NCBI RefSeq assembly: GCF_003545695.1
Contig: NZ_QUZZ01000006.1
Span: 1 to 64,000 of the forward strand
Length of the DNA stretch: 64,000 bases
Source: Taibaiella helva
GTDB taxonomy: Bacteria; Bacteroidota; Bacteroidia; Chitinophagales; Chitinophagaceae
Direction of reading: 5' to 3'
Below, one piece after another: positions 1 to 64,000 of the stretch (its first letter is position 1; each line of letters opens with the position of its first letter). The notes beneath the pieces are model-generated. The model did no database searches and was not told where the DNA came from. It saw only the letters and a program-made list of their open reading frames with translations. The translations under genes were made by a program, and so were the position numbers.

Positions 1-129
1 GTATTGAGTATTGAGTATTGAGTATTGAGTATTGAGTATTGAGTATTGAGTATTGAGTATTGAGTATTGAGTATTGAGTATTGAGTATTGAGTATTGAGT
101 ATTGAGTATTGAGTATTGAGTATTGAGTA
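1..129. repeat. 7-bp tandem repeat (GTATTGA), 18 copies
   Basis: Eighteen uninterrupted copies of GTATTGA run from base 1 to 126, with a partial copy to 129. The array is cut by the window edge, so the true copy number may be higher. It lies in non-coding DNA next to no obvious gene on this side. Uniform short arrays like this usually vary in copy number by replication slippage. Confidence 0.97.
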
Positions 130-312
130 GTGGGGCATTAATGTATCAGTTGGCAATGGAAGATGGGCAATCGGCTATTTATGAGTTGCAGCGGGCAGTG
201 TTGGAGTATCAGTAGTAAGCAATATAGGAATTGATAGTATGAGTATAGCCCCATATAGGCTTTTACTGTATTGAAATTTGAGGTGATAGAGAATGGGCAG
301 TAGGCATAAAGG

Positions 313-371
313 AGCTGGCAGTTTATAGTTTACAATTGCTAATTGCCACTGTAAACTATAAACTGCCAGCT
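313..371. repeat. Perfect 22-bp inverted repeat with 15-bp loop
   Basis: The left arm (313-334) and right arm (350-371) are exact reverse complements, each 22 bp, around a 15-base AT-rich loop. It sits 29-87 bp beyond the ridA stop codon (minus strand), so it could end ridA transcription, but no clear T-run follows it in that direction. Bases 130-312 hold no gene or other feature I can support. Confidence 0.85.
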
Positions 372-399
372 GAAAGAACTGTCTATTGCCAATTTAGAC

Positions 400-786
400 C
401 TATAAAGACTTCCAGGCGATCACCACTACTTCGATCAATGCACCCAGGGGCAATGCGCTCACTGCATAAGCAGCGCGTGTGGGCCGATGCTCTCCGAAGA
501 TCTCCGCATAGTAGCCGTTCACTTCCTTGAAGTCGCCGATGTCGGTAAGCAGCACATTGGCATAGGTTATATCTTTCAGGGTAAGACCAGTCTCGGCCAG
601 TACGGCTTCGATGTTCTTAAACACCTGGCGGGTCTGGGCTTCCAGTCCTTCAACAAGCGCGCCGGTGGCCGGATCGATGCCTACCTGTCCGGAAAGGAAA
701 ACGGGCACACCGGGTGCTGTCGGAACAATACCCTGGCAATAAGGGCCCACGGCTGCGGGCGCATTGGCTGTATTTAAAACGTTCAT
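400..786 (-). CDS. ridA: RidA family reactive intermediate/imine deaminase
   Basis: Cytosolic enzyme of the YjgF/YER057c/UK114 family, which hydrolyses reactive enamine/imine intermediates released by PLP enzymes. The 128-residue product has the normal family length. It shows the GPYCQ motif (14-18), the PTRAAYAV segment with the conserved substrate-binding arginine (R104), and the C-terminal Glu in ALIEVV (E119); these correspond to Arg105 and Glu120 of characterised RidA proteins. The frame is open for 22 more codons upstream, but the ATG at 786 gives the family's usual N-terminus and is preferred. It stands alone; the next gene upstream on the same strand starts about 670 bp away. The family assignment is secure, while the physiological substrate cannot be read from sequence. 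Confidence 0.93.
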   Translation of the reverse strand: MNVLNTANAPAAVGPYCQGIVPTAPGVPVFLSGQVGIDPATGALVEGLEAQTRQVFKNIEAVLAETGLTLKDITYANVLLTDIGDFKEVNGYYAEIFGEHRPTRAAYAVSALPLGALIEVVVIAWKSL

Positions 787-889
787 AAGATGTGATTTAA
801 TGTTCAGGATTTTGTTTTTTCGTCTGCAAATATAGGCGCACACGGTTTTCAAAGATCACCCCGGAGTGCGTTGCAGGCACAGGTACCGG

Positions 890-1456
890 CTATTCGGCAA
901 GAAACAGCCTGAGGATATAGGAAACTTCATACAAGATAAACAGCGATACCAATACCGCATGAAAACGGGGACTGCTGACCTTCATTGCCACTATACACAG
1001 GATGAAATGCAACACATTGCGCAAGGGATACTCCGGGCCGAAATGTAAAAAGTATGCACGCCCTTTGATCAGGGTATCTACAGTATCCAGTACATAGCTC
1101 GCGCCCAGCAAACCAAAGAACCATTGCCTCCTGGAATAAAAATATTGCCGGAACCCGCTGTAGTCCTTCAGATCATCGGGATACAACAAGGCGCAAAGCA
1201 CGTAGTAAACGATGATGTACAGGATCACCAGAAAATAGTCGGTAAACAGCCAGTGTTTTATTTCTACGAGATGAAACTCCCACCACCAGAAATGGATCAG
1301 CAGCAGAAAAAGATAAATGGTCCAGGAAAGATGTATCCAATACGCCTGGTTGCGCCCCGGATGCTGCACCAGCTTCACCGCACCATTAAGTAAGTGGCGG
1401 ATACTAAGGCCCAGCAAAATACCAAGTATCACTTTAATATGGGTATAAGGATCCAT
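890..1456 (-). CDS. Hypothetical polytopic membrane protein, 188 aa
   Basis: I do not recognise the family. The protein is almost entirely hydrophobic helices, with about six predicted membrane segments (near residues 7-24, 39-61, 69-92, 112-128, 145-158 and 164-185). The loops are short; one contains a Tyr/Arg-rich stretch (FRQYFYSRRQ) that is probably cytoplasmic. Aromatic residues are frequent at the segment ends, including a WWW cluster in the second helix. There is no signal peptide and no catalytic motif. It starts at an ATG 138 bp beyond the hutU stop and is separated from hutU by a terminator-like hairpin, so it is probably transcribed alone. A small inner-membrane protein of unknown role is all that can be supported. 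Confidence 0.75.
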   Translation of the reverse strand: MDPYTHIKVILGILLGLSIRHLLNGAVKLVQHPGRNQAYWIHLSWTIYLFLLLIHFWWWEFHLVEIKHWLFTDYFLVILYIIVYYVLCALLYPDDLKDYSGFRQYFYSRRQWFFGLLGASYVLDTVDTLIKGRAYFLHFGPEYPLRNVLHFILCIVAMKVSSPRFHAVLVSLFILYEVSYILRLFLAE

Positions 1457-1538
1457 TGCGCTCAGATTTGCTTAAAAATACCAAACGGGGCCAACTATCT
1501 TTTTCATAATATAAGTATACCGGCGCCTGCCGGCAGCA

Positions 1539-1572
1539 AAACGTCCGGCGCTGTAACCCGCACCGGACGTTT
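1539..1572 (-). terminator. Hairpin downstream of hutU
   Basis: Ten-bp arms AAACGTCCGG (1539-1548) and CCGGACGTTT (1563-1572) pair perfectly around a 14-base loop. On the minus strand the stem lies about 22 bases after the hutU stop and ends in TTTTGC, as expected of an intrinsic terminator. Confidence 0.6.
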
Positions 1573-1593
1573 GTTCTATTCAGCTTTCGGCTA

Positions 1594-3246
1594 TTACCAG
1601 ATGTTCAGGCCGAAGGCGTCCGCATTGGCCTTGGCGTCTTCGTAACCAGCATCGGTATGTCTCAGGATACCCATAGCAGGATCGTTGTGCAGCACTCGTT
1701 TCAGACGTTCTTCCGCATCCTGCGAGCCGTCGGCAACAATCACCATACCGGCATGCAGAGAATAGCCCATGCCTACCCCACCGCCATGGTGGAAGCTTAC
1801 CCAGCTGGCGCCCCCAGCAGTATTGATCAGCGCATTGAGAATAGGCCAATCTGCCACGGCATCGCTGCCGTCCTTCATCGCTTCGGTTTCCCGGTTGGGA
1901 GACGCGACAGAACCACAATCCAGGTGATCGCGGCCGATCACGATCGGCGCTTTTACTTTACCGGTGCGTACAAGCTCATTGAACAGCAGGCCTGCTTTTT
2001 CCCTTTCGCCCATGCCCAGCCAGCAGATGCGGGCAGGCAGGCCCTGGAATGCGATCCTGTCTTTGGCCATAGCCAGCCAGCGTTGCAGCCCCTTGTTCTC
2101 CGGAAACAGCTCGGCCAGCGCCTTATCCGTAGTATAAATATCTTCGGGGTCGCCGCTCAGCGCTACCCAGCGGAAGGGCCCTTTACCCTCGCAGAACAAC
2201 GGACGGATATAAGCAGGTACAAAGCCAGGGAAGTCAAAGGCATTCTCCACGCCCCGCTTGTCTTTGGCCTGGCCCCGCAGGTTGTTGCCATAGTCGAAGG
2301 TGATGGCGCCCCGCTTTTGCAGCTCCAGCATCTGGCGCACATGGTGGGCCATAGTATCCAGCGAACGGTGCTTGTATGCTTCAGGGTCGCTGTCGCGTAA
2401 GGCATTGGCCTCGCTTACGGAAAGCCCTTCGGGGAAATAACCGATCAGCTCGTCATGCGCTGAAGTCTGGTCGGTTAGTGTATCCGGTGTAATGTTGCGG
2501 TCAATCAGCCTTTGCAGCAGATCCACCACATTGCAGCACACACCTATCGATACGGCTTCCTTATTTTCTTTAGCTTTTAACGAACGGTCGATCGCCTCAT
2601 CAATATCAGTATAATATTCATCCAGGTAGCGGGTTTCGATCCGCTTCTGTATGCGCCATTCTTCCATTTCGGCAGCCAGGCAAACACCTTCGTTCATTGT
2701 GATGGCCAGCGGCTGAGCGCCGCCCATACCGCCTAGTCCGGCAGTCACATTCAGCGTCCCTTTAAGCGAGCCGTTGTAATGTTTGCTGGCCAGGGAAAGG
2801 TAGGTTTCATAAGTGCCTTGTACAATACCCTGAGAACCGATATAGATCCAGCTGCCAGCCGTCATCTGCCCATACATCATCAGTCCTTTGGCTTCCAGCT
2901 CCCGGAAGTGCTCCCAGGTAGCCCAGCGGCCCACCAGGTTCGAGTTGGCGATCAGCACGCGGGGCGCATTCTTATGGGAGCGCAATATGCCGACAGGCTT
3001 GCCGCTCTGTACCATGAGGGTCTCGTCTTCATTCAGGTTCTTCAGGCATTCCAGTATCTTGTCAAAGCTTTCCCAGTTGCGGGCAGCTTTACCGATACCG
3101 CCATATACGACCAGGTCTTCAGGTCTTTCGGCCACTTCAGGGTCCAGGTTATTCTGGATCATGCGGAAGGCAGCTTCCGTTACCCAGTCTTTACAATGCA
3201 ATTGTGTGCCCACGGGCGACTTGATGACTCTTGCAGTAGTGCTCAT
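1594..3246 (-). CDS. hutU: Urocanate hydratase (urocanase)
   Basis: Second enzyme of histidine degradation. It uses tightly bound NAD+ to hydrate urocanate to 4-imidazolone-5-propionate in the cytosol. The 550-residue length matches the family. Visible signatures are the NAD-binding glycine-rich stretch [10 protein letters not shown] (170-179) and the family motif [16 protein letters not shown] with the following [11 protein letters not shown] segment in the C-terminal third. It starts at an ATG at 3246. A TAnnTTTG-type -7 element lies upstream at 3281-3288 and a hairpin follows the stop. The other histidine-degradation genes (hutH, hutI, hutG or ftcD) are not adjacent, so the pathway must be dispersed in this genome. 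Assignment is near certain. Confidence 0.97.
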
Positions 3247-3280
3247 AATATATTGATCGGATTTTTCAATGCCGAGGGAG

Positions 3281-3288
3281 CAAAAATA
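3281..3288 (-). promoter_or_regulatory. Bacteroidota -7 element upstream of hutU
   Basis: Minus-strand TATTTTTG fits the Bacteroidota -7 consensus TAnnTTTG, 35 bp upstream of the hutU start. No TTG -33 partner is evident at the expected spacing, so the call is tentative. Confidence 0.4.
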
Positions 3289-3329
3289 ACAGATTTGGCT
3301 TACCGGATAAAAAATATCCCCGCCGGCTG

Positions 3330-3866
3330 TCAGGGCCGGTTCCTGAATTCAGCTTCCGTCAGCGCCCATAGCCGTACCGGCTGCTCGAAGCAAATAAAGC
3401 CCGGCGTAGTGATATACTCGCGAAGCATGCGAAAACCGAGCCCCGCCAATACCTTGTTGGGCGCGGCATTGAGGGCATAAGGCTCGCAATAGAGCACCTT
3501 TAGCTTCAGGTTGTTGAAAAAATAAGGCAAGCTCATATGAACCAGGGCCGGACCAGCTCCTTTGCGCCGATGGTCTCCTTGCCACAGGTGCAGATGCATA
3601 TAAGCCTCTTCACCGAAGCGGATCTTATTGACATTGGAATGTCCTGCAGGGTTCCCGTCGATCTCCCAGATGAGACAGTAAGATTGCTTTTCTTCATAAG
3701 ATTGCCGCAGCTGTGTGCTCAGCATTTCGCCCCATTGTTCCCGGGAAGGAAGCTTATCCGGCTGTACGCCCATACCCTTCATCAGCTCCGGGTCTGAAAG
3801 CAGCCAGTAGTCGGTGATGAGCGGGATATCGCTTTCCCTTATTTCTCTTACAGATAAGATGCCCAT
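3330..3866 (-). CDS. GNAT family N-acetyltransferase
   Basis: Acetyl-CoA-dependent acyltransferase of the GNAT fold, 178 residues. The acetyl-CoA pyrophosphate-binding motif appears as RRKGAG (100-105) after a beta strand ([10 protein letters not shown]), followed by the usual helix. An N-terminal [15 protein letters not shown] segment is typical of RimJ/RimL-like members, and a late LAGLGFR segment also fits. The acyl acceptor cannot be deduced. It lies 9 bp downstream of the DUF1003 gene on the same strand, so the two are probably co-transcribed. It ends about 80 bp upstream of the hutU start. Confidence 0.85.
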
Positions 3867-3875
3867 AAGCTTGCT

Positions 3876-4595
3876 TTACCCGGCATTGCCGGTGTTTTTA
3901 TGATTTTGCTCCAGTCTTTGGATCAGCTGGTTCATCTGCTCAATCTGGTCGCGTTGTATTTCGATAATATCCTGCTGCTGCCGGAGCATCAGGTGATCAA
4001 GCTTTTCATGCAGCATCCTGATCTCCAGTTCGGATTTCAGGTTGATCATATAATCACTCTTGGCCCGTTCCCGGTCCTTCTCTTCCTGTCGGTTCTGGCT
4101 CATCATGATCACCGGCGCCTGGAATGCCGCCAGGCAGGAAAGAATAAGGTTAAGGAGAATAAAGGGATAAGGATCGAAGCCTTTATTGGCCAGCACAATA
4201 CCGTTGACTGCTATCCACAGCAGCAGCACAGCAGTAAACGTAATAATGAATTTCCAGCTGCCGCCGAAAGCGGCCACCTTATCTGCAACCCTTTGTCCTA
4301 CGGTTACGGGCCGGTCTTCTTCATCCGCCCTGGCCGACAAGGTTGTCCGGTTACCTATGGAGTCGAGTACAGTTTTTTCCAGGTCGCCCAGGTCGCCGAT
4401 CTCCCGCGTCAGGTGATCAGATAGGTATTGTAATTTATAAGCATTAAGCTCACTTACGGCCAGGCAACTGTCGGCCGAGAAGCCGGGCTTCTGCTCCTGT
4501 ATCTTTTGCAGCAATGCTCCGTGGATGATATCGCCGTAGATGCGTTCGGGCAAGGGGTATTCTTTACCCGACAAGTCGCTCCTGAAAGTTTCCAT
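3876..4595 (-). CDS. DUF1003 family membrane protein
   Basis: The 239-residue product has the DUF1003 layout. There is a soluble N-terminal part, then two adjacent membrane helices (about residues 113-135 and 142-167) with the conserved FQAPVIMMSQNRQ stretch just after the second. A charged C-terminal tail with heptad-like spacing (LDHLMLRQQQDIIEIQRDQIEQMNQL) follows and is probably a coiled coil. The family's function is unknown. It is divergent from the methyltransferase at 4674, with 78 bp between the start codons, and sits directly upstream of the GNAT gene. Confidence 0.88.
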   Translation of the reverse strand: METFRSDLSGKEYPLPERIYGDIIHGALLQKIQEQKPGFSADSCLAVSELNAYKLQYLSDHLTREIGDLGDLEKTVLDSIGNRTTLSARADEEDRPVTVGQRVADKVAAFGGSWKFIITFTAVLLLWIAVNGIVLANKGFDPYPFILLNLILSCLAAFQAPVIMMSQNRQEEKDRERAKSDYMINLKSELEIRMLHEKLDHLMLRQQQDIIEIQRDQIEQMNQLIQRLEQNHKNTGNAG

Positions 4596-4673
4596 GCAGT
4601 CCTTTTGCTGAAATTACTATGACCGTAATTACCGGCAAAAACTTTTTCTTTGCAGGAACCAATTCCCATATGA

Positions 4674-5351
4674 ATGGAAACACCAGATTTTAAAGCGATT
4701 GCCGGCCAGCTGCGCCATCCGCAGGGCGAGGCCGGCCTGGAGACGGCTCTACGTATGGCTGAAAATAACGCCGGTATGATCCGCAGCTGCATCGATCAGC
4801 TGCCCCTGCAGCCCGGCGACAAGGTACTGGAGATCGGCCCGGGGGGCGGCGCCCACCTGCCCTACCTTATAGAAAAAACCAGAGCATTGCATTATACTGG
4901 CGCCGATATATCGGAAACGATGATCCACATGGCTACTGAAGCCAACAAAGCGCTTATCGGCAAGGGTCTCGCCAGCTTCTCTCAATTGACCATACAGGAT
5001 GGATATGCACGCCTGCCTTTTGCAGACAATAGCTTTGACAGTATTTTTACGGTCAATACAATCTATTTCTGGGATAATGCTGCCGCGCAGGCGCTGGAGC
5101 TCTACAGGGTGCTGAAGCCGGGAGGCATATTCCTGACCTGTTTTGCTACTGAGGCTTTTATGCAGGGGCTGCCTTTTACCCAATATAATTTCAATCTTTA
5201 CACGCCCGGCAAAGCCAGGACCTTGCTTGAGGAAGCCGGTTTTTTCTACAGCGGCATGAGGGAAGAACGGGAAACGATCTACAGCAATGCCGGTCCTTTG
5301 ATGGAGCGGGATTTTATCGTACTGACGGTAGGCAAGCCTGAGGATCGATAA
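4674..5351 (+). CDS. Class I SAM-dependent methyltransferase
   Basis: Soluble Rossmann-fold methyltransferase of 225 residues. SAM-binding motif I is VLEIGPGGGA (51-60), the acidic end of strand 2 is in YTGADISETM, and motif post-II/III surrounds LPFADNSFDSIFTVNTIYFW. An LKPGGIFL strand completes the Methyltransf_11-like fold seen in UbiE/COQ5-type enzymes. The acceptor substrate is not deducible. The start ATG at 4674 is divergent from the DUF1003 gene. It ends about 95 bp before der and may read towards it, but der has its own -7 box. Confidence 0.88.
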   Translation: METPDFKAIAGQLRHPQGEAGLETALRMAENNAGMIRSCIDQLPLQPGDKVLEIGPGGGAHLPYLIEKTRALHYTGADISETMIHMATEANKALIGKGLASFSQLTIQDGYARLPFADNSFDSIFTVNTIYFWDNAAAQALELYRVLKPGGIFLTCFATEAFMQGLPFTQYNFNLYTPGKARTLLEEAGFFYSGMREERETIYSNAGPLMERDFIVLTVGKPEDR

Positions 5352-5418
5352 CAGATAACCTTCTTCATTGCATTATGCACGTTTTGCATCTTAAGCCTGT
5401 TACTAAAAACCTAAATCG

Positions 5419-5426
5419 TACCTTTG
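5419..5426 (+). promoter_or_regulatory. -7 element of der promoter
   Basis: TACCTTTG matches the Bacteroidota -7 consensus TAnnTTTG, 20 bp upstream of the der ATG. A clear TTG -33 box at the usual 17-23 bp spacing is not visible. Confidence 0.45.
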
Positions 5427-5446
5427 CGCCATAAACGCAATAATTG

Positions 5447-6823
5447 ATGTCCGGATTTACTGTAGCTATCGTAGGAAGACCGAATGTAGGAAAATCAACT
5501 CTTTTCAATCGTTTGCTGGAACAGCGGAGGTCGATCGTCGACGACTTCAGCGGGGTGACCCGTGACCGGCAATACGGCCTTTCCGACTGGAATGGCAAGG
5601 CATTTAACGTGATCGACACAGGAGGCTTTGTCTCCCGCTCGGAAGATGTTTTCGAAAAAGAGATCCGGAAGCAGGTGCATATTGCCATCGACGAAGCAGA
5701 CATCCTGCTCTTCATCACTGACGTTACCGCCGGCATTACCGACCTGGACGACGAAATGGCCCAGGTGCTCCGCAAATCGAACAAGCCGGTTTTCCTGGTG
5801 GTCAATAAAGTGGATAACTCCGATCGCCAGCTGGATGCCACCGAATTCTATATCCTGGGCTTCGATCCCACCTTTTTCATTTCATCCATCTCGGGCAGCG
5901 GCACCGGCGAGCTGCTGGATGAGATCAGCAGCCGCATCCCGGACACGGAAAAACCCAAAGACGTTGAAATGGTGGTGGAAGAAATTGAGGACGAGGACGG
6001 CAATATCATCCGTATGGAACGGGAAAAGAACCCCGTTCCGAAGATCGCCATTATCGGGCAGCCTAACGCTGGTAAGTCTACCCTGCTGAATGCGCTCATC
6101 GGCCAGGAAAGATCCATCGTATCCGATATCGCCGGTACTACGCGCGACCCTATCCATACGCACTACAATCAGTTCGGCAAAGAATTTATCCTGATCGACA
6201 CTGCCGGTCTGCGTAAGAAAAAAAGCGTTACAGAAGACCTCGAATTTTATTCGGTGATCCGCGCCATTAAGGCCATGGATGAAGCCGATGTATGCCTGCT
6301 GCTGGTCGATGCGGAAAAAGGCATGACTGCACAGGATGTCAATATTTTCGGTCTCGCCGCCCGCAAAGGGAAGGGTATCGTAATCCTGGTCAATAAATGG
6401 GATAAGGTGGAAGGCAAGGAGACCAACACCGCAAGGGATTATGAGAAGAACCTGAAAGAACGAATAGCGCCGTTTACCGACGTTCCAGTGATCTTTACTT
6501 CAGCCACAGAAAAGCAAAGGATCTTCCAGGCGATCGAAAAAGCGCTTGAAGTATTTGATAACCGCCTGCGCCGCATACCCACCTCCCTGCTGAACGAGAT
6601 CATGCAAAAGGAGATCGAGCGCTTCAGCCCGCCGGTGGTAAGGGGCTATATGGTCAAGATCAAATTCGTGATGCAGATTCCTACGCATACGCCTGCTTTT
6701 GCTTTTTACTCCAATCACCCGGACGATATCAAGACGCCATACCGCAATTTCCTGGACAACAAGCTCCGCAGCCATTTCAATTTTTCAGGCGTACCGATCA
6801 AGATCTTCTTCAGAAAAAAATAA
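5447..6823 (+). CDS. der: Ribosome biogenesis GTPase Der (EngA)
   Basis: Essential GTPase needed for maturation of the 50S ribosomal subunit. The 458-residue protein has the diagnostic two consecutive G domains. The first G1 motif is GRPNVGKST (10-18), with a DTGG G3 and NKVD G4; the second has GQPNAGKST, DTAG and NKWD. A C-terminal KH-like domain ends with a basic FFRKK tail. The ATG at 5447 is preferred over an in-frame TTG immediately before it. It is convergent with the DUF3857 gene, and a strong hairpin lies between them. Confidence 0.97.
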   Translation: MSGFTVAIVGRPNVGKSTLFNRLLEQRRSIVDDFSGVTRDRQYGLSDWNGKAFNVIDTGGFVSRSEDVFEKEIRKQVHIAIDEADILLFITDVTAGITDLDDEMAQVLRKSNKPVFLVVNKVDNSDRQLDATEFYILGFDPTFFISSISGSGTGELLDEISSRIPDTEKPKDVEMVVEEIEDEDGNIIRMEREKNPVPKIAIIGQPNAGKSTLLNALIGQERSIVSDIAGTTRDPIHTHYNQFGKEFILIDTAGLRKKKSVTEDLEFYSVIRAIKAMDEADVCLLLVDAEKGMTAQDVNIFGLAARKGKGIVILVNKWDKVEGKETNTARDYEKNLKERIAPFTDVPVIFTSATEKQRIFQAIEKALEVFDNRLRRIPTSLLNEIMQKEIERFSPPVVRGYMVKIKFVMQIPTHTPAFAFYSNHPDDIKTPYRNFLDNKLRSHFNFSGVPIKIFFRKK

Positions 6824-6855
6824 AGAAGAGAGGTGCTCCCCGCAATAAAGATATC

Positions 6856-6902
6856 TGTACAAGCATAAGGCCCGGCCTCAGGCCGGGCCTTATGCTTGTA
6901 CA
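6856..6902. terminator. Bidirectional terminator between der and the DUF3857 gene
   Basis: Perfect 22-bp arms (6856-6877 and 6881-6902) around a TCA loop, very GC-rich at the tip. It lies between two convergent genes, 33 bp past the der stop and 20 bp past the opposing stop, so it can serve both strands. Confidence 0.8.
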
Positions 6903-6921
6903 ATGCTCTCATTGTCCATGG

Positions 6922-8925
6922 CTACAAACCGGATTTAACCACTTTTATCGTTTGCTCCTGGTGCTTGCGGATATCATTAATAAATACCGGCAGATCGTCA
7001 GGAACGCCTTCCGTGAGCGGCTTATTGTATTGCAATGTATACAGGAGCCGGAACCTGCCTTCGCCAACACTGTTATTGCTATTATAGGCAATATGGTTAT
7101 CGCGGAAGCGCAGGTTTCGAGCAACGGGCATTGGCTTTATCTCATAACCGCTTCTCAGCGGCATATCGAGCATATAAATCACCTCAAAAATACCCGCTCC
7201 CTGGTCGCGGAATGGCTGGTCGGCTACCGGGAAAAGGTAAGGATCGATTCCCTGCTGTGCTCCCGATACCCTGCCTTTGTAAGTAAATACCAAGGGACTG
7301 TCTGCCGCAGCAAAACCCCGGACACTGCAGGACAACAGGGTATCAAAATTAAGCCGGAAGTAAGTGGCGGCAAACTGGTTCAAAGCGGCATCGTCTTTAC
7401 GTTTTGCCGAGCTTAAAAATGACGACCGGAACTGCATCGCCATCGGTAGCGGTAAGTTGATATTGACAGTACTCTCGTATGCGGCACCTCCGTCGATGGG
7501 TTCCAGGCTTGCATTCACGACCACCCTGCTTTTGGAAGCTGTCCGGGGCATTAAAGTAAAGCCGCCCTTTTTGCTGGCAATAAATCCAAGCTTTCCGGCA
7601 CAGTCCGGCAACGTCTGCCCAAAAGGCATAGCTGCGGCAGGATCGAGGTATATTTTATCGCTGCCCACAGTAAGCTGCGTCAGGCAATAATTAAGAGAAG
7701 CAAAATTGACGAAATCCGTTCTCACGTCGTCGTCATTCCCCTTGCACAAGACTACAGGCTCTGCATTAAGACCTGCATGGCGCATCATCTTTACCAGCAA
7801 CAGGTTTTTCTCGCCCAGGCTACCGCTCCTGGCATCGAAAGCGGTTTCCAGGTTGTTATGTGATGCAAATACTTTATCGTTAAGCAAACTGATGCTATCC
7901 CTTACAAAAGTGAATATCCGGCTTGCTTTCTCAGCATCGCTGCCTGCACCCTGTACCAGGGCAGCCGAGCGCACATTGATCTCATTATTTTTAAGACCGA
8001 GCTGCCCACCGAAATCGCTGCCGCCGTAAAGCAACAGATCATTAACATTCTCCCAGCTATTGAGGCTGATATCCTGGATGAATCCGTTACGCTCATCTGT
8101 CATCATATATCCTGCCCTACCCGACGTGCTGGCGGTATGGCGCTGGCTTTGCAGGAAACGGAGCTGCACCTGGAGCAGGTCCTTCTGCGTGATAGCATAT
8201 CCTGCCAGAGCGCCTCCGGCCGGGATATTGTTACGCGCCCATATGATGGTACGGAACTGGCCTTCAATTTCACGGCCAACATCGCCAAAGCGGCAGGCGG
8301 CACATTGATCCAGCTCTTCATAGGTGCTTACCTTGTAATCTCTGCCGGTATTGCTATAGATGAAAAAATCCAGGCCGGTTTCTTGCGACAGGATGAGCTC
8401 CGAATGAAGATTGGGATAATCTTCCTGCATATACCATGCCGGGATCAGCAGCAGGTCGTATGATTTGATGGTATAGCTGTAATAAATAATATCGCCGGCT
8501 TTCAGGTTCCCGAATTTCAGCACCGCTCTCTGTCCGCGCTCAAGATCGCGCACAACTATGGGTTCGCTGTTCTCCCTTTCTGAAACGGTTTTACCGGTAA
8601 GTCGGTATACCTTTGTAGTGACATCGGACAATCGTTGTCCCGGCAGCAGGTCGATGGTAACCACGGCAACGTCCTTGCCCTGCTCCCTGATGATCCTGGC
8701 CATTTTCTGGACTTTATAGTCGTAATAGAATTTTCTTTCGCTGTAACTTGCAACTACTTTCCCCTCCGTGGCCAGGTATACAGCGCCGGCAGTCGTATCG
8801 ATAGCGAAACGATCCTGTTCCAAATAAGCTTTGATCTTTGCTTTATCTGTAAACAGGTTGTCCTTGGCAGCAACTGAAAGTGCTGCAAAGACAAATAAGT
8901 TTAAAATAAAAATTATTTTTCTCAT
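6922..8925 (-). CDS. DUF3857/transglutaminase-like exported protein
   Basis: The 667-residue protein has a cleavable signal peptide (about residues 1-20, ending near LSVAAKDN) and the three-part layout common in Bacteroidota. That layout is an N-terminal DUF3857 beta domain, a central transglutaminase-like domain (ASRIFTFVRDSI, then the RSGSLGEKNLLLVKMMRHAGLNAEPVVL segment), and a C-terminal beta domain. In the transglutaminase region the usual catalytic Cys position reads GSLGEKN and is not cysteine, so peptidase or crosslinking activity is doubtful. It probably acts in the periplasm or at the outer membrane. The ATG at 8925 is chosen over a TTG two codons upstream. It is divergent from the helicase at 8995. 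Confidence 0.85.
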   Translation of the reverse strand: MRKIIFILNLFVFAALSVAAKDNLFTDKAKIKAYLEQDRFAIDTTAGAVYLATEGKVVASYSERKFYYDYKVQKMARIIREQGKDVAVVTIDLLPGQRLSDVTTKVYRLTGKTVSERENSEPIVVRDLERGQRAVLKFGNLKAGDIIYYSYTIKSYDLLLIPAWYMQEDYPNLHSELILSQETGLDFFIYSNTGRDYKVSTYEELDQCAACRFGDVGREIEGQFRTIIWARNNIPAGGALAGYAITQKDLLQVQLRFLQSQRHTASTSGRAGYMMTDERNGFIQDISLNSWENVNDLLLYGGSDFGGQLGLKNNEINVRSAALVQGAGSDAEKASRIFTFVRDSISLLNDKVFASHNNLETAFDARSGSLGEKNLLLVKMMRHAGLNAEPVVLCKGNDDDVRTDFVNFASLNYCLTQLTVGSDKIYLDPAAAMPFGQTLPDCAGKLGFIASKKGGFTLMPRTASKSRVVVNASLEPIDGGAAYESTVNINLPLPMAMQFRSSFLSSAKRKDDAALNQFAATYFRLNFDTLLSCSVRGFAAADSPLVFTYKGRVSGAQQGIDPYLFPVADQPFRDQGAGIFEVIYMLDMPLRSGYEIKPMPVARNLRFRDNHIAYNSNNSVGEGRFRLLYTLQYNKPLTEGVPDDLPVFINDIRKHQEQTIKVVKSGL

Positions 8926-8954
8926 ATACAACTAATTCTTTAGTCAAAATTCTA

Positions 8955-8987
8955 TTGCAAGTTACTAACTTTTCTATGATAATTTCG
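8955..8987 (+). promoter_or_regulatory. Putative promoter of the helicase gene
   Basis: A TTG (-33) at 8955-8957 is followed after 22 bp by TAATTTCG (8980-8987), one base off the TAnnTTTG -7 consensus. The box ends 7 bp before the ATG at 8995, so the leader would be very short or absent. Confidence 0.45.
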
Positions 8988-8994
8988 TGCCCAG

Positions 8995-11289
8995 ATGCAA
9001 AATACTGACACTTCCAATATTCGTTTTCAGCAGGCAGTCGCATTCGTTAATCAGACGAACCAGCATTTGTTCCTCACCGGTAAAGCCGGTACGGGCAAAA
9101 CCACTTTCCTGAAGTATATCAGGGAACATTGTTATAAAAAGATGGCCGTGGTAGCGCCCACGGGTGTCGCGGCGATCAATGCCGGCGGCGTAACGATCCA
9201 CTCTTTTTTCCAGCTGCCTTTCGGCACTTACCTGCCCACACAAAAAACCGTCTGGGGCGGTGAGTTCCAAAATGTCCACAACAAGAACCAGCTCCTGGCC
9301 AAACTGCGGTTCAACAGCGCTAAACGTGACCTGATCCGCGAACTGGACCTGCTGATCATTGACGAGATCTCCATGGTAAGGGCCGACGTGATGGATGCCA
9401 TCGATGCCGTGCTCCGTTCGGTGCGCAGGCGACTGCACGAACCCTTCGGCGGCGTACAGCTTCTCTTCATCGGCGATATGTTCCAGCTGCCTCCTGTAGT
9501 AAGGGACAACGAATGGGAGCTGATGAGCGAGTACTATAACAGCCCTTTTTTCTTCGATGCCCATGGGGTGAAGGAAGCTTCGCCGTTGTACATCGAGCTG
9601 AAAAAGATCTACCGCCAGAGCGACAGCGCCTTCATTTCCATCCTGAACCATGTGCGGAACAATTCCTGCACCGAAGAAGACCTGGAATACCTGCAGCAGC
9701 ATTATCATCCGCACTTCATCCCCGACCGGCACGAAGGCTTCATCACACTGACCTCGCACAACAATAAAGCCGATGCCATCAACCAGCAGGAGCTGGAGCG
9801 TCTGCCGGGAAAAATACATACGCTGGCCGCAAAGGTGCTGAACGACTTTCCTGAACATGCCTACCCGGTTGAAAAAGAGCTGCACCTGAAAGAAGGCGCC
9901 CAAATCATGTTCATCAAGAATGACAAAGGTGAGCAAAGAAAGTACTATAACGGCAAGATCGGAACAATAGAGCGCATCGATGAATACGATAAGCTGATCT
10001 TCGTTTCCTTCCCGGGCGAAAAAGACCTGCTGCAGCTGGAGATGGAAACCTGGCGCAACATCCGGTACCAATACGACAACGAGCAGGACGAGATCAAAGA
10101 AGAGGAGCTGGGTACTTTTTCTCAGTACCCCATACGGCTGGCCTGGGCAGTGACCATTCATAAAAGCCAGGGCCTTACCTTTGAAAAAGCGATTGTGGAT
10201 GCTGGGCAATCCTTTGCGCCGGGGCAAGTCTATGTGGCGCTCAGCCGTCTGACGGGACTGGAAGGCCTGGTGCTGAAATCCAGGATAACAGCAGCCAGCA
10301 TCATGACCGATGAACGTATTCTCACCTTCGCCGAACAAGAAGAATCGGAAGACCGCCTGCAGCGCATCCTGGAGGACTCACAGGAAATCTTCACCGAACA
10401 ATCGCTGTTGCAGGCCTTTTCCTGGGATAAGCTGAACGATGCCTGGCAGCTGCACTTGGAAGAATTCAACCACCGCTCTCTCCCCGACCAGCATGAAGCG
10501 GTACAGCTGTCACATCAGATCTTCAACGGCTTGCTGCAGCAGCAAAAGACCGCCGGAAAGTTTGCACAGCTGCTGCAGGACCTTTTCAAAGAAGGGAAGG
10601 CGGCTTATGCCCGCATGCACGAACGTACGGCGGCGGCCAGCGCCTGGTTTGTGAAGGATCTGGAAGAAAAAGCGATAAGTCCTTTAAAGACACATATCGA
10701 TGCGGAGAAAGTAAAGACCCGCACCAAGAAATACGTGAAAGAGCTTAGGGAGCTGCTCCTGATCTTTGAACGCAAAAAGCTGCAGATACAGCAGGCGGCA
10801 GCCATTACCGAAGGGCTGGCCCAGGCCCTCGACCGGCAGCAGCTGATGGACAGGGTATCGCGGCTACACAGCCCTATCGAGGTCAAAGCGGAAGAAAAAA
10901 CGGGGAGACCGGCGGCGGGCGAAAGCAAAAAGATCAGCCTGCAGCTGTTTAAAGAGGGCAAAAGCATAGAGGAGATCGCCAGCCTGCGGGGCCTGGTGAA
11001 AGGCACGATTGAAGGGCATCTTGTCGAATTTATTCCCACAGGCGAGGTTGAGGTCACTGATTTGGTGCAACAAGCCAAGCTGGACGCCATTTTGCGGCAG
11101 CTGCAGGCCGATCCCGGCGCGACTTCCGGCACGGTACGCGAGAAGCTTGGCGATCATTATTCCTTTGGAGAGATCAAAGCGGGAATAGCCTTCTGGAAGA
11201 AAAAGCAGGAGCAGCCAGGACAAGCGGACGTTGGAAAAGCTGCTGGACCAATCAAACTGCCTGACGCTATTGATCCGGGGCGTTGTTAA
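8995..11289 (+). CDS. PIF1-like helicase with C-terminal helix-turn-helix domain
   Basis: Superfamily 1B DNA helicase of 764 residues. Walker A is GKAGTGKT (29-36), and the PIF1-type APTGVAAINAGG motif (54-65) and DEIS Walker B (123-126) follow. A UvrD-like C-terminal motif reads RLAWAVTIHKSQGLTFEKAIVDAG, and VYVALSRLTGLEGL completes motif VI. After the helicase core come roughly 300 residues of helical, charged sequence. These end in a RecQ-type HTH_40-like segment (SLQLFKEGKSIEEIASLRGLV and following). Such fusions are common in Bacteroidota and are annotated as AAA ATPase/HTH proteins. It probably unwinds DNA in recombination or replication repair. A hairpin with a T-run follows the stop. 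Confidence 0.92.
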   Translation: MQNTDTSNIRFQQAVAFVNQTNQHLFLTGKAGTGKTTFLKYIREHCYKKMAVVAPTGVAAINAGGVTIHSFFQLPFGTYLPTQKTVWGGEFQNVHNKNQLLAKLRFNSAKRDLIRELDLLIIDEISMVRADVMDAIDAVLRSVRRRLHEPFGGVQLLFIGDMFQLPPVVRDNEWELMSEYYNSPFFFDAHGVKEASPLYIELKKIYRQSDSAFISILNHVRNNSCTEEDLEYLQQHYHPHFIPDRHEGFITLTSHNNKADAINQQELERLPGKIHTLAAKVLNDFPEHAYPVEKELHLKEGAQIMFIKNDKGEQRKYYNGKIGTIERIDEYDKLIFVSFPGEKDLLQLEMETWRNIRYQYDNEQDEIKEEELGTFSQYPIRLAWAVTIHKSQGLTFEKAIVDAGQSFAPGQVYVALSRLTGLEGLVLKSRITAASIMTDERILTFAEQEESEDRLQRILEDSQEIFTEQSLLQAFSWDKLNDAWQLHLEEFNHRSLPDQHEAVQLSHQIFNGLLQQQKTAGKFAQLLQDLFKEGKAAYARMHERTAAASAWFVKDLEEKAISPLKTHIDAEKVKTRTKKYVKELRELLLIFERKKLQIQQAAAITEGLAQALDRQQLMDRVSRLHSPIEVKAEEKTGRPAAGESKKISLQLFKEGKSIEEIASLRGLVKGTIEGHLVEFIPTGEVEVTDLVQQAKLDAILRQLQADPGATSGTVREKLGDHYSFGEIKAGIAFWKKKQEQPGQADVGKAAGPIKLPDAIDPGRC

Positions 11290-11326
11290 CACAGGTGCAA
11301 AAACACCACTTATACGTTATAAGTTG

Positions 11327-11334
11327 TAACTTTG
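11327..11334 (+). promoter_or_regulatory. -7 element between helicase and pepE
   Basis: TAACTTTG fits TAnnTTTG. Transcription from here would pass through the hairpin at 11342-11367 before reaching pepE. A second match, TAGCTTTG at 11382-11389, lies only 2 bp before the pepE ATG and would give a nearly leaderless message. Confidence 0.4.
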
Positions 11335-11341
11335 ATTCTTC

Positions 11342-11373
11342 AGTGCTTATCCATAATGGTAAGCACTTTTTTA
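11342..11373 (+). terminator. Intrinsic terminator in front of pepE
   Basis: The stem AGTGCTTA/TAAGCACT, extended by CCA/TGG with one bulged base, is directly followed by a run of six T. It lies 53 bp after the helicase stop and 19 bp before the pepE ATG, so it can end helicase transcription or attenuate read-through. Confidence 0.65.
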
Positions 11374-11391
11374 TTTGACAGTAGCTTTGCA

Positions 11392-12111
11392 ATGAAAAAT
11401 ATTATCCTTGCCAGCACCTCAACCTTATTCGGAGAGGATTATCTGGCTTACTTACAGCCGGTGCTCCCTGCGCTTTTCAGCAATGTAAGCGAAATTGTGT
11501 TTATTCCTTATGCCCGGCCCGGCGGCATTTCCCACGATGAGTACACGGCAAAGGCGGCAGCGGCTTTCAGTGCGCTGGGTATTGCGCTGAAAGGCTTGCA
11601 TACTTTTCCCTATCCTGCTGAAGCGATCCGTAAAGCGCAGGGTTTCTTCACCGGCGGTGGCAACACCTTCCTGCTGGTCAAACAACTGCACGAGCGCGGC
11701 CTGATGCAGGCACTGAAAGCAGCTGTAGAAGCAGGCAAACCTTACCTCGGTGCCAGCGCCGGCAGCAATATCGGCGGGATCAATATGCAGACGACCAACG
11801 ATATGCCGATCGTGTACCCTCCCTCTTTTGAGACAATGGGCCTGGTCCCTTTCAACCTCAATCCCCATTATCTCGATCCCGATCCGCATTCCACGCATAA
11901 CGGAGAAACAAGAGAGACCCGTATCCGCGAATTCCTTACCCAGAACGCCGTTCCTGTAGTGGGCCTGCGCGAAGGTAGCTGGATCAGGGTTGAAAGCGAC
12001 CGGATCACTACCGAAGGCAGTCGGGACTCCCGCATATTTGAGCAAGGCAGAGAGCCTTATGAGCTATCACCCGGCACTGTGCTGTCTTTTGGCAATAAAA
12101 CAGCTTCCTGA
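11392..12111 (+). CDS. pepE: Dipeptidase E (alpha-aspartyl dipeptidase), peptidase S51
   Basis: Cytosolic serine peptidase that cleaves dipeptides with N-terminal aspartate. The 239-residue product has the S51 catalytic signature GASAGSN (120-126) with nucleophile Ser122. Asp137 and His159 are spaced like the Ser120/Asp135/His157 triad of E. coli PepE. The oxyanion-side FFTGGGNTF motif (85-93) is present. The frame is open from 11332, but the ATG at 11392 gives the family N-terminus (MKNIILAST) and avoids translating the terminator hairpin. A lipoprotein gene follows 45 bp downstream on the same strand. Confidence 0.92.
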   Translation: MKNIILASTSTLFGEDYLAYLQPVLPALFSNVSEIVFIPYARPGGISHDEYTAKAAAAFSALGIALKGLHTFPYPAEAIRKAQGFFTGGGNTFLLVKQLHERGLMQALKAAVEAGKPYLGASAGSNIGGINMQTTNDMPIVYPPSFETMGLVPFNLNPHYLDPDPHSTHNGETRETRIREFLTQNAVPVVGLREGSWIRVESDRITTEGSRDSRIFEQGREPYELSPGTVLSFGNKTAS

Positions 12112-12156
12112 ACGTTATTTTCCTGATGAGCACTAAACAGCCTTAACGAACCGATT

Positions 12157-12633
12157 ATGAACAAGATCAATACAATTAAAGTAAGCGCGTTATCAGCACT
12201 GGTATTATTGGCCGCTTGCTCCAAGAATCCAAAAATAGATCCGCCGACAGACAAAAACAGCAACCTGACACTGGATAAGATCGTAACAACCAATCTCATC
12301 AGCACGGGCAATATGCGGCTGACCGGCTACACCAAACTTGAGTACATTGCCGAAAAGGCGGATGGCTCCCTGCCTATGGATACGATACGCATCTCTGATT
12401 CCTTCAATATTTCCAGCAATAATTATACACAGAACTACTATCTCAATACGCCCGATCGCTCTAAGGTGTTGAATCTTGAATTCAAGATCGTGATCACGGG
12501 AGGCGGCGCAGACGCCATTAATATCGGTAAGCTGTCGTATCTCTGGAACGGTCAGACCTATTTTAATACTCCAGTTACCATGAACATGATCGACAATAAA
12601 AATTTCATCACGAAGCAGGTGATCAATTTCTGA
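12157..12633 (+). CDS. Small lipoprotein, unknown function
   Basis: The 158-residue product begins with a lipoprotein signal peptide; the lipobox LLAAC places the lipidated cysteine at about residue 21, followed by SKNPKIDPPTDKN. The mature part is a beta-rich domain rich in Asn and Thr, with no catalytic residue I can identify. It is likely anchored in the outer membrane or facing the periplasm. I do not recognise the family. It follows pepE closely and is ended by a clear hairpin, so it may share the pepE transcript. Confidence 0.75.
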   Translation: MNKINTIKVSALSALVLLAACSKNPKIDPPTDKNSNLTLDKIVTTNLISTGNMRLTGYTKLEYIAEKADGSLPMDTIRISDSFNISSNNYTQNYYLNTPDRSKVLNLEFKIVITGGGADAINIGKLSYLWNGQTYFNTPVTMNMIDNKNFITKQVINF

Positions 12634-12656
12634 TCAGGCGTAAAGCATATAACGAC

Positions 12657-12690
12657 AAAGGGTGTTGACTTAAGATCAACACCCTTTTAT
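12657..12690 (+). terminator. Terminator after the small lipoprotein gene
   Basis: A 12-bp stem (AAAGGGTGTTGA with its complement, 12657-12668 and 12676-12687) around CTTAAGA, followed by TTTTATTATTT. It lies between convergent genes and may also act weakly on the batA side. Confidence 0.8.
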
Positions 12691-12727
12691 TATTTACCCG
12701 TTACCTGATTAGCGAATTAGAGAGAAA

Positions 12728-13735
12728 TCAGGGTAATCTTCTGAAAAGCGTAAAGCTCAACGCCAGCTCCACCACCAGCGCAGCAACACCTGTAAAGGCA
12801 AACCAGAAGAACAGCTCGCCATAATGTTTATAGGCATTCACTTCAACGCTTGTTTTCTCCAGCTTGTCAATTTCCTTGTAAATGCTTTCCAGCTTACTGT
12901 TGCTGGTCGCGCGATAGTAATTGCCTCCGGTCTGTTTGGCGATCTTCTTCAGTAGTTCCTCGTCGATCTGCACGGGCACCATCTGCTTACGGATACCGAA
13001 AGGTGTTTGTACCGGCGACAAAGCTTCGCCTTCAGTACCCACGCCTATCGTGTATACCCTTACTTTATAAGCTTTAGCGATCTCCAGCGCCAGTTCGGGG
13101 CCTATTTTACCGACATTGTTCACACCGTCGGTCATCAGGATCACTACCCTGCTTTTGCCTTTGGCATCGCGCAGGCGGTCTACGGCTGTAGCCAGTCCGT
13201 CGCCGATAGCCGTACCATCCTGCAGCATACCGCTTTTAATCTGGCTCAGCTGCTCTTTCAGCACACTATGATCGATCGTGATGGGGCATTGGGTAAAGCT
13301 CTCTCCCGAGAAGATCACCAGGCCGATGCGGTCGGTAGGACGCGCATCAATGAATTTAAGCGCATTCGCCTTGGCAGCCTCCAGCCGGTCGGGCTTAAAG
13401 TCTTCGGCCAGCATGCTGCCCGAGATGTCCATACTCAGCACGATGTCGATCCCCTCGCTGTCTATCGTCTCGCTTACATTGGTTTTCTGTGGCCGTGCCA
13501 GCGCAATCACAAAGGCAATAAAGGCAATGCTGCGGAGCACCTGTAACAGCGGCCGCCAACGCACCTTCCACGAAGGCTTTATATGCCGCAACCCCTCGGT
13601 GGTAGAGATACGGAATACCACAGCGCGGCGCTTTTCCTGGTAAAAGAAATACCAGACCAAAAGAGGCAGCAGCAACAGCAGCAGCAGGAACCAGGGATGG
13701 GCGAACAGGATGTGATAACGATTTAAAAAGCTCAT
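12728..13735 (-). CDS. batA: BatA: von Willebrand factor A domain membrane protein
   Basis: The 335-residue protein starts with two hydrophobic segments (about 14-31 and 66-80), then a vWA domain, and ends with a transmembrane helix (about 308-330). The metal-ion-dependent adhesion site is intact: DISGS (103-107), a later DGTAIGDG threonine and an MTDGVNN aspartate. BatA proteins work with MoxR ATPases and DUF58 proteins in envelope stress tolerance or complex maturation. The start overlaps the upstream BatD-like gene by 4 bp, implying coupled translation. The usual batB, TPR batC and batD genes do not follow; the operon ends here. Confidence 0.92.
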   Translation of the reverse strand: MSFLNRYHILFAHPWFLLLLLLLPLLVWYFFYQEKRRAVVFRISTTEGLRHIKPSWKVRWRPLLQVLRSIAFIAFVIALARPQKTNVSETIDSEGIDIVLSMDISGSMLAEDFKPDRLEAAKANALKFIDARPTDRIGLVIFSGESFTQCPITIDHSVLKEQLSQIKSGMLQDGTAIGDGLATAVDRLRDAKGKSRVVILMTDGVNNVGKIGPELALEIAKAYKVRVYTIGVGTEGEALSPVQTPFGIRKQMVPVQIDEELLKKIAKQTGGNYYRATSNSKLESIYKEIDKLEKTSVEVNAYKHYGELFFWFAFTGVAALVVELALSFTLFRRLP

Positions 13736-14694
13736 GATGCCGCCCCCTCCTCAGGTCTTACCTGCGTCCGCTGCACCACCTCAATTGCGGCGGCCATGCA
13801 GGCACTGTATTCATGCGGTAAAGGATTGGCCTTGGCAAATTTGGCCAAATCGGCTGTGCGCAGGATGGTCTTGAGCTCGGGACGCAGCTTCCGCAGCTCA
13901 TTCCGGGCATCGCTCTGCTTTTTGAGCAAGGCCAGCAGCTCGTCGGTGGTCTGCTCCATTGCGGTAATGCCAAAACGCTCTTCCAGGTAGCTGCGGACAA
14001 TATCGCTCAGCTCGGAGAAGTATTCCTTGCTGCGACCCTGTTCTTCCAGCTTCCGGTCCTTAAGCTCCTGCAGCAGACGTAATGCTTTTTCATGCGCTTT
14101 TTCCGGCGGTATCTTGGCTTGCGCCGGCATCCTGGTCTTCCGGTACCTGATAAAATAGATGATCACAAACAGCAGGATACCCAGCAGCAATATAGCGGCA
14201 AGGATGATCTTCCAGTAATCCCATATCGACCACTTTACATCAACGATCTCCTTGATCGGCTTAAAAGCCTTTGTCGTGTCTACGGCAACGGTCGTTATTT
14301 CAACGGGTATGGAATCAGTATGCAAGACTTGCTGCTGACCGTTGGCGACTACGTTGAATGTAAATGAAGGAATGTAATAACGCCCTGAATCAAATCCAGT
14401 GATCAGCAAACGCTGGCGCAGCAGCAGGGTGTCCGCACTGCGCAGGGTATCGATCTTACCCTTCTCTACGATCTCCAGGCCGTTCATACTATCGGACATA
14501 GCCGCCCACTGTACCTGGTCGCCGGGGCCGGCGGGCCTTACCTCCAGCCACAGCCTTACCTGGTCGCCGATCACAATCTTTCGGCTGTCGGTGTAAGCTC
14601 TGGCGCCTGCCTGAGCATAGGCTCCTGTAGCGCAACCTATGAAAAGGGTAAGGCAAGCAAGAAAAAGTAAAATAGTTTTGTTGTTCCCGTTCAT
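13732..14694 (-). CDS. BatD-like/DUF4381-type membrane protein of the bat operon
   Basis: The 320-residue product has an N-terminal signal sequence with a possible lipobox (FIGC, about residue 21). A periplasmic beta domain of about 130 residues follows, then one membrane helix (about 160-182). The cytoplasmic tail is highly charged and helical (EKALRLLQELKDRK, SDIVRSYLEERFGI, TTDELLALL). This layout, and its place between DUF58 and BatA, matches the BatD/DUF4381-like partner in Bacteroidota MoxR operons. It overlaps batA by 4 bp and lies 48 bp after the DUF58 stop. The exact family name is less certain than the operon membership. Confidence 0.8.
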   Translation of the reverse strand: MNGNNKTILLFLACLTLFIGCATGAYAQAGARAYTDSRKIVIGDQVRLWLEVRPAGPGDQVQWAAMSDSMNGLEIVEKGKIDTLRSADTLLLRQRLLITGFDSGRYYIPSFTFNVVANGQQQVLHTDSIPVEITTVAVDTTKAFKPIKEIVDVKWSIWDYWKIILAAILLLGILLFVIIYFIRYRKTRMPAQAKIPPEKAHEKALRLLQELKDRKLEEQGRSKEYFSELSDIVRSYLEERFGITAMEQTTDELLALLKKQSDARNELRKLRPELKTILRTADLAKFAKANPLPHEYSACMAAAIEVVQRTQVRPEEGAAS

Positions 14695-14742
14695 TTAAAC
14701 TTCGGCAATCTAGAATAGTAAGCCACAAACTTTCTGTAGCGG

Positions 14743-15609
14743 CTACCGGTTGATAAAAAAGCCCTGCAATATCTTCACATAGTCTTCATCGGTACGGACC
14801 GAGATCAGCTCCGCGCCACTCTTCCTGAAGGCATTAGTACTGTATTTGCGGTGCTCTTCAAAGGATCTGGCATAGTCGTTACGCACCTGTCTGCTGCTGG
14901 TATCCAGCCATTGTAGCCGCTGCGTTTCGCTATCCTGCACCTGTATCAGTCCTACTTCGGGCAGCTCGCGGTCGGCCTTGTCGTAGACCTGCACGCCTAC
15001 CAGGTCGTGCCTGCGGGCGGTAAGCTTCAGCGGCTCTTCGTAGGGCGCACTGATAAAATCGCTCAGCAGGAAAGCGATGGCCCTTTTCTTGGAAGCATTG
15101 TTGAAAAAACGAAGGCAGGCCCCGATGTCGGTGCCTTTGCGTTGCGCCGGCGCCAGGGTAATCATTTCGCGGATAATGCGGAGAATATGCGATTTACCTT
15201 TTTTGGGTGGAATATATTGCTCGATCTTATCGCTGAAGAAGATCACCCCGACCTTATCGTTATTGGTCGTTGCCGAAAAGGAAAGCACGGCGGCGATCTC
15301 GGTGATCAGGTCCCTTTTCAGCTGCTTCGAGGTACCGAACAGCGAGCTGCTGCTCACATCGATCAGCAACATTACCGTAAGCTCCCGCTCTTCTTCAAAT
15401 ATCTTTACAAAGGGCGTAGAGAAACGGGCGGTCACATTCCAGTCGATCGCCCGCACATCGTCGCCGGGACTGTATTCCCGCACCTCGCTGAAGGACATAC
15501 CGCGTCCTTTGAATGCGGAATGATACTCTCCCGAAAAAATGTGGTTGCTCAGCCCCCTGGTCTTGATCTCAATACGGCGTACCCGCTTTAGTATTTCAGC
15601 TGTGGTCAT
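14743..15609 (-). CDS. DUF58 domain protein of the MoxR/bat operon
   Basis: The 288-residue protein has the family hallmark YSPGDDVRAIDWNVTAR (about residues 47-63), followed by a vWA-like fold with MLLIDVSSSS in place of a canonical MIDAS. A FLLSDF segment and a C-terminal basic region complete it. There are no membrane helices, unlike longer DUF58 proteins, so it should be cytosolic. DUF58 proteins are the standard partners of MoxR ATPases, whose gene starts 78 bp upstream. Family assignment is firm; molecular function is not known. Confidence 0.92.
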   Translation of the reverse strand: MTTAEILKRVRRIEIKTRGLSNHIFSGEYHSAFKGRGMSFSEVREYSPGDDVRAIDWNVTARFSTPFVKIFEEERELTVMLLIDVSSSSLFGTSKQLKRDLITEIAAVLSFSATTNNDKVGVIFFSDKIEQYIPPKKGKSHILRIIREMITLAPAQRKGTDIGACLRFFNNASKKRAIAFLLSDFISAPYEEPLKLTARRHDLVGVQVYDKADRELPEVGLIQVQDSETQRLQWLDTSSRQVRNDYARSFEEHRKYSTNAFRKSGAELISVRTDEDYVKILQGFFINR

Positions 15610-15687
15610 AGATGAATGTCAGATTTGCGTCTTTGGTTAAAGATGGGCGGGCTCTGAAAAGCGGCGCACCCTTTTCCATCGTTCCGA

Positions 15688-16710
15688 CTAAGGCACTTCG
15701 ACCACATTCAGTATTTCGTTGATGATCTGCTCGGCGGTTACATTCTCTGCTTCGGCTTCATAGGTAAGGCCGATACGATGGCGCAGCACATCGTGGCACA
15801 CCGCCCGTATATCCTCGGGGATCACATAGCCCCGGCGCTTGATGAAGGCGTAAGCTTTGGCTGCATGGGCCAGGCTGATGCTGGCCCTGGGCGAGCCGCC
15901 GTAAGCGATCAAGGGCTTAAGTTTGGCCAGGCGGTATTCTTCAGGGAAACGGGTAGCAAATACGATATCCAGGATATACTTCTCGATCTTTTCGTCCATA
16001 TACACTTCCCGCACCAATTGTCGGCCGTTCAGAATGTCTTTCGTTGAAACGACAGGATTGATCTTGGGATAACCGGCGGGGTTCAGATTTTGCCGTATGA
16101 TAAGCATTTCTTCCTCTTTCTTCGGATAAGAGATCACGACTTTCAGCAAAAAGCGGTCGACCTGCGCTTCCGGCAGCGAATAAGTACCTTCCTGTTCGAT
16201 AGGATTCTGCGTCGCCAGCACCAGGAAAGGCTCTTCCAGCTTATGCGTGCTGTCGCCTATGGTCACCTGCTTTTCCTGCATCGCTTCAAGCAGGGCGCTT
16301 TGCACCTTGGCAGGCGCACGGTTGATCTCATCGGCCAGAATAAAATTGGCGAAGATAGGCCCGCGACGTACCTGGAACTGGTGTTCCTGCGGATTGTAGA
16401 TCATGGTACCGATCACGTCGGCCGGCAACAGGTCGGGTGTAAACTGTATCCTGCTGAAACGCGCGTTGATCGCGGAAGCCAGCGATTTGATCGCCAATGT
16501 TTTTGCAAGGCCGGGAACGCCTTCCAGCAGCACGTGGCCCTGGGTCAGCAAGCCGATGAGCAAGCGCTCTACCATGTGCTTCTGGCCTACCAGCGCCTTG
16601 TTCAATTCCATAGTCAGCAGATCGATGAAGGCACTCTGCTGATGAATTCTGTCGTTCAGTTCATGAACGTCAACTGATGAAGAACCTGTTTGCTCCAATT
16701 TTTGATCCAT
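15688..16710 (-). CDS. moxR: MoxR family AAA+ ATPase
   Basis: The 340-residue AAA+ chaperone-like ATPase has Walker A GVPGLAKT (64-71), Walker B FILADEINRAPAKVQSALLEAMQE, sensor 1 VLATQNPIEQEG and a YSLPEAQVDRFLLK stretch typical of MoxR. A C-terminal lid domain with GGSPRAS sensor 2 completes it. MoxR proteins assist insertion of cofactors or maturation of complexes together with vWA-domain proteins, here the downstream DUF58 and BatA. It is the first gene of the operon, and a palindrome lies about 130 bp upstream. Confidence 0.94.
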   Translation of the reverse strand: MDQKLEQTGSSSVDVHELNDRIHQQSAFIDLLTMELNKALVGQKHMVERLLIGLLTQGHVLLEGVPGLAKTLAIKSLASAINARFSRIQFTPDLLPADVIGTMIYNPQEHQFQVRRGPIFANFILADEINRAPAKVQSALLEAMQEKQVTIGDSTHKLEEPFLVLATQNPIEQEGTYSLPEAQVDRFLLKVVISYPKKEEEMLIIRQNLNPAGYPKINPVVSTKDILNGRQLVREVYMDEKIEKYILDIVFATRFPEEYRLAKLKPLIAYGGSPRASISLAHAAKAYAFIKRRGYVIPEDIRAVCHDVLRHRIGLTYEAEAENVTAEQIINEILNVVEVP

Positions 16711-16836
16711 GTTTCTTTTTAATATTAATCAGGGACACGAAGCCTTCCGGGCTCCGCCGAATGAATAATTGCCAGTAAAAAGCGAGTAAAAATAAGGAAT
16801 ATCTCTGTGGATAAAAACGGATTTACAAATATCAAA

Positions 16837-16854
16837 TTAGTTTGTGCAAACTAA
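16837..16854. promoter_or_regulatory. Palindromic operator-like site upstream of moxR
   Basis: TTAGTTTG-TG-CAAACTAA is a perfect 8+8 bp palindrome in AT-rich DNA, 127 bp upstream of the moxR start. Its size and symmetry resemble binding sites of dimeric TetR/MarR-type regulators. No regulator gene is adjacent. Confidence 0.35.
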
Positions 16855-16888
16855 ATTTTAAAATTACAACCTGCGCGTTAAACGGCAG

Positions 16889-17899
16889 TTAAAGCGCCGC
16901 CCTGCCGCCCTTGCCACCAAAGACTTTCAGCTCTTCCGATAGGTCCAGGTAAGGAAAAGCCTTCTGCAATTGCCTTGCTTTAAGCAGCATCGCGTTCCTG
17001 AAAACCACTGCAGCGCCGGTTTCCGGGAAGCGGTGGCGATGCTTCGCTCCAGCAGCAAGCTCGCCTATACGGCGCAGCAGATCGCGGTCCGGCGCGGTCA
17101 TATAAACATCAACGAACTGCTCCCACACATATTGTGCAGCAAGCGGATTGGGATGTACCATGTCCTGCTCAAAAAAACGGTAATCACGCAAGACGTCGAT
17201 TACCAGCTCGTAGGCAGGAAAGTAATGGCAATGCGCATGGCGGTCGGCCAGTGTATGGATCAGCTCATGGAGCCTGGCCTTGCTGCGGTTGTTCTCTATA
17301 AGACCGTCGCGTACATGACGCACGGGGCTTAAGGTAAAGATCAGCTGCAAAGCAGGGTTGAAGGCCAGCAGCGAGGCAATAAGCTGCTCCCATGTTTCCT
17401 GCATGTGGCCGATGTCCAGCAATTTCTTTTCAAACCATTGCCCAGGCGCTTTATGACAGTTGGCCACGCCATAGCCGGCTTTCCCCGCCTGACTGGTAGT
17501 AAAATACTGGTAAGCCGAACCGAAAGTAATGATCAGCCAGCGGGCTTCCGCCAGGAAGGCCGATGCACGGGCGATGGCATCATTCATACTGCTTAAGGCT
17601 ACTTCTTTGCTTGTATGGGAAAAACGGGAATGGAAGTCCCAGCTGTTCCAGGTTTCATTATGACAAAAAAGATCTTCATCACAGTAACGTCTCCCCTTTA
17701 TACAGGCCTGCAGTCCACCGGCGATGCTGTTGGGATTAAACAGGATGCCGTGGGGATTGCTGTATACCTGCATCTTGGCCATGGCCATATGACCGCCGAT
17801 GTGCTCGGTAAAGCAAGAGCCGGTAAGCATAACCTTATCGCTGTGTCTTAAGCACACAGTCGGCGCGGGTATGGAAAAAGGAAGCTGCAGAGATAACAA
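16889..17899 (-). CDS. GSCFA family protein (SGNH-like hydrolase fold)
   Basis: The 336-residue protein carries the name-giving motif GSCF (27-30, within MLTGSCFTEHIG) near the N-terminus. The ITFGSAYQYF and late HPNPLAAQYVWEQF blocks resemble an SGNH/GDSL hydrolase arrangement. The family is widespread in Bacteroidota and its reaction is not established. No ATG lies between the upstream in-frame stop (17906-17908) and the GSCF motif, so translation must begin at the TTG at 17899 or another non-ATG codon; homologues have about 25 residues before GSCF, which supports the TTG. It lies 16 bp downstream of the permease gene and is probably co-transcribed. Confidence 0.87.
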   Translation of the reverse strand: MLSLQLPFSIPAPTVCLRHSDKVMLTGSCFTEHIGGHMAMAKMQVYSNPHGILFNPNSIAGGLQACIKGRRYCDEDLFCHNETWNSWDFHSRFSHTSKEVALSSMNDAIARASAFLAEARWLIITFGSAYQYFTTSQAGKAGYGVANCHKAPGQWFEKKLLDIGHMQETWEQLIASLLAFNPALQLIFTLSPVRHVRDGLIENNRSKARLHELIHTLADRHAHCHYFPAYELVIDVLRDYRFFEQDMVHPNPLAAQYVWEQFVDVYMTAPDRDLLRRIGELAAGAKHRHRFPETGAAVVFRNAMLLKARQLQKAFPYLDLSEELKVFGGKGGRAAL

Positions 17900-17915
17900 A
17901 GCCGGTTATTTAAGT

Positions 17916-19142
17916 TTATTCTTCACGTACATAGATCGCCTGCCGCGAGGCTTTATAAGCAGGGTACCAGGCGGCCAGCAGGCCCACAGCCAGGGCCGTG
18001 GCCACAACCAGCAGGAAATCCTGCGCCTGGAGCAGCACGGGATAAGCGTCGATAATAAATCCTTCGGGCAGGGAGATCCAGCCGTAGTAGTGCTGGCCCA
18101 GGCACAGCAAGAGCCCGGCCAATACGCCGATGAGCGCACCGAACAAGGCCAGCAGACCGCCTTCCGTAAGGAACACGGAGTGGATCAGCGTTCTCCGTGC
18201 ACCCATGGATTTCAATATGGCAATATCCTTCTTCTTTTCCAGCACCACCATCGACAACGAGCCGATCATATTGAAAGAGGCAATAAGCAAGACCATGAGC
18301 AGGATAGCATATACCGCCCATTTCTCGCTACGCATGATCATATAGAATGTCTTGTTCTGCTCAAAGCGGTTTTCGATAATGATTCCTTCGCCCAAAATCT
18401 CCTTCAGCTCATACCTGAGGCGGCCCTCCCCTGTTCCGGGCTTCAAGGCAATTTCTACCGAAGACGCACGGTTCCCGGCGCCAAAGAGCCGCCGGGCGGC
18501 CTCCAGGGGCACCAGCACATATTGTCCGTCGAATTCATCCTGTATCCGGAAATTGCCTTGCGGCTTGACCACAATACTGTTCAATCCGGCCTCGGGGTCT
18601 TCCGAGCTGGGGATACCTGGCTTGGGATAATAGATGCGCAGGCCGGCAAAGGCATTATTGACATCGATACCCAGCGCTATGGAAACGCCCAGTCCCATAA
18701 TGGCAGGGGTATAATCGTGGCGCTGTGGCCAGGAAGCCTGGCCGTCGGTCATAAAGCTATCGATATGGCTTACTTTGAACCAGCTGTCGTCCACACCTTT
18801 TAGCGTGCCCACACGTTGCTCCTCATCACCTGTCAGCAATACCATATCTTCCAGCGAAAGACTGGCGACAGCTATACCGGGCAGCTGCCGTACCGCCTGC
18901 AGCTGCTCATCAGTAACTGTAAAAAACTTACCTTTTGAAGGCCTTACTTTCAGACCGGGATTAAAAGCAGAATACATGCCTTTCACCGTATCTTCAAGGC
19001 CATTGAACACGGAAAACAGTACGATCATCGCTGCTGATGAAACGGCGATTGCACCAATGCTGATCCAGGAAATAATGTTGATGGCCTGAGCCGACTTCTT
19101 TCCGCGGAAGTAGCGCCAGGCTATTTTAAATGCAGGGGCCAT
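17916..19142 (-). CDS. LolC/LolE-type ABC transporter permease (FtsX-like)
   Basis: The 408-residue inner-membrane protein has one N-terminal transmembrane helix (about 24-48, after the basic ARRYFRGKKS-like segment), a large periplasmic MacB_PCD-like domain, and three C-terminal helices forming the FtsX domain (about 275-300, 320-345, 370-392). This topology and the FRGKKSAQAINIISWIS N-terminus match lipoprotein-releasing permeases of the LolC/E family. The ATPase partner is not adjacent. It lies 51 bp downstream of rbfA and 16 bp upstream of the GSCFA gene. Confidence 0.88.
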   Translation of the reverse strand: MAPAFKIAWRYFRGKKSAQAINIISWISIGAIAVSSAAMIVLFSVFNGLEDTVKGMYSAFNPGLKVRPSKGKFFTVTDEQLQAVRQLPGIAVASLSLEDMVLLTGDEEQRVGTLKGVDDSWFKVSHIDSFMTDGQASWPQRHDYTPAIMGLGVSIALGIDVNNAFAGLRIYYPKPGIPSSEDPEAGLNSIVVKPQGNFRIQDEFDGQYVLVPLEAARRLFGAGNRASSVEIALKPGTGEGRLRYELKEILGEGIIIENRFEQNKTFYMIMRSEKWAVYAILLMVLLIASFNMIGSLSMVVLEKKKDIAILKSMGARRTLIHSVFLTEGGLLALFGALIGVLAGLLLCLGQHYYGWISLPEGFIIDAYPVLLQAQDFLLVVATALAVGLLAAWYPAYKASRQAIYVREE

Positions 19143-19193
19143 TAAGATCGGTAAGCTTTTTGTGCAGAAAGCGGGTAACAGCAGCCATTCGCC

Positions 19194-19550
19194 TTAACCC
19201 TCCTTCTTGATCTGGTTCAGCAGCTCTTCTATTTTGGATACATGCTCGAGGGTGTCGTCTTCAAAGAATTGCAGCTCGGGAATGCGGCGCAGCTGATGGC
19301 GCAGCTTTCCCCCCAGGATGCCGCGTAGCTCGCCCGTTTTCTCACGGATCAGCTGCATCAGCGCTTTATGATTCTCTATTTTGAATAAGCTCAGGTGGAT
19401 CCTGGCTTCGAGCAGATCGGGTGTTACTGTTACCTGGGAGATCGATACCATGCCACCCATCACCATATTCAGGCCCTCTCTCTGAAAAATACCGGTCATT
19501 TCCTCCTGTATCAACCGCGCTACCTGTTTCTGGCGTTTACTGATTTCCAT
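19194..19550 (-). CDS. rbfA: Ribosome-binding factor A
   Basis: The 118-residue KH-fold protein acts in late 16S rRNA/30S maturation. The N-terminal RQKQVARLIQEEMTGIF helix, ISQVTVTPDLLEARIHLS strands and LRHQLRRIPELQFFEDDTLEH C-terminal motif are diagnostic, and the length is normal. It heads the rbfA-permease-GSCFA run. A divergent Omp28-type gene starts 122 bp away. Confidence 0.95.
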   Translation of the reverse strand: MEISKRQKQVARLIQEEMTGIFQREGLNMVMGGMVSISQVTVTPDLLEARIHLSLFKIENHKALMQLIREKTGELRGILGGKLRHQLRRIPELQFFEDDTLEHVSKIEELLNQIKKEG

Positions 19551-19613
19551 CGTCTTGTTGCTTAACTGATTTGAAACCCTAAAATTACATCATTATACAA
19601 TGAAAGAAAAAGA

Positions 19614-19642
19614 TTGCCTGAAGGATTATTTACTTAATTTCG
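19614..19642 (+). promoter_or_regulatory. Promoter of first Omp28-like gene
   Basis: TTG (19614-19616), an 18-bp spacer, then TAATTTCG (19635-19642): a good -33 box with a -7 box one base off consensus. The same upstream block is duplicated before the second copy. Confidence 0.5.
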
Positions 19643-19672
19643 AAAGCAATATTTAAAATTTCCTATACATCA

Positions 19673-20578
19673 ATGAGAAAGATACTGATTGGCGCTGCGT
19701 CCGCCGGGCTTTTATTTGCGGCTTCCTGTAAAGAACATGGCGTACCCATAAATATCACGGAAGACCTTTCAAAAGACTCGACTTCCGTGGGCGCGGTGGA
19801 AGAACCACAAAAGAAAAGAGTGCTGATCGAGGAGCTGAGCGGCGTACGTTGCGTAGTATGTCCGAAGGGCGCAGAGAAGCTGAAGGAATTGGAAACCCAG
19901 CATCCCGGACGGGTGAGCATCGTTTCGCTTCATGCCGGCGACCTGACCACTCCGTTGAGCGAAAGCCACCAGGACTTTCGTACTGAAGACGGCGAGAATC
20001 TGTTAAAGCAGACCCTGGGCGAAAAAAGCGGTTCAAAACCTTCCTCCGTATTCGATCGTCTGCCTTTCGGCAATCAGGGATATAAGTATCTGGTGAACGG
20101 TTATATGGATTGGCCCGACCGCTTGTCCAAGGCGCTGGATATGAATCCTACCACACCTGTCAATATTGCCCTGACCTCGGTGTACGATGATGCCAAAGAG
20201 GAATATGTGATCGAAGTAACGGTAAAATATACCAAAGCCGTGAACGAACAGTATGCGCTTAATCTCTTCCTTACTGAAGACAAGATTATTGATGCGCAGG
20301 AGTTTTCGTCCACCAATATCCAGGAGGATTACGAGTTCAATCATGTTTTCCGCAAGTCCATTACACCGGTGGTTACCGGTAAACCTATCCTTCCGGATAT
20401 GGACACGAAGGAAGCAGGTCGTATATACTGGTGCCGCACTACTTTCAAGATCGACAAGACTGACGAAAAACAAAGGCTGTGGAACCCCGCCAACATGAAA
20501 GTGACGGCCTTTGCCAGCATTATGGACCCCAATAACAAAAGGGTCATACAGGTACAGGAAACCAAGCTGGTTCCCTAA
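19673..20578 (+). CDS. Omp28-related lipoprotein, copy 1
   Basis: The 301-residue exported protein has a lipoprotein signal (LLFAASC, lipidated Cys19). Its thioredoxin-like N-terminal domain has the sequence EELSGVRCVVCPKGA, with a CxxC pair at 60-63. A beta-rich C-terminal domain follows. This is the layout of Omp28-related outer membrane proteins of Bacteroidota, whose function is unsettled. The product is closely similar along its whole length to the protein encoded at 20736-21641, and about 90 bp of upstream DNA is also conserved, so the pair arose by tandem duplication. It has its own promoter. Confidence 0.87.
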   Translation: MRKILIGAASAGLLFAASCKEHGVPINITEDLSKDSTSVGAVEEPQKKRVLIEELSGVRCVVCPKGAEKLKELETQHPGRVSIVSLHAGDLTTPLSESHQDFRTEDGENLLKQTLGEKSGSKPSSVFDRLPFGNQGYKYLVNGYMDWPDRLSKALDMNPTTPVNIALTSVYDDAKEEYVIEVTVKYTKAVNEQYALNLFLTEDKIIDAQEFSSTNIQEDYEFNHVFRKSITPVVTGKPILPDMDTKEAGRIYWCRTTFKIDKTDEKQRLWNPANMKVTAFASIMDPNNKRVIQVQETKLVP

Positions 20579-20697
20579 AATTTAAAATTTACTGAAGCAG
20601 AAAGTACAGCCGGCCAATACCAACTGCGCTTTCTTTATTTCCCTTGCTTACATCATTATGCAGTGAAAGAAAAAAACCGCATAAAGGATTATTTACT

Positions 20698-20705
20698 TAA
20701 TTTTG
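20698..20705 (+). promoter_or_regulatory. -7 element of second Omp28-like gene
   Basis: TAATTTTG matches TAnnTTTG exactly, in the duplicated copy of the upstream block. The -33 TTG present before copy 1 is changed to CCG here. Confidence 0.5.
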
Positions 20706-20735
20706 AAGGGAATATTAATTTTCCCTTTTATAGAA

Positions 20736-21641
20736 ATGAAAAAGACACTTATTGGTGCCGCTTCCGCCCTGCTATTGTTTGCTGCCTCCTGTAAGGAACA
20801 TGGTGTGCCTATAAATCTCACTGAAGATAACTCGAGGGACTCCTCTTACATGGGTACCGTAGAAGAACCTGAAAAAAAGAGAGTGATGATCGAAGAGCTG
20901 AGCGGCGTGCGTTGTGTTAACTGCCCGCAAGGTGCAGAAAAGCTGGAGGAAATGCTGACGCAGTACCCAGGGCGACTAAGCATTGTAACCATTCACGCCG
21001 GCGCACTGACCACACCGCTGGAAGAAAGCCACCAGGATTTCCGAAGCGAAGACGGCGACAACCTGCTGAAGCAAGCCTGGGGCGGCGAACAGGGCTCCAA
21101 GCCAACCGCAGTATTTGACCGTCTGCCCCTGGGCAATATGGGATACAAGTATTTTGTGAACGGCTACCTGGATTGGCCTACCAAAGTGACCAATGCGTTG
21201 GATCAGCACCCCACTACCCCAATCAATATTGCGGTAACCTCCGCATACGATGATGCCAAAGATGAGTATACCGTCGAAGTTACGGTGAAGTATACTTCCG
21301 CGGTAACGGACCAATATACCCTGAATATCTTCCTGAGCGAAGATAAGATCATCGACGCGCAGGAACTGTCTTCCACCAATGTTAAGGAAGACTACGAATT
21401 CAATCACGTGCTTCGCAAGGCGATTACACCACCGGCTACTGGTAAGCCTATTCTTCCCGGCGTAGCCACCAAACAACCGGGCCAGGTATACTGGTATAAA
21501 ACATCCTTCAAAATCGACAAGACCGACGAGAGACAAAAGCTGTGGAATCCGGCCAATATGAAAATAACTGCCTTTGCCAGCAAGCTGGACCCCAACGACA
21601 GGCGTATTGTGCAGGTACAGGAAACCAAGCTTGTACCTTGA
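20736..21641 (+). CDS. Omp28-related lipoprotein, copy 2
   Basis: The 301-residue paralogue of the preceding gene has the same length, lipobox (LLFAASC, Cys19) and CxxC at 60-63 (CVNC). The C-terminal domain is strongly conserved and ends in the same VQVQETKLVP-like segment. Differences are scattered, so both copies look functional. An in-frame codon 11 residues upstream (20703) falls inside the duplicated leader and is rejected, because the ATG at 20736 aligns with the start of copy 1. A long GC-rich hairpin with a T-run ends the pair. Confidence 0.87.
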   Translation: MKKTLIGAASALLLFAASCKEHGVPINLTEDNSRDSSYMGTVEEPEKKRVMIEELSGVRCVNCPQGAEKLEEMLTQYPGRLSIVTIHAGALTTPLEESHQDFRSEDGDNLLKQAWGGEQGSKPTAVFDRLPLGNMGYKYFVNGYLDWPTKVTNALDQHPTTPINIAVTSAYDDAKDEYTVEVTVKYTSAVTDQYTLNIFLSEDKIIDAQELSSTNVKEDYEFNHVLRKAITPPATGKPILPGVATKQPGQVYWYKTSFKIDKTDERQKLWNPANMKITAFASKLDPNDRRIVQVQETKLVP

Positions 21642-21660
21642 TCTTTTAAGACATTAATAC

Positions 21661-21701
21661 AACAGAGCGGCCGTCTTTAAAAAGACGGCCGCTCTGTTTT
21701 T
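21661..21701 (+). terminator. Strong terminator after the Omp28-like pair
   Basis: Inverted repeat AACAGAGCGGCCGTCTTT (21661-21678) with its exact complement (21681-21698), followed by TTT. It starts 20 bp after the stop codon of copy 2. Confidence 0.88.
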
Positions 21702-21778
21702 AGTATGCTGATTGCTGACTCCTTTTGTTGCGGCGTAATATCAGGCATTTCTGCAGGAGCGAAACAGGAGCAATCCAG

Positions 21779-21806
21779 GCAGGTGCGTTGCATGCAACGC
21801 ACCTGC
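21779..21806. repeat. 28-bp perfect palindrome with GTTGCATGCAAC core
   Basis: An uninterrupted 28-bp palindrome centred on GCATGC at 21792/21793. It shares the central CGTTGCATGCAACG with the larger palindrome at 21880-21927. It lies in a gene-free stretch between the Omp28 pair and the HMG-CoA lyase-like gene. Confidence 0.9.
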
Positions 21807-21879
21807 GAACAGAATACCGGCATGCAGCCAGTCGGCTACCTGCAGTCCGTTATCCGCTACGACCTTGTGGCTATTGGGG

Positions 21880-21927
21880 AGATCTTTATGTAGCATCGTT
21901 GCATGCAACGATGCTACATAAAGATCT
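21880..21927. repeat. 48-bp perfect palindrome with GTTGCATGCAAC core
   Basis: An uninterrupted 48-bp palindrome centred at 21903/21904. The arms run AGATCTTTATGTAGCATC, then the shared core. A further 9-bp inverted repeat (TTGCGTAGG 21929-21937, CCTACGCAA 21957-21965) follows at once. The short reading frames across this stretch translate the palindrome arms and are not genes. Confidence 0.93.
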
Positions 21928-21980
21928 GTTGCGTAGGGCCTAGCATGGGCAAGGTTCCTACGCAAAGATTATAACGTCTA

Positions 21981-22835
21981 TCAGATAAACACCTCGCTGC
22001 TCATCAGCATGGCTTGTGCGAAAGCTTCCTTGTCGAGCGACAGCGGAATATTTTTTCTTTCAGCCCATTGCAGGATATTCTCGGTAGCAATATTACCTAC
22101 CAGCTCATCCTCCGCCATAGGGCAACCGCCGATACCTTTCAGCGAGCTGTCGAACCGGATGCAGCCGGCATCGTAAGCTGCCTGTACTTTTTCCTCCCAG
22201 GTAGCGGGGGTAGAATGAAAGTGCGCGCCTATTTCCACGCCAGGAAATTCCGGAATGAGGTTGCGGTAGATATAGCTGATCGTTTCCGGGTTGGCCACAC
22301 CTACCGTGTCGGCCATAGCAATGATATCGATGCCCATATTGTTCAGCTTCCGGAACCAATTGATGGCTGTTTCTGCGTTGTAGGCATCGCCATAGGGATT
22401 ACCGAAGCCCATGGAAATGTAGATCACCAGCTTTTTGCCTCGGGCAACACAAAGCTGCTGAATCTCTTCCACCTGCTTCAGCGATTCCGCAATGGTCTTA
22501 TTGGTGTTGCGCAGCTGAAAGGTCTCCGAAATAGAAAAAGGAAAACCTAAATAGCTGATCTCATCGTATTGTACAGCTTCCTCTGCTCCACGTGTATTGG
22601 CAATGATCGCCAACAGCTTTGTATGCGTGTCCGACATATCCAACCGGCGCACCACATCTTTGGTATCGGCCAGCTGTGGTATGGCCTTTGCGCTCACAAA
22701 AGAGCCGAAGTCGAGCACATCGAAGCCTACCTTCAGCAATTGATTGAGATAGCTGATCTTCTTTTCCGTAGGAATGAAATGTGCCCAGCCCTGCATAGCG
22801 TCCCTGGGGCATTCTACTAGCGTTAATGCTGACAT
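21981..22835 (-). CDS. Hydroxymethylglutaryl-CoA lyase-like enzyme
   Basis: TIM-barrel HMGL-like enzyme of 284 residues that should cleave HMG-CoA to acetoacetate and acetyl-CoA (leucine catabolism). The catalytic Arg-Asp pair is in VECPRDAMQ (R11, D12). The metal-binding HxH is in GAHFHSTP (H205, H207), and the HMG-CoA lyase signature GIGGCPMA with the loop cysteine is at 234-241. The frame extends 13 codons further to a TTG at 22874, but the ATG at 22835 gives the family N-terminus and is preferred. A TAACTTTG box lies upstream. VECPRD replaces the more usual VExGPRD, so a related acyl-CoA substrate is possible. Confidence 0.88.
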   Translation of the reverse strand: MSALTLVECPRDAMQGWAHFIPTEKKISYLNQLLKVGFDVLDFGSFVSAKAIPQLADTKDVVRRLDMSDTHTKLLAIIANTRGAEEAVQYDEISYLGFPFSISETFQLRNTNKTIAESLKQVEEIQQLCVARGKKLVIYISMGFGNPYGDAYNAETAINWFRKLNNMGIDIIAMADTVGVANPETISYIYRNLIPEFPGVEIGAHFHSTPATWEEKVQAAYDAGCIRFDSSLKGIGGCPMAEDELVGNIATENILQWAERKNIPLSLDKEAFAQAMLMSSEVFI

Positions 22836-22871
22836 AGAAGGTATGTATTTAAATGTATTTGATTGCGCTGT

Positions 22872-22879
22872 CAAAGTTA
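22872..22879 (-). promoter_or_regulatory. -7 element of the HMG-CoA lyase-like gene
   Basis: Minus-strand TAACTTTG matches TAnnTTTG, 37 bp upstream of the ATG, in the 81-bp region between this gene and the divergent ybjQ-like gene. No TTG -33 box is apparent. Confidence 0.45.
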
Positions 22880-22916
22880 ATCTATAATTTTACGGAGTAC
22901 TATTCATGCGTTTTAT

Positions 22917-23234
22917 ATGATCATTACGACTACAGGTACCATCGAGGGCAGGCCAGTTAAAGAGTACAAAGGCATTGTTTTTGGCGAGACCATCATCGGA
23001 GCCAATATCTTCAAGGACATTCTCGCCGGTATCCGCGATATTATCGGCGGCCGCAGCGGCGCTTACGAAAGAGTGATGATGGAAGCACGCGAAACTTCTC
23101 TCCGTGAAATGCGGGAACGCGCCGAACAGCTGGGCGCCTCCGCTATTCTCGCCGTTAAAGTAGACTACGAAACCGTAGGCACCGGCAACGGCATGATGAT
23201 GGTAGTTGCTTCCGGCACTGCTGTCGTGCTCTAG
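22917..23234 (+). CDS. YbjQ family protein (DUF74, heavy-metal-binding domain)
   Basis: The 105-residue soluble protein belongs to the YbjQ/UPF0145 family. It shows [30 protein letters not shown] at the N-terminus and the [19 protein letters not shown] block near the C-terminus, with normal length. The family forms pentameric rings; its role is not established. It is convergent with dapB, and the two stop codons overlap by 4 bp (23231-23234). Confidence 0.92.
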
Positions 23235-23956
23235 CGATCGCTTGCCGCCAGCACATCGCTCATAGTGAAAATACCTTTGCGGTGCCGGATAAACTCTGCT
23301 GCCAGCACAGCGCCGAGGGCAAAGCCTTCACGGGAATGTGCCGTGTGCGTGATCTCGATATCATCGATGGCCGAATGATAGTGTACCCGATGCGTACCCG
23401 GCACCTCTTCTTCACGGATCGCTTTTATGGGTACCAGCTCATCCTGCTGTGGCGCGTCGAGCTGCCAATACTGCTTCCGCTTCAGGTTGTCAATTACCTG
23501 CTCGGCCAGAGAAATAGCGGTACCGCTGGGCGCATCTTTCTTGGCGATGTGATGGATCTCTTCGATCGACACTTCATACTCCGGCCAGTCATTCATCAGC
23601 TCGGCCAACCGCTTGTTGATCTCGAAGAAAATGTTGACCCCGATGCTGAAATTGGAGGTCTGCAGGAAAGCGCCGTTGCTTATGGCACATTTCTCCTTGG
23701 CCAGGTACAAACGTTCGTTCCAGCCCGTACTGCCGCAGATCACCGGCACACCGGCATCGAGACAATGCAGTACATTGTCCAGCGCAGATTCCGGGTTGGT
23801 AAATTCAATGGCGACGTCGGCCATCACCAGGTTCTCCCGGCTAAACTCATCCCGGTTCTGTCTTCCGATTCGCAACGTTACCTGATGCCCGCGCTGCAAG
23901 GCTACCTGCTCGATGGCTTTGCCCATCTTTCCATACCCGATCAGTGCTATATTCAT
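23231..23956 (-). CDS. dapB: 4-hydroxy-tetrahydrodipicolinate reductase
   Basis: Lysine/diaminopimelate biosynthesis enzyme, NAD(P)H-dependent, 241 residues. The Rossmann motif GYGKMG is at 7-12, and the substrate-binding signature [15 protein letters not shown] carries the catalytic His and Lys. [11 protein letters not shown] and CGSTGWNE strands also fit. The ATG at 23956 is chosen over an in-frame codon eight residues upstream because it places the Rossmann strand ([12 protein letters not shown]) at the expected N-terminus. It is convergent with the YbjQ gene. Confidence 0.95.
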
Positions 23957-24001
23957 TTTATCGTTATTTTTTACCGGCATTTCCGGCCTTTGCCTGTAAA
24001 G

Positions 24002-25453
24002 TTAAGGTAAGCGTTGAGGATAAGCAGGGTTGCGGAAGAGAATCATTTCCACATGCCCTTTCTTTTCTCTTTTTACGATCTCGTAATGCTTGAAATAGTA
24101 ACCGACCGTCCGGTTCATGGCATTGCTCACATTGCAGTACCAAACATACTGAACGGTATCTTTTTCAAAATCGCGGAAGGCGGTCGTATCGTTGGTCAGG
24201 TCGATCTTTTTACCGGACTGCATCAGCGTGGAGGACGAGGCCACCTGGCCCTTGCTGATCCCCCGCTGCTGCATATAAGCCAGGAAGTCTTTCCGCATGC
24301 CGTAAAAATAAAGATGCCCCAGGGTGCCCTCCCAGCCCTGCGAAACGCTGCGCGGATAAGTCCAGAAGTGCCCGCTCAGCTGCACCAGCACCATCAGCCT
24401 GAAAATCGGCCCCTTATGCTTCAGGGGGGCCACCGCAAGCAGCAATACTGCCAGCAAAGCGATTACAGTGGTTACCGGCAAAAAGTAACGATGGGTAAGC
24501 AAACCCTGGTACAAGGCAAGCGGCAGCGCCGTAAACACCAGCAAGCCGGCCAGCAGCCAGGCAAAGGATATGACCAGCACACGCCGGTCATCAGGAACAA
24601 TAATCTTTTTCCGCAACCATTGAACCAGCAGGTACGCACTCACCAGGAAGGTAGCAACCTTACCCAGGTCGACCAGGCGCCAGCCCAGCACCAGGAAATT
24701 GAGGGCCATGCGTCCCGGGGCAACGATCTCAAAACCAGCAGACCAGCGGGAATCTTTAGGTGCGCCGATCCATCCTTTGACATAGTAATGATAGCTGAAA
24801 TAGGCGATCGCGACCAATGCACCGGGCAGAAAAGGCAAGACCTGCTTCAGCAGGTAGCGCAGCCGGCCGCCATAGGCCGGCACAAATTGCCGATCATAAC
24901 TCAGCCGGAAGAGATAAAGCACGAAGGCTACCATAATAGCACGGTTGCTGAGTATGGCCATCAGCAACACCGCCACCGCCAGCTGACCACGGGACCGGCT
25001 CAGGACAGCGTTCAGCGCCAGCAGGAAAAAGGCCATAAGGCAAATATCGGGCGACACCAGCGTGCATTGCGTCAGCAGCACACTTTCTGAGAGGACAATA
25101 AGGGTTGCCCAGAAGGCATATCGTTTCTGTTGGGGGAACAGCAGCTCGCCCGTTCTGATTGCCTGTACCACCAGCAGCACTATGAAGGGCAGCAGGGCAG
25201 TATGACTCACCCACAGGCTGCGGCCGGCGAGCTTCCACAGGAAAGCCAGGTACATGCCAAAAGCCGGCGGATGGCCGCTATCGCAGGCGTCGGGTAGTAA
25301 CAGGTACCGGAACCCGGTATCGTAGTACCAGGTAGGATGATCGCCGGCAAATTGCAGGGTATCCCAGAATAACGCATTGTGTGCGCTAAGCAGGTAAAGG
25401 ATCAGGTAAGGTATAAAGAAGAAGACAAACTTCCGGCTCAACAGGAACTTCAT
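24002..25453 (-). CDS. Polytopic membrane protein, glycosyltransferase family 39-like
   Basis: The 483-residue integral membrane protein has about ten to twelve hydrophobic helices. An early periplasmic loop has the pattern FWDTLQFAGDHPTWYY and a later DSGHPPAFGMYLAFLW motif. A VSPDICLMAFFLLA helix and a soluble C-terminal domain of about 120 residues follow. The acidic-residue/GHPP arrangement resembles polyprenyl-phosphate-sugar-using glycosyltransferases of the GT39/ArnT type, but sugar and acceptor are unknown. The ATG at 25453 lies 11 bp after the lipA stop; an in-frame codon at 25495 inside lipA is rejected. It is probably transcribed with lipA. Confidence 0.75.
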   Translation of the reverse strand: MKFLLSRKFVFFFIPYLILYLLSAHNALFWDTLQFAGDHPTWYYDTGFRYLLLPDACDSGHPPAFGMYLAFLWKLAGRSLWVSHTALLPFIVLLVVQAIRTGELLFPQQKRYAFWATLIVLSESVLLTQCTLVSPDICLMAFFLLALNAVLSRSRGQLAVAVLLMAILSNRAIMVAFVLYLFRLSYDRQFVPAYGGRLRYLLKQVLPFLPGALVAIAYFSYHYYVKGWIGAPKDSRWSAGFEIVAPGRMALNFLVLGWRLVDLGKVATFLVSAYLLVQWLRKKIIVPDDRRVLVISFAWLLAGLLVFTALPLALYQGLLTHRYFLPVTTVIALLAVLLLAVAPLKHKGPIFRLMVLVQLSGHFWTYPRSVSQGWEGTLGHLYFYGMRKDFLAYMQQRGISKGQVASSSTLMQSGKKIDLTNDTTAFRDFEKDTVQYVWYCNVSNAMNRTVGYYFKHYEIVKREKKGHVEMILFRNPAYPQRLP

Positions 25454-25464
25454 CGTTTCCGGGA

Positions 25465-26424
25465 TCAGGCGTTCTGCATTTTCTCTTCCTGCCATTTTTG
25501 TATCCCGTAACCTGGGATCACATGCTTTTCGCTATGGTAGGAAGAACGCACCAGCGGGCCACTCTCTACATAGTCCAGTCCCATTTTGTAACCTTCTTCG
25601 CGATAGAAAGCAAATTCGTCGGGATGCACGAAACGGACTACAGGCAAGTGCTTGGCGGTAGGCTGCAGGTACTGGCCCAGCGTAATTACGTCGCAGCCGT
25701 TATCTTTAAGGTCCTGCATGGCCTGCAACACTTCTTCCTTCTCTTCGCCAAGGCCGAGCATAATGCCGCTCTTGGTGCGCACACCACCTTCTTTAAGCCG
25801 GCGGATCACTTCAAGGCTGCGGTGGTATTTGGCCTGGATACGGACTTTACGGGTCAGCCGCTCTACCGTTTCCAGGTTATGGGAGATCACTTCAGGCGCT
25901 ACCTCGATCAGGCGCTCCAGGTTTTCCCACTGGCCACGGAAGTCGGGGATCAGTGTTTCCAGTGTTGTATCGGGGTTCAGCGCCTTTACGGCTTTGATCG
26001 TATTGGCCCAGATAATAGAACCGCCATCTTTCAGCTCGTCGCGGTCTACCGAGGTAATGACCGCATGCTTCACCTTCATCAAATGGATGGCTTCGGCTAC
26101 CCGCTGCGGCTCGTCCCAGTCTACAGGCTCGGGTCGGCCGGTAGCTACGGCGCAGAAACCACAGGAACGGGTGCAAATATTACCCAATATCATAAAAGTA
26201 GCGGTGCCGGCCCCCCAGCATTCGCCCATATTCGGGCAATTACCGCTTTCGCATATTGTATGGAGCTTATGGGTATCGACCAGGCCTCTCACATGGCGGT
26301 AACCTTCGCCTGTCGGCAATTTTACCCTCAGCCAATTCGGTTTCTTTACAGCACTGCCGGCAGGAGCGACTTCGGCCTGGGCGGCGGATATTACCGGTAA
26401 TTCGATCATAATTCTATCAGACAT
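25465..26424 (-). CDS. lipA: Lipoyl synthase
   Basis: Radical-SAM enzyme that inserts two sulfurs into octanoylated E2/GcvH proteins. The 319-residue product has both cluster motifs: the auxiliary [4Fe-4S] cysteines C58, C63 and C69 ([12 protein letters not shown]) and the radical-SAM C84, C88 and C91 (CTRSCGFC). The C-terminal VRSSYHSE serine that ligates the auxiliary cluster is also present, as is a TLGQYLQPT block. The start ATG is at 26424. It is followed closely by the membrane glycosyltransferase-like gene; lipB is not in the window. Confidence 0.97.
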
Positions 26425-26565
26425 CCGGATGCACCGCGTGGCGGCTACTCCGGCTATGGATGGTTAAGACAAATAGTTCCGCAATATTACAACCAATTCC
26501 CGACATGGCCTTGATCTGTACTATTCCGGTTACCACAGGAGGGAATAGAGATTCTTTATAAAGCG

Positions 26566-27405
26566 CTACCAGCGTTTGCCGAATTGCAGGGAGGCATAGA
26601 AGGCGAAGAAAAGCGCGTTGGGATCCTGCCCTACCATCTGGTGGATCTTGCTGGTGTAATATTCAAGATTGATACCGGTTTCCAGGGCCATAACCGACTT
26701 ACGCCCGGTGGCAAAATCGAAGTGCAGGCCGGTCTTGACATAAACACCCGGAACCACTTTGATCTCGTTAAGCCCCTTGCTGAAGCTGGATTTCCCCGCA
26801 ATGTTCTCGGGAGAGATGAATTGTCGCATAAGGCTGTCGGCGTATTTGGTATCGCCTGAGCTACGCAGGTTGAGGTAGTAAGGTTTAAGCAAACCGGCGG
26901 AAAGACCGCCCAGGTAAGTCCAATGAATGGATATGGTGCCCGGGTCCGGTTTGCCGGCGATCAGCTGGCGGCGGCCATAACCGATCTTGAAGGCATAAAA
27001 GCTATTGATCTTACCCAGGATATAAGAGCTGGGCTGAAAGGACAGCCCCGGCAGCGCACCATTGGAACGAATCTCTTTAGGATGTTTTCTTTCCAGCAGC
27101 TCAAACTGCAACAGGCGTACATGATAAAAGCGATCGCGGTTGCTCTGACCAAAATCCTCACCACCTTTGAACCAGCCCTTGTCAACAAAAATACCGTACC
27201 CATCGGTGCTCAGGCGGATACCTCCGCTCAATTCGCCTCTCAATGGCTTAGGGCCTTTTACTTTCGGCGGCTTCACGGCAGTGTTTACGAGCTTTGTCGA
27301 ATCGCCCAGCCGGTCGCGGTACTTTATCTTCGGCTGCTGCGCATGCGAAATAGCCGGCAACAGTATAGCTAAGCCTATCAAAATATATTTGGCCCTTATT
27401 CTCAT
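26566..27405 (-). CDS. Exported beta-rich protein, probably outer-membrane
   Basis: The 279-residue product has a clear signal peptide (residues 1-22, ending SHAQQ). The mature part has alternating hydrophobic/polar strands, many aromatic residues and glycines (GGIRLSTDGYGIFVDKGWF, FYAFKIGYGRRQLIAG, SIHWTYLGGLSAGLLKPYYLNL). It ends in FFAFYASLQFGKRW, close to the terminal-aromatic signal of outer-membrane barrels. This pattern is common in Bacteroidota barrel proteins annotated as hypothetical. No enzymatic motif is visible. It lies 141 bp upstream of lipA on the same strand and is divergent from the OsmC gene. Confidence 0.75.
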   Translation of the reverse strand: MRIRAKYILIGLAILLPAISHAQQPKIKYRDRLGDSTKLVNTAVKPPKVKGPKPLRGELSGGIRLSTDGYGIFVDKGWFKGGEDFGQSNRDRFYHVRLLQFELLERKHPKEIRSNGALPGLSFQPSSYILGKINSFYAFKIGYGRRQLIAGKPDPGTISIHWTYLGGLSAGLLKPYYLNLRSSGDTKYADSLMRQFISPENIAGKSSFSKGLNEIKVVPGVYVKTGLHFDFATGRKSVMALETGINLEYYTSKIHQMVGQDPNALFFAFYASLQFGKRW

Positions 27406-27447
27406 TAGTCAGAAATTAGCAAGGTAAATTTACTGAAATTTAAGCTA

Positions 27448-27852
27448 ATGACCTCAAAAATAATTTACAACGGCGAGCTCAGGACCACCGCTACTCATCT
27501 GCAATCCGGCACGGTGATCGAGACGGATGCCCCCAAGGATAATCATGGTATGGGCGAGCGGTTCTCTCCTACCGATCTTGTCGCTACCGCCCTGGGCAGC
27601 TGCATGATGTCGATCATGGGCATCGCTGCCCGTACCCATCATATCCGCATCGAGGATTCTGAGTGTACGATTGAAAAGATCATGGTGCCGCAACCCCGGA
27701 AGATCGGCGAGATCGTTGTTCACCTGTACATGAAGGGCCAGGAAAGCTTCAGCGATAAGGAAAAAGCCATACTGGAGCATGTAGCGCTCACCTGCCCGGT
27801 ATACCTCAGCCTTCATCCCGACCTGAAAAAGACAGTTACTTTTCACTGGTAG
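27448..27852 (+). CDS. OsmC family peroxiredoxin-like protein
   Basis: The 134-residue cytosolic protein has the two family cysteines, C52 in LGSCMMSIMG and C116 in ALTCPVYLSLHPD. These form the redox centre that reduces organic hydroperoxides in OsmC/Ohr proteins. The GMGERFSPTDLVATAL segment preceding the first cysteine is typical of the YhfA/OsmC branch. The gene is convergent with the DUF2851 gene and the coding regions overlap tail to tail by 17 bp. Confidence 0.9.
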   Translation: MTSKIIYNGELRTTATHLQSGTVIETDAPKDNHGMGERFSPTDLVATALGSCMMSIMGIAARTHHIRIEDSECTIEKIMVPQPRKIGEIVVHLYMKGQESFSDKEKAILEHVALTCPVYLSLHPDLKKTVTFHW

Positions 27853-29122
27853 CCCCACCCTTACGGATGAGCCGGTTACCGATGCTGCAATTCAGGCAGC
27901 TCTTCGGCGTGCAATAATGATTGAACAGCTGGATCAACGCCTGGGAATGAGCCGCATTGTCTACGGCTACGCCCAGCGATTTCCACTCCCTGATGATGGC
28001 ATTCCGTTCCGGCCTCAGCGATTGAAGCAGGTTCAGGCTTTCTTCATGCAATGAGGCCCTGCCCTGCAGGCGGGAGTATAGATATTGCATGGGCGCCACC
28101 GTATTAATGATGATGTTCACTGCTGCCTCTTGCCCGAGGTGCTTGACCTGGGATTCTTTTGTCTTCTCGCCAAAACGATAATGGTCATCCCAGTAGCTGC
28201 TGGCCTGTACATCCAGCAGGGGCAGAACGGAGGCCGCGTCTTTAACCTCCATCATACGGGCAAAAAGGTCCAGGCTCTTGTGCACCAGCATCGCAAACTG
28301 GGCGATACGCAGTGTGGGAAAATTAGGCGGCCGCAGCCGCATGAATTTCCAGCGATGCGCGTTTACCGGGACCAGCTGGTACTTCCTCCGGAGAAAATGA
28401 TATTCCTTTTCCAGTTCCAGCATATAGGCGTCGGAAGTCTTGCCATCGAGCATTCCTGCCTGCCCGAAAAGCAGCGCTTCCGTTTGCAGCAGGTTGTTCC
28501 TGTGACGGCTCAAAATGGATAAAGGCAGCGATAAAGCCAGATCAAGAAAGGCCACCCGGTTGACGTGGAAGCCGAAATTTGCGGCCAGCCGGTAATACAG
28601 CAGCGTCCTCCAGTCCTTTCCCGCCTGTATCCACAGCAGCTCCCATTCGTCGAGCCGGTTTTCCCAGCGTTCGGCAAGCAGCCGGTCCATCCACGTAATC
28701 CAGAGGATATCGGGTATATCTTTCAGCTGCGCAGCACAGGGAATGGTCTGCCCCAGGTTCATCAGCTTGTAATAGCGGTCAAGAATGGAAGGGTCCAGGT
28801 GTGGTTTCAGCTCAAGCGTGGGAAAGGTGGTCCCGGCCAGGGGTTCATCGTCTTCGTACACCACATGCAGGATAATGTTCTGATAGCTGGGATCAGTACC
28901 ATGACGGTGCCGGTGCCAGTCGGAAGTACGCAGGTGCAGCTCTACACTACCAACCCATACCTCTGACCCGATCTTAATACGCGCCTCCGCAAAGTCCGGC
29001 CCGGAATTCGTATTCCAGATACCGGGATGCACCACTACCACTGGTTCCCGCTCGTTCGTCCGGAGATCGGCCGGATTGAATAAGGCATTTTTCCACAGGT
29101 ATTGCAGCAACAGTTCATTCAT
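27836..29122 (-). CDS. DUF2851 family protein
   Basis: The 428-residue soluble protein of the Bacteroidota-specific DUF2851 family has the N-terminal signature LLQYLWKNALFNPADLRT, the HPGIWNTNSGPDFAEARI block and a SVELHLRTSDWHRHRH motif. The C-terminal IQLFNHYCTPKSCLNCSIGN carries three cysteines that could bind a metal. The DFAEARI/VELHLRTSDW arrangement with a conserved Asp and Glu looks like a degenerate PD-(D/E)XK nuclease core, but this is inference. It has its own ATG and a 107-bp upstream gap rich in A/T with no promoter I can assign. Confidence 0.87.
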   Translation of the reverse strand: MNELLLQYLWKNALFNPADLRTNEREPVVVVHPGIWNTNSGPDFAEARIKIGSEVWVGSVELHLRTSDWHRHRHGTDPSYQNIILHVVYEDDEPLAGTTFPTLELKPHLDPSILDRYYKLMNLGQTIPCAAQLKDIPDILWITWMDRLLAERWENRLDEWELLWIQAGKDWRTLLYYRLAANFGFHVNRVAFLDLALSLPLSILSRHRNNLLQTEALLFGQAGMLDGKTSDAYMLELEKEYHFLRRKYQLVPVNAHRWKFMRLRPPNFPTLRIAQFAMLVHKSLDLFARMMEVKDAASVLPLLDVQASSYWDDHYRFGEKTKESQVKHLGQEAAVNIIINTVAPMQYLYSRLQGRASLHEESLNLLQSLRPERNAIIREWKSLGVAVDNAAHSQALIQLFNHYCTPKSCLNCSIGNRLIRKGGATSEK

Positions 29123-29229
29123 ATTTTATGAAAATACGAATGCGATATTACAATTTTTATGCAAAACAAAAATCAAAATTCCAGACGCCAATTTTTAAAT
29201 TCCAAATTCCAATATCTAACGTCTAGTAC

Positions 29230-30126
29230 CTACAACCACTTTTTCCGCCGGAACCAGGCGTAGATGATCAACGTTACTACTGCCATCAGCGCCATGGCAA
29301 AGGGGTAACCGGCCATCCAGCTCAGCTCGGGCATATACTTGAAGTTCATGCCATAAATACCGACGATGAAGGTAAGCGGCATGAAAAAAACGGAGAAGAT
29401 GGTCAGCACGCGGATGATGTCATTCGTTTTTTGCGAAGAGGCAGAGAAATACACATTCAGCAATTGGTGAATATTCTCGGACAGCACTTCAAACATGTGC
29501 ACCAGCTTTTCATATTCGTCCCGGGTATCCCGGGTCATCACATTGCCGTCCTGATTGTCGATGACATCGATGATCTCGGAAGAAAGGATCAGCGTGCGTT
29601 TGAACAGGTCGATCTTACGCTTCAGGTAATACAGCCCCTTAAGCAAGGGTACTTTTTTAGGCCGGAGAAAGACGACCTCCTCGTAATAATCTACCAGGCG
29701 GGAAAGCTTGGCAAGGGAGGCTTCATAGGTGCCCAGGCAGGCATAGATCATCCTGTTCAGCAGCTCGGCTGTGGTATTGCAGCGCTCTGTACCTGTTAGC
29801 TCCTGCAAGCCCTGTAACAGGCCGTGTTCCTGCTGATGCAGGGTAACGATGAACTCCGGCGAATGGAAGATCGCGATCTTATCGGTCAGCTCCTGCACCG
29901 TGTCGGCCTCCGGGCGATCGTTGTCGATACGGATGCGGAAGATGATGAAAGCATAATCTTCCATCCTTTCGTATTTAGGCAAATGATCAGGCTGCAGGCA
30001 ATCTTTTACCAGGGCAGGATGAAGATGGTACTGCCGGGCTAATTGTTCCAGCTCTTCTCTGGAAGGGCCGGTAATATCGATCCAATCAAAACCCTGTTCC
30101 TGGCGACGGGCGAACTGCTGCTGCAT
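29230..30126 (-). CDS. corA: CorA family magnesium/divalent cation transporter
   Basis: The 298-residue inner-membrane channel has a long soluble N-terminal domain (about 1-235) and two C-terminal helices. The signature GMNF follows the first helix (TFIVGIYGMNF), and the protein ends in a basic RRKKWL tail. Length and topology match pentameric CorA/ZntB proteins. It begins 11 bp after the phosphopantetheinyl transferase stop, so it is probably read through from the polyketide operon, though functionally unrelated. Confidence 0.93.
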   Translation of the reverse strand: MQQQFARRQEQGFDWIDITGPSREELEQLARQYHLHPALVKDCLQPDHLPKYERMEDYAFIIFRIRIDNDRPEADTVQELTDKIAIFHSPEFIVTLHQQEHGLLQGLQELTGTERCNTTAELLNRMIYACLGTYEASLAKLSRLVDYYEEVVFLRPKKVPLLKGLYYLKRKIDLFKRTLILSSEIIDVIDNQDGNVMTRDTRDEYEKLVHMFEVLSENIHQLLNVYFSASSQKTNDIIRVLTIFSVFFMPLTFIVGIYGMNFKYMPELSWMAGYPFAMALMAVVTLIIYAWFRRKKWL

Positions 30127-30137
30127 GGGGAAACCTT

Positions 30138-30665
30138 TTATTCCGGAAAGACCATAGCCTTGAAGCGGCCATGGTGGCTTAAAGAAACGACCCGGATTCC
30201 ACCGGTAAGCTTGTCCTGTAAAAAAGGTAATCCCTTTGCATCCCTGAACAAAGCATATCCCGGCACTGCCATCGTTTCCGCTGTATCGTTTATATATACA
30301 GCCATGCCCCCGAAATTGTTTTGCTCCAGGGCAAGCGTATGGACAAAATCCACAGTAATCCGGCTTTGTGTCGGATAAACCTGGTCTTCAAACACCACCG
30401 TACCATAAGCAGCATTATCTTCCAGCCGCACATCGGTACAAATGAACCGCAGCGGCATCAGCCGGCTCAGCCCCGATTCCCGGTTCCATATCTTATAAGC
30501 CGCCTCCTTCATACTCCACAGCAGCCAGACCATAAGCCGGGGCTGCTGTGCAGCAAAGATCAGTTGCTCTTCCGCAGCAGTAAAGAGCTTTTGCAGCCAA
30601 CCTTTCCGCTGCCAGTCGCTTTCTTCTGCAGCACAGGCCAGGTCAACGATATCATTGCCGATCAT
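30138..30665 (-). CDS. 4'-phosphopantetheinyl transferase superfamily protein
   Basis: The enzyme would transfer phosphopantetheine from CoA to a serine of a carrier protein, here presumably the ACP encoded next to it (the genes overlap by 4 bp). The 175-residue product shows the N-terminal GNDIVDL magnesium-binding segment and the WSMKEAAYK motif with KEAAYK at 53-58, both family signatures. Its small size is closer to AcpS-like/Bacteroidota members than to the two-domain Sfp type. The overlap with the ACP gene strongly suggests dedicated activation of that ACP. Confidence 0.88.
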   Translation of the reverse strand: MIGNDIVDLACAAEESDWQRKGWLQKLFTAAEEQLIFAAQQPRLMVWLLWSMKEAAYKIWNRESGLSRLMPLRFICTDVRLEDNAAYGTVVFEDQVYPTQSRITVDFVHTLALEQNNFGGMAVYINDTAETMAVPGYALFRDAKGLPFLQDKLTGGIRVVSLSHHGRFKAMVFPE

Positions 30666-30916
30666 CGCGACGATAGCTTAGCTTCAACAATATCTATAGC
30701 AGCGCCGACCGTGAGCATTTGCTCCATCGATTCGTTGTCGATCTCGACATCAAATGCCTCTTCCACGTCCAGCACCACATCGACCAGGTTGGCCGAATTG
30801 ATCTTCAGGTCGCGAATAAAAGAGGTTTCCCGGGTAAGGTGCTGCAAGGCCTCCTGGTCTTTGGCATAGGGCGCCAGTATCGGCTTCAGCTTTTCAATAT
30901 AAGCTTGCTGTTCCAT
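30662..30916 (-). CDS. Acyl carrier protein of the type III PKS operon
   Basis: The 84-residue four-helix carrier protein has a modification site at Ser41 in the stretch DLKINSANLVDVVLDVEEAFD. The usual DSL triplet is replaced by NSA, while the following helix II (LVDVVLDVEEAF) is typical. This variant suggests a specialised rather than housekeeping ACP. It would carry the acyl chain elongated by the adjacent ketoacyl synthase, dehydratase and reductase. The start lies 109 bp beyond the ketoacyl synthase stop, the largest gap inside the operon. Confidence 0.88.
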   Translation of the reverse strand: MEQQAYIEKLKPILAPYAKDQEALQHLTRETSFIRDLKINSANLVDVVLDVEEAFDVEIDNESMEQMLTVGAAIDIVEAKLSSR

Positions 30917-31025
30917 AAGGTTTCGTTTAGTAAAAGGTGTATTGTTTTATATTACAGTCAAACACCGGTATTCGTTGACGGGCGTACGCTCTTTCTTCGC
31001 CTGTCCTTATATCCGAAAGATTTTT

Positions 31026-32297
31026 TTATGCAGCATAGCGGCGCAGCAGCACACAGGCGTTTACATCGCCGAAGCCGAAGCTGGCCTTAGCCAATATGTT
31101 CAGCTCTTTTTCCATTAGCTGCTGCGGCACACGCGAGGCATCGATCCATTCTGTGATACCGGGGTGCAGGTCTTCGCAATTGAGATTGGGAAACAGGAAG
31201 CCCTTTTGCAGCTGCAGCACGGCCGCAACACATTCAATGCTGCCTGATGCGCTGAGACAATGCCCGATATGCGACTTTAAGGCACCGATATAAGGAAAGT
31301 CGCTGCCTTTCCGACCCAGGGCGATGCACCAGTTCTGTATCTCCAGCGCATCCTTTGTGGTTGCCGTCAGGTGCCCGTTGATAGCATCTACAACGCCGGG
31401 AGAGATTGCGGCATCTGCCAGCGCCTGTGTGATGCAGCGCTGCACCGCTTCCGGATTGGGGGCGGTCATGCTGCCCTCCCCTCGTTGCCCGCCGGAATTG
31501 ATGTTGCCGCCGCAGACCTCAGCATAGATTCTCGCTCCCCGGCGCTGTGCCGATTCCATCGATTCCAGCACCAACGCCCCCGCACCGCTACCAGGCACAA
31601 AACCGCTCGCTGTTGCGCTCATCGGCCTTGAGCCCCGCTCCGGCTGATCATTGTGCCGGTAGGTGCAAACTTTCATAGCGTCGAATCCAGCCCAGATATA
31701 AGGGCCGCTGTCGCTGGTGCTGCCCGACAACATGCGTTCGGCCCGGCCGCTTTTGATCCGCTCGTAACAAAGCAGCAGGCTTTCCGTCCCCGTTGTGCAG
31801 GCTGACGCATTGGTGGATACCTGGTTGCCCAGGCCCAGCTTGCCGCCCAGGTAAGCGCTGATACCGCTGGCCATTACCTGCGGAACCGAATTGCTGCCCA
31901 GGCGACGCACCTGGCCTTCGTCTATCTTATAGATCGCCTCCCTGAATTTCTCCACGCTGGTGCTGCCGATCCCGAAGATCGTTCCGCTGTCCCAATCCGG
32001 ACCATCCAGATTTACAGGCAGGCCTGCATCTTCCCAGGCCTGCATTCCTGCGATCATGCCATAAGTGATGCCGCTGCTGTTGAAGCCACGCAGCTCCAGG
32101 GGGTCAAAATACCGGGCGATCAATCCTTCATCCAGCCCGGGCTTGCCTGCGATACAGCAGGAGAACTGCAAGGCTTCCAGCTCGGGCTGGTAACGGATAC
32201 CCGAACGGCCGGCCCTGAGCGCCTGTTCAAAGCCTTCCAGGCTGCAGGCCGTCGGCGCTACCACACCCATGCCGGTGATCACTACTCTTCTTTCCAT
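31026..32297 (-). CDS. Beta-ketoacyl-ACP synthase (KAS II-like)
   Basis: The 423-residue thiolase-fold condensing enzyme is complete in its catalytic residues: nucleophile C167 (STNASACTTG), H309 (INGHLTATTKD), K341 and H346 (KSHIGHCLSASG). A GSGAGALVLE loop also fits. It would extend the ACP-bound chain with malonyl-ACP. It overlaps the FabZ-like gene by 16 bp. NGHLTAT replaces the usual EAHGTGT around the first histidine, so the protein is a divergent branch, as expected for a pathway-specific enzyme. Confidence 0.9.
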   Translation of the reverse strand: MERRVVITGMGVVAPTACSLEGFEQALRAGRSGIRYQPELEALQFSCCIAGKPGLDEGLIARYFDPLELRGFNSSGITYGMIAGMQAWEDAGLPVNLDGPDWDSGTIFGIGSTSVEKFREAIYKIDEGQVRRLGSNSVPQVMASGISAYLGGKLGLGNQVSTNASACTTGTESLLLCYERIKSGRAERMLSGSTSDSGPYIWAGFDAMKVCTYRHNDQPERGSRPMSATASGFVPGSGAGALVLESMESAQRRGARIYAEVCGGNINSGGQRGEGSMTAPNPEAVQRCITQALADAAISPGVVDAINGHLTATTKDALEIQNWCIALGRKGSDFPYIGALKSHIGHCLSASGSIECVAAVLQLQKGFLFPNLNCEDLHPGITEWIDASRVPQQLMEKELNILAKASFGFGDVNACVLLRRYAA

Positions 32298-32737
32298 AAG
32301 GCTTTATTGATGTGCATGCCCGACAAGGTCCCTTCACAAGCCAGTATGCCTTCGCCGTTGTAGAGCTGCACGGTGCACTTAAGCTTACCAAATCTGAAGT
32401 ATGTTTTTACACTATTGACTTTTACCCGTTCTCCGGGGTAAACCGGGCGGTAGAATTCGATGTTCGTCGCCGTAAGGGCAAAAGGAAAGCCAGTTGCCGA
32501 AGGGTCGTCGCCGGTCAGGTATATACCCAGACAAACAAGCCCGATCTGGGCCATGATCTCCGTAAGGATCACACCAGGTGTTACTGCCTGCTTCGGAAAA
32601 TGGCCTTTATAAAAATCCAGCTCCGGGTCAAGGTAAAAGCTGCCCTCTATATGCTGTTCATCTACGGCATCGATCCGGTCCACGAAGAGGAAGGGAGCAC
32701 GATACGGTAAACGGGCTATAATACGGTCAGCAGTCAT
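32282..32737 (-). CDS. FabZ-like 3-hydroxyacyl-ACP dehydratase
   Basis: The 151-residue hot-dog-fold protein has the FabZ active site: His46 in DFYKGHFP and Glu60 in VTPGVILTEIMAQIG. The N-terminal LPYRAPFLFVDRI motif is typical. It would dehydrate 3-hydroxyacyl-ACP to the enoyl form for the adjacent enoyl reductase-like SDR. It overlaps the ketoacyl synthase gene downstream (16 bp) and lies 27 bp after the SDR stop. Confidence 0.9.
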   Translation of the reverse strand: MTADRIIARLPYRAPFLFVDRIDAVDEQHIEGSFYLDPELDFYKGHFPKQAVTPGVILTEIMAQIGLVCLGIYLTGDDPSATGFPFALTATNIEFYRPVYPGERVKVNSVKTYFRFGKLKCTVQLYNGEGILACEGTLSGMHINKALWKEE

Positions 32738-32764
32738 GGAAAGATAGGTTTTTAATAAATGATC

Positions 32765-33553
32765 TCAGCAGATATGCTCTCCGCCGTCGACCGGTATAAT
32801 GCTGCCATTAATCCAGGCTGCCTCATCTTTACACAGCAGGTACACGACATTGGCTACATCCTCAGGCCTTGTCATACGGCCAAAAGGATTACGCCCGGGC
32901 GCGGCTGCTTCCAGCAATTCGCTACCCGGGATTCGTTTCATAGATGCCGTTGGCGTGATCCCCGCCTGGATGCAATTGGTCCGTACACCGTAGGGCGCCA
33001 GCTCCAGCGCCATATTGCGTACCAGGGCTTCCAGCGCGGCTTTCGCGGCTGCAACTGCGGCATAATGTCTCCAGGCCTTATGGCTGCCTTCGCTGGTAAA
33101 GGCCAGCACCCGAGCATCGGCAGCCAGCAATCCGGCATCGCGGAAAGCCACCACCCAATCGTAAAGGCTGTAGGTCATATAGTCGAGAGTCAACTTAAAA
33201 TCCTCCGTACTTAAAGGCGGCTGTGCCGTAGCATCCATCGCCTTAAGGCTGCCCCTGGCAATGCTGTGCAGGATACAACGAAATCGACCCTTATATGCCT
33301 GCAAGGCAGCTACTATTTCATCCCTCTTCTCCGGACTGATCACATCAGCATTGAAGGCCACAAAAGGCACACCACAAGCTTTGATCCGTTCGAAGGACTG
33401 CGTTACGGCGTGCATCTCGCTGCGGGTATTGCGGTGCAGGATACACAACCCCATCCCATGCGCGGCCAGCTTTTCAGCCGCTGCCCATCCGAGGCCGCTG
33501 CTGCCGCCCAGGATAAGGGCCATATATCCACCGGCTTCAAATTCTTTTACCAT
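32765..33553 (-). CDS. Short-chain dehydrogenase, enoyl-ACP reductase-like
   Basis: The 262-residue NAD(P)-dependent SDR has a GGSSGLG cofactor loop at 16-22. Two features point to an enoyl-ACP reductase (FabI/FabL type) rather than a ketoreductase. The catalytic Tyr164 and Lys171 are separated by six residues (YAAVAAAK) instead of three, and the LHSIARGSL stretch resembles the HSIA motif of those enzymes. It ends with VDGGEHIC. It overlaps the type III PKS gene by 7 bp. A ketoreductase for the same chain is not visible in the operon and may come from primary metabolism. Confidence 0.85.
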   Translation of the reverse strand: MVKEFEAGGYMALILGGSSGLGWAAAEKLAAHGMGLCILHRNTRSEMHAVTQSFERIKACGVPFVAFNADVISPEKRDEIVAALQAYKGRFRCILHSIARGSLKAMDATAQPPLSTEDFKLTLDYMTYSLYDWVVAFRDAGLLAADARVLAFTSEGSHKAWRHYAAVAAAKAALEALVRNMALELAPYGVRTNCIQAGITPTASMKRIPGSELLEAAAPGRNPFGRMTRPEDVANVVYLLCKDEAAWINGSIIPVDGGEHIC

Positions 33554-34599
33554 CGTAGCAATATTCTTTGTGCAGAGAAACCAGGACCGAAGCTCAGCAT
33601 CAATCCTGTAGTGCCCGGCGCCTGCGGCTTATTCATAAAATGTTCCAGCACGTACAGCACGGTAGCGCTGGACATATTGCCATACTCGCGCATCACTTTC
33701 CGCGTAACATCAATCTGCTTACCGGCAGCGCCGAATAGCTCGTCTACAGTCTCCATGATCTTTTTACCGCCGGGATGAAAGATCAGGTGGTCCAGCTGCT
33801 CAATAGCCAGGCCGTTCTTTTCCAGGAAAGGGTAAACGATCTGCTCAAAATGCGCTGCGATTGTCTCCGGCACTTCTATATCCAGTACCATTTTCAACCC
33901 GTCGTTGGTCAGGTCGAATCCCATCATTCTTTCCGCATCATAGAAATGGTACATAGCACCGTCGATCAGCTCCGGCCCCTGGTCTGCTTCATCGGACGAC
34001 AGCAACACACAGGCCGCGCCATCACCAAAAATCGCCGCGCTCACGACATTGGTCATCGAATGGTCTTCCAGCTGAAAGGTGCAGGTAGGCGATTCTACAG
34101 CCACTACTGCGGCACGCTTACCGGGATTGGCTTTGAGAAACTGATGGGCATACAACATGCCGGACACCCCGGCGGCGCAACCCATTTCGGTAACCGGCAG
34201 CCGTACGATATCCTGGCGCAATTGCAACAGGTTGATCAGGTAGGCATCCAGCGAAGGGATCATGATACCGGTACAGCTTACCGTGATGATATAATCCAAT
34301 TGGTCCGGCGACCATCCGGCTTGCTGTAAAGCCTGCTCCAGGCAGGCCTTTCCCAGCTTTACGGCTTCCCGGACATAGATCCGGTTCTTGTCTTCAAACG
34401 AAGTCTGGGTAAACACCTCCTGCGGCGACATAACGGAATACCGCCTGTCCACACCGGCATTGTCGAATATCTTCTTCACCTTCCGGATAAAACGTTCTTC
34501 TTCGCCGGCCAGCCACAGATCCACAAAAGGCAGGATCTCAGCTGTTGTCCGCGAATAGGCCGGCAGGGCCTTGCTTACTGTCTTGATCGTTACGCTCAT
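33547..34599 (-). CDS. Type III polyketide synthase (chalcone/stilbene synthase family)
   Basis: The 350-residue homodimeric condensing enzyme uses CoA or acyl-ACP starters and malonyl-CoA. The full catalytic triad is present: Cys141 (TEMGCAAGVSG), His275 (LIFHPGGKK) and Asn308 (REYGNMSSATVL). The C-terminal GLMLSFGPGF loop matches the family. Alkylresorcinol- or alkylpyrone-forming bacterial type III PKSs take long acyl starters. The adjacent chain-building genes suggest this one receives a purpose-made acyl chain. Its 5' end overlaps the methyltransferase gene by 62 bp in another frame. Confidence 0.93.
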   Translation of the reverse strand: MSVTIKTVSKALPAYSRTTAEILPFVDLWLAGEEERFIRKVKKIFDNAGVDRRYSVMSPQEVFTQTSFEDKNRIYVREAVKLGKACLEQALQQAGWSPDQLDYIITVSCTGIMIPSLDAYLINLLQLRQDIVRLPVTEMGCAAGVSGMLYAHQFLKANPGKRAAVVAVESPTCTFQLEDHSMTNVVSAAIFGDGAACVLLSSDEADQGPELIDGAMYHFYDAERMMGFDLTNDGLKMVLDIEVPETIAAHFEQIVYPFLEKNGLAIEQLDHLIFHPGGKKIMETVDELFGAAGKQIDVTRKVMREYGNMSSATVLYVLEHFMNKPQAPGTTGLMLSFGPGFSAQRILLRW

Positions 34600-35311
34600 A
34601 AGTTGTAATGATCCACTGGTAACGGAAAGCCCATTTCCAGCGGATGGAATATTGATTCTTGTTAAGTTTTAGTTTCCGGGCGAGCTGCTCCAGCTCCAAC
34701 CGTTTAAATCCCCGCAGGATGCTGAGCCGTCCGTCGATACTGTTGACCCTGCCCAGGCGGAAAACCTTGCTCAGCAAGACAAACAGGCCATAGGCCAGCC
34801 GGCTGCGGTGCAGGTCATTGATCACAATAGCCAGGCGCGTATGCTGTAACAGTTGTGTCAGGAGGGTTACGATCTGCTCATCGGTAAAATGATGCAGCGT
34901 CAGCGTCAGCAGAACGATGTCGCAGGATACCTCCCTGAAATCCATCTCCAGCATATCCCGGCACAGGTATTCCAGGTGGGTATATCCTTCCGAGCGGTTC
35001 ACCGCATGCAGCACGGTAAAAGGATTGGCGTCGATGCCGGTCATCCGGAAGTCAAGGTTTTCCTCTTTAGCCCTGTCCGCTATTGCCCTCAGCATGTCGC
35101 CATTGCCGCAGCCAAGGTCAAGCACATGCAGCCTGCGCTCCTTATGGGCTTGCGCGATCTTCTTTACGGCGGTTACAGACAGCTTGTTGCCGCCCAATAC
35201 GCGATTGATCCAGGCGATCTTTTCCAGGGCATCGGTAAGCTCTGCGCCCTGCATGCCGAAGTCGTCCATCAGTTCCGTAGTCTCGCTTCTATATTTCGTA
35301 TCCACCGGCAT
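34538..35311 (-). CDS. SAM-dependent methyltransferase of the type III PKS operon
   Basis: The 257-residue class I methyltransferase has motif I LHVLDLGCGNGDM (about residues 60-72), acidic strand-2 residue in TGIDANPF and motif LTLTLHHFTDEQ. A C-terminal extension (IRWKWAFRYQWIITTY) is typical of methyltransferases found beside bacterial type III PKSs. It probably methylates the phenolic polyketide product. The ATG at 35311 is preferred; a GTG at 35335 is also in frame. It overlaps the FAD-oxidoreductase gene by 23 bp upstream and the PKS gene by 62 bp downstream. Confidence 0.87.
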   Translation of the reverse strand: MPVDTKYRSETTELMDDFGMQGAELTDALEKIAWINRVLGGNKLSVTAVKKIAQAHKERRLHVLDLGCGNGDMLRAIADRAKEENLDFRMTGIDANPFTVLHAVNRSEGYTHLEYLCRDMLEMDFREVSCDIVLLTLTLHHFTDEQIVTLLTQLLQHTRLAIVINDLHRSRLAYGLFVLLSKVFRLGRVNSIDGRLSILRGFKRLELEQLARKLKLNKNQYSIRWKWAFRYQWIITTYERNDQDSKQGPAGLFADNS

Positions 35312-36437
35312 ATACAGGTATTTGAATAGGGTCACCGTGCGTTTTCCGGATGAGCACCGGGAGCATACCGGGAAACAGGCCGAAAGCCTGTACCAACATC
35401 CCGGATAAATGCCGGTGCTGCAATAAGGACGCGATGCGCCGCCCTGTTGTTAGCCGGTGCCGGAACCATTGCTGCCATTGCCTGCTGTAGCTTTCTTCCA
35501 TAGCCTCCCGGCTCAGCGCCTGTCTCAGGAAGGCCAGCGAAGCTTCGGCAGCGATCTTACCGGCATGGATCGCCATCGCCATGCCATTGCCGCAAAGCGG
35601 ATGAATGAGACCGGCGCTGTCACCGGCCATGAGGATGCCCTGCTCCACAGCAAGCTTGGGATCAAAAGAGACCTGGCTTATGGTCAGCGGGCGGTCGAAC
35701 AGCGGCGTCGCCTGCTGCAGCACTGCCTTCAGCACGGGATTCCGGAAGAGCACCTGCTCCTGGTGCTCTTCAATATTGCGATAACATTTGAAAGAATCGT
35801 ATTGTACCAGGTAGCAGATATTGAGCCGTCCCCCTTCCACCTTCGACACCCCGCAATAGCCGCCGTCAAAATGATGCAGGCCCACCACATGATCAGGATG
35901 TGCTCCCTGGTAATGTCCTTTTACCGCCAGCCATGGCGATCTCTTCTGCACAAAGCTGCGACCCAGCTTTTTGTCCAACCCCGATCGTTTGCCGAAGGCC
36001 CCGATCGTCACATCGGCCGTAAAGCCTTCGCCCGACCGGGTCGCGATCTCAAAATGCTGCCCGTTAAAACCTATTCCCGTTACCTCGTCCCGAATCACGG
36101 CAACACCATTTTGCAAAGCTTTATGATACAGGAAGTGATCGAAGGCGTAACGGCTGAGACCGAATCCACCCAGGGGCAATGCGGCGTACAGCCTTTTACC
36201 CGACACCAGGCTGAATTCCAGGTGGGTCAGGGATATTGGCCCCAGCGGGGCGGGATCGGCTTCCAGCCAGCGCAGGTAAGGGAGCACCTCGTTGGATATA
36301 TACTCCCCGCATACTTTATGATGCGGATAAGCTTCTTTTTCCACCAAAACCACCGGTATCTGCTGCCGCGACAGGTGAATGGCCGCCGTGAGCCCCGCAA
36401 GGCCCCCTCCGACAATGAGTACTGGTGTATGCTGCAT
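35289..36437 (-). CDS. FAD-dependent oxidoreductase/monooxygenase of the type III PKS operon
   Basis: The 382-residue flavoprotein of the geranylgeranyl reductase/aromatic hydroxylase superfamily has the N-terminal dinucleotide motif GGGLAGLTAA (10-19) and acidic EKE at the end of strand 2. An HKVCGEYIS stretch and the second FAD motif ILMAGDSAGLIHPLCGNGMAMA (about 266-287) complete it. In this setting it is likely to hydroxylate or oxidise the methylated phenolic lipid, as SrsC does in the Streptomyces srsABC pathway; that parallel is inference. It is the first gene of the operon and is divergent from the exonuclease gene. Confidence 0.88.
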   Translation of the reverse strand: MQHTPVLIVGGGLAGLTAAIHLSRQQIPVVLVEKEAYPHHKVCGEYISNEVLPYLRWLEADPAPLGPISLTHLEFSLVSGKRLYAALPLGGFGLSRYAFDHFLYHKALQNGVAVIRDEVTGIGFNGQHFEIATRSGEGFTADVTIGAFGKRSGLDKKLGRSFVQKRSPWLAVKGHYQGAHPDHVVGLHHFDGGYCGVSKVEGGRLNICYLVQYDSFKCYRNIEEHQEQVLFRNPVLKAVLQQATPLFDRPLTISQVSFDPKLAVEQGILMAGDSAGLIHPLCGNGMAMAIHAGKIAAEASLAFLRQALSREAMEESYSRQWQQWFRHRLTTGRRIASLLQHRHLSGMLVQAFGLFPGMLPVLIRKTHGDPIQIPVYAGGYEI

Positions 36438-36463
36438 GAAGGCGTCTTTAGCGCTTAAGTTCT

Positions 36464-36496
36464 ACATTTTACATTACAACCCAAAGGGTAAAATGT
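36464..36496. promoter_or_regulatory. Inverted repeat upstream of the type III PKS operon
   Basis: ACATTTTAC (36464-36472) and GTAAAATGT (36488-36496) form a perfect 9-bp inverted repeat with a 15-bp spacer, 27 bp upstream of the first operon gene. It could be an operator, but no regulator gene is adjacent. Confidence 0.35.
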
Positions 36497-36559
36497 TGCT
36501 TCACGGGGCGTTAACAATGCCAGCCGGAAGGATCTAAAAATACAGTACTTTATTTACTT

Positions 36560-36567
36560 TATTTTTG
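36560..36567 (+). promoter_or_regulatory. -7 element of the exonuclease/GIY-YIG gene
   Basis: TATTTTTG matches TAnnTTTG, 57 bp before the ATG at 36625. A -33 TTG is not obvious. Confidence 0.4.
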
Positions 36568-36624
36568 CAATAAAGCGCAAAAACGGAATCCAGAGGGTTG
36601 AAAAGGGTTTTTGCCTTAATAAAG

Positions 36625-38013
36625 ATGGAATTTGCGATTGTAGACATTGAAACGACGGGAGGTTACGCGGCAGGCAGCAGCATAACAGAGATCGCTATAC
36701 TGATCCATGACGGCAAAAAAGTTTGCGACCGCTACGAAACGCTGGTCAACCCGCAACGCCCTGTTCCGCTGTCCATACAGCTGCTGACGGGTATCGATGA
36801 TGCCATGCTGGCACATAGCCCGGCTTTTGACGAGATCGCCGGCAAAGTCTACGAGCTGCTTAATGGCCGCATTTTTGTCGCCCATAGTGTCAATTTCGAT
36901 TACTCTTTTATCCGGCACCAGCTCGAGGCGGCAGGCTTTACTTTCAGCGCCAGCAAGCTATGCACCGTCCGGCTCAGCCGCAAAGTAAGACCAGGCTTGC
37001 CTTCCTATAGCCTGGGCAGGCTCTGCGATACACTTGATATTCCTTTATCCAACCGGCACAGGGCCGGAGGCGATGCCGATGCTACCGCTATCCTCTTCTC
37101 CAGGCTTTGCGCCTGGGATACGGAAGGGCATCTGCAGGCGATGCTAAAAAAACAATCCAAAGAGCAAACCTTACCACCTAACCTGCCGAAGGAAGACTTT
37201 GAAGCCCTGCCCCAATGCCCCGGCGTCTATTACTTCCGGGATAGGACGGGTAAGGTGATCTATGTAGGGAAGGCCACGAATATCCGCAAACGGGTATCTT
37301 CCCATTTTACAGGGCATAATCCCAATCCGCAGCGGCAGCATTTTTTGCGCAATATCTATTCTATCCGTTACGAGCGCTGCGGCACCGAGCTGTTTGCGCT
37401 CTTGCTGGAGGCGGTAGAGATCAAAAGACTCTGGCCGGCATTTAACCGGGCGCAAAAACACCATGAAGCCAAATTCGGCCTGTACCTGTATGAGGACCTG
37501 AACGGCTACCTGAGGCTCGTTGTGGGCAGGCATAATAAATACCAGCCCGGCCTGCATGTATTCAGCCGGGAATACGATGCCCGTAACCTGCTGCATAAGC
37601 TGGTGCGCCATTTCGGCTTGTGCCCTGCCCTATGCCAGCTCGATGCCTGCGATGGCCGTTGCCATGGTGAAACCTGCCTCGCCTGCGGACCTGCAGACAT
37701 TTATAATCACCTGGTGCGCGAAGCCCTGGAGCACCTGAACCGCCACCTGCCCAGCTTCCTGGTGATGGGCGCCGGACGTAACGAAGAAGAGCAAAGCTGT
37801 ATCTGGGTCGAGCAAGGCAGCTTTTATGGCATGGGCTATATTGACAAATATTCTGATCTGCAAACACCCGAAGACATCAAGCCGCTGCTGACGCCCTATA
37901 CCGGCAATGCCTATATGATGCAGCTGATCTACAGCCACGCCGAACAAAACCCGCAGAAAGTGCTGCAGCTGGCCACAGCCGGCGCTGAACAAGGCTTTTC
38001 CACAAGGCATTAA
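36625..38013 (+). CDS. DnaQ-type exonuclease fused to UvrC-like GIY-YIG nuclease
   Basis: The 462-residue fusion has an N-terminal DEDDh 3'-5' exonuclease with FAIVDIETTG (Asp7, Glu9), VAHSVNFDYSFIR, and the HRAGGDADAT ExoIII motif (145-154). A GIY-YIG nuclease domain follows with CPGVYYF (198-204) and IYVGKA (212-217). The C-terminal third has a cysteine cluster (CDGRCHGETCLAC) that could bind metal. The layout resembles the exonuclease/Cho-like fusions often annotated as DNA polymerase III epsilon-like proteins in Bacteroidota; it should act in DNA repair. The ATG at 36625 is used; an in-frame TTG at 36598 would add nine residues before MEFAIVD. Confidence 0.9.
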   Translation: MEFAIVDIETTGGYAAGSSITEIAILIHDGKKVCDRYETLVNPQRPVPLSIQLLTGIDDAMLAHSPAFDEIAGKVYELLNGRIFVAHSVNFDYSFIRHQLEAAGFTFSASKLCTVRLSRKVRPGLPSYSLGRLCDTLDIPLSNRHRAGGDADATAILFSRLCAWDTEGHLQAMLKKQSKEQTLPPNLPKEDFEALPQCPGVYYFRDRTGKVIYVGKATNIRKRVSSHFTGHNPNPQRQHFLRNIYSIRYERCGTELFALLLEAVEIKRLWPAFNRAQKHHEAKFGLYLYEDLNGYLRLVVGRHNKYQPGLHVFSREYDARNLLHKLVRHFGLCPALCQLDACDGRCHGETCLACGPADIYNHLVREALEHLNRHLPSFLVMGAGRNEEEQSCIWVEQGSFYGMGYIDKYSDLQTPEDIKPLLTPYTGNAYMMQLIYSHAEQNPQKVLQLATAGAEQGFSTRH

Positions 38014-38038
38014 AGATTTAGCAGAAGTATAAGCCAGA

Positions 38039-38073
38039 TTGCTATGATGGCACAACGGCATTAATTACATTTG
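38039..38073 (+). promoter_or_regulatory. Putative promoter of the cyclase-crp pair
   Basis: TTG at 38039-38041 and TACATTTG (38066-38073, exact TAnnTTTG) are separated by 24 bp, slightly long. The -7 box lies 35 bp upstream of the cyclase ATG. Confidence 0.45.
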
Positions 38074-38108
38074 GGATAGGGAGGCTTGTATTCTCCTGAC
38101 CATAGACC

Positions 38109-39149
38109 ATGCCTATCTTAAGCAGAAGAGCCCGGCTCCAATTCCGGCAACTAGCAGCGATCATAATCTCCTGGATCCTAATCGGGATGCTGGTTGCGCT
38201 GTACGACCACCAGGTTCTGCATACCCGCAATGCCCTGGGCACCGCACCCGGCTATACCCTTGGCGCCTCGATCGCCCTGAACGTGGGCATCGGCCTCTTT
38301 GGTGCGCTTATCGGCGGCAGCCTGCTCGTCTTCTATGTTAATGTAAAATTCAGGGACCGCTCCTATGGCTATACCGTAGCTTCAGTTACCATCTGCTTCC
38401 TGCTCATCATCCTGCTCATCAGCATTATCCTTGCCACTCTGGGCATGGGCGATCTGCACCGGCTGATCAAGAACGGCGTGGTATGGGCCGCCGTGGTCGC
38501 GATTACGCAAATGATGCTGCAGGTCAACAGCAAGTTCGGTTACGGTATCTTCTGGGACCTCATCCGCGGCAAATACAATACTCCCAGACAGGAGCGTCGT
38601 ATTTTCATGTTCCTCGACATCAATGCTTCAACTACTATAGCAGAACAGCTGGGCGACCGGCGGTACCACGCCTTCCTCAAGGATTTCTTCAGCGATATTA
38701 CCAATCCCATCCTCAACAATAAGGGAGAGATCTACCAGTATGTCGGCGATGAAGTAGTAATCGCCTGGCGCTACGGTGCAGCGGAAGAGAACAGCCAGTG
38801 CATACGCTGCTTTTTCGATATTAAGGAGCATATACAAAATCTGAGCCGGAAATACCTGCAGCTGTACGGGTTTGTCCCGGCCTTCAAAGCGGGCATTCAT
38901 TGCGGCGAGGTTGTTGCCGGTGAAGTAGGCATTATCAAAAGGGACATTACCTACTCGGGCGATGTGCTGAACACCACTGCAAGGATACAGAGCATGTGCA
39001 AGCAATTCAATGAGGAAGTGATCGCGTCGGCCGAGCTGCTGGCGGCTTTGGGTACGCTCAGCGATTATGTATCGCAGGTGCTGGGCTCTATCAAGCTGCG
39101 GGGCAAGGAGAAAGAAACACAGCTGATCGCGCTCAAACCGGTAGCTTGA
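38109..39149 (+). CDS. Membrane-bound class III adenylate/guanylate cyclase
   Basis: The 346-residue protein has four N-terminal membrane helices (about 15-32, 52-78, 88-112, 123-138) and a cytosolic class III cyclase domain. Metal-binding aspartates are D170 (FMFLDINAS) and D214 (YQYVGDEVV). The transition-state Asn-x3-Arg pair is N288/R292 in GDVLNTTARIQ. The catalytic set looks complete, so cyclic nucleotide synthesis is likely; whether ATP or GTP is used cannot be judged safely. The next gene, a Crp-type regulator, starts 14 bp after the stop, suggesting a second-messenger module. Confidence 0.9.
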   Translation: MPILSRRARLQFRQLAAIIISWILIGMLVALYDHQVLHTRNALGTAPGYTLGASIALNVGIGLFGALIGGSLLVFYVNVKFRDRSYGYTVASVTICFLLIILLISIILATLGMGDLHRLIKNGVVWAAVVAITQMMLQVNSKFGYGIFWDLIRGKYNTPRQERRIFMFLDINASTTIAEQLGDRRYHAFLKDFFSDITNPILNNKGEIYQYVGDEVVIAWRYGAAEENSQCIRCFFDIKEHIQNLSRKYLQLYGFVPAFKAGIHCGEVVAGEVGIIKRDITYSGDVLNTTARIQSMCKQFNEEVIASAELLAALGTLSDYVSQVLGSIKLRGKEKETQLIALKPVA

Positions 39150-39163
39150 TTATCTTCGCAGCG

Positions 39164-39745
39164 ATGGACACCGATCTTATTTTACAGCATGTGGCGCAGC
39201 ATATTCGCCTGGACGAAGCAGAGCAAACATTCTTCAACTCCCTCCTGCATCCGGCAACGATCCGGCGCAAAGATCATTTGCTGCTGCAGGGCAATGTATC
39301 GAGGCATGAAAGCTTTATCGTAAAGGGTTGCCTCAGGACTTATACCGTAGACGATAACGGCCAGGACCATGTGCTGATGTTCGGGATAGAAGGTTGGTGG
39401 ATAAGCGATCTGTACAGCTTCCTCACGCAAATGCCGGCTAGCTGCTTTATCGATGCGCTGGAAGACACCTCGCTGCTGCAGCTCTCCAAACCCAACCTGG
39501 AAAAGCTATATGAAAAGGTGCCGAAATTTGAGCGCTATTTCCGGCTGATCCTCCAGAATGCCTTTGTGGCGCACCAGCAAAGGATCAACCAGAGCCTGTC
39601 CTTTACGGCAGGAGAGCGCTACCTGGAGTTTGTACGGAAATATCCCGGCCTGGAACAAAGGATCGCCCAGAAGCACATCGCCGCCTACCTGGGCATTACG
39701 CCGGTATTCCTGAGCATGCTGCGCCGCAAGCTGAGCGGGAAATAA
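39164..39745 (+). CDS. Crp/Fnr family transcriptional regulator
   Basis: The 193-residue protein has an N-terminal cyclic-nucleotide-binding-like beta barrel (LLLQGNVSRHESFIVKGCLRTYTVDDNG) and a C-terminal helix-turn-helix (QKHIAAYLGITPVFLSMLRRKL). Many Bacteroidota regulators of this type lack the residues that bind cAMP; the RxS phosphate-binding motif is not evident here, so ligand binding is uncertain. The frame extends to a TTG at 39146 overlapping the cyclase stop, but the ATG at 39164 is preferred. Its position after the cyclase suggests co-expression. Confidence 0.9.
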   Translation: MDTDLILQHVAQHIRLDEAEQTFFNSLLHPATIRRKDHLLLQGNVSRHESFIVKGCLRTYTVDDNGQDHVLMFGIEGWWISDLYSFLTQMPASCFIDALEDTSLLQLSKPNLEKLYEKVPKFERYFRLILQNAFVAHQQRINQSLSFTAGERYLEFVRKYPGLEQRIAQKHIAAYLGITPVFLSMLRRKLSGK

Positions 39746-39811
39746 ATCTTCAACTACTTTAATTTCCATGCGCCGGACCTGTTGTTGCTTTGCAGCATAA
39801 ATAAACAGGAA

Positions 39812-40267
39812 ATGAAATATTTACTTTTTCGTACCAACCATGACTGGACCGGACTGATTATACGGCTGACCACCGGCCTGGTCCTCTTCCCGCACGGCGC
39901 ACAAAAAATGCTGGGTTGGTTCGGCGGACCGGGCTTTGCTGGAGAAATGCATCATCTTACCGGCGTGGCACAGTTGCCATCGCTTGTCGCCGTGCTGGTG
40001 ATCTTTATCGAATTTTTCGGCTCGCTTTCCCTTATTACCGGCCTGGCATCCCGCATCTGGGCTGCGGCCTTTATCGGTTTGTTCACCGGGATTATCCTGG
40101 TCGCGCATAAAGACTACGGCTTTTTCATGAACTGGTTTGGCCATCAGAAAGGTGAAGGCTTCGAGTACCATTTGCTGATCATCGGGCTTTCCATAGCCAC
40201 ACTGGTCAATGGCAGCGGCCGTTATGCGCTGGATAGCGCAATCTTAAAAGCGGAAAAGCCTAATTGA
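39812..40267 (+). CDS. DoxX family membrane protein
   Basis: The 151-residue inner-membrane protein has four helices and the DoxX signature LIIRLTTGLVLFPHGAQKMLGWFGG near the N-terminus. FIEFFGSLSLITGL in helix 2 and the typical ALFIGLFTGI-like third helix (AAAFIGLFTGIILVAH) follow. Members may take part in quinone- or redox-linked processes; the substrate is unknown. The ATG at 39812 is preceded by a purine-rich CAGGAA. Its 3' end overlaps the convergent gene at 40260 by 8 bp. Confidence 0.9.
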   Translation: MKYLLFRTNHDWTGLIIRLTTGLVLFPHGAQKMLGWFGGPGFAGEMHHLTGVAQLPSLVAVLVIFIEFFGSLSLITGLASRIWAAAFIGLFTGIILVAHKDYGFFMNWFGHQKGEGFEYHLLIIGLSIATLVNGSGRYALDSAILKAEKPN

Positions 40268-40742
40268 GCTTACGTATAGCACAGCCGATCTCGCCGTTCT
40301 GGAATACTTCGACAAATTGGTTAGCCAGCATCCAGGTGCGGGCTACCTCTTCAAAGTAAATACCCATTACGCCGGTCTGGCAATTACGAAACTGCGCCTT
40401 AAGCTCGTCCTGGGCCAGCTTGGCGATGTCTGCCTGCACGCCCGCGATAAAGGCATCCCGGTTTTCAAAGGACTGGCATTTGAGCTCTATCGCGATTTTT
40501 TCCTTGACATTTACGTCGTCATTATTGAAGAGCCAATCGACACGCTTGTAATTATTGGTATAAATGCCTACCTCGCGCAGGATATCGTACGTATTGTTCT
40601 GCGCCAGCACATAAGCGGCATAATCGGCCTGAACCCAGGCTTCCCAGCCGCCTTTCAACGGAAAATACAACTTGAAGTCGTTGCCCCTTATACCGCACCA
40701 GTTGATGAGATAAGTAGCATATTGATCGTAGGTTAACGTCAT
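40260..40742 (-). CDS. Small PD-(D/E)XK nuclease-like protein, unknown
   Basis: The 160-residue soluble protein is not a family I can name. It shows an E57...D69...E86-L-K88 arrangement (REVGIYTNN, KRVDWLFNN, KIAIELKCQS) followed by GVQADIAKLAQD. This matches the order and spacing of a PD-(D/E)XK nuclease-fold core with a later Asp/Lys helix. Full nuclease activity is inference. It lies just downstream of the large unknown array, behind the terminator at 40768-40795, so it has its own transcript or depends on read-through. It overlaps doxX tail to tail by 8 bp. Confidence 0.7.
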   Translation of the reverse strand: MTLTYDQYATYLINWCGIRGNDFKLYFPLKGGWEAWVQADYAAYVLAQNNTYDILREVGIYTNNYKRVDWLFNNDDVNVKEKIAIELKCQSFENRDAFIAGVQADIAKLAQDELKAQFRNCQTGVMGIYFEEVARTWMLANQFVEVFQNGEIGCAIRKLN

Positions 40743-40767
40743 GATCTTTGTTTTTAGAAAGGAAAGA

Positions 40768-40795
40768 AAGGGCCGGACGCTATTGACCGGCCCTT
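40768..40795 (-). terminator. Terminator closing the large unknown array
   Basis: AAGGGCCGG (40768-40776) and CCGGCCCTT (40787-40795) pair around a 10-base loop; on the minus strand the stem is followed by the pyrimidine tract TTCTTTCCTTTC. It begins 11 bp after the TAA at 40806, which is the stop of the restored reading frame of the last array gene. Confidence 0.7.
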
Positions 40796-40846
40796 CCCGT
40801 TAAGATTAGCCGAAATGCATTGCTTGCGCCGCCTGCACAGTAATGG

Positions 40847-41176
40847 TCATCGATGCATCAAAAAAATACCTTGTCCTGCCACCGCGGTAAAATAGATCGT
40901 ACCGGCGTAGCGAGCAGGAATGGAAGACACAAGGCCTGTTGTAAATGCAGGGAAGGTACTGACAATCGTAGGTGTAAGCACGATAGGCGGCTGAGGTCCT
41001 GGAATGCCACATTCCGGGGCCACCGTTGCGCCCTTCGGCAGGTTCTGGTATTGTATGACAAACCGGATCTCGCCGGCCTCCGGGCCTTGCTCATACAGCA
41101 TAATGCCATTGAGCTTGTTGGTGCCGTTGCCCCGCATCATGATCGAGTTCAGCACAGTTAATCCTTCAGGTCCCAT
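40847..41176 (-). CDS. Array gene 9: single-domain beta protein, frameshifted at its 3' end
   Basis: The 109-residue product consists of the shared array domain: YEQGPEAGEIRF, NLPKGATVAP, GPQPPIVLTPTIVSTFPAFTTG, IPARYAGTIYF. The open frame stops prematurely at 40847 just after GQGIFLMHR. The stop follows a run of seven A on the plus strand (40860-40866). One extra base there would join it to a frame reading FFDASMTITVQAAQAMHFG and ending at TAA 40806, which resembles the ends of the paralogues. So the true gene is probably 40806-41176. The ATG at 41176 is used; an in-frame TTG precedes it. Sequencing error, pseudogene and programmed slippage are all possible. Confidence 0.75.
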   Translation of the reverse strand: MGPEGLTVLNSIMMRGNGTNKLNGIMLYEQGPEAGEIRFVIQYQNLPKGATVAPECGIPGPQPPIVLTPTIVSTFPAFTTGLVSSIPARYAGTIYFTAVAGQGIFLMHR

Positions 41177-41240
41177 CAATAATGGTATTTAGATAATGTC
41201 GCGGCATTATCATAGTGAATGAAATGCGGATCCGGTCCGG

Positions 41241-41603
41241 CTATGCGCCCATCTCTGCGGGAAACATGGCCATCATCTGCATCCAGGCATCCGGCGGCAG
41301 CGTACCTTTCGGCACTACGGAGTAATAGATCGTACCGGCGAAATTGGCCGGGACATAGCTATGCATGCCGACAGAGAAATCAGGACCGGTAACCGGCGTC
41401 GGCTGGACTACGATCGGCGGCTGGGGACCCAGCTCAGGGCATTCAAAGGATACTTCGGAGCCCACGGGGATATTGTGGCATTTCAGCATAAAAAGAATTT
41501 CGGAGCCCACCGGCCCTTGTTCGTAGAGCATAGCCCTGGTTATCTTGTTTTCACCCTCTCCGAGGATGCACCTTTCGCTTTTGATGATTCTTTCGTTTTC
41601 CAT
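41241..41603 (-). CDS. Array gene 8: single-domain beta protein
   Basis: The 120-residue protein is made almost entirely of the shared domain: MLYEQGPVGSEILFMLKCHNIPVGSEV, GPQPPIVVQPTPVTGPDFSVGMHSYVPANFAGTIYYS. It ends in a Met-rich tail (WMQMMAMFPAEMGA). No signal peptide, membrane helix or catalytic motif is visible. It is a close relative of array gene 9 and of the C-terminal halves of genes 6 and 7. The frame opens to 41669 inside the neighbouring gene's stop region, but the ATG at 41603 is the plausible start. Function unknown; a small structural or binding protein is the simplest reading. Confidence 0.8.
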   Translation of the reverse strand: MENERIIKSERCILGEGENKITRAMLYEQGPVGSEILFMLKCHNIPVGSEVSFECPELGPQPPIVVQPTPVTGPDFSVGMHSYVPANFAGTIYYSVVPKGTLPPDAWMQMMAMFPAEMGA

Positions 41604-41668
41604 TGTTGTTTTTGATTTATCGTATAAAGGAAGAGGGCGGCTGTGGCCATAGACAGCCGCCCCGAACA

Positions 41669-42598
41669 TTAGTTAGTTGTGGTTACCGACGCCACGGTGA
41701 TCTGCTTTTTCGGCCCGCTACCGCTGCCTTCAAGATAAGAAGCGGTAAATACGATGCTGCTGTTGGCAGGCGGCGTATCCTTGGTATAAAAGCAGAAAGA
41801 GATATTACCCTTATAACCGGCCGGAACCTGCGTTACAATACCGTAAGATCCGTTGCCATCAGTAACTGTAGTTTTGTCGAGCTTGATCGGCGGATTGGGG
41901 CCGGTAGCATTGTCCGAATCAAAAGATACGGTAGTGCCCGATGGAATATTATTGCACTTCATGGAGAAGCTCATCTGCCTTGCGGTATCGCCCTGGTTAT
42001 AGGCAAAGGTGGTCTTCCAGCGTAGTGTAGGTGTCGGCGGCGGTGTGGGCTTGTCAATGACCACTTTTCTCCATCCGATCGTATTGTTGTCGGCTACATA
42101 TCGTTCAAAGTCTGTGATCCCGCTAAAATCGGGTTGTGTCCCTTCTGGCACGATAACACCGATCAGGCTGTAGGTAGCGCCATCCAGCGGATTGGGTGGC
42201 GTCCATACAAAAGGAAGCTCCGTTACCACTACAGTGCCCCTGCTCTGTGCGCTCACGCTGACGAATGGTTTACCATCTCTCGTTTGCAGTGCATTCTTTT
42301 CCCATAGTGCCGGATTGTTCAACTCCGTATCCTTGGCATAATACACATAAATATCGCCTTGCTGAAGCCCGGAGACCATGCTTTTTCCCCTTACATAGAT
42401 GTAGTTCAGCTGCTCTGCTTTGAGGTTCTGGTTTACATCCTTTTCATAGCTGTCCATAAAATACTTCAAGGGATTTTTCACCATTGTCGTACCGTTGGAG
42501 ATCACATCCGGCGAAGCAGAAACGTCGCCGGTACGGGGCAAAGTACCATCATCAGTAAGCGAAGCCCGGATCAGGATATCTATATTTTCAGTGCTCAT
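41669..42598 (-). CDS. Array gene 7: two-domain beta protein
   Basis: The 309-residue protein has an N-terminal domain of about 180 residues (SPDVISNGTTMVKNP, NYIYVRGKSM, YVYYAKDTELNNPALW, TELPFVWTPPNPLDGATYSLIGVIVP, NTIGWRKVVI). A proline-rich linker (KPTPPPTPT) follows, then the shared C-terminal domain (MKCNNIPSGTTVSF, GPNPPIKL, VPAGYKGNISFCFY). The NYIYVRGKN...LYY pattern resembles CARDB-type adhesive or structural beta domains; I cannot go further. No signal peptide. Paralogue of gene 6. Confidence 0.82.
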   Translation of the reverse strand: MSTENIDILIRASLTDDGTLPRTGDVSASPDVISNGTTMVKNPLKYFMDSYEKDVNQNLKAEQLNYIYVRGKSMVSGLQQGDIYVYYAKDTELNNPALWEKNALQTRDGKPFVSVSAQSRGTVVVTELPFVWTPPNPLDGATYSLIGVIVPEGTQPDFSGITDFERYVADNNTIGWRKVVIDKPTPPPTPTLRWKTTFAYNQGDTARQMSFSMKCNNIPSGTTVSFDSDNATGPNPPIKLDKTTVTDGNGSYGIVTQVPAGYKGNISFCFYTKDTPPANSSIVFTASYLEGSGSGPKKQITVASVTTTN

Positions 42599-42631
42599 AG
42601 TTTTATTGTTTTTGAACGAAAAATTTAAAGA

Positions 42632-43726
42632 TTAGTGTTTCCAGATATAATTCATTGCACCAACTACGATCAGGCGTTTAGGCCCTCCAAGTGCGATCAG
42701 CTGTTCCAGGTATTGATCATGATGGGACAGCAGCCTGGAAGAATCCCCCGAACGTTCCAGCTCTCTTTTGATACGGGCGTAGGCCTCATCAACAGTGGGA
42801 ATACCAAACTCAGAGGGAGCATGTGCATACTGAAACAGCTCGGTGCCGGGATTGGTGGGATAAGCGGTCTGGATATCGATGACAGCCTCGCTGAGATCGG
42901 TAACGCCCGGAGGCGCTTCCAGGTTGAAATAAATATCGCTGACATATCCTGCGGGCACATCACACACTACGCCGGTAGTAAAGCTCGGGAAGGTGGAAAC
43001 CTGGGTAGGTTCCAGGTAGATAGGTGGATTGGGCCCCGGCGCGCCAGCCGAAAAGGACACTTTAGTTCCTTTAGGCACGTTGGTACAAATAATCGTGAAT
43101 TGGATCTTACCCCCTTCAGTACCCTGCTCATAAAACTGCTGAACGCCGGTAAGCTTTACTGTGGTCGCATTGTTGACGATCACATTGCGCCAGGCAATAC
43201 CACCGTTCTTGGCCACCCAGCCGGCAAAATCAGAAATCTGCAAAGTATTGGGAATTTCATTATCGTATCCAGGAGAAGGCACCTTTGCGATCATACAGTA
43301 GTGATCATTGCTAATGTTATCGGGCTTCCAGATAAAGGGCTCCGAGGCCACGCCAATACCACCCGGATCGGCAACCATGGATACGGGGTTGTGCGTAGGT
43401 GTAGTTGTGATCTCGTTCCAGTTAGCGGGATAAGTAAGCAGGGAAGCTTTGGACCAGAACAGGCGGGGACGGTTGCCATCGGTATTGTCTTCGATCTTTT
43501 TGTCCGAAAAATTCTTGCCTCTCAGGTAAATATAATTCGGTGCTCCTGCGTCGAGCGCCTTGCCCGGGTCGCTGTTATAGTTATCCCTGAAAAAGACTTG
43601 TGGGTTGGACACCGGAGACAGGCCATAAGGAATAAGATCGGGTGAGGAGCTCAGCGCACCCGGTTTGGGAATGGTGTTGATCTGGCCAAGCGTGGACCGT
43701 AAAAAGATGCCATTGTAAGTTGCCAT
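42632..43726 (-). CDS. Array gene 6: two-domain beta protein
   Basis: The 364-residue paralogue of gene 7 has the same N-terminal domain (SPDLIPYGLSPVSNPQVFF, NYIYLRGKNFSD, LFWSKASLLTYPANW, SEPFIWKPDN, GGIAWRNVIV) and shared C-terminal domain (YEQGTEGGKIQF, NVPKGTKVSF, GPNPPIYLEPTQVSTFPSFTTG, VPAGYVSDIYF). It has an extra C-terminal helical tail of about 70 residues (DEAYARIKRELERSGDSSRL, YLEQLIALGGPKRL). The helical tail is unique in the group and could mediate assembly. Begins at an ATG, 55 bp after the kelch-protein stop. No known function. Confidence 0.82.
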   Translation of the reverse strand: MATYNGIFLRSTLGQINTIPKPGALSSSPDLIPYGLSPVSNPQVFFRDNYNSDPGKALDAGAPNYIYLRGKNFSDKKIEDNTDGNRPRLFWSKASLLTYPANWNEITTTPTHNPVSMVADPGGIGVASEPFIWKPDNISNDHYCMIAKVPSPGYDNEIPNTLQISDFAGWVAKNGGIAWRNVIVNNATTVKLTGVQQFYEQGTEGGKIQFTIICTNVPKGTKVSFSAGAPGPNPPIYLEPTQVSTFPSFTTGVVCDVPAGYVSDIYFNLEAPPGVTDLSEAVIDIQTAYPTNPGTELFQYAHAPSEFGIPTVDEAYARIKRELERSGDSSRLLSHHDQYLEQLIALGGPKRLIVVGAMNYIWKH

Positions 43727-43781
43727 AATGGTGAATTTTAATTGATGAAATAATTGCTATAGTATTACTGTAGATAAGTTC

Positions 43782-45827
43782 TTAAATGGAAGGTGTATAG
43801 GCCCATACATTCTGGTTGGCAGCGACACTATTCAGCAGAGCGCCGCCCAGGAACCAGAGTGCATCCTGGTATTCCACGCCCGCGGTATTCAGGATATCCT
43901 TCCACTGAAAGCCCCGCTGAGTGGTCCATTTGCTGTCGGAGCCCATGCGGTTCATATCATATAAGCCTTTCCTATCCGCGCCCAGGCCGCTACCCATATA
44001 GATACCGTTACTAAGCGTACCGGCCACCGGGTAATAACGGGGCGCCCAGCGTATATTGCTTTGGTTGATCCAGCTGGCGCCATCGGATGAGGACCATACT
44101 TCGTTGACCGGCTTGCCCGTCGTTTCGTTGCCGTTGATGAGGCCGCCCAGAATCCAGGCCTTGCTGTTATAGGTAACCACAGCGAAAGCGCATCTTCCGT
44201 TCTGGAAGGCCTGGCCGGTTACCTGGGTCCAGGTTTTGCCATCGGCGCTGCTCCACACGTCGGCCAGGCATTGATTGCTGCTGTTGATACCGCCAACGAT
44301 ATACATTTTTTCATTTAGCACAAAGCAGCCGAAGCTTCTGCGGGCAGACCACTGCGCCTGCCCTGTTTCCTGCGTCCAGGTTTTGCCGTCGCTGCTGCTC
44401 CACACATCGTTCAGGTAGCTGGCATCGGTACCTTGGCCGCCCATGAGCCACATTTTATCCTTGAATACAATGCCGGCAGCATAGCTGCGTGTCTGCCAGG
44501 GTATACTATTGGTTACGGGGATCCAGTTGTAGCCATCGAAAGAACGGTACACACTGTTCATATAATTGCTGGCCATCACCCATATCGCCGTATTGAAGTT
44601 GAGTACTACCGGCAGTTCAGGAAAGCCGAAAGGTGCACTGGAAGTAAACTGGTTCCAGCCCAGGGGCATTGGCAGCAGCTCTACGCTGCGCATGGCCATG
44701 CCCAGGCTGTTTTGCGCCATCAATGTGTAAGCCACGCCGGAGTTGGGAATAATGCTCAGGGCACCATTGCTCAGCTGGCTTTGATCGATGCCGTTGATTG
44801 TACCGTATTGTACGGTAGCGGTCACTGCCGAGCGTACATCCCAGGACAAAGCGATCGGTTCGCCGAGGCGGGCGCCGTAGCCCGGAGTAGCGGTAAAGGA
44901 ATTGATCACGACCGGATTAATGCTTACCGGCGCCGTTTTGTTGGCATACTCATTGCCTTTGTTGGCCGCAGTAAGAATAAACGTAGTCTCGTTCCATACC
45001 TGCACCTCCAGCTCGCCCTGTGCCGGCAGGTCTTTATGATCGCCGGGAGATATGGTGATCTTATCGGCGTAATTCACCTGCCATGTCAGCTTCACTTTGC
45101 TGCCGGCATCCACTTTGCCCGAAGAAACATCAAAGCTTTTGATCTCGGGCGAATTGACCGATACTGTGATCTGCTTCGAAACATTGGGGCCCTCTCCGTA
45201 AGCCGTAAGTGTGTACACCGTGCTCAGGCCCGGATTGACGGTGACCTGGTCGTTCGGCTTGATATCGGTAAAGTCGCCGGGAATAAGGGTTACCCTAGCC
45301 GCCGCTTCCGTGGTCCAGGATAAGACGCTGGCTGCGCCGGAGGCTACATAAGCCGGACTGGCATTGAAGCTGCTGACATCCAGCTTACTTTTGATCTTGA
45401 CCACCTGCTTGTTGTCTACCGGGAAAGAGCCATCACCGCTGTTCTCGGTGATGGGCAGGAAAACCGTACCATCCGCCTCGTTCACGATAATGTTCTGCAG
45501 CTGGAACGTAAGGCTCTCCCCGGGTCCTATGGTCGTATCAGCATCTATTGGCGTGGCCCGGTACAGCCCGTCATCCACCTGCTGAAAGTCCCAGGTCAGC
45601 GGTTGCAGCGATATGGGAACGATGGAAGAAGGGTTTGCTGTCAACGCATTTTTATCATCGACTTTATTGCTAACGGGCAGCTTGATCTGGAAACCGAGAA
45701 TGGCGATCGCCTCTTCGGTAGTATTGCTGGCCCCGATGGTCAGCAGCACGCGGGAAGGATTCAGCGCATCGCGTGTGTAGTACACACTGCCCGGCAGCAC
45801 GGTATAATTGAGTTTGGTGTCGCTCAT
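43782..45827 (-). CDS. Array gene 5: Ig-like domains plus kelch-type beta-propeller
   Basis: The 681-residue protein has an N-terminal beta domain (about 1-145). Three successive Ig-like/PKD-like domains follow (about 151-225, 228-305, 308-385), each with a SF.(A/V)(S/T)(P/S)G start and an LSW/LTW strand. A C-terminal kelch-like propeller (about 390-681) has repeated blades reading VWSS(S/A)DG(K/A)(T/S)W followed by a MxxxGG(I/L/Q) strand. Kelch propellers usually bind proteins or glycans. There is no signal peptide, unusual for a protein of this layout, which normally acts outside the cell. Starts 8 bp after the end of the 1209-residue gene. Confidence 0.87.
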   Translation of the reverse strand: MSDTKLNYTVLPGSVYYTRDALNPSRVLLTIGASNTTEEAIAILGFQIKLPVSNKVDDKNALTANPSSIVPISLQPLTWDFQQVDDGLYRATPIDADTTIGPGESLTFQLQNIIVNEADGTVFLPITENSGDGSFPVDNKQVVKIKSKLDVSSFNASPAYVASGAASVLSWTTEAAARVTLIPGDFTDIKPNDQVTVNPGLSTVYTLTAYGEGPNVSKQITVSVNSPEIKSFDVSSGKVDAGSKVKLTWQVNYADKITISPGDHKDLPAQGELEVQVWNETTFILTAANKGNEYANKTAPVSINPVVINSFTATPGYGARLGEPIALSWDVRSAVTATVQYGTINGIDQSQLSNGALSIIPNSGVAYTLMAQNSLGMAMRSVELLPMPLGWNQFTSSAPFGFPELPVVLNFNTAIWVMASNYMNSVYRSFDGYNWIPVTNSIPWQTRSYAAGIVFKDKMWLMGGQGTDASYLNDVWSSSDGKTWTQETGQAQWSARRSFGCFVLNEKMYIVGGINSSNQCLADVWSSADGKTWTQVTGQAFQNGRCAFAVVTYNSKAWILGGLINGNETTGKPVNEVWSSSDGASWINQSNIRWAPRYYPVAGTLSNGIYMGSGLGADRKGLYDMNRMGSDSKWTTQRGFQWKDILNTAGVEYQDALWFLGGALLNSVAANQNVWAYTPSI

Positions 45828-45835
45828 CGTTTGAA

Positions 45836-48800
45836 TTATTTTGAATCGTTGAGGGCATTGGATAATTTCAGCCAGCCATCCTTCAGCTCATAGCCGACGC
45901 CGATACGCGCTTTCTCATTGGCCTGCGCAATGGTAGTCAGCTCTTCCCAGGTAGTTACGCCGGTATGCTGTATCCAGGACCATTTACCGCTCATTTCCGA
46001 AGGCAGGGGCATGGACAGCTGGTCGGGATCGGTGATCAGCGGACCGGTACGGAAGGTCACGTTCATATTGCTCATGGCATTCTCTACCAACGTGCCGGGC
46101 AATACATTGAGCTGCACGGGGAGGATACCGGGAATCACATTGACATCACCACGGGGATCGACCAGCAGGAATACTTCCTTGGCAGGCTCTTTAAAGCTGA
46201 GCGCCACCGGTTCATTGGTAATGTAGCCCGAAGTCTTATCGATCTTGTCGGCCAGGATACTGTTAAAGGTGAGGAAGTCTTCCAGGAAATAGCCGATGGT
46301 ACCATCCTGAGGATCCTGCAGGCAACCGGTCTGTACCGGAAAGGCGATATCTTCATAGCCCCCGGTAACCTTCAGTGTCGAATCTTTCCAGTTCTGGCTG
46401 TACACCGGCGCGCCCATCAGGTTATAGTTCATCGCCGAGCGCACCAGGGCCAGCGGTCTGCCGATAAAGACGGAAATGAGCTCATTGTTGCGCCCTCCCA
46501 GGGGCTCTACAGTCCACAGGGTTTCGTCAATGATGGATAACAGGCTGCCGAAAGCTGCAGCGCTATCTTCTCTTGCCAGCAGGTTCGCTACAAAGCTGCG
46601 CAGGTAAGGATTGGGAATCACTTCTTCCAGCGGTGCGCCCACAGGGACATTCTTACCAGGCGCGTTGTCCCAGCGCAGCTGCATCCGGCTGAATGTTCCG
46701 GTAAGGATCAGCTCGCCCAGCAGATGTCCGTCCGGCGTGTAGAGCGAGAGGCCCTTATCGAGGTGATTGGGCAGCAACCAGCCGCATATGGGATCGGTCA
46801 TTTGGTTGATCTGACCACTGTCGTTGGTTTTACCATCTCCGGAAAGGAAGTTAAATTCGAAACGGGCGTTCTGCGTAACCCTGGGTGGCAGTTGTACGAG
46901 ATTGGGATTATTGGGCGTCACCATACCTGTACCGACCACCGGCTTGTAACCTGCCGGCTGCTGTCCTACCGCCGAAATGGGATCGAACACCTGCCCGAAG
47001 TCATCCACGACCCATAATTTGTTCAGCTGGAAATGCCCGGCGCGCACAGGATAATTTTTCACGCTCATGTCTGGCACAGGCGATAGCTGCGTCATATCGC
47101 CCACCAGGCTGTTCACATCGGCAGGCGCCTGGTTCAGCTGATCCGGGTTCAAGGCCAGCAGCAATTCATTCAGGCCGCTCATGCTCTGGGTCAGGAAGTC
47201 CCATTGGCTGACGGTATTAAGGAACTCCCGCAGATCGGGAAACTTACCGGTATCTTCAAAATACTTCTCCAGCTGGGCTTGCATTACGAAAGCGCTGTTG
47301 GGCGTAATGAGGCTGCTGCCGCTGATCGTAACGCTGTTGCCGGTTACGTTGTAGCGCTCGTCCCATACATATTCCAGGGCTTCCGCATCAAACTGCCACT
47401 TCTCCAATGCCTTCGAAGGCTCGTCGTAAGAAGGGAACCAGTTGATCTCCCAGGCCATATAGAGCGGCGCCCAGGGAGCAGCCCATAGCTGTACCGCCAC
47501 CTTTGAAGGAATGGTACCGATGAAGCCTGAGGCATCGGTCACCAGCTGCCGGTCTATATTGTAGATATCTGCATTCCATGCAGCAGTCTGCTGTGCCGCT
47601 ACATTATTGGCATAGGCAGCATCGTAGGGTATCTTCAATAGGTTGCAGGCCGCCTGCGCTATAGCAGGAGCATTCGAGGTATCGAAAAAGTAATTGTCGA
47701 TACAGATGCTGTTTGTCTCTTTGGGTACCAGGCCGTATGCGGGCAGGCTGACGGGCGGAAGCGTAACATTATCGCTCATCACCGGCTGTACTGGCTGGTT
47801 GGGCAACATTACCTGCAAACCGGTGATCGTTTGTCCCGTAAAACGGGTAAACAGGTGATCATCATCATCAAAGCGGCCGTCTTCTCCGTGGCGGTAAGCC
47901 CTGTGCGCGCCATAGATCAGGACTACCGGATCGTTAGCCTGGTGATAGCGGTTGCCCATGTTCTCCTTGAGCTCCTCTGTAGAAGGCAGACCTTCTTTCA
48001 CCTTTTCGATCAGGGCGGCGATTTCCGTATCGAGCTTCCGATTAGCGTCCTGGAGATCCGATACCAGCTGCTTATTGCCCGGGATCGCATTCTTCAGGTT
48101 GTCCTGGATCACTTTCCATTCCGCGGCCGAAATGCCCGCCGGCGGCTTACCCCAGTAAGTCCCCGATTTACCGGTCTTCCACCAGTTGCCATACAGGTCC
48201 GATTGGGCCGATTGCATCAGGTGCAGGTTAAGGTCACGTTCAGCCGCCTTCCGGTTCAGCGATACGAGGTCGGCGAGGCGCTCCGGCTTGATGAAAGGAT
48301 CTTCGGGCTTGTCCTTATCATCGATATAGTAATAATATTCGGCATCATGATTGCCGAACCAGGCCTTGAAAATTTCGCGGTACAGCTGGTACTGTCCGCC
48401 CTGCTCCTGGTATTTGGTCAGCAGGTTATAGTTGAAAGCTTCCAGCAGCTCTGCAGCGGCTTCCCCATTCTGCCCTTCAATGTCCAGCTCGAAAGCTACC
48501 AATGCGGCCAGCGCATCAATAGCCGTATTGGCCACGGCAATGCGGGGCTGCTTTTCAGCGGGCATGGAAGGATCGTATTGCGGTACGCCGCTTTGCGGAA
48601 CACCGTTCTGTCCCAGCCAGTTCACTTTGTAGACCATGCCCTGGCACAGCGTGCGTGAAGGGTAGAGGTCGCGGGCCTGGTCGGGATTCACCGTAATGTT
48701 GTTGGCTTTAGCCCAGGCCAGCCAATCGTTCACGGCCTTTTGCAGGTCGTTGTTGTCGCCTACGGTCCAGAGCAGGCTGTCCATCAGGGCCAGCCATTCA

Positions 48801-49465
48801 TCCAGCGTAGTAAAGTTATTGAGCGGATCGTCTGCTGCATTCCCGTACCAACCCATTACGGTATAGGTCACCGGGACTGCCTTGTCCACGATATCGCTCA
48901 TATCATCGTAGAAAGAAAATACATTATTGATATTGGCGGTATAGGCAGCAAATGCCGGATTGCCCGGGCCCAGCGCCATCAGGAACTGCTGCTGGCTTAC
49001 CCCTGCTTCTCCGGGCCATTGCGCAGCCGGCCACACCTTACCGATACGGGTCACTGTCGGCGTTGCGGCATCCGGCTTAAGAAAGAGATTGGCGCCGTCT
49101 TTCGGATCGAGATAATCGCTCTGCAGTATCCAGGATTTCGATTTCCCTTCATAGTAACGGATAATGAGCCAGCGGTTGGGCGCATAAGGATACCGGATCT
49201 GCTCGCCTTCCTGACGGCCATGAGTAATGCCGTCGGGAAGCGCCCAGTGTAGCGTAATGCCCACACCCGGCCGGTCGGCATCCTGGAACATTGAAGGCCG
49301 TACATTCTCAAATTTTCCGGCATTGTTGTATTTCATCCTGTTGTAGGCCCAGGGATAATTCAGCGAGAGCTTCGACACCACCAGTGCCTCTACATCCACA
49401 GGGACCAGCAGGGAGGGGCCGTTCCAGAGTAAAGGGTCTGCTGTATTCTTTGCCGCTTTTGCCAT
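45836..49465 (-). CDS. Array gene 4: 1209-residue protein, unknown
   Basis: A large soluble protein with no signal peptide or membrane segment. Visible landmarks are an N-terminal block GVGITLHWALPDGITHG (about 68-83) with YPYAPNRWLIIRYYEG, a charged helical stretch likely to be a coiled coil (about 480-515), and AHRAYRHGEDGRFDDDD. Others are a FFDTSNAPAIAQAACNLLKIPYD segment and a Pro/Gly-rich C-terminal half with VAVQLWAAPWAPLYMAWEINWFP. I do not recognise a catalytic motif. The W-rich, loop-rich composition suggests a beta-structured particle or binding component. Flanked by 27 bp upstream and 8 bp downstream, it is clearly part of the same transcription unit. Confidence 0.85.
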   Translation of the reverse strand: MAKAAKNTADPLLWNGPSLLVPVDVEALVVSKLSLNYPWAYNRMKYNNAGKFENVRPSMFQDADRPGVGITLHWALPDGITHGRQEGEQIRYPYAPNRWLIIRYYEGKSKSWILQSDYLDPKDGANLFLKPDAATPTVTRIGKVWPAAQWPGEAGVSQQQFLMALGPGNPAFAAYTANINNVFSFYDDMSDIVDKAVPVTYTVMGWYGNAADDPLNNFTTLDEWLALMDSLLWTVGDNNDLQKAVNDWLAWAKANNITVNPDQARDLYPSRTLCQGMVYKVNWLGQNGVPQSGVPQYDPSMPAEKQPRIAVANTAIDALAALVAFELDIEGQNGEAAAELLEAFNYNLLTKYQEQGGQYQLYREIFKAWFGNHDAEYYYYIDDKDKPEDPFIKPERLADLVSLNRKAAERDLNLHLMQSAQSDLYGNWWKTGKSGTYWGKPPAGISAAEWKVIQDNLKNAIPGNKQLVSDLQDANRKLDTEIAALIEKVKEGLPSTEELKENMGNRYHQANDPVVLIYGAHRAYRHGEDGRFDDDDHLFTRFTGQTITGLQVMLPNQPVQPVMSDNVTLPPVSLPAYGLVPKETNSICIDNYFFDTSNAPAIAQAACNLLKIPYDAAYANNVAAQQTAAWNADIYNIDRQLVTDASGFIGTIPSKVAVQLWAAPWAPLYMAWEINWFPSYDEPSKALEKWQFDAEALEYVWDERYNVTGNSVTISGSSLITPNSAFVMQAQLEKYFEDTGKFPDLREFLNTVSQWDFLTQSMSGLNELLLALNPDQLNQAPADVNSLVGDMTQLSPVPDMSVKNYPVRAGHFQLNKLWVVDDFGQVFDPISAVGQQPAGYKPVVGTGMVTPNNPNLVQLPPRVTQNARFEFNFLSGDGKTNDSGQINQMTDPICGWLLPNHLDKGLSLYTPDGHLLGELILTGTFSRMQLRWDNAPGKNVPVGAPLEEVIPNPYLRSFVANLLAREDSAAAFGSLLSIIDETLWTVEPLGGRNNELISVFIGRPLALVRSAMNYNLMGAPVYSQNWKDSTLKVTGGYEDIAFPVQTGCLQDPQDGTIGYFLEDFLTFNSILADKIDKTSGYITNEPVALSFKEPAKEVFLLVDPRGDVNVIPGILPVQLNVLPGTLVENAMSNMNVTFRTGPLITDPDQLSMPLPSEMSGKWSWIQHTGVTTWEELTTIAQANEKARIGVGYELKDGWLKLSNALNDSK

Positions 49466-49492
49466 GATCTTGTTTTTACCGTTGAAAGTGAT

Positions 49493-50443
49493 TTAATAGT
49501 CGGTGCAATCATTGGGATTGGGTTGCGTTTCCGCACCGCTCAGGAAAGATTGCTGCTCTGCCGATTTAATAAGCTGTATGCCGAAGTCGGCGGGCGAAAG
49601 TGTTCCGGAAGGGCCCATGGCGTTGTAACGGTTAAGCACTTTGACCAGCGCTGCTTTCGTTGCTGCTACGTCGATCACATTCTTTCCGCCGCTTCGCCGA
49701 ACCACCTCCGCTTCATCCTCCGGCTTAGGATTGCCGGTAACGAAAGTACCGACCGGCTGATCGGTATGATAACCCATAAAGCGCGGCACCAGCTTGCCGT
49801 CGCTGCGTACGCCGAAGGCCAGGCCTTCTTTCGGTTCGTTAAGCTGCACCAGCTTCGGCATCCTGCCATAGAGGCAAAGCATCACATCGGGCGCCAGGCG
49901 CTGGATACGCAGGTTCTCGATCTTGCCTACGGGTACGATGTTCTGATGGGAATCGATCGTATAGTCTTCGTAAGCGGCAATCTCCAATCCCGGCCAGCCC
50001 GACACCAGCTGCGAGCGCATCAGCAATCCCGAAACAGCAAGGCCTGTATTCAGCGCCTCAGGCAGCTCGGCATGAGCGAGCCTGCGGCGCACCAGCTGCA
50101 TCGAAGCCCGGAGGCTATGCTGTACTTCTTCATACACCGATTGGATCAATGCGGTGTCCCTTGAGGATTGTGCGCCTACGCTCAAAGCACCGTCCACCAG
50201 GCAGCTCGTCCAGTTGGGGTCGACATAGAAGAAACGGAGCGATTCCAGTGGTAACATCCCCGCATTGGGCACCAGGTGCTCAAAGGGCACACCGTAGAGC
50301 AGTGAGAGACTGCTCAGCCAGTTCTCCAGCGCCGGTGGCAAGACACTTTCCCGGAAATTCAGTGAAAGCCGTAATTGCTTTACCTGCGTAGTTCCTTTCA
50401 GCGCCGCGATATACTGGCCGGCCCCGGGCAAATTCTTTTTCAT
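49493..50443 (-). CDS. Array gene 3: 316-residue protein, unknown
   Basis: Soluble protein with a strongly patterned N-terminal third: WLSSLSLLYGVPFEHLVPN then MLPLESLRFFYVDPNW and LVDGALSVG (about 42-90). The second half has basic helices (ASMQLVRRRLAHAELP) and AYEDYTIDS. It ends in an Asn/Pro-rich tail. There is no recognised catalytic motif and no signal peptide. It begins 1 bp after the end of the 509-residue gene, so translation is likely coupled. Confidence 0.83.
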   Translation of the reverse strand: MKKNLPGAGQYIAALKGTTQVKQLRLSLNFRESVLPPALENWLSSLSLLYGVPFEHLVPNAGMLPLESLRFFYVDPNWTSCLVDGALSVGAQSSRDTALIQSVYEEVQHSLRASMQLVRRRLAHAELPEALNTGLAVSGLLMRSQLVSGWPGLEIAAYEDYTIDSHQNIVPVGKIENLRIQRLAPDVMLCLYGRMPKLVQLNEPKEGLAFGVRSDGKLVPRFMGYHTDQPVGTFVTGNPKPEDEAEVVRRSGGKNVIDVAATKAALVKVLNRYNAMGPSGTLSPADFGIQLIKSAEQQSFLSGAETQPNPNDCTDY

Positions 50444-50444
50444 A

Positions 50445-51974
50445 TTACTCGGCTTTATCGCCTCCCGCAGAGGCCATGATTAATTGTTGTAAACGGTCCT
50501 TCATCATCGGGCCATAACGCAGCAGGTCGGCTACCTGCGTTTCCGAGAGCAGACCCGGCATACCATCGGTCTTACCCCTGGTTCCGGCCGGATCACCGGT
50601 ACGGATCAGGGGTTCGGCGCCAGCCTGTGCCGGACTGACGCGTGCCGCAAAGTCCATGGAAAGGAATTGATGAATGAGATCGGAGATCACCAGCTTATCG
50701 CCCGCTTCCAGCAGGTGCGGACCAGCGTCGGCAAACAAGCCCTGCATGCGGTTCAGTGTATTGTGCTGTTCCAGCTTCAGGTTCTGCGCTGCCTTCTGCT
50801 CTTTGCGCCATTTCATCAGCCCTACAGCAAACTCCGAATCGGAAAGCGCCAGCAAGCGTCCGATCTGCCAGGCCACCGCATAGGACATATCGAAGAGCCC
50901 GGTCTTGCCGTCATAGATCATACCTGCTTCCGCGCTGAAGAAAGGCTCCAGCTTTACCGCATTCAGCTGCACGGGTGTAAGCGGTCCGCGATACCAGGCT
51001 GCAGTACGTTCGCCTTGCCGGGTCTGGTAATTCATCGCCACATAGCCGTCGTGGAATGCCGCAGCGACCAGCTGCTCCGCCTCGGTACTGGTCTGTACCG
51101 GCTTATTGGGAAGATGCAGAGAACAGGTATTGATGTGTTGTACCAGGTCTTTAAAGGTTTCGCCTTGCCGGGGCAGCGCGGTAAAGGTCCAGCTGGCCAA
51201 CACGGCCATGCGTACGGTATCGTATTGTGCCGGGATAGCCGTACCGCCATAGAGATATGGGGCAAAACCTTCCAGCGATACCAGACAGGCATAATTGATC
51301 TTTCCTGCCGTAGGGAAACGGTTAGCCACTACAACGGAAAACCATCCGTCCGCCACATCCGCCCGCAGCTCTTTATTGGCCATATCCACCTCCCGGCAAT
51401 GCGCGAGGTCGCGTAGTTCGGCCCTTGCCGGTACTACTGCGCTGAAAGTGGCTTTGGGAACATCCACGATGAGACATTGCACGGCTTTTTCTTCATCGCT
51501 TACGGTCAATCCCTGCGGGCCCATGATCTTCGCATCGGCAGGATTGACTACTTCAGCTACAGTCCCGTTCCTCACCTTAGCCACCTCTTCTTCTGTAAAG
51601 ATCATCAGCGCTACCCAGGGTTCCGGCGGATCGACCGGCGGCTTATCGTCTATCGTCCGCTCCCAGGGCAGGGTCCGGCGGCTGAGCACAATATTGGGTA
51701 CATACAGCTCATAATGGCCTTGCTTATTGGCCGGCGGGAAAATAGAATAGACGGTAGAGGGATCCAGCGTAAACCGCGGACCTTCGACCCGGAACTGCTG
51801 CACCTTATCGAACTCCTGGTTCAGGCCTTTGTCGACCCATACCAATTTCTGTTTGGTCTCGATCGTATAGGTGCCGGAACTTAAAGGCGGCGCGCAGAAA
51901 TCATACAGGCGCATCTGCTCCTGTTCCTGCGGATCATCCGCCGCTGTCTTCAAGATAAATTCTGAATTTCTCAT
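50445..51974 (-). CDS. Array gene 2: 509-residue protein, unknown
   Basis: Soluble protein with an N-terminal beta domain containing [19 protein letters not shown] followed by [15 protein letters not shown] (about 76-108) and [12 protein letters not shown] (119-130). A central [14 protein letters not shown] block precedes a C-terminal, mostly helical region ([20 protein letters not shown]) ending in a short Ala/Gly tail. It lacks a signal peptide or catalytic signature I can name. It starts 25 bp after the giant gene and is 1 bp from the next gene. Confidence 0.83.
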
Positions 51975-51999
51975 GATCGCTGGTTCGTTTGGAATCGGG

Positions 52000-54900
52000 T
52001 TAACGGGGTCCTATGGAAACTTTGGTACCGGAACCGGGCGTCGCCGTATAAGGATAAGGCAAGGCCGGCTGCAGCACGACCTGCTGCCAGTTCTCGGCGA
52101 CATAAGACAGATTCTGCGACAGGCCCATCACACCGGAAATGTAAGTATCCTCGTCAGAGGTGGTATAAACAATACGCGCATCATAACCGGTATCGGCCGG
52201 GAGGCTGAACAATACCGCTGCTTCATAAGCGCCGTCGATCACCTGCACCGGTACAAGATCCTGGTAGGCAGGGCCATCCGGCCTGATGATCTTAATGCGT
52301 GCCTTCAGCGAGGCCGGGTTGAGCGGTGTATTTTTCGATGGCTTCTTAGCCAGCACCGCCAGGGTGTTCACCTGCTGCGGCAATATAGTTCTGATACCAG
52401 CCGGTACGCTGCGGCCATCTGCAGTAACCAGGTTGTCAGCTACCATTGTCTGTCCCGAAAGGAGACCGAAAGCGCTGGAGTAACGCATGTATTTCACGCG
52501 TACCGGGCTGTCGGGGATCACGATCGCACCGATACCGGTTAAAGCATTCGGATTGACCAGGGTCAGCTGCGCTGTTACATGCCAGCCGAAGGCATAAGGC
52601 ATTTCCAGAGAAGCCATGCTGATGCCGCTCACATAAAGCTCCGCTACACCTTGAGGCAGGGCAATGCTTTCTGTCAGCACACGACTGCCCATAAGCTGGT
52701 TGTCGATATCAAACCAGGCCGCAAACACGGGCGTTTCGCCGCTGAGGCCGAGATAGGGCGCTGTGGCTTCGGGATCAAGATCGAGCAGCACGGCAACACC
52801 AGGAAAGAGCTCCAGCCCGGGTTGATCTGCATTTCCGGCGGCCCTCAGGCTGCGACCCTGAACTACAGCTTCCGTTTGCCACTGCGGCGTATTCTCGGCG
52901 CTGTACATTTTGCCTTTTACCGGGTGGATCATTTTTACCTCGCCGGGCGAAGCTGCCATAAACACCGGCGAAGGCAGGTCGGGACGGGAATACTGGGTCA
53001 TCACAGCCCTGATCTTGACCGGATCGGTAGCAAGAGCGGCAGCACGCGTTTGTACAGCCGGTGCAGCAACAGAACGGTTCAGCGTCCTGGCCTGCAGCCT
53101 TTGCGGCGCCTGCTGGTAACCCAGGCTACCCAGCGCACCCAGCATCGGGTACGATTGGAAAGTATCGCTGGCATACGCAGCCATCTGGTCCAGGCGGCCG
53201 TCAATGCCCACATTGATACCTGCGCCCACCACCGCTTCAAGAATAGCCGTACGCATAGCAACAACGGGGGTTGTCATAATGGTATCTTCGATCACTACCA
53301 ACGATTGATCGGACGGTGTCGCCGGTTGTGCGGGATGCAGCCGGGGATTGCTGGCGAGCGTAAGCTTGCGCCAGGCCCAGGCAGCATAGCCGAGATTAGA
53401 CAGAGGGAACATCGGCGGCCCGTCCTGCGGCAGATTGCCGCCGGATGCGGCGATCCGGGCCGTGAAGCCCACCAGCGCGCCGGGAATGATCTTGGCACTG
53501 ATCTCCGTCTTACCATTGTTCACCGTGCCCCACAGCGATTCGGGTATACCATTGGTATCACCGCTGATATCCCAGCCTGCCAGCTTGTCAAGAGGTGTAT
53601 CGTAATATTTAAACGCTATGCCAAGAGTAGATTTCTGGCCATCTTTGCCAAACACCACCGATCCCATGGGCCGCATGCCGAATTTGACATCACTGCTGAT
53701 GGGTATCTCCATACCGGTGATCGATATTTCATTAAGCGGAATAGCGGTGCTTACCGTAAAAGAAAAACCATCTGCGCCCACCTGCCACAGCACAGGGCTG
53801 GTGGCATTCACCTTGCTGTCCGGGTTGGGGAACTCTTTAATGAGGCCCGTAACCTGTTTGATATTAGTGACCTGCTGTACCGGTACTGTTTGTATATCAT
53901 TCGCTTTAAGCAATGCTCCCTTCTCCTCTTCTTCTGTAGGCTGCTGCTGTGGCGCGGTGGCCGGTGCTTTATCGGAAGGCAGGAAGTAAGGCTTGAATTC
54001 TTTCCAGTCGATAATACGTGTATCGTTGGGCTTCGTCTCCGTTGCGCCGAAGTTGACGGTAAAGGAGATCACCCACCAATGCACGGTTACGCTGCCGGCC
54101 ATCGGCGGTCCCCAGATGTGCACATCCGCGCCCAGCTCCACTTTGAAGGTCGTGGTCCAGATGAAATGCACCGTATAAGATGCGCCCACGCTGACCCCTA
54201 CCCTGATATCATAATAGAAGGGATTCCACATAATGAGGAAATCAGCATAGGCCGTGAACCAGGCTTTGAGGTTACCGCTTTGATAAACCGCTTCCAGGGA
54301 GCCACCCGCCATTACTGCGGAAGGCGTCAGTGCAAAATAAGCGCCACCCTTGATGCTCACATTGCCGCCTACAGCCCAACTGAAGCCCAGGCGGGGCTCG
54401 TCGGGATAATAAGCCGGCTTTTTAAAGGCAGGGTGATAGCCACCCAGCGTAAAGACGAAATCCCCTGCCCTGGCGCCGGTATCGGGCTGATCCTTGAACC
54501 AGACATAGAAGGCGAGGCCTCCCGTAAGCCGGCAATTGGGATCGATCACATAGGAATTGGAGGTAAGCACGGCTTCCATGGCCAGCAAGCCGGTAGATAC
54601 CTTATACGTTACTTTAAAAGCAATCTGCGCACCCACATAGGTCCGTCCCGTCTTGGGCAGCAACAGTCCGGAGATGCCCAGCAGGGCGATCTCAAAGTCG
54701 TTGCCGAAGATCACCATCAGCACGGCCTTAGAATCGATCAGCTCAAAGGAAGAGAACATGATTCCCGCCGCTACCCAATAGGAACCCAGCTTGGGCGGAA
54801 CGATCTTGGTACCCAGCGCCTGCAGGGCCTGTTCATTGGTCGGTGCCTTACCGCCAACGCCGCCCAGGGCCGCAGGATTTTGTATACCGGCCACGAAGGG

Positions 54901-57900
54901 GAAATTCTCGATCTGGTTGGCGGGCGGAATATTAATAGTACGGTTGTATCCGAAGCCTCCCGACAGCCCTTTGATAAAGAAGCAGGGCGGGCCGCCAAGG
55001 GGTGCATTCAGGTAGGCAAAAATGAATAGGGAAGGATGACCGTCGATCAGCGCATAGGCGCCGAAAGCGCCGATACCGAAGCTTGCGGTCTGTATCATTG
55101 CCTGGCCCGTGTACTGTATATAGCCCAGCGAATCATCTTTAAGGAAACCGCCGCCGATGGTGACGGCCCCTGCATTATACGAGACGTCAAGCCCGGCAAG
55201 ATCGAGCGAGTATTCTTTATAGTTGGTCGGATCGGTTATGGGAATACCGATATCGAGCTCGACCAGGTTGGCCATGAGCCCGGCCAGCGATACTTGTCCG
55301 TCGAAGAGGAAGTCAAGCCGTTTGGGATTTTTATCTCCTTTCCAGCCGATGCCCACCTTGCGGCATTGCAGCGGGCCGAAGGCACGCATCACGGATATCC
55401 ATACCTTATCGGTAGCCAGTCCATTGGCATCATACAGCTGCAGGTCGAAGGATTGTGCATTGTAGACATAAGCCGCCGATATGGAGAAGGAGGGATTAAT
55501 CGCATCCGTCTTACCGGGATTACCACCGGAGGTCAGCAGGTTCTGGGCCACCGGGTTCGTTTTGCTACCCTGGTTATCGAAACCGGGTCCCAGGGGTACG
55601 CCCAGGTTATACAACATCATGCCGGCGCCGAAGTCGGTACGCAGCTCACCGTTGAAATCAAGCGAAACGTAAGCCCGGGGTTCTATTGATTGTATGGTTA
55701 CCCCTTTGGTATTGATCAACGGGCTCTGGTCGTTGGCGCCTGCAAAATCAAGGCCCACACTGATAAGGTCAAATTTAGGCTGGAAGCTGAGCTCATCATC
55801 CTTACTGTTGCGGCTGATGAAGTAGACTACGAAACCGGGATCGCTTGTCAGCCCGGTCCAGTTATCGTCCTTCGTCTGGCTGCCATAGTATTTGCCGATC
55901 TGGAGCAGCAGCTTCGCCCCCTCACTGTTCAAAGAGCTGGTCACCTCTATATCCGTGATCTGTATCCGCAGGCCGTAGCGCTTCAGATCGCCCTCTGTCG
56001 AGCTTTGAACATAAATGCCGTGGTCTTTAATCGGCACCACACGCTGACCATCCAGCAGGTTAAGGGCTGAGAAGATCAGCTTGGTCACAATGCCGACGGG
56101 ATCGTTGACGTCGAAGGCGGTTCTCAGGTTGCATAGGTAGTAATTACCGTCCTGTTGCTGCAACAGGCCCCAGTCGGTAAGGATAATGCCCGGAGCGCCT
56201 TTAACGTTGCCTATGGTCGTCTCATTAAGCCAGTTCTTTACGGCCGCAACACCCAATGCCGTATTGGCCATAAAGGGAATAAGGAACTCCGTACCGAAAT
56301 TGACCATCCATTGGCTCAGCGTCACATTTGTTCGTCCTGTAATCAGGAGCGCCGGTGCAGGCAGTAAGCCAATGCGCAGGGTTCCTTCCGCATCAGACAC
56401 TTTAACCGGATAGCAATCCAGGAAAGGCCCCTGCATGCCCTGCAGGTTGCCCCTGAGGCCAAACAGCAAGGTCGGTTGGGGCGCATTGGGTATTTTAAAC
56501 GCGCTGAAATCGGTTCCCACCGCAATGTTCACTTCATAACGGAGATCAGGATTTTTGTAGTCGAAGGGCAAGGCAATACCGACACCGGTATGGTTCAAAC
56601 CCAGGGACATCCAGCTGAAAGCGGCTATAGGATTAAGCCACAGGCCGAAGACCTTTGTGCCTTCTATATCACGGATACCGATATCGATCAGTACTTTGGC
56701 AGATCCCAAGAGGTGCTCGTATTGCAGTATTTGCTTGTCTGTACTTAAGCTAAAGCCTTCCAGGGTGAGGATATCCGTAAGGAAATCGTTGATATTGGAT
56801 AGCGCCTGCGCAATGTTCGCTTCTGTGAACTGCCCCAGCGGGTCTTGATAAATCGCATTGAAGAAATTGAAGAGATCGGAGCCGCTCTTGATGCCGGTCA
56901 ACGTCTCAATACTTTGTACAAAGGGGATCAGGGCCGAGTCAGGGTGCGCCTTCGTATAAACATCGTAAGTACTGAACAGCTTATCGCCAATGATGGTCAG
57001 CAGTACACCGGCAGTACCTTCGTTCAGGAACTGGTTGAGGCCGCCGAAGGGCAGCAACAGAAACTCGGATTGGTTGGCTTTCGCGGTAAGGCTGAATTTA
57101 CGCTTCTCATAGGCGGCGATAATACCCAGGGTATTGCTATCGCCGAGCTTATAGCTCATTGCAATGCTACCGTCCACGTTGACACCGTTAGCTGTGCCGA
57201 ACGCCACACCCGCACCCAGGATAATATCCGGCGCAGGCGAGGGCAATGCCGGCCTGAAGCTGCCTTTCAGATTGGCGCCTTCCTCCCTGTTGGCAAACAA
57301 AGTAAAGGTAACGCCCCAAGGCAGGCCGGTCAGCTCAACCCCATCGTTCTTACCATCATGGCTGTACGCCTTCAGTGTTACATCGCCCACCTTAATGCCT
57401 GCCGCATCTGTGATCGCATACAGCAGGTTGCCCAGCCGGGTAAGGTCGACATTGCCTTGTCCGTCACCCAGTACTTCCGGTCCCAGCAGCCAGTCTGCGG
57501 GATTCATGAAAATACCGGTGAGGGGTACGATCTGCTCAGCACCTTCTACCGTAGTGGTCAATCCCAACACTTTGAAGATATTGTTTACGGCAGGGTTAGA
57601 CGGCACTACATATTCGTTCAGGTATTTGACCGCAAAAGAGCTGAGCAGGGTCATCGGCACCTGGTAGCCGATCTGGGCCAGGTACTTTTGGGTATCGGCA
57701 GGGAAAGGCCACAGCGGCAGCGGGGCGAAGGCCTGCGGCATACCCGGGATGCCGGTCAGATAAATACCATAATCATGGCTCAACTGGCCGTCTTTATAGC
57801 TGGGTGCATAGCGGAAGGTCAAAGCAGAATCCAGGGTACGGGAGCCCAGGGCCACACTATTGGTCAACGTATAAGAGTTCACATCAACCGCCACGCTGGC

Positions 57901-60900
57901 ATACAGCCGCAGCTCATCGCCGATCTTAAATATCGTATCGGTAGGGATCTGTACGGTCAGAATCTTACCGCTGGTATCGACGCTGAAATATTTCTCCAGT
58001 CCCGCGCCGGGTAAAGTGACCAGCTTGCTCACACTGGTCACCAATTGCTGGATCAGCGCGGGGCTGTTGAACAGGCTGCTAACACTTTGCTGCAAATAGC
58101 TTACCGGGTCTTTGAACAACGCCAGCCAATTGTTACATACCGGTACAAAATAGTTGTTATAGTCCTTAGCGAGATTCAGCGACTGTAGCAGGAACTGAAC
58201 GCCCTGCCAGGCCAGCGGCAGATCAAAATTATTGTAGCCCATCAGCTGCGCCAGCGATTGGATCAGCGCCGCGCACAGCTGATCGCTGTTCAGCACCGCC
58301 TCCACCTTTGTCATCAGGTAGCCGCCTGGGTTGGCCAGGATCGAAGCCCAGGCGCCGGGATTGAAAGCATATTCCTTTTGATTAGTGGCGTCCAGGCTTA
58401 CATCCAGCACGCCCAGCAGCCCCAGGATATCCAGCAGGGCCTGCAATTGAACAAAACCCTTTTGCTGCGCCGCTACCGACAATTCGTTCATCAGGGCGTT
58501 CAGCAAGGTATTGAATACGGCCATGGTATCGCTGCTCGTGAACTGCGGCTTGCCATCTACCGGGATCAGCTCTATATCCCTGAATATTTCATCCTTCCTC
58601 AGGCGGCTGCCCTGGAAGCGGAATACCGGGATCAGCTTCAGCTCGTTTTCCTGCAGCTGCAGGAAAACGCCCAGCTGCACTTTATTAATGATCAGCTCGT
58701 CGTTGATATCGACCAGCGGCAGGGTCACATCCGGATTCTGTATATTGGTCACCAGCGCGACACCGGGATAGGTCTTCACCGGCCCGGCAATGCCATCCAG
58801 GGTAACGCCCGGCACATCGGCCCGGAGAATGGTCGCGATCTGCACGCCTTCGGCGGCATCTACAGCAAATTGTTTCTGAACGCCCACACCCGTCTGGTTG
58901 TGCTCTTTCCAGGTCAGCAGATCGATATCGAATACATTGGGCAAGCTGACGATCCAGGGATCGGCCAAAGTCCCTATAGGCTGCACATCCGGCGCTCCCG
59001 GCGTTATGCCGGTAATGCCCCAGCCGATCACCTGCATCAGTGCGATCATGAATTCCTGGCTGTCATAAAGCTTGCTCAGCTGCGTAACAATATCCTTCCA
59101 GGGATTGCTGAAATTTTTGATCTCCAGCACCGGCCAGCCTTCAGGCAGGACCAGGTACTCCGGCACGGGGAAATTATACCCTTCATGCTTGTAGCCATCG
59201 AACACCTCGGGCAGGTTGGGCAGCAGGCCCAGGGCTATAGTAAGGCATACACCCACGGTTCCCCCGTTCTCTAACAGCAGCAATCCCAGGCCGTTGACAA
59301 TGGCAGGTGCGAATTGCTTCAGCTGATCAACGCTCCAGCCTGCCGTACTGAACTCAATATTGCCCAGGTCGATAGTGGTCGCGCTGGAAACCAGCTCCAG
59401 GCCATCGATACCGGCTTTTACAAAGAAGCTTTGCGTATTCTTCCAGCCGCCTTCGACATAGACATCAGCAACAGCAATGGACACACCACCGATTTCGGGC
59501 GTCTGCAACCGTTCCAGCGTTTTATCCTTGATCTGCAACCTGCCGGTAAGTGCCTGCATCCAGGCGGCATTCCAGGTACCCGAACCGTCATCGCCGGGCA
59601 GCTGCAATACCATCATCGCGGCATTGAGCTTAAAGGTGGCTGCCACTGCATCGATAGGCAAGGGCACAGTGAAGTCGAAAGCGATACCCAATTGCTCTTC
59701 GCCGGGCTTCCATATGGCGAGATTGATGGTTGCTGTACCGATCTCGAACAAAGGAATACGCCAGGGATCCAGTTCTGTCCCATCACCGGCTACCTCCGTA
59801 TTGTCGCTACCCAGCAAGGTAGAGAAGCCGGGGACAAGGTATTGGAATAAAGGTCGGCCTTCCGCATCGTCCGTGCTGAGGCAGCGGGAGTAATAAGCGC
59901 CCAGGGCCGCAAAGGGATTTTTTATCAGCAGCGACAGCTCCAGCGGCGACAGCAACATTTTATCCTTGAGCGGCCATTCGCCCTCATAGCTTTTCGGCGG
60001 GTCGATGCCCAGTACGGCAGTAAGCGCTTCAGCATAAGCGTTGTCTTCGCCGAAGAAAGTCTTGATCGCGCTGCTTACAACCGGTCCGATGGCCTTTTGT
60101 AAGGTATCCACGTTAAAGTTGGAAAGATCGATCAGCGGCCAGGCGCCTATTCCGGTCTGTACCTCCACCAGCCGGAAATTAGGGCTGGGAACTTTGCTCG
60201 TAGCAACCACGGCATCATACACAAAACCGACTTCCATCCGGCCGATGCTGAAGCCTGCTGGATTGTCGCCCTGCGTCTCATCGTCCAGGGCATCGGCAAC
60301 GGCAAACAAAGGTTTGCCGGCGACGGTATTGGCCGCAGAAGCCATGATGCTGTATTGCGGGAAGAAACTGATCGTATTGGATTTTCCCTCGCCACGTATC
60401 TTGTAGCAAAGCACTTCGGCCGCGGCCAGCACCTGGACGCCGAATTCCGGCAGGCTGCTCACCGGTGTAATGGGCGAAGTGCTGATGCTGAAGCCGGGAT
60501 AAAGCTGCAGCTCGCCTTCCGGGGTTTTTACCGTAGCAAAGCTTAAGTTGAACAGCACGGAAAGGTCTTTCCCGAAATCGAAGGTAAGCAGGTTGGCCGT
60601 CAGCGGATCGATACGCGTACCCGTACCGGTTACATAATTTTTATCTTCGGTAGCTTCCAGTCCTTTGAAGAGACAATACCAGTCATTGAGCCAGGATTTC
60701 AATATCGCCTGATCGCTGCTGATGTTCTGTAACCAGGTGGTAAAGATCGACACCACCTTCGAGGGATCTTTGACCAGCGCATCCCAATCGATACCAGGCA
60801 CGGGTCCCAGCAGGCCCAGCAGCTCCATCAGCGAATGGATCATCTTACCGGCAGTTTGCGCCACGCCTTCCAGCTGCGACAGCTGGCTGCCCAGCACAGA

Positions 60901-61623
60901 AAGCGCTACCGTAATGCTCTGCTGCACCGAAGCGTTATGGATAAGATCAAACAGGGAGCGGTTACTTCCTTGCTTTTCCCCCGGCAGCTTCAGGTTAAGG
61001 AAGCACAAGTCTAGCGAAGGATACAGGCCTTCGGCGAAGAAGATCTTACTCGCAGCCATAAAGCCGTCGAAAGACAGGCTGGCCAGGCCGTTGCCCGTAT
61101 TGAACACGCCATCGGCCCCGGTAATGTTGATCCCCGTCTCAACGGGATGATCTTTCTGACCGAGAATAAATGCAAAGCTCCCGCCGGCTTTAGCAGGCAG
61201 GCTGAGCACAGGGAAATAGGCAAAAGGAAGAATGGAAAAGTTATCGTACTGCCAATCATAAAGGCCGCCCAGGCCCAGCTCCGTAGGAATACCATCGACC
61301 GGCTTGCTCGCTACAATATAAACGCCGGTGGGTTTAGGCGGTTCGCCGTTCCGGGTAATAGGATTCAGTATCGGGTACCAGGTACGGTTCATGGCTTCCC
61401 GTGGTGTGCCGAGAGCATCACCGCCGGCGCTGCCCATCAGGGTAGCCAGCAGTTCAAACAGCTCAGGATTGGAGGGAATAGCGCTGATATAGGACCAGGG
61501 ATCGCTGAACCAGCTGCTGTTGAAGCTATAGCTGTCTTTCTCCTTGATGAATAACCCGATCAGTGTCCCGATCTGCATTGCTATCGGGTTGATCGCATTG
61601 GGGCCTATAGTTGTGGTCGTCAT
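52000..61623 (-). CDS. Array gene 1: giant 3207-residue DUF6603-like protein
   Basis: The largest gene in the window, with no signal peptide. Three internal repeats begin with a GTxxxDP(L/W) motif near residues 333 (GTGTRIDPL), 613 (GDGTELDPW) and 883 (IGTLADPW), about 275 residues apart, each followed by an amphipathic beta-rich unit. The region near 2130-2560 carries features I associate with DUF6603 ([57 protein letters not shown]). The C-terminus is beta-rich. Composition is dominated by alternating glycine/hydrophobic strands with occasional helical spacers, suggestive of a very long beta-structured or barrel-like assembly, but with no export signal. The ATG at 61623 is used; the frame continues 22 codons upstream to 61689 with no better start. 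Function unknown. Confidence 0.88.
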
Positions 61624-61942
61624 AACCCAGCGTTTTGTTTCGGTTTGCAATAGGCACAGCATACATTTCACACGCATGCTGCTATCCATATATGTAAAAC
61701 CAGGCTACAGCCGGTGCCGGTCGGGCAAAGGCTTTACGGGCTACGGGACTCTTTCTTCTGTTAAATGCTTGCAGCCGGTAGTTTCCGGTGGTTTGGTTTT
61801 ACGCTGTAAAATGACTGAAAAAAGAGGGCTTAAACCAGCGTACAAAACTCCCTTTTCAAAAACAGGTAGAAACACCTGGTAGAATGAAGATGAATAACGT
61901 ATTCTGCTTCAGGCCTATGCCGGGATCAGGCGGCAGCAAAAT

Positions 61943-61971
61943 CCGGGGCCGCCCTGGAAAGGGCGGCCCGG
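61943..61971 (-). terminator. Terminator between the haem-lipoprotein gene and the giant gene
   Basis: GGGCCGCCCT-GGAA-AGGGCGGCCC with flanking CC/GG pairs forms a very stable stem-loop, 27 bp after the stop of the cytochrome-like gene on the minus strand, followed by ATTTT. It separates that gene from the array. Bases 61624-61942 must contain the array promoter, but I find no TAnnTTTG box there. Confidence 0.75.
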
Positions 61972-61997
61972 CTCTTTGTGTGTTGGCTTATAAAAGA

Positions 61998-63788
61998 TTA
62001 TTTCCCGCCAGGCGCTTTCCGGCGGCTGTCATAGGCATTGATCAATGGCTTCAGGTGACTGTAGATATGGCTCAGGTTACCCGGGCTCAGCGACGGTCCG
62101 CTGAAGCCCCTGTGGCAGCTGAAGCAGGACGACGCGCTGGTTTGCAGGTACGTTTCCATGGTACTGTTGGCGAGCACATTGGTACCGATGGATACACCTG
62201 CGGTAGTATCGGCACCGAAAGTGCCACCGGTAGGCGCAGTACCGCCGAAGGTCCAGGTCGCACCGATGAACAGGTAGTTCTTCCGTATGTCACTACCTAC
62301 CAGCAGACGTTGCATGATATTGTTGATCGACAGAATCTCGCTGTTGGAGGCTGCCGAACTGCGGTCCTGCTGGTTGGTGAGCGAATCCATGGCGCTACCC
62401 CATGGCATAGACCGTAAAGTGTTGCTGGGACTGATATGAAAAGTATCATAGGCCAGTATCGTATCGCCGGAGGCCGTCATATGAGAGACGTTATAGGGTG
62501 TATCAGCAGCGTTGGCATTGAAGAGCCAGTGGTTGCCCTGGTCCTGGGGTACCGTTTTGGTATTACCCGTACTGTCGATATAGCTATAAGCAGCGTTAGG
62601 TGCATTGTTCTTATGTTCAAAGGTTGCCCATACCATTTCCGGATGGCCGGCTACGCTGCCTACGATATGCATACCGACAAGCGCCATCTTTGTTGTCTTC
62701 TCCCCCTTAGGTATCCACTGGCCGGGATTGCTGGTATCGTACACCGGGATGGTGGCCATTACGGTGATGTATTGATCAGCATCGGCCAGGCCGGCGGCTT
62801 CTACCCAGGAGGTTTTCAGCTCTATAGCCAGCGCATTGCTGTCGGGCAGTGTTACATTATTGGCCCTGGCAAAGGCGCAGATGCTGTCGCGGGCGCCGGC
62901 CGTGGTCGGAAACTGCGTACCGTTCAGCTTACCGGCGCTCACACCGCTCAGGTACCATGCATAGACATCGTTAACGAAGCTGAGATAATAGACCAGCGAT
63001 CCGTTCTTCGCCATCAACGCATCGCCAGTGGCCTGACCTTCTTCCGATTCTATGATGTTACCGGCTTCGTCGAGGAATACAAATCCCTTGCCTGTAGCGA
63101 AACGGTGCACGATATGATCCCTGTTGGCCTTATGCTGAATGATCGCTTTCGGATGCTCGATGGGTTTCCCTGCCTTATCCAGGAAGAGTACTTTGCCGGC
63201 AGCATCTTTTTCAACATGATCCACTTCCACCGGTCCGCCGGCAACACTCTTCACCAGCAGTTTTCCGGGCATCGGTTTTGTGTTCTCTATTTCATATAAA
63301 CCACCGGCCTTGCTCCTGATCACCGGCAGGCGGTTGGGACCGTTCTTCTGCAAGCCGCTGCTCATGCGCAAAGGCGTATTGGCTGTATGTGGGATCAGCA
63401 CCCTTTGCTCACCTGCGCCGGGAGGTGAAACGCTGAAAAAAGTCGGTGATTCCAGCACGGTATTGGCCTGACCGTAAATACCGGATGACGGGGAAGTGAT
63501 CCAGAGAAACATCCGGTTAGCCCACTGGTAAAAATCGCAGTTATCCTCATGGGGAAAGGTAACGCTGTTGGCCGGAGTTACCAGGCCATTCTGCGTCGCT
63601 TTGCCTGAAGCAAACCAGTCATTGAACGAATCGGCAGTCACTACGCAGGAAGGCATAACATCCTGCGGCAGCCCGCTGGTACCTGGGGGACTTACGGCCT
63701 CTTTGCTGCTTTGCGGCTCATTGCCGCAGCCCCATAAGACCGCACCTGAAAAAAGAATGCCTAAAACGGCTTTTGTAGTGTTGCGCAT
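61998..63788 (-). CDS. Lipoprotein with a single C-terminal haem c motif
   Basis: The 596-residue exported protein begins MRNTTKAVLG with a lipobox LWGC (Cys about residue 21), so it is a lipoprotein. The body contains DNCDFYQWANRMFLWITSP near the start and several repeats of K-rich GKxVFLDKxG-type strands. The C-terminal 70 residues hold one CFSCH haem-attachment site, making it a monohaem cytochrome c-like protein of the cell envelope. The frame is open for 53 more codons, but those are basic and not a signal sequence, so the ATG at 63788 is preferred. It lies upstream of the array behind a terminator; a functional link is possible but unproven. Bases 63789-64000 show nothing I can support. 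Confidence 0.82.
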   Translation of the reverse strand: MRNTTKAVLGILFSGAVLWGCGNEPQSSKEAVSPPGTSGLPQDVMPSCVVTADSFNDWFASGKATQNGLVTPANSVTFPHEDNCDFYQWANRMFLWITSPSSGIYGQANTVLESPTFFSVSPPGAGEQRVLIPHTANTPLRMSSGLQKNGPNRLPVIRSKAGGLYEIENTKPMPGKLLVKSVAGGPVEVDHVEKDAAGKVLFLDKAGKPIEHPKAIIQHKANRDHIVHRFATGKGFVFLDEAGNIIESEEGQATGDALMAKNGSLVYYLSFVNDVYAWYLSGVSAGKLNGTQFPTTAGARDSICAFARANNVTLPDSNALAIELKTSWVEAAGLADADQYITVMATIPVYDTSNPGQWIPKGEKTTKMALVGMHIVGSVAGHPEMVWATFEHKNNAPNAAYSYIDSTGNTKTVPQDQGNHWLFNANAADTPYNVSHMTASGDTILAYDTFHISPSNTLRSMPWGSAMDSLTNQQDRSSAASNSEILSINNIMQRLLVGSDIRKNYLFIGATWTFGGTAPTGGTFGADTTAGVSIGTNVLANSTMETYLQTSASSCFSCHRGFSGPSLSPGNLSHIYSHLKPLINAYDSRRKAPGGK

Positions 63789-64000
63789 GGTTTCTGTTTT
63801 GGTTATACAATTTTGGTTTCCGGCCCTGAAAATAATCAGTATCCGGCTGCGCTTGTACCCTAAGCGCTGTATTTTTTTTCTGGAGTACCCCGTGAAAACA
63901 CCTGCCGGCAAGCATTGCAGGGCTTTTCGTTCGGCTGCATACTTCATGACTTATAAAGCGCGGCTTGTTCTTTCTTTGCATCGCTACCGCTATTACTCCT

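What the first reader, a model, noticed from the sequence alone, without database searches (positions are those of the whole stretch)
40806..61623. Nine-gene minus-strand array of unknown proteins: candidate undescribed system
Twenty-one kilobases, one third of the window, encode nine same-strand proteins with gaps of 1-65 bp, closed by a terminator and separated upstream by another. They include a 3207-residue DUF6603-like protein, three mid-sized families with strong internal motifs but no name I know, an Ig-like/kelch propeller protein and four paralogues of one small beta domain. No enzyme active site is evident and no protein has a signal peptide, although several architectures (Ig-like, kelch, CARDB-like) are typical of surface or adhesive proteins. 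The order of size, from giant to very small, suggests a large multi-subunit assembly or particle. No sheath, tube, baseplate, AAA+ ATPase or transposase gene is present, which argues against a standard contractile injection system or phage.
Basis: partly seen in the sequence, partly recalled or inferred. Interest (0 to 1): 0.82.

Follow-up and report, generated by a model that had tools for sequence, protein, structure and literature searches.

The report
Widespread undescribed bacterial multi-protein system
Nine neighbouring genes in a bacterium related to Taibaiella are one version of a conserved set of giant and mid-sized proteins found in many bacterial phyla, often beside a swappable enzyme gene, that seems undescribed and may form a large complex that carries or delivers that enzyme.

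Summary
The array is real: nine same-strand genes, gaps of 1-65 bp, under purifying selection. Its first four genes, G (DUF6603 giant), A, B and C, recur together across many phyla: 72 of 80 loci found through A hold all four, 69 of 80 in the plain order; A and B are fused in 41. In 395 Bacteroidota genomes all 9 with A have DUF6603 beside it; in 299 Pseudomonadota the 9 genomes with A are exactly the 9 with DUF6603. A, B and C match nothing in Pfam, NCBIfam, PADLOC or the PDB better than chance. Downstream genes carry variable binding domains (kelch, phage tail collar, FISUMP, propellers). In many relatives the operon part upstream of G holds a swappable hydrolase (DNase I-like fold, class 3 lipase, metallo-beta-lactamase fold, calpain, other proteases); the window's own subtype lacks it. 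The modelled G core is 26 mostly amphipathic strands. Best reading: a large enzyme-carrying complex with receptor-binding subunits, its core made without signal peptides. That it is a system is nearly certain; what it does is inferred (about 0.4). No paper naming DUF6603 or PF20248 was found.

The parts
52000..61623 (-). G: 3207-aa giant with DUF6603 (core DNA about 53917-55386); conserved core residues about 2090-2855 of the 3229-aa ORF
   Evidence: model of 53110-55437
50445..51974 (-). A: 509 aa, conserved core family with no library match; fused to B in 41 of 80 loci
49493..50443 (-). B: 316 aa, conserved core family; predicted partner of A
45836..49465 (-). C: 1209 aa, conserved core family with no library match
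43782..45827 (-). D (P0005): 681 aa, residues 147-262 like a phage virion structural family, C-terminal kelch propeller; this position carries variable binding domains elsewhere
42632..43726 (-). P0004: 364 aa, two-domain paralogue with its own C-terminal extension
41669..42598 (-). P0003: 309 aa, two-domain paralogue
41241..41603 (-). P0002: second-domain-only paralogue; likely start at 41603 (the longest ORF starts at 41669 and would contain an intergenic hairpin)
40847..41179 (-). P0011: second-domain-only paralogue, 110 aa, TTG start; frame breaks at a T7 run, matching C-terminal letters continue in another frame to 40806
40756..40793 (-). terminator-like hairpin and T-rich run that close the array
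   Evidence: read
61946..61969 (.). GC-rich hairpin between P0010 and G (listed on the + strand by the scanner)

Best explanation
The array is the window's copy of a trans-phylum system with a fixed core, G (DUF6603 giant), A, B and C, and variable ends. A and B form one unit; with C and the amphipathic beta-strand protein G they build a large complex in the cytoplasm. D and the small beta paralogues are its binding or display subunits. In many relatives a hydrolase gene upstream of G supplies an interchangeable enzyme that the complex carries. The complex is released or displayed by an unknown route and brings the enzyme to a target, with G as the membrane- or lipid-contacting part. Shown: conservation, order, co-occurrence, fusions, variable enzymes and binding domains, no contractile-tail genes in this array. 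Inferred: assembly, release, target binding, delivery. The window's subtype has no upstream hydrolase, so it may act by binding or by G alone, or with an enzyme encoded elsewhere.
For: Core conservation: 72 of 80 loci with all four families, 69 of 80 in the order G-A-B-C or G-AB-C. Co-occurrence: 9 of 9 A genomes have DUF6603 in 395 Bacteroidota (8 of the other 386 also hit DUF6603, one of them under the Pfam cut-off), 0.6-2.0 kb apart; the same 9 of 299 Pseudomonadota hold both, 0.7-2.1 kb apart. A-B fusion in 41 of 80; model of a fused A-B, pTM 0.80, several of whose Ig-like matches run from the A half to the B half. Upstream genes: 22 matches among 38 scanned proteins to EEP, Lipase_3, calpain, metallo-beta-lactamase or M91 families, 29 of 38 with BLAST kin (two metallo-beta-lactamases lie downstream of D). 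Second class of DUF6603 loci: subtilase, Nal1-type, M64, PhoD genes upstream and an A-like domain in its second protein. Binding domains downstream: kelch 7 (window included), collar 6, Fib_succ_major 4, propellers, of 50 scanned. Amphipathic strand run in G. A P0003-like protein lies on a viral contig with terminase and portal.
Against: The window and its three nearest relatives show no upstream hydrolase: P0010 in two, unrelated genes in one, a transposase-like ORF in one. Nine of the 38 scanned proteins fall in no enzyme cluster. No immunity genes were sought. The core lacks signal peptides, so a release route is needed and none is seen; some further downstream proteins (in L048, L056, L064, L101, L102) do begin like secreted proteins by eye, and the upstream enzymes were not tested for signals except by eye. 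Enzyme type mostly follows the A tree (7 changes for 5 types, shuffled mean 17.9), so swapping is slow for a toxin arms race. Fold matches of G are weak (best E 5e-4, TM 0.15-0.16; rmsd 10-14 in the second look). No experiment is known.
Confidence: 0.4

Rival explanations
1. A lipid- or polyketide-carrying particle: G wraps lipids with its hydrophobic strand faces, like an apolipoprotein or lipid-transfer protein, and the lipase or EEP enzyme (possibly a phosphodiesterase) works on that lipid.
For: Amphipathic strands with an L/I/V/A/F face; ApoB100 among the weak fold matches; class 3 lipase upstream in the long type; a PKS next to the long type in Chitinophaga, PKS-like ORFs near others by eye.
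Against: Protease, calpain and beta-lactamase-fold enzymes in other loci do not fit a lipid theme; a PKS was checked by library in one locus only.
Confidence: 0.2
2. A surface or matrix adhesion complex: Ig, kelch, collar, FISUMP and collagen-like proteins form an extracellular coat, and the hydrolases are anchored exoenzymes.
For: Adhesive-type domains downstream; Gly-rich repeat proteins in long-type loci; a phage tail-fibre-like collar; secreted-looking starts, by eye, of some downstream proteins.
Against: No signal peptides on A, B or nearly all G proteins, and the core is shared by phyla with quite different envelopes.
Confidence: 0.17
3. An intracellular defence or self-killing system against phages or plasmids, with the hydrolase as the killing enzyme.
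For: A core without export signals, interchangeable nuclease-like and protease genes, patchy distribution.
Against: No PADLOC model matched 9 window proteins; no ATPase, sensor or regulator family in the window's array; tail-collar and kelch modules do not suit it.
Confidence: 0.1
4. No system: unrelated genes that happen to lie together.
For: Most of the proteins are unnamed, so no function links them by name.
Confidence: 0.01

Closest known systems
DUF6603 (PF20248)
   Same: The giant is a member (E 9e-145).
   Different: A family of unknown function; no paper in the held library contains either name, so no description of partners A, B, C or of a hydrolase link was found.
Extracellular contractile injection systems (eCIS)
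   Same: Widespread, environmental, variable enzymes beside a fixed core, fibre-like binding domains (eCIS features from passages of PMC8213781).
   Different: No sheath, tube, baseplate, spike, DUF4255, AAA or DUF4157 domain in the eight array proteins scanned, no sheath in the genome.
Polymorphic toxin systems
   Same: Several unrelated toxin-type enzyme folds in one part of the operon.
   Different: The enzymes are separate genes, not C-terminal tips of one carrier, and immunity partners were not looked for (definition recalled).
Tc toxin complexes
   Same: Very large proteins, several subunits, binding domains (recalled).
   Different: No Tc or RHS family match in the eight array proteins scanned.

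Membership tests
DUF6603 (PF20248) | profile match over the curated cut-off | tested here: met
   483.5 bits against a cut-off of 27
eCIS | phage-sheath protein | tested here: not met
   PF04984 absent from the whole genome; the control genomes ring in 3 of 14
eCIS | tube, spike, baseplate, AAA, DUF4255 or DUF4157 in the gene set | tested here: not met
   Pfam scan of P0002-P0009 plus P0010; feature list from passages of PMC8213781; the rest of the genome was not searched for these
Polymorphic toxin system | exchangeable toxin-type enzyme beside a fixed part | tested here: met
   in relatives; not in the window's own copy
Polymorphic toxin system | immunity protein next to the toxin | not tested
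   small neighbouring ORFs were not analysed
Tc toxin | Tc/RHS family domains | tested here: not met
   Pfam scan of P0002-P0010
Outer-membrane beta barrel (for the G core) | closed barrel of the porin type | tested here: inconclusive
Outer-membrane beta barrel (for the G core) | signal peptide | tested here: not met
   2 of 70 G proteins pass a simple hydrophobicity rule; the window's giant does not
Known anti-phage defence systems | match to a PADLOC model | tested here: not met
   0 of 9 window proteins
Phage or prophage | relatives of the core in phage or viral collections | tested here: not met
   A only: none in 50,697 phage records, none confirmed in viral contigs; B, C and G were not searched there

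The most novel reading that the evidence does not exclude
A previously unknown class of bacterial delivery machine, unrelated to contractile tails, Tc toxins or secretion systems: a released giant-protein complex in which an A-B unit, C and a membrane-inserting amphipathic beta protein (G) carry one of many interchangeable hydrolases to target cells chosen by propeller, collar or FISUMP binding subunits; it is spread over many phyla and comes in at least two classes that share DUF6603 and an A-like domain.
Probability: 0.33. Interest if true: 0.93.

Novelty: categorically new. Interest (0 to 1): 0.8.

Why it matters
A four-family core kept together over much of bacterial diversity, partly fused, with exchangeable enzymes on one side and exchangeable binding domains on the other, and with no description found, points to a whole kind of machine that has been missed because its parts have no names. 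If it delivers enzymes without a contractile tail it would be a new way for bacteria to act on other cells. If it carries lipids it would be a bacterial counterpart of lipoprotein particles. Either reading is testable in culturable environmental species such as Pedobacter, Chitinophaga or Streptomyces.

Tried and rejected
Sequence searches that gave nothing: A and G-core profiles against the PDB found nothing at E 1; the B profile gave three chance-level hits, best E 0.33; the P0003/P0004 profile and P0006 as a single sequence gave nothing. NCBIfam gave two weak hits far under their cut-offs: P0003 to a fimbria assembly protein (E 0.031) and P0005 to a BamI-type protein (E 3.5e-5). PADLOC gave nothing.

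Rejected: phage or prophage, contractile injection system, chance cluster. The 68-aa ORF 40806-41012 (P0001) is not a gene of its own. The idea that the upstream small and mid-sized genes of short-G loci are all parts of G held for the 390-aa gene only (hhalign probability 95.6), not for the 160-aa gene; neither matched the giant's N-terminal part. P0010 was considered as the missing cargo: among the four window-type copies it lies upstream in the two Taibaiella only, has a lipoprotein-like start and one CxxCH motif (both by eye, motifs recalled), and has no near relative beside the array in the Mucilaginibacter or Aquimarina copies.

Literature: eight searches listed no paper on the system; only open-licence PMC papers are held. 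Of papers I saw search listings and, for PMC8213781, passages only.
Full report
WHAT IS THERE. The window lies in a 4.82-Mb genome (G000, contig C30) whose nearest named relative at this locus is Taibaiella koreensis (86% identity for A). Nine minus-strand genes run from 61623 down to 40847, with gaps of 25, 1, 27, 8, 55, 33, 65 and 61 bp. I call the first four G (P0009, DUF6603 giant), A (P0008), B (P0007) and C (P0006), then D (P0005, kelch), then the paralogues P0004, P0003, P0002 and P0011. All nine show dN/dS of 0.04-0.13 against T. koreensis (synonymous differences 0.56-0.71 per site, near saturation, so only the order of magnitude counts). P0011 breaks frame near a run of seven T at about 40865; the T. 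koreensis copy is an open 126-aa frame.

WHAT THE LIBRARIES KNOW. Pfam names only DUF6603 in G and kelch in D. NCBIfam, PADLOC and PHROGs name nothing in A, B or C (one chance-level PHROG hit of A, E 0.058). Residues 147-262 of D resemble a phage virion structural family (phrog_2155, E 8.5e-10). No solved structure matches A, C, the G core or the P0003/P0004 family by sequence at E 1, and B only at chance level (C as a single sequence).

THE CORE IS A SYSTEM. Among 147 genomes (own included), 15 have DUF6603. I read the surroundings of 16 of the 18 places outside the own genome (two are fragments at contig ends). Eight have an A/B/C-type neighbourhood ('class A'; L038 by its B-like 779-aa protein and C) and eight have a different one ('class B') with a short G, a 985-1105-aa protein, a 1450-2421-aa protein and a further one of 574-929 aa in five (cut off or short in the other three). 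A genome scan with the A family confirmed 128 relatives and kept the best 80 loci, from Bacteroidota, Actinomycetota, Pseudomonadota, Bacillota, Cyanobacteriota, Acidobacteriota, Chlorobiota, Nitrospirota, Verrucomicrobiota, Fibrobacterota, Zixibacteria, Thermodesulfobacteriota and the SAR324 cluster. In these 80 loci A is present by construction, B in 80 (alone or fused), C in 75, G in 75, all four in 72. The order is G-A-B-C in 36 and G-AB-C in 33; the other 11 are one split G, one AB-C-G, one C-G-AB and 8 with a member missing from the stretch held. In one of those, Terrimonas, G lies further downstream. A and B are one protein in 41 of 80. The median gap is 3 nt between G and A and -4 nt between B and C (74 pairs each; ORF starts not refined).

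UNBIASED CO-OCCURRENCE. The 80 loci were found through A, so I tested whole genomes. In 395 Bacteroidota genomes, own genome included, A occurs in 9 and DUF6603 in 17 (16 over the Pfam cut-off); all 9 A genomes have DUF6603, 8 of the other 386 do (Fisher p 4e-14, 1e-12 without the own genome). In 299 Pseudomonadota genomes, A occurs in 9, DUF6603 in 9, and they are the same 9; one of them, the centre, was known beforehand (p 7e-16 without it). The two profile hits lie 0.6-2.1 kb apart in all of these 18 genomes.

CLASS B IS RELATED. Its second protein matches A by profile comparison (probability 91.6, E 8e-7, class-B columns 64-289 against A columns 84-319); it does not match B or C, and the third and fourth proteins match none of A, B, C. 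DUF6603 plus an A-like domain thus seems to be the shared heart.

VARIABLE ENDS. One search listed 95 ORFs upstream of the core in the 80 loci, many of them likely spurious. I chose 38 proteins for a Pfam scan: plausible upstream ORFs (six lipase pieces among them cut by the end of the locus), a trimmed piece of an L068 ORF that lies 2 kb before G, and two genes downstream of D (L043, L088). Among the 38, Exo_endo_phos (EEP) is matched by 8, Lipase_3 by 7, calpain C2 by 3, metallo-beta-lactamase by 2 and Peptidase_M91 by 2 (the output does not name the members, and 22 assumes that none matches two of these). By BLAST clusters, to which I assigned the families from motifs and the Pfam counts, there are EEP 11, lipase 7, metallo-beta-lactamase 5 (two downstream of D), calpain 3, M91-like 3; nine are in none of these. 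Some of these genes stand directly before G, others before one or two small G-related genes. A rough search for five EEP motifs (recalled) found at least four in 8 of the 38. Full-length class 3 lipases were confirmed before G in three extended long-type loci. In class B the upstream genes include two subtilases (L027, L029), Nal1-type proteins (L033 under the cut-off; L035 over it), an M64 peptidase three genes before G (L037) and a PhoD-like phosphatase (L039); the directly adjacent genes of L030 and L037 gave nothing, and that of L028 was not fetched. On the A tree, 33 loci that I labelled with one of five enzyme types, partly by eye, need 7 changes (least possible 4; shuffled mean 17.9, lowest 14): enzyme type mostly follows the lineage but has been exchanged. 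Downstream, 143 ORFs were listed; of 50 proteins scanned, the window's D included, kelch is matched by 7, phage tail collar by 6, Fib_succ_major by 4, other propellers by several. One collar-type D protein also matches phage tail-fibre families.

THE WINDOW'S SUBTYPE. Window, T. koreensis, a Mucilaginibacter MAG and Aquimarina muelleri share the giant G, the D of 681-686 aa and the P0003/P0004 pair (61-86% identity to the window in G) and group together in the A tree. None has a hydrolase directly upstream: P0010 in the two Taibaiella, unrelated genes in Mucilaginibacter, a transposase-like ORF (by eye) in Aquimarina. This weakens the enzyme-delivery reading for this copy. P0003/P0004 relatives occur in 13 of 395 Bacteroidota genomes, 3 of which have A, several of the rest by weak matches in larger ORFs; one lies in the operon of a Chlorobiaceae copy (L163), another on a viral contig with terminase and portal genes (29% identity).

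ORIGIN AND SPREAD. In a quick A tree of 80 rows the 17 Actinomycetota rows form one clade, while the 24 Bacteroidota rows need at least 5 label changes and the 15 Pseudomonadota rows at least 6 on well-supported branches. This fits old subtypes, horizontal transfer or both. A relatives lie on 8 of 72,556 plasmid records, on none of 50,697 phage records and on no viral contig by the pattern scan.

INTERPRETATION. Shown: a conserved, partly fused four-family core with exchangeable enzymes and binding domains around it. Inferred: that the products form one complex, that it carries the enzyme, that D and the small proteins bind a target or surface, that G touches membrane or lipid. Nothing identifies the release route or target; the core has no export signal by a simple rule, while some further downstream proteins look secreted by eye. 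I put about 0.4 on the enzyme-carrying complex, 0.2 on a lipid-carrying particle, 0.17 on an adhesive or matrix complex, 0.1 on intracellular defence; the rest is open. The system fails the tested features of eCIS, Tc toxins and known defence systems and is not filed under any of them. No paper in the held library contains DUF6603 or PF20248, and broader searches listed nothing on it.

Noticed in passing
window 40847-41179 (minus): The ninth gene leaves its frame at a run of seven T near 40865; matching C-terminal letters continue in another frame to 40806. It could be a real frame break or a homopolymer error of the assembly.
   Followed up: partly
window 61998-63947 (minus): P0010, upstream of the array, has a lipoprotein-like start and one CxxCH motif (by eye), no Pfam match, dN/dS 0.06; it precedes the array in both Taibaiella genomes.
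   Followed up: partly
L027, L028, L029, L030, L033, L035, L037, L039: A second class of DUF6603 locus: short G, a 985-1105-aa protein with an A-like domain, a 1450-2421-aa protein and in five a 574-929-aa protein, with different proteases or a phosphatase upstream.
   Followed up: partly
L025/L026/L059, L047/L138, L053/L139, L058/L140, L060/L141, also L050, L052, L054: Long-type loci: a class 3 lipase before G, Gly-rich collagen-like proteins before that in several (L026, L139-L141), and a PKS-like gene after D (Pfam-checked in L025 only; others by similar N-termini).
   Followed up: partly
L156 7992-9041: A relative of P0003/P0004 on a viral contig with terminase and portal genes: the module may also be used by a phage.
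   Followed up: partly
L165 13611-18606 (Paenibacillus polymyxa plasmid p-YT9A): Two annotated 'phage baseplate assembly protein V' genes with pentapeptide-repeat and nuclease genes end about 9 kb before a DUF6603 gene and an A-type gene.
   Followed up: no
window about 27800-36500; L021 11174-19846: Genes next to the array in T. koreensis look by eye like a fatty-acid-synthase-type pigment cluster (ketoacyl synthase, dehydratase, ACP); window ORFs there have similar sizes. Not checked with a library.
   Followed up: no
L110, L113, L116, L117, L119 upstream of G: A 371-410-aa gene that is separate here corresponds to a region inside mid-sized G proteins, a fission or fusion within the system.
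   Followed up: yes
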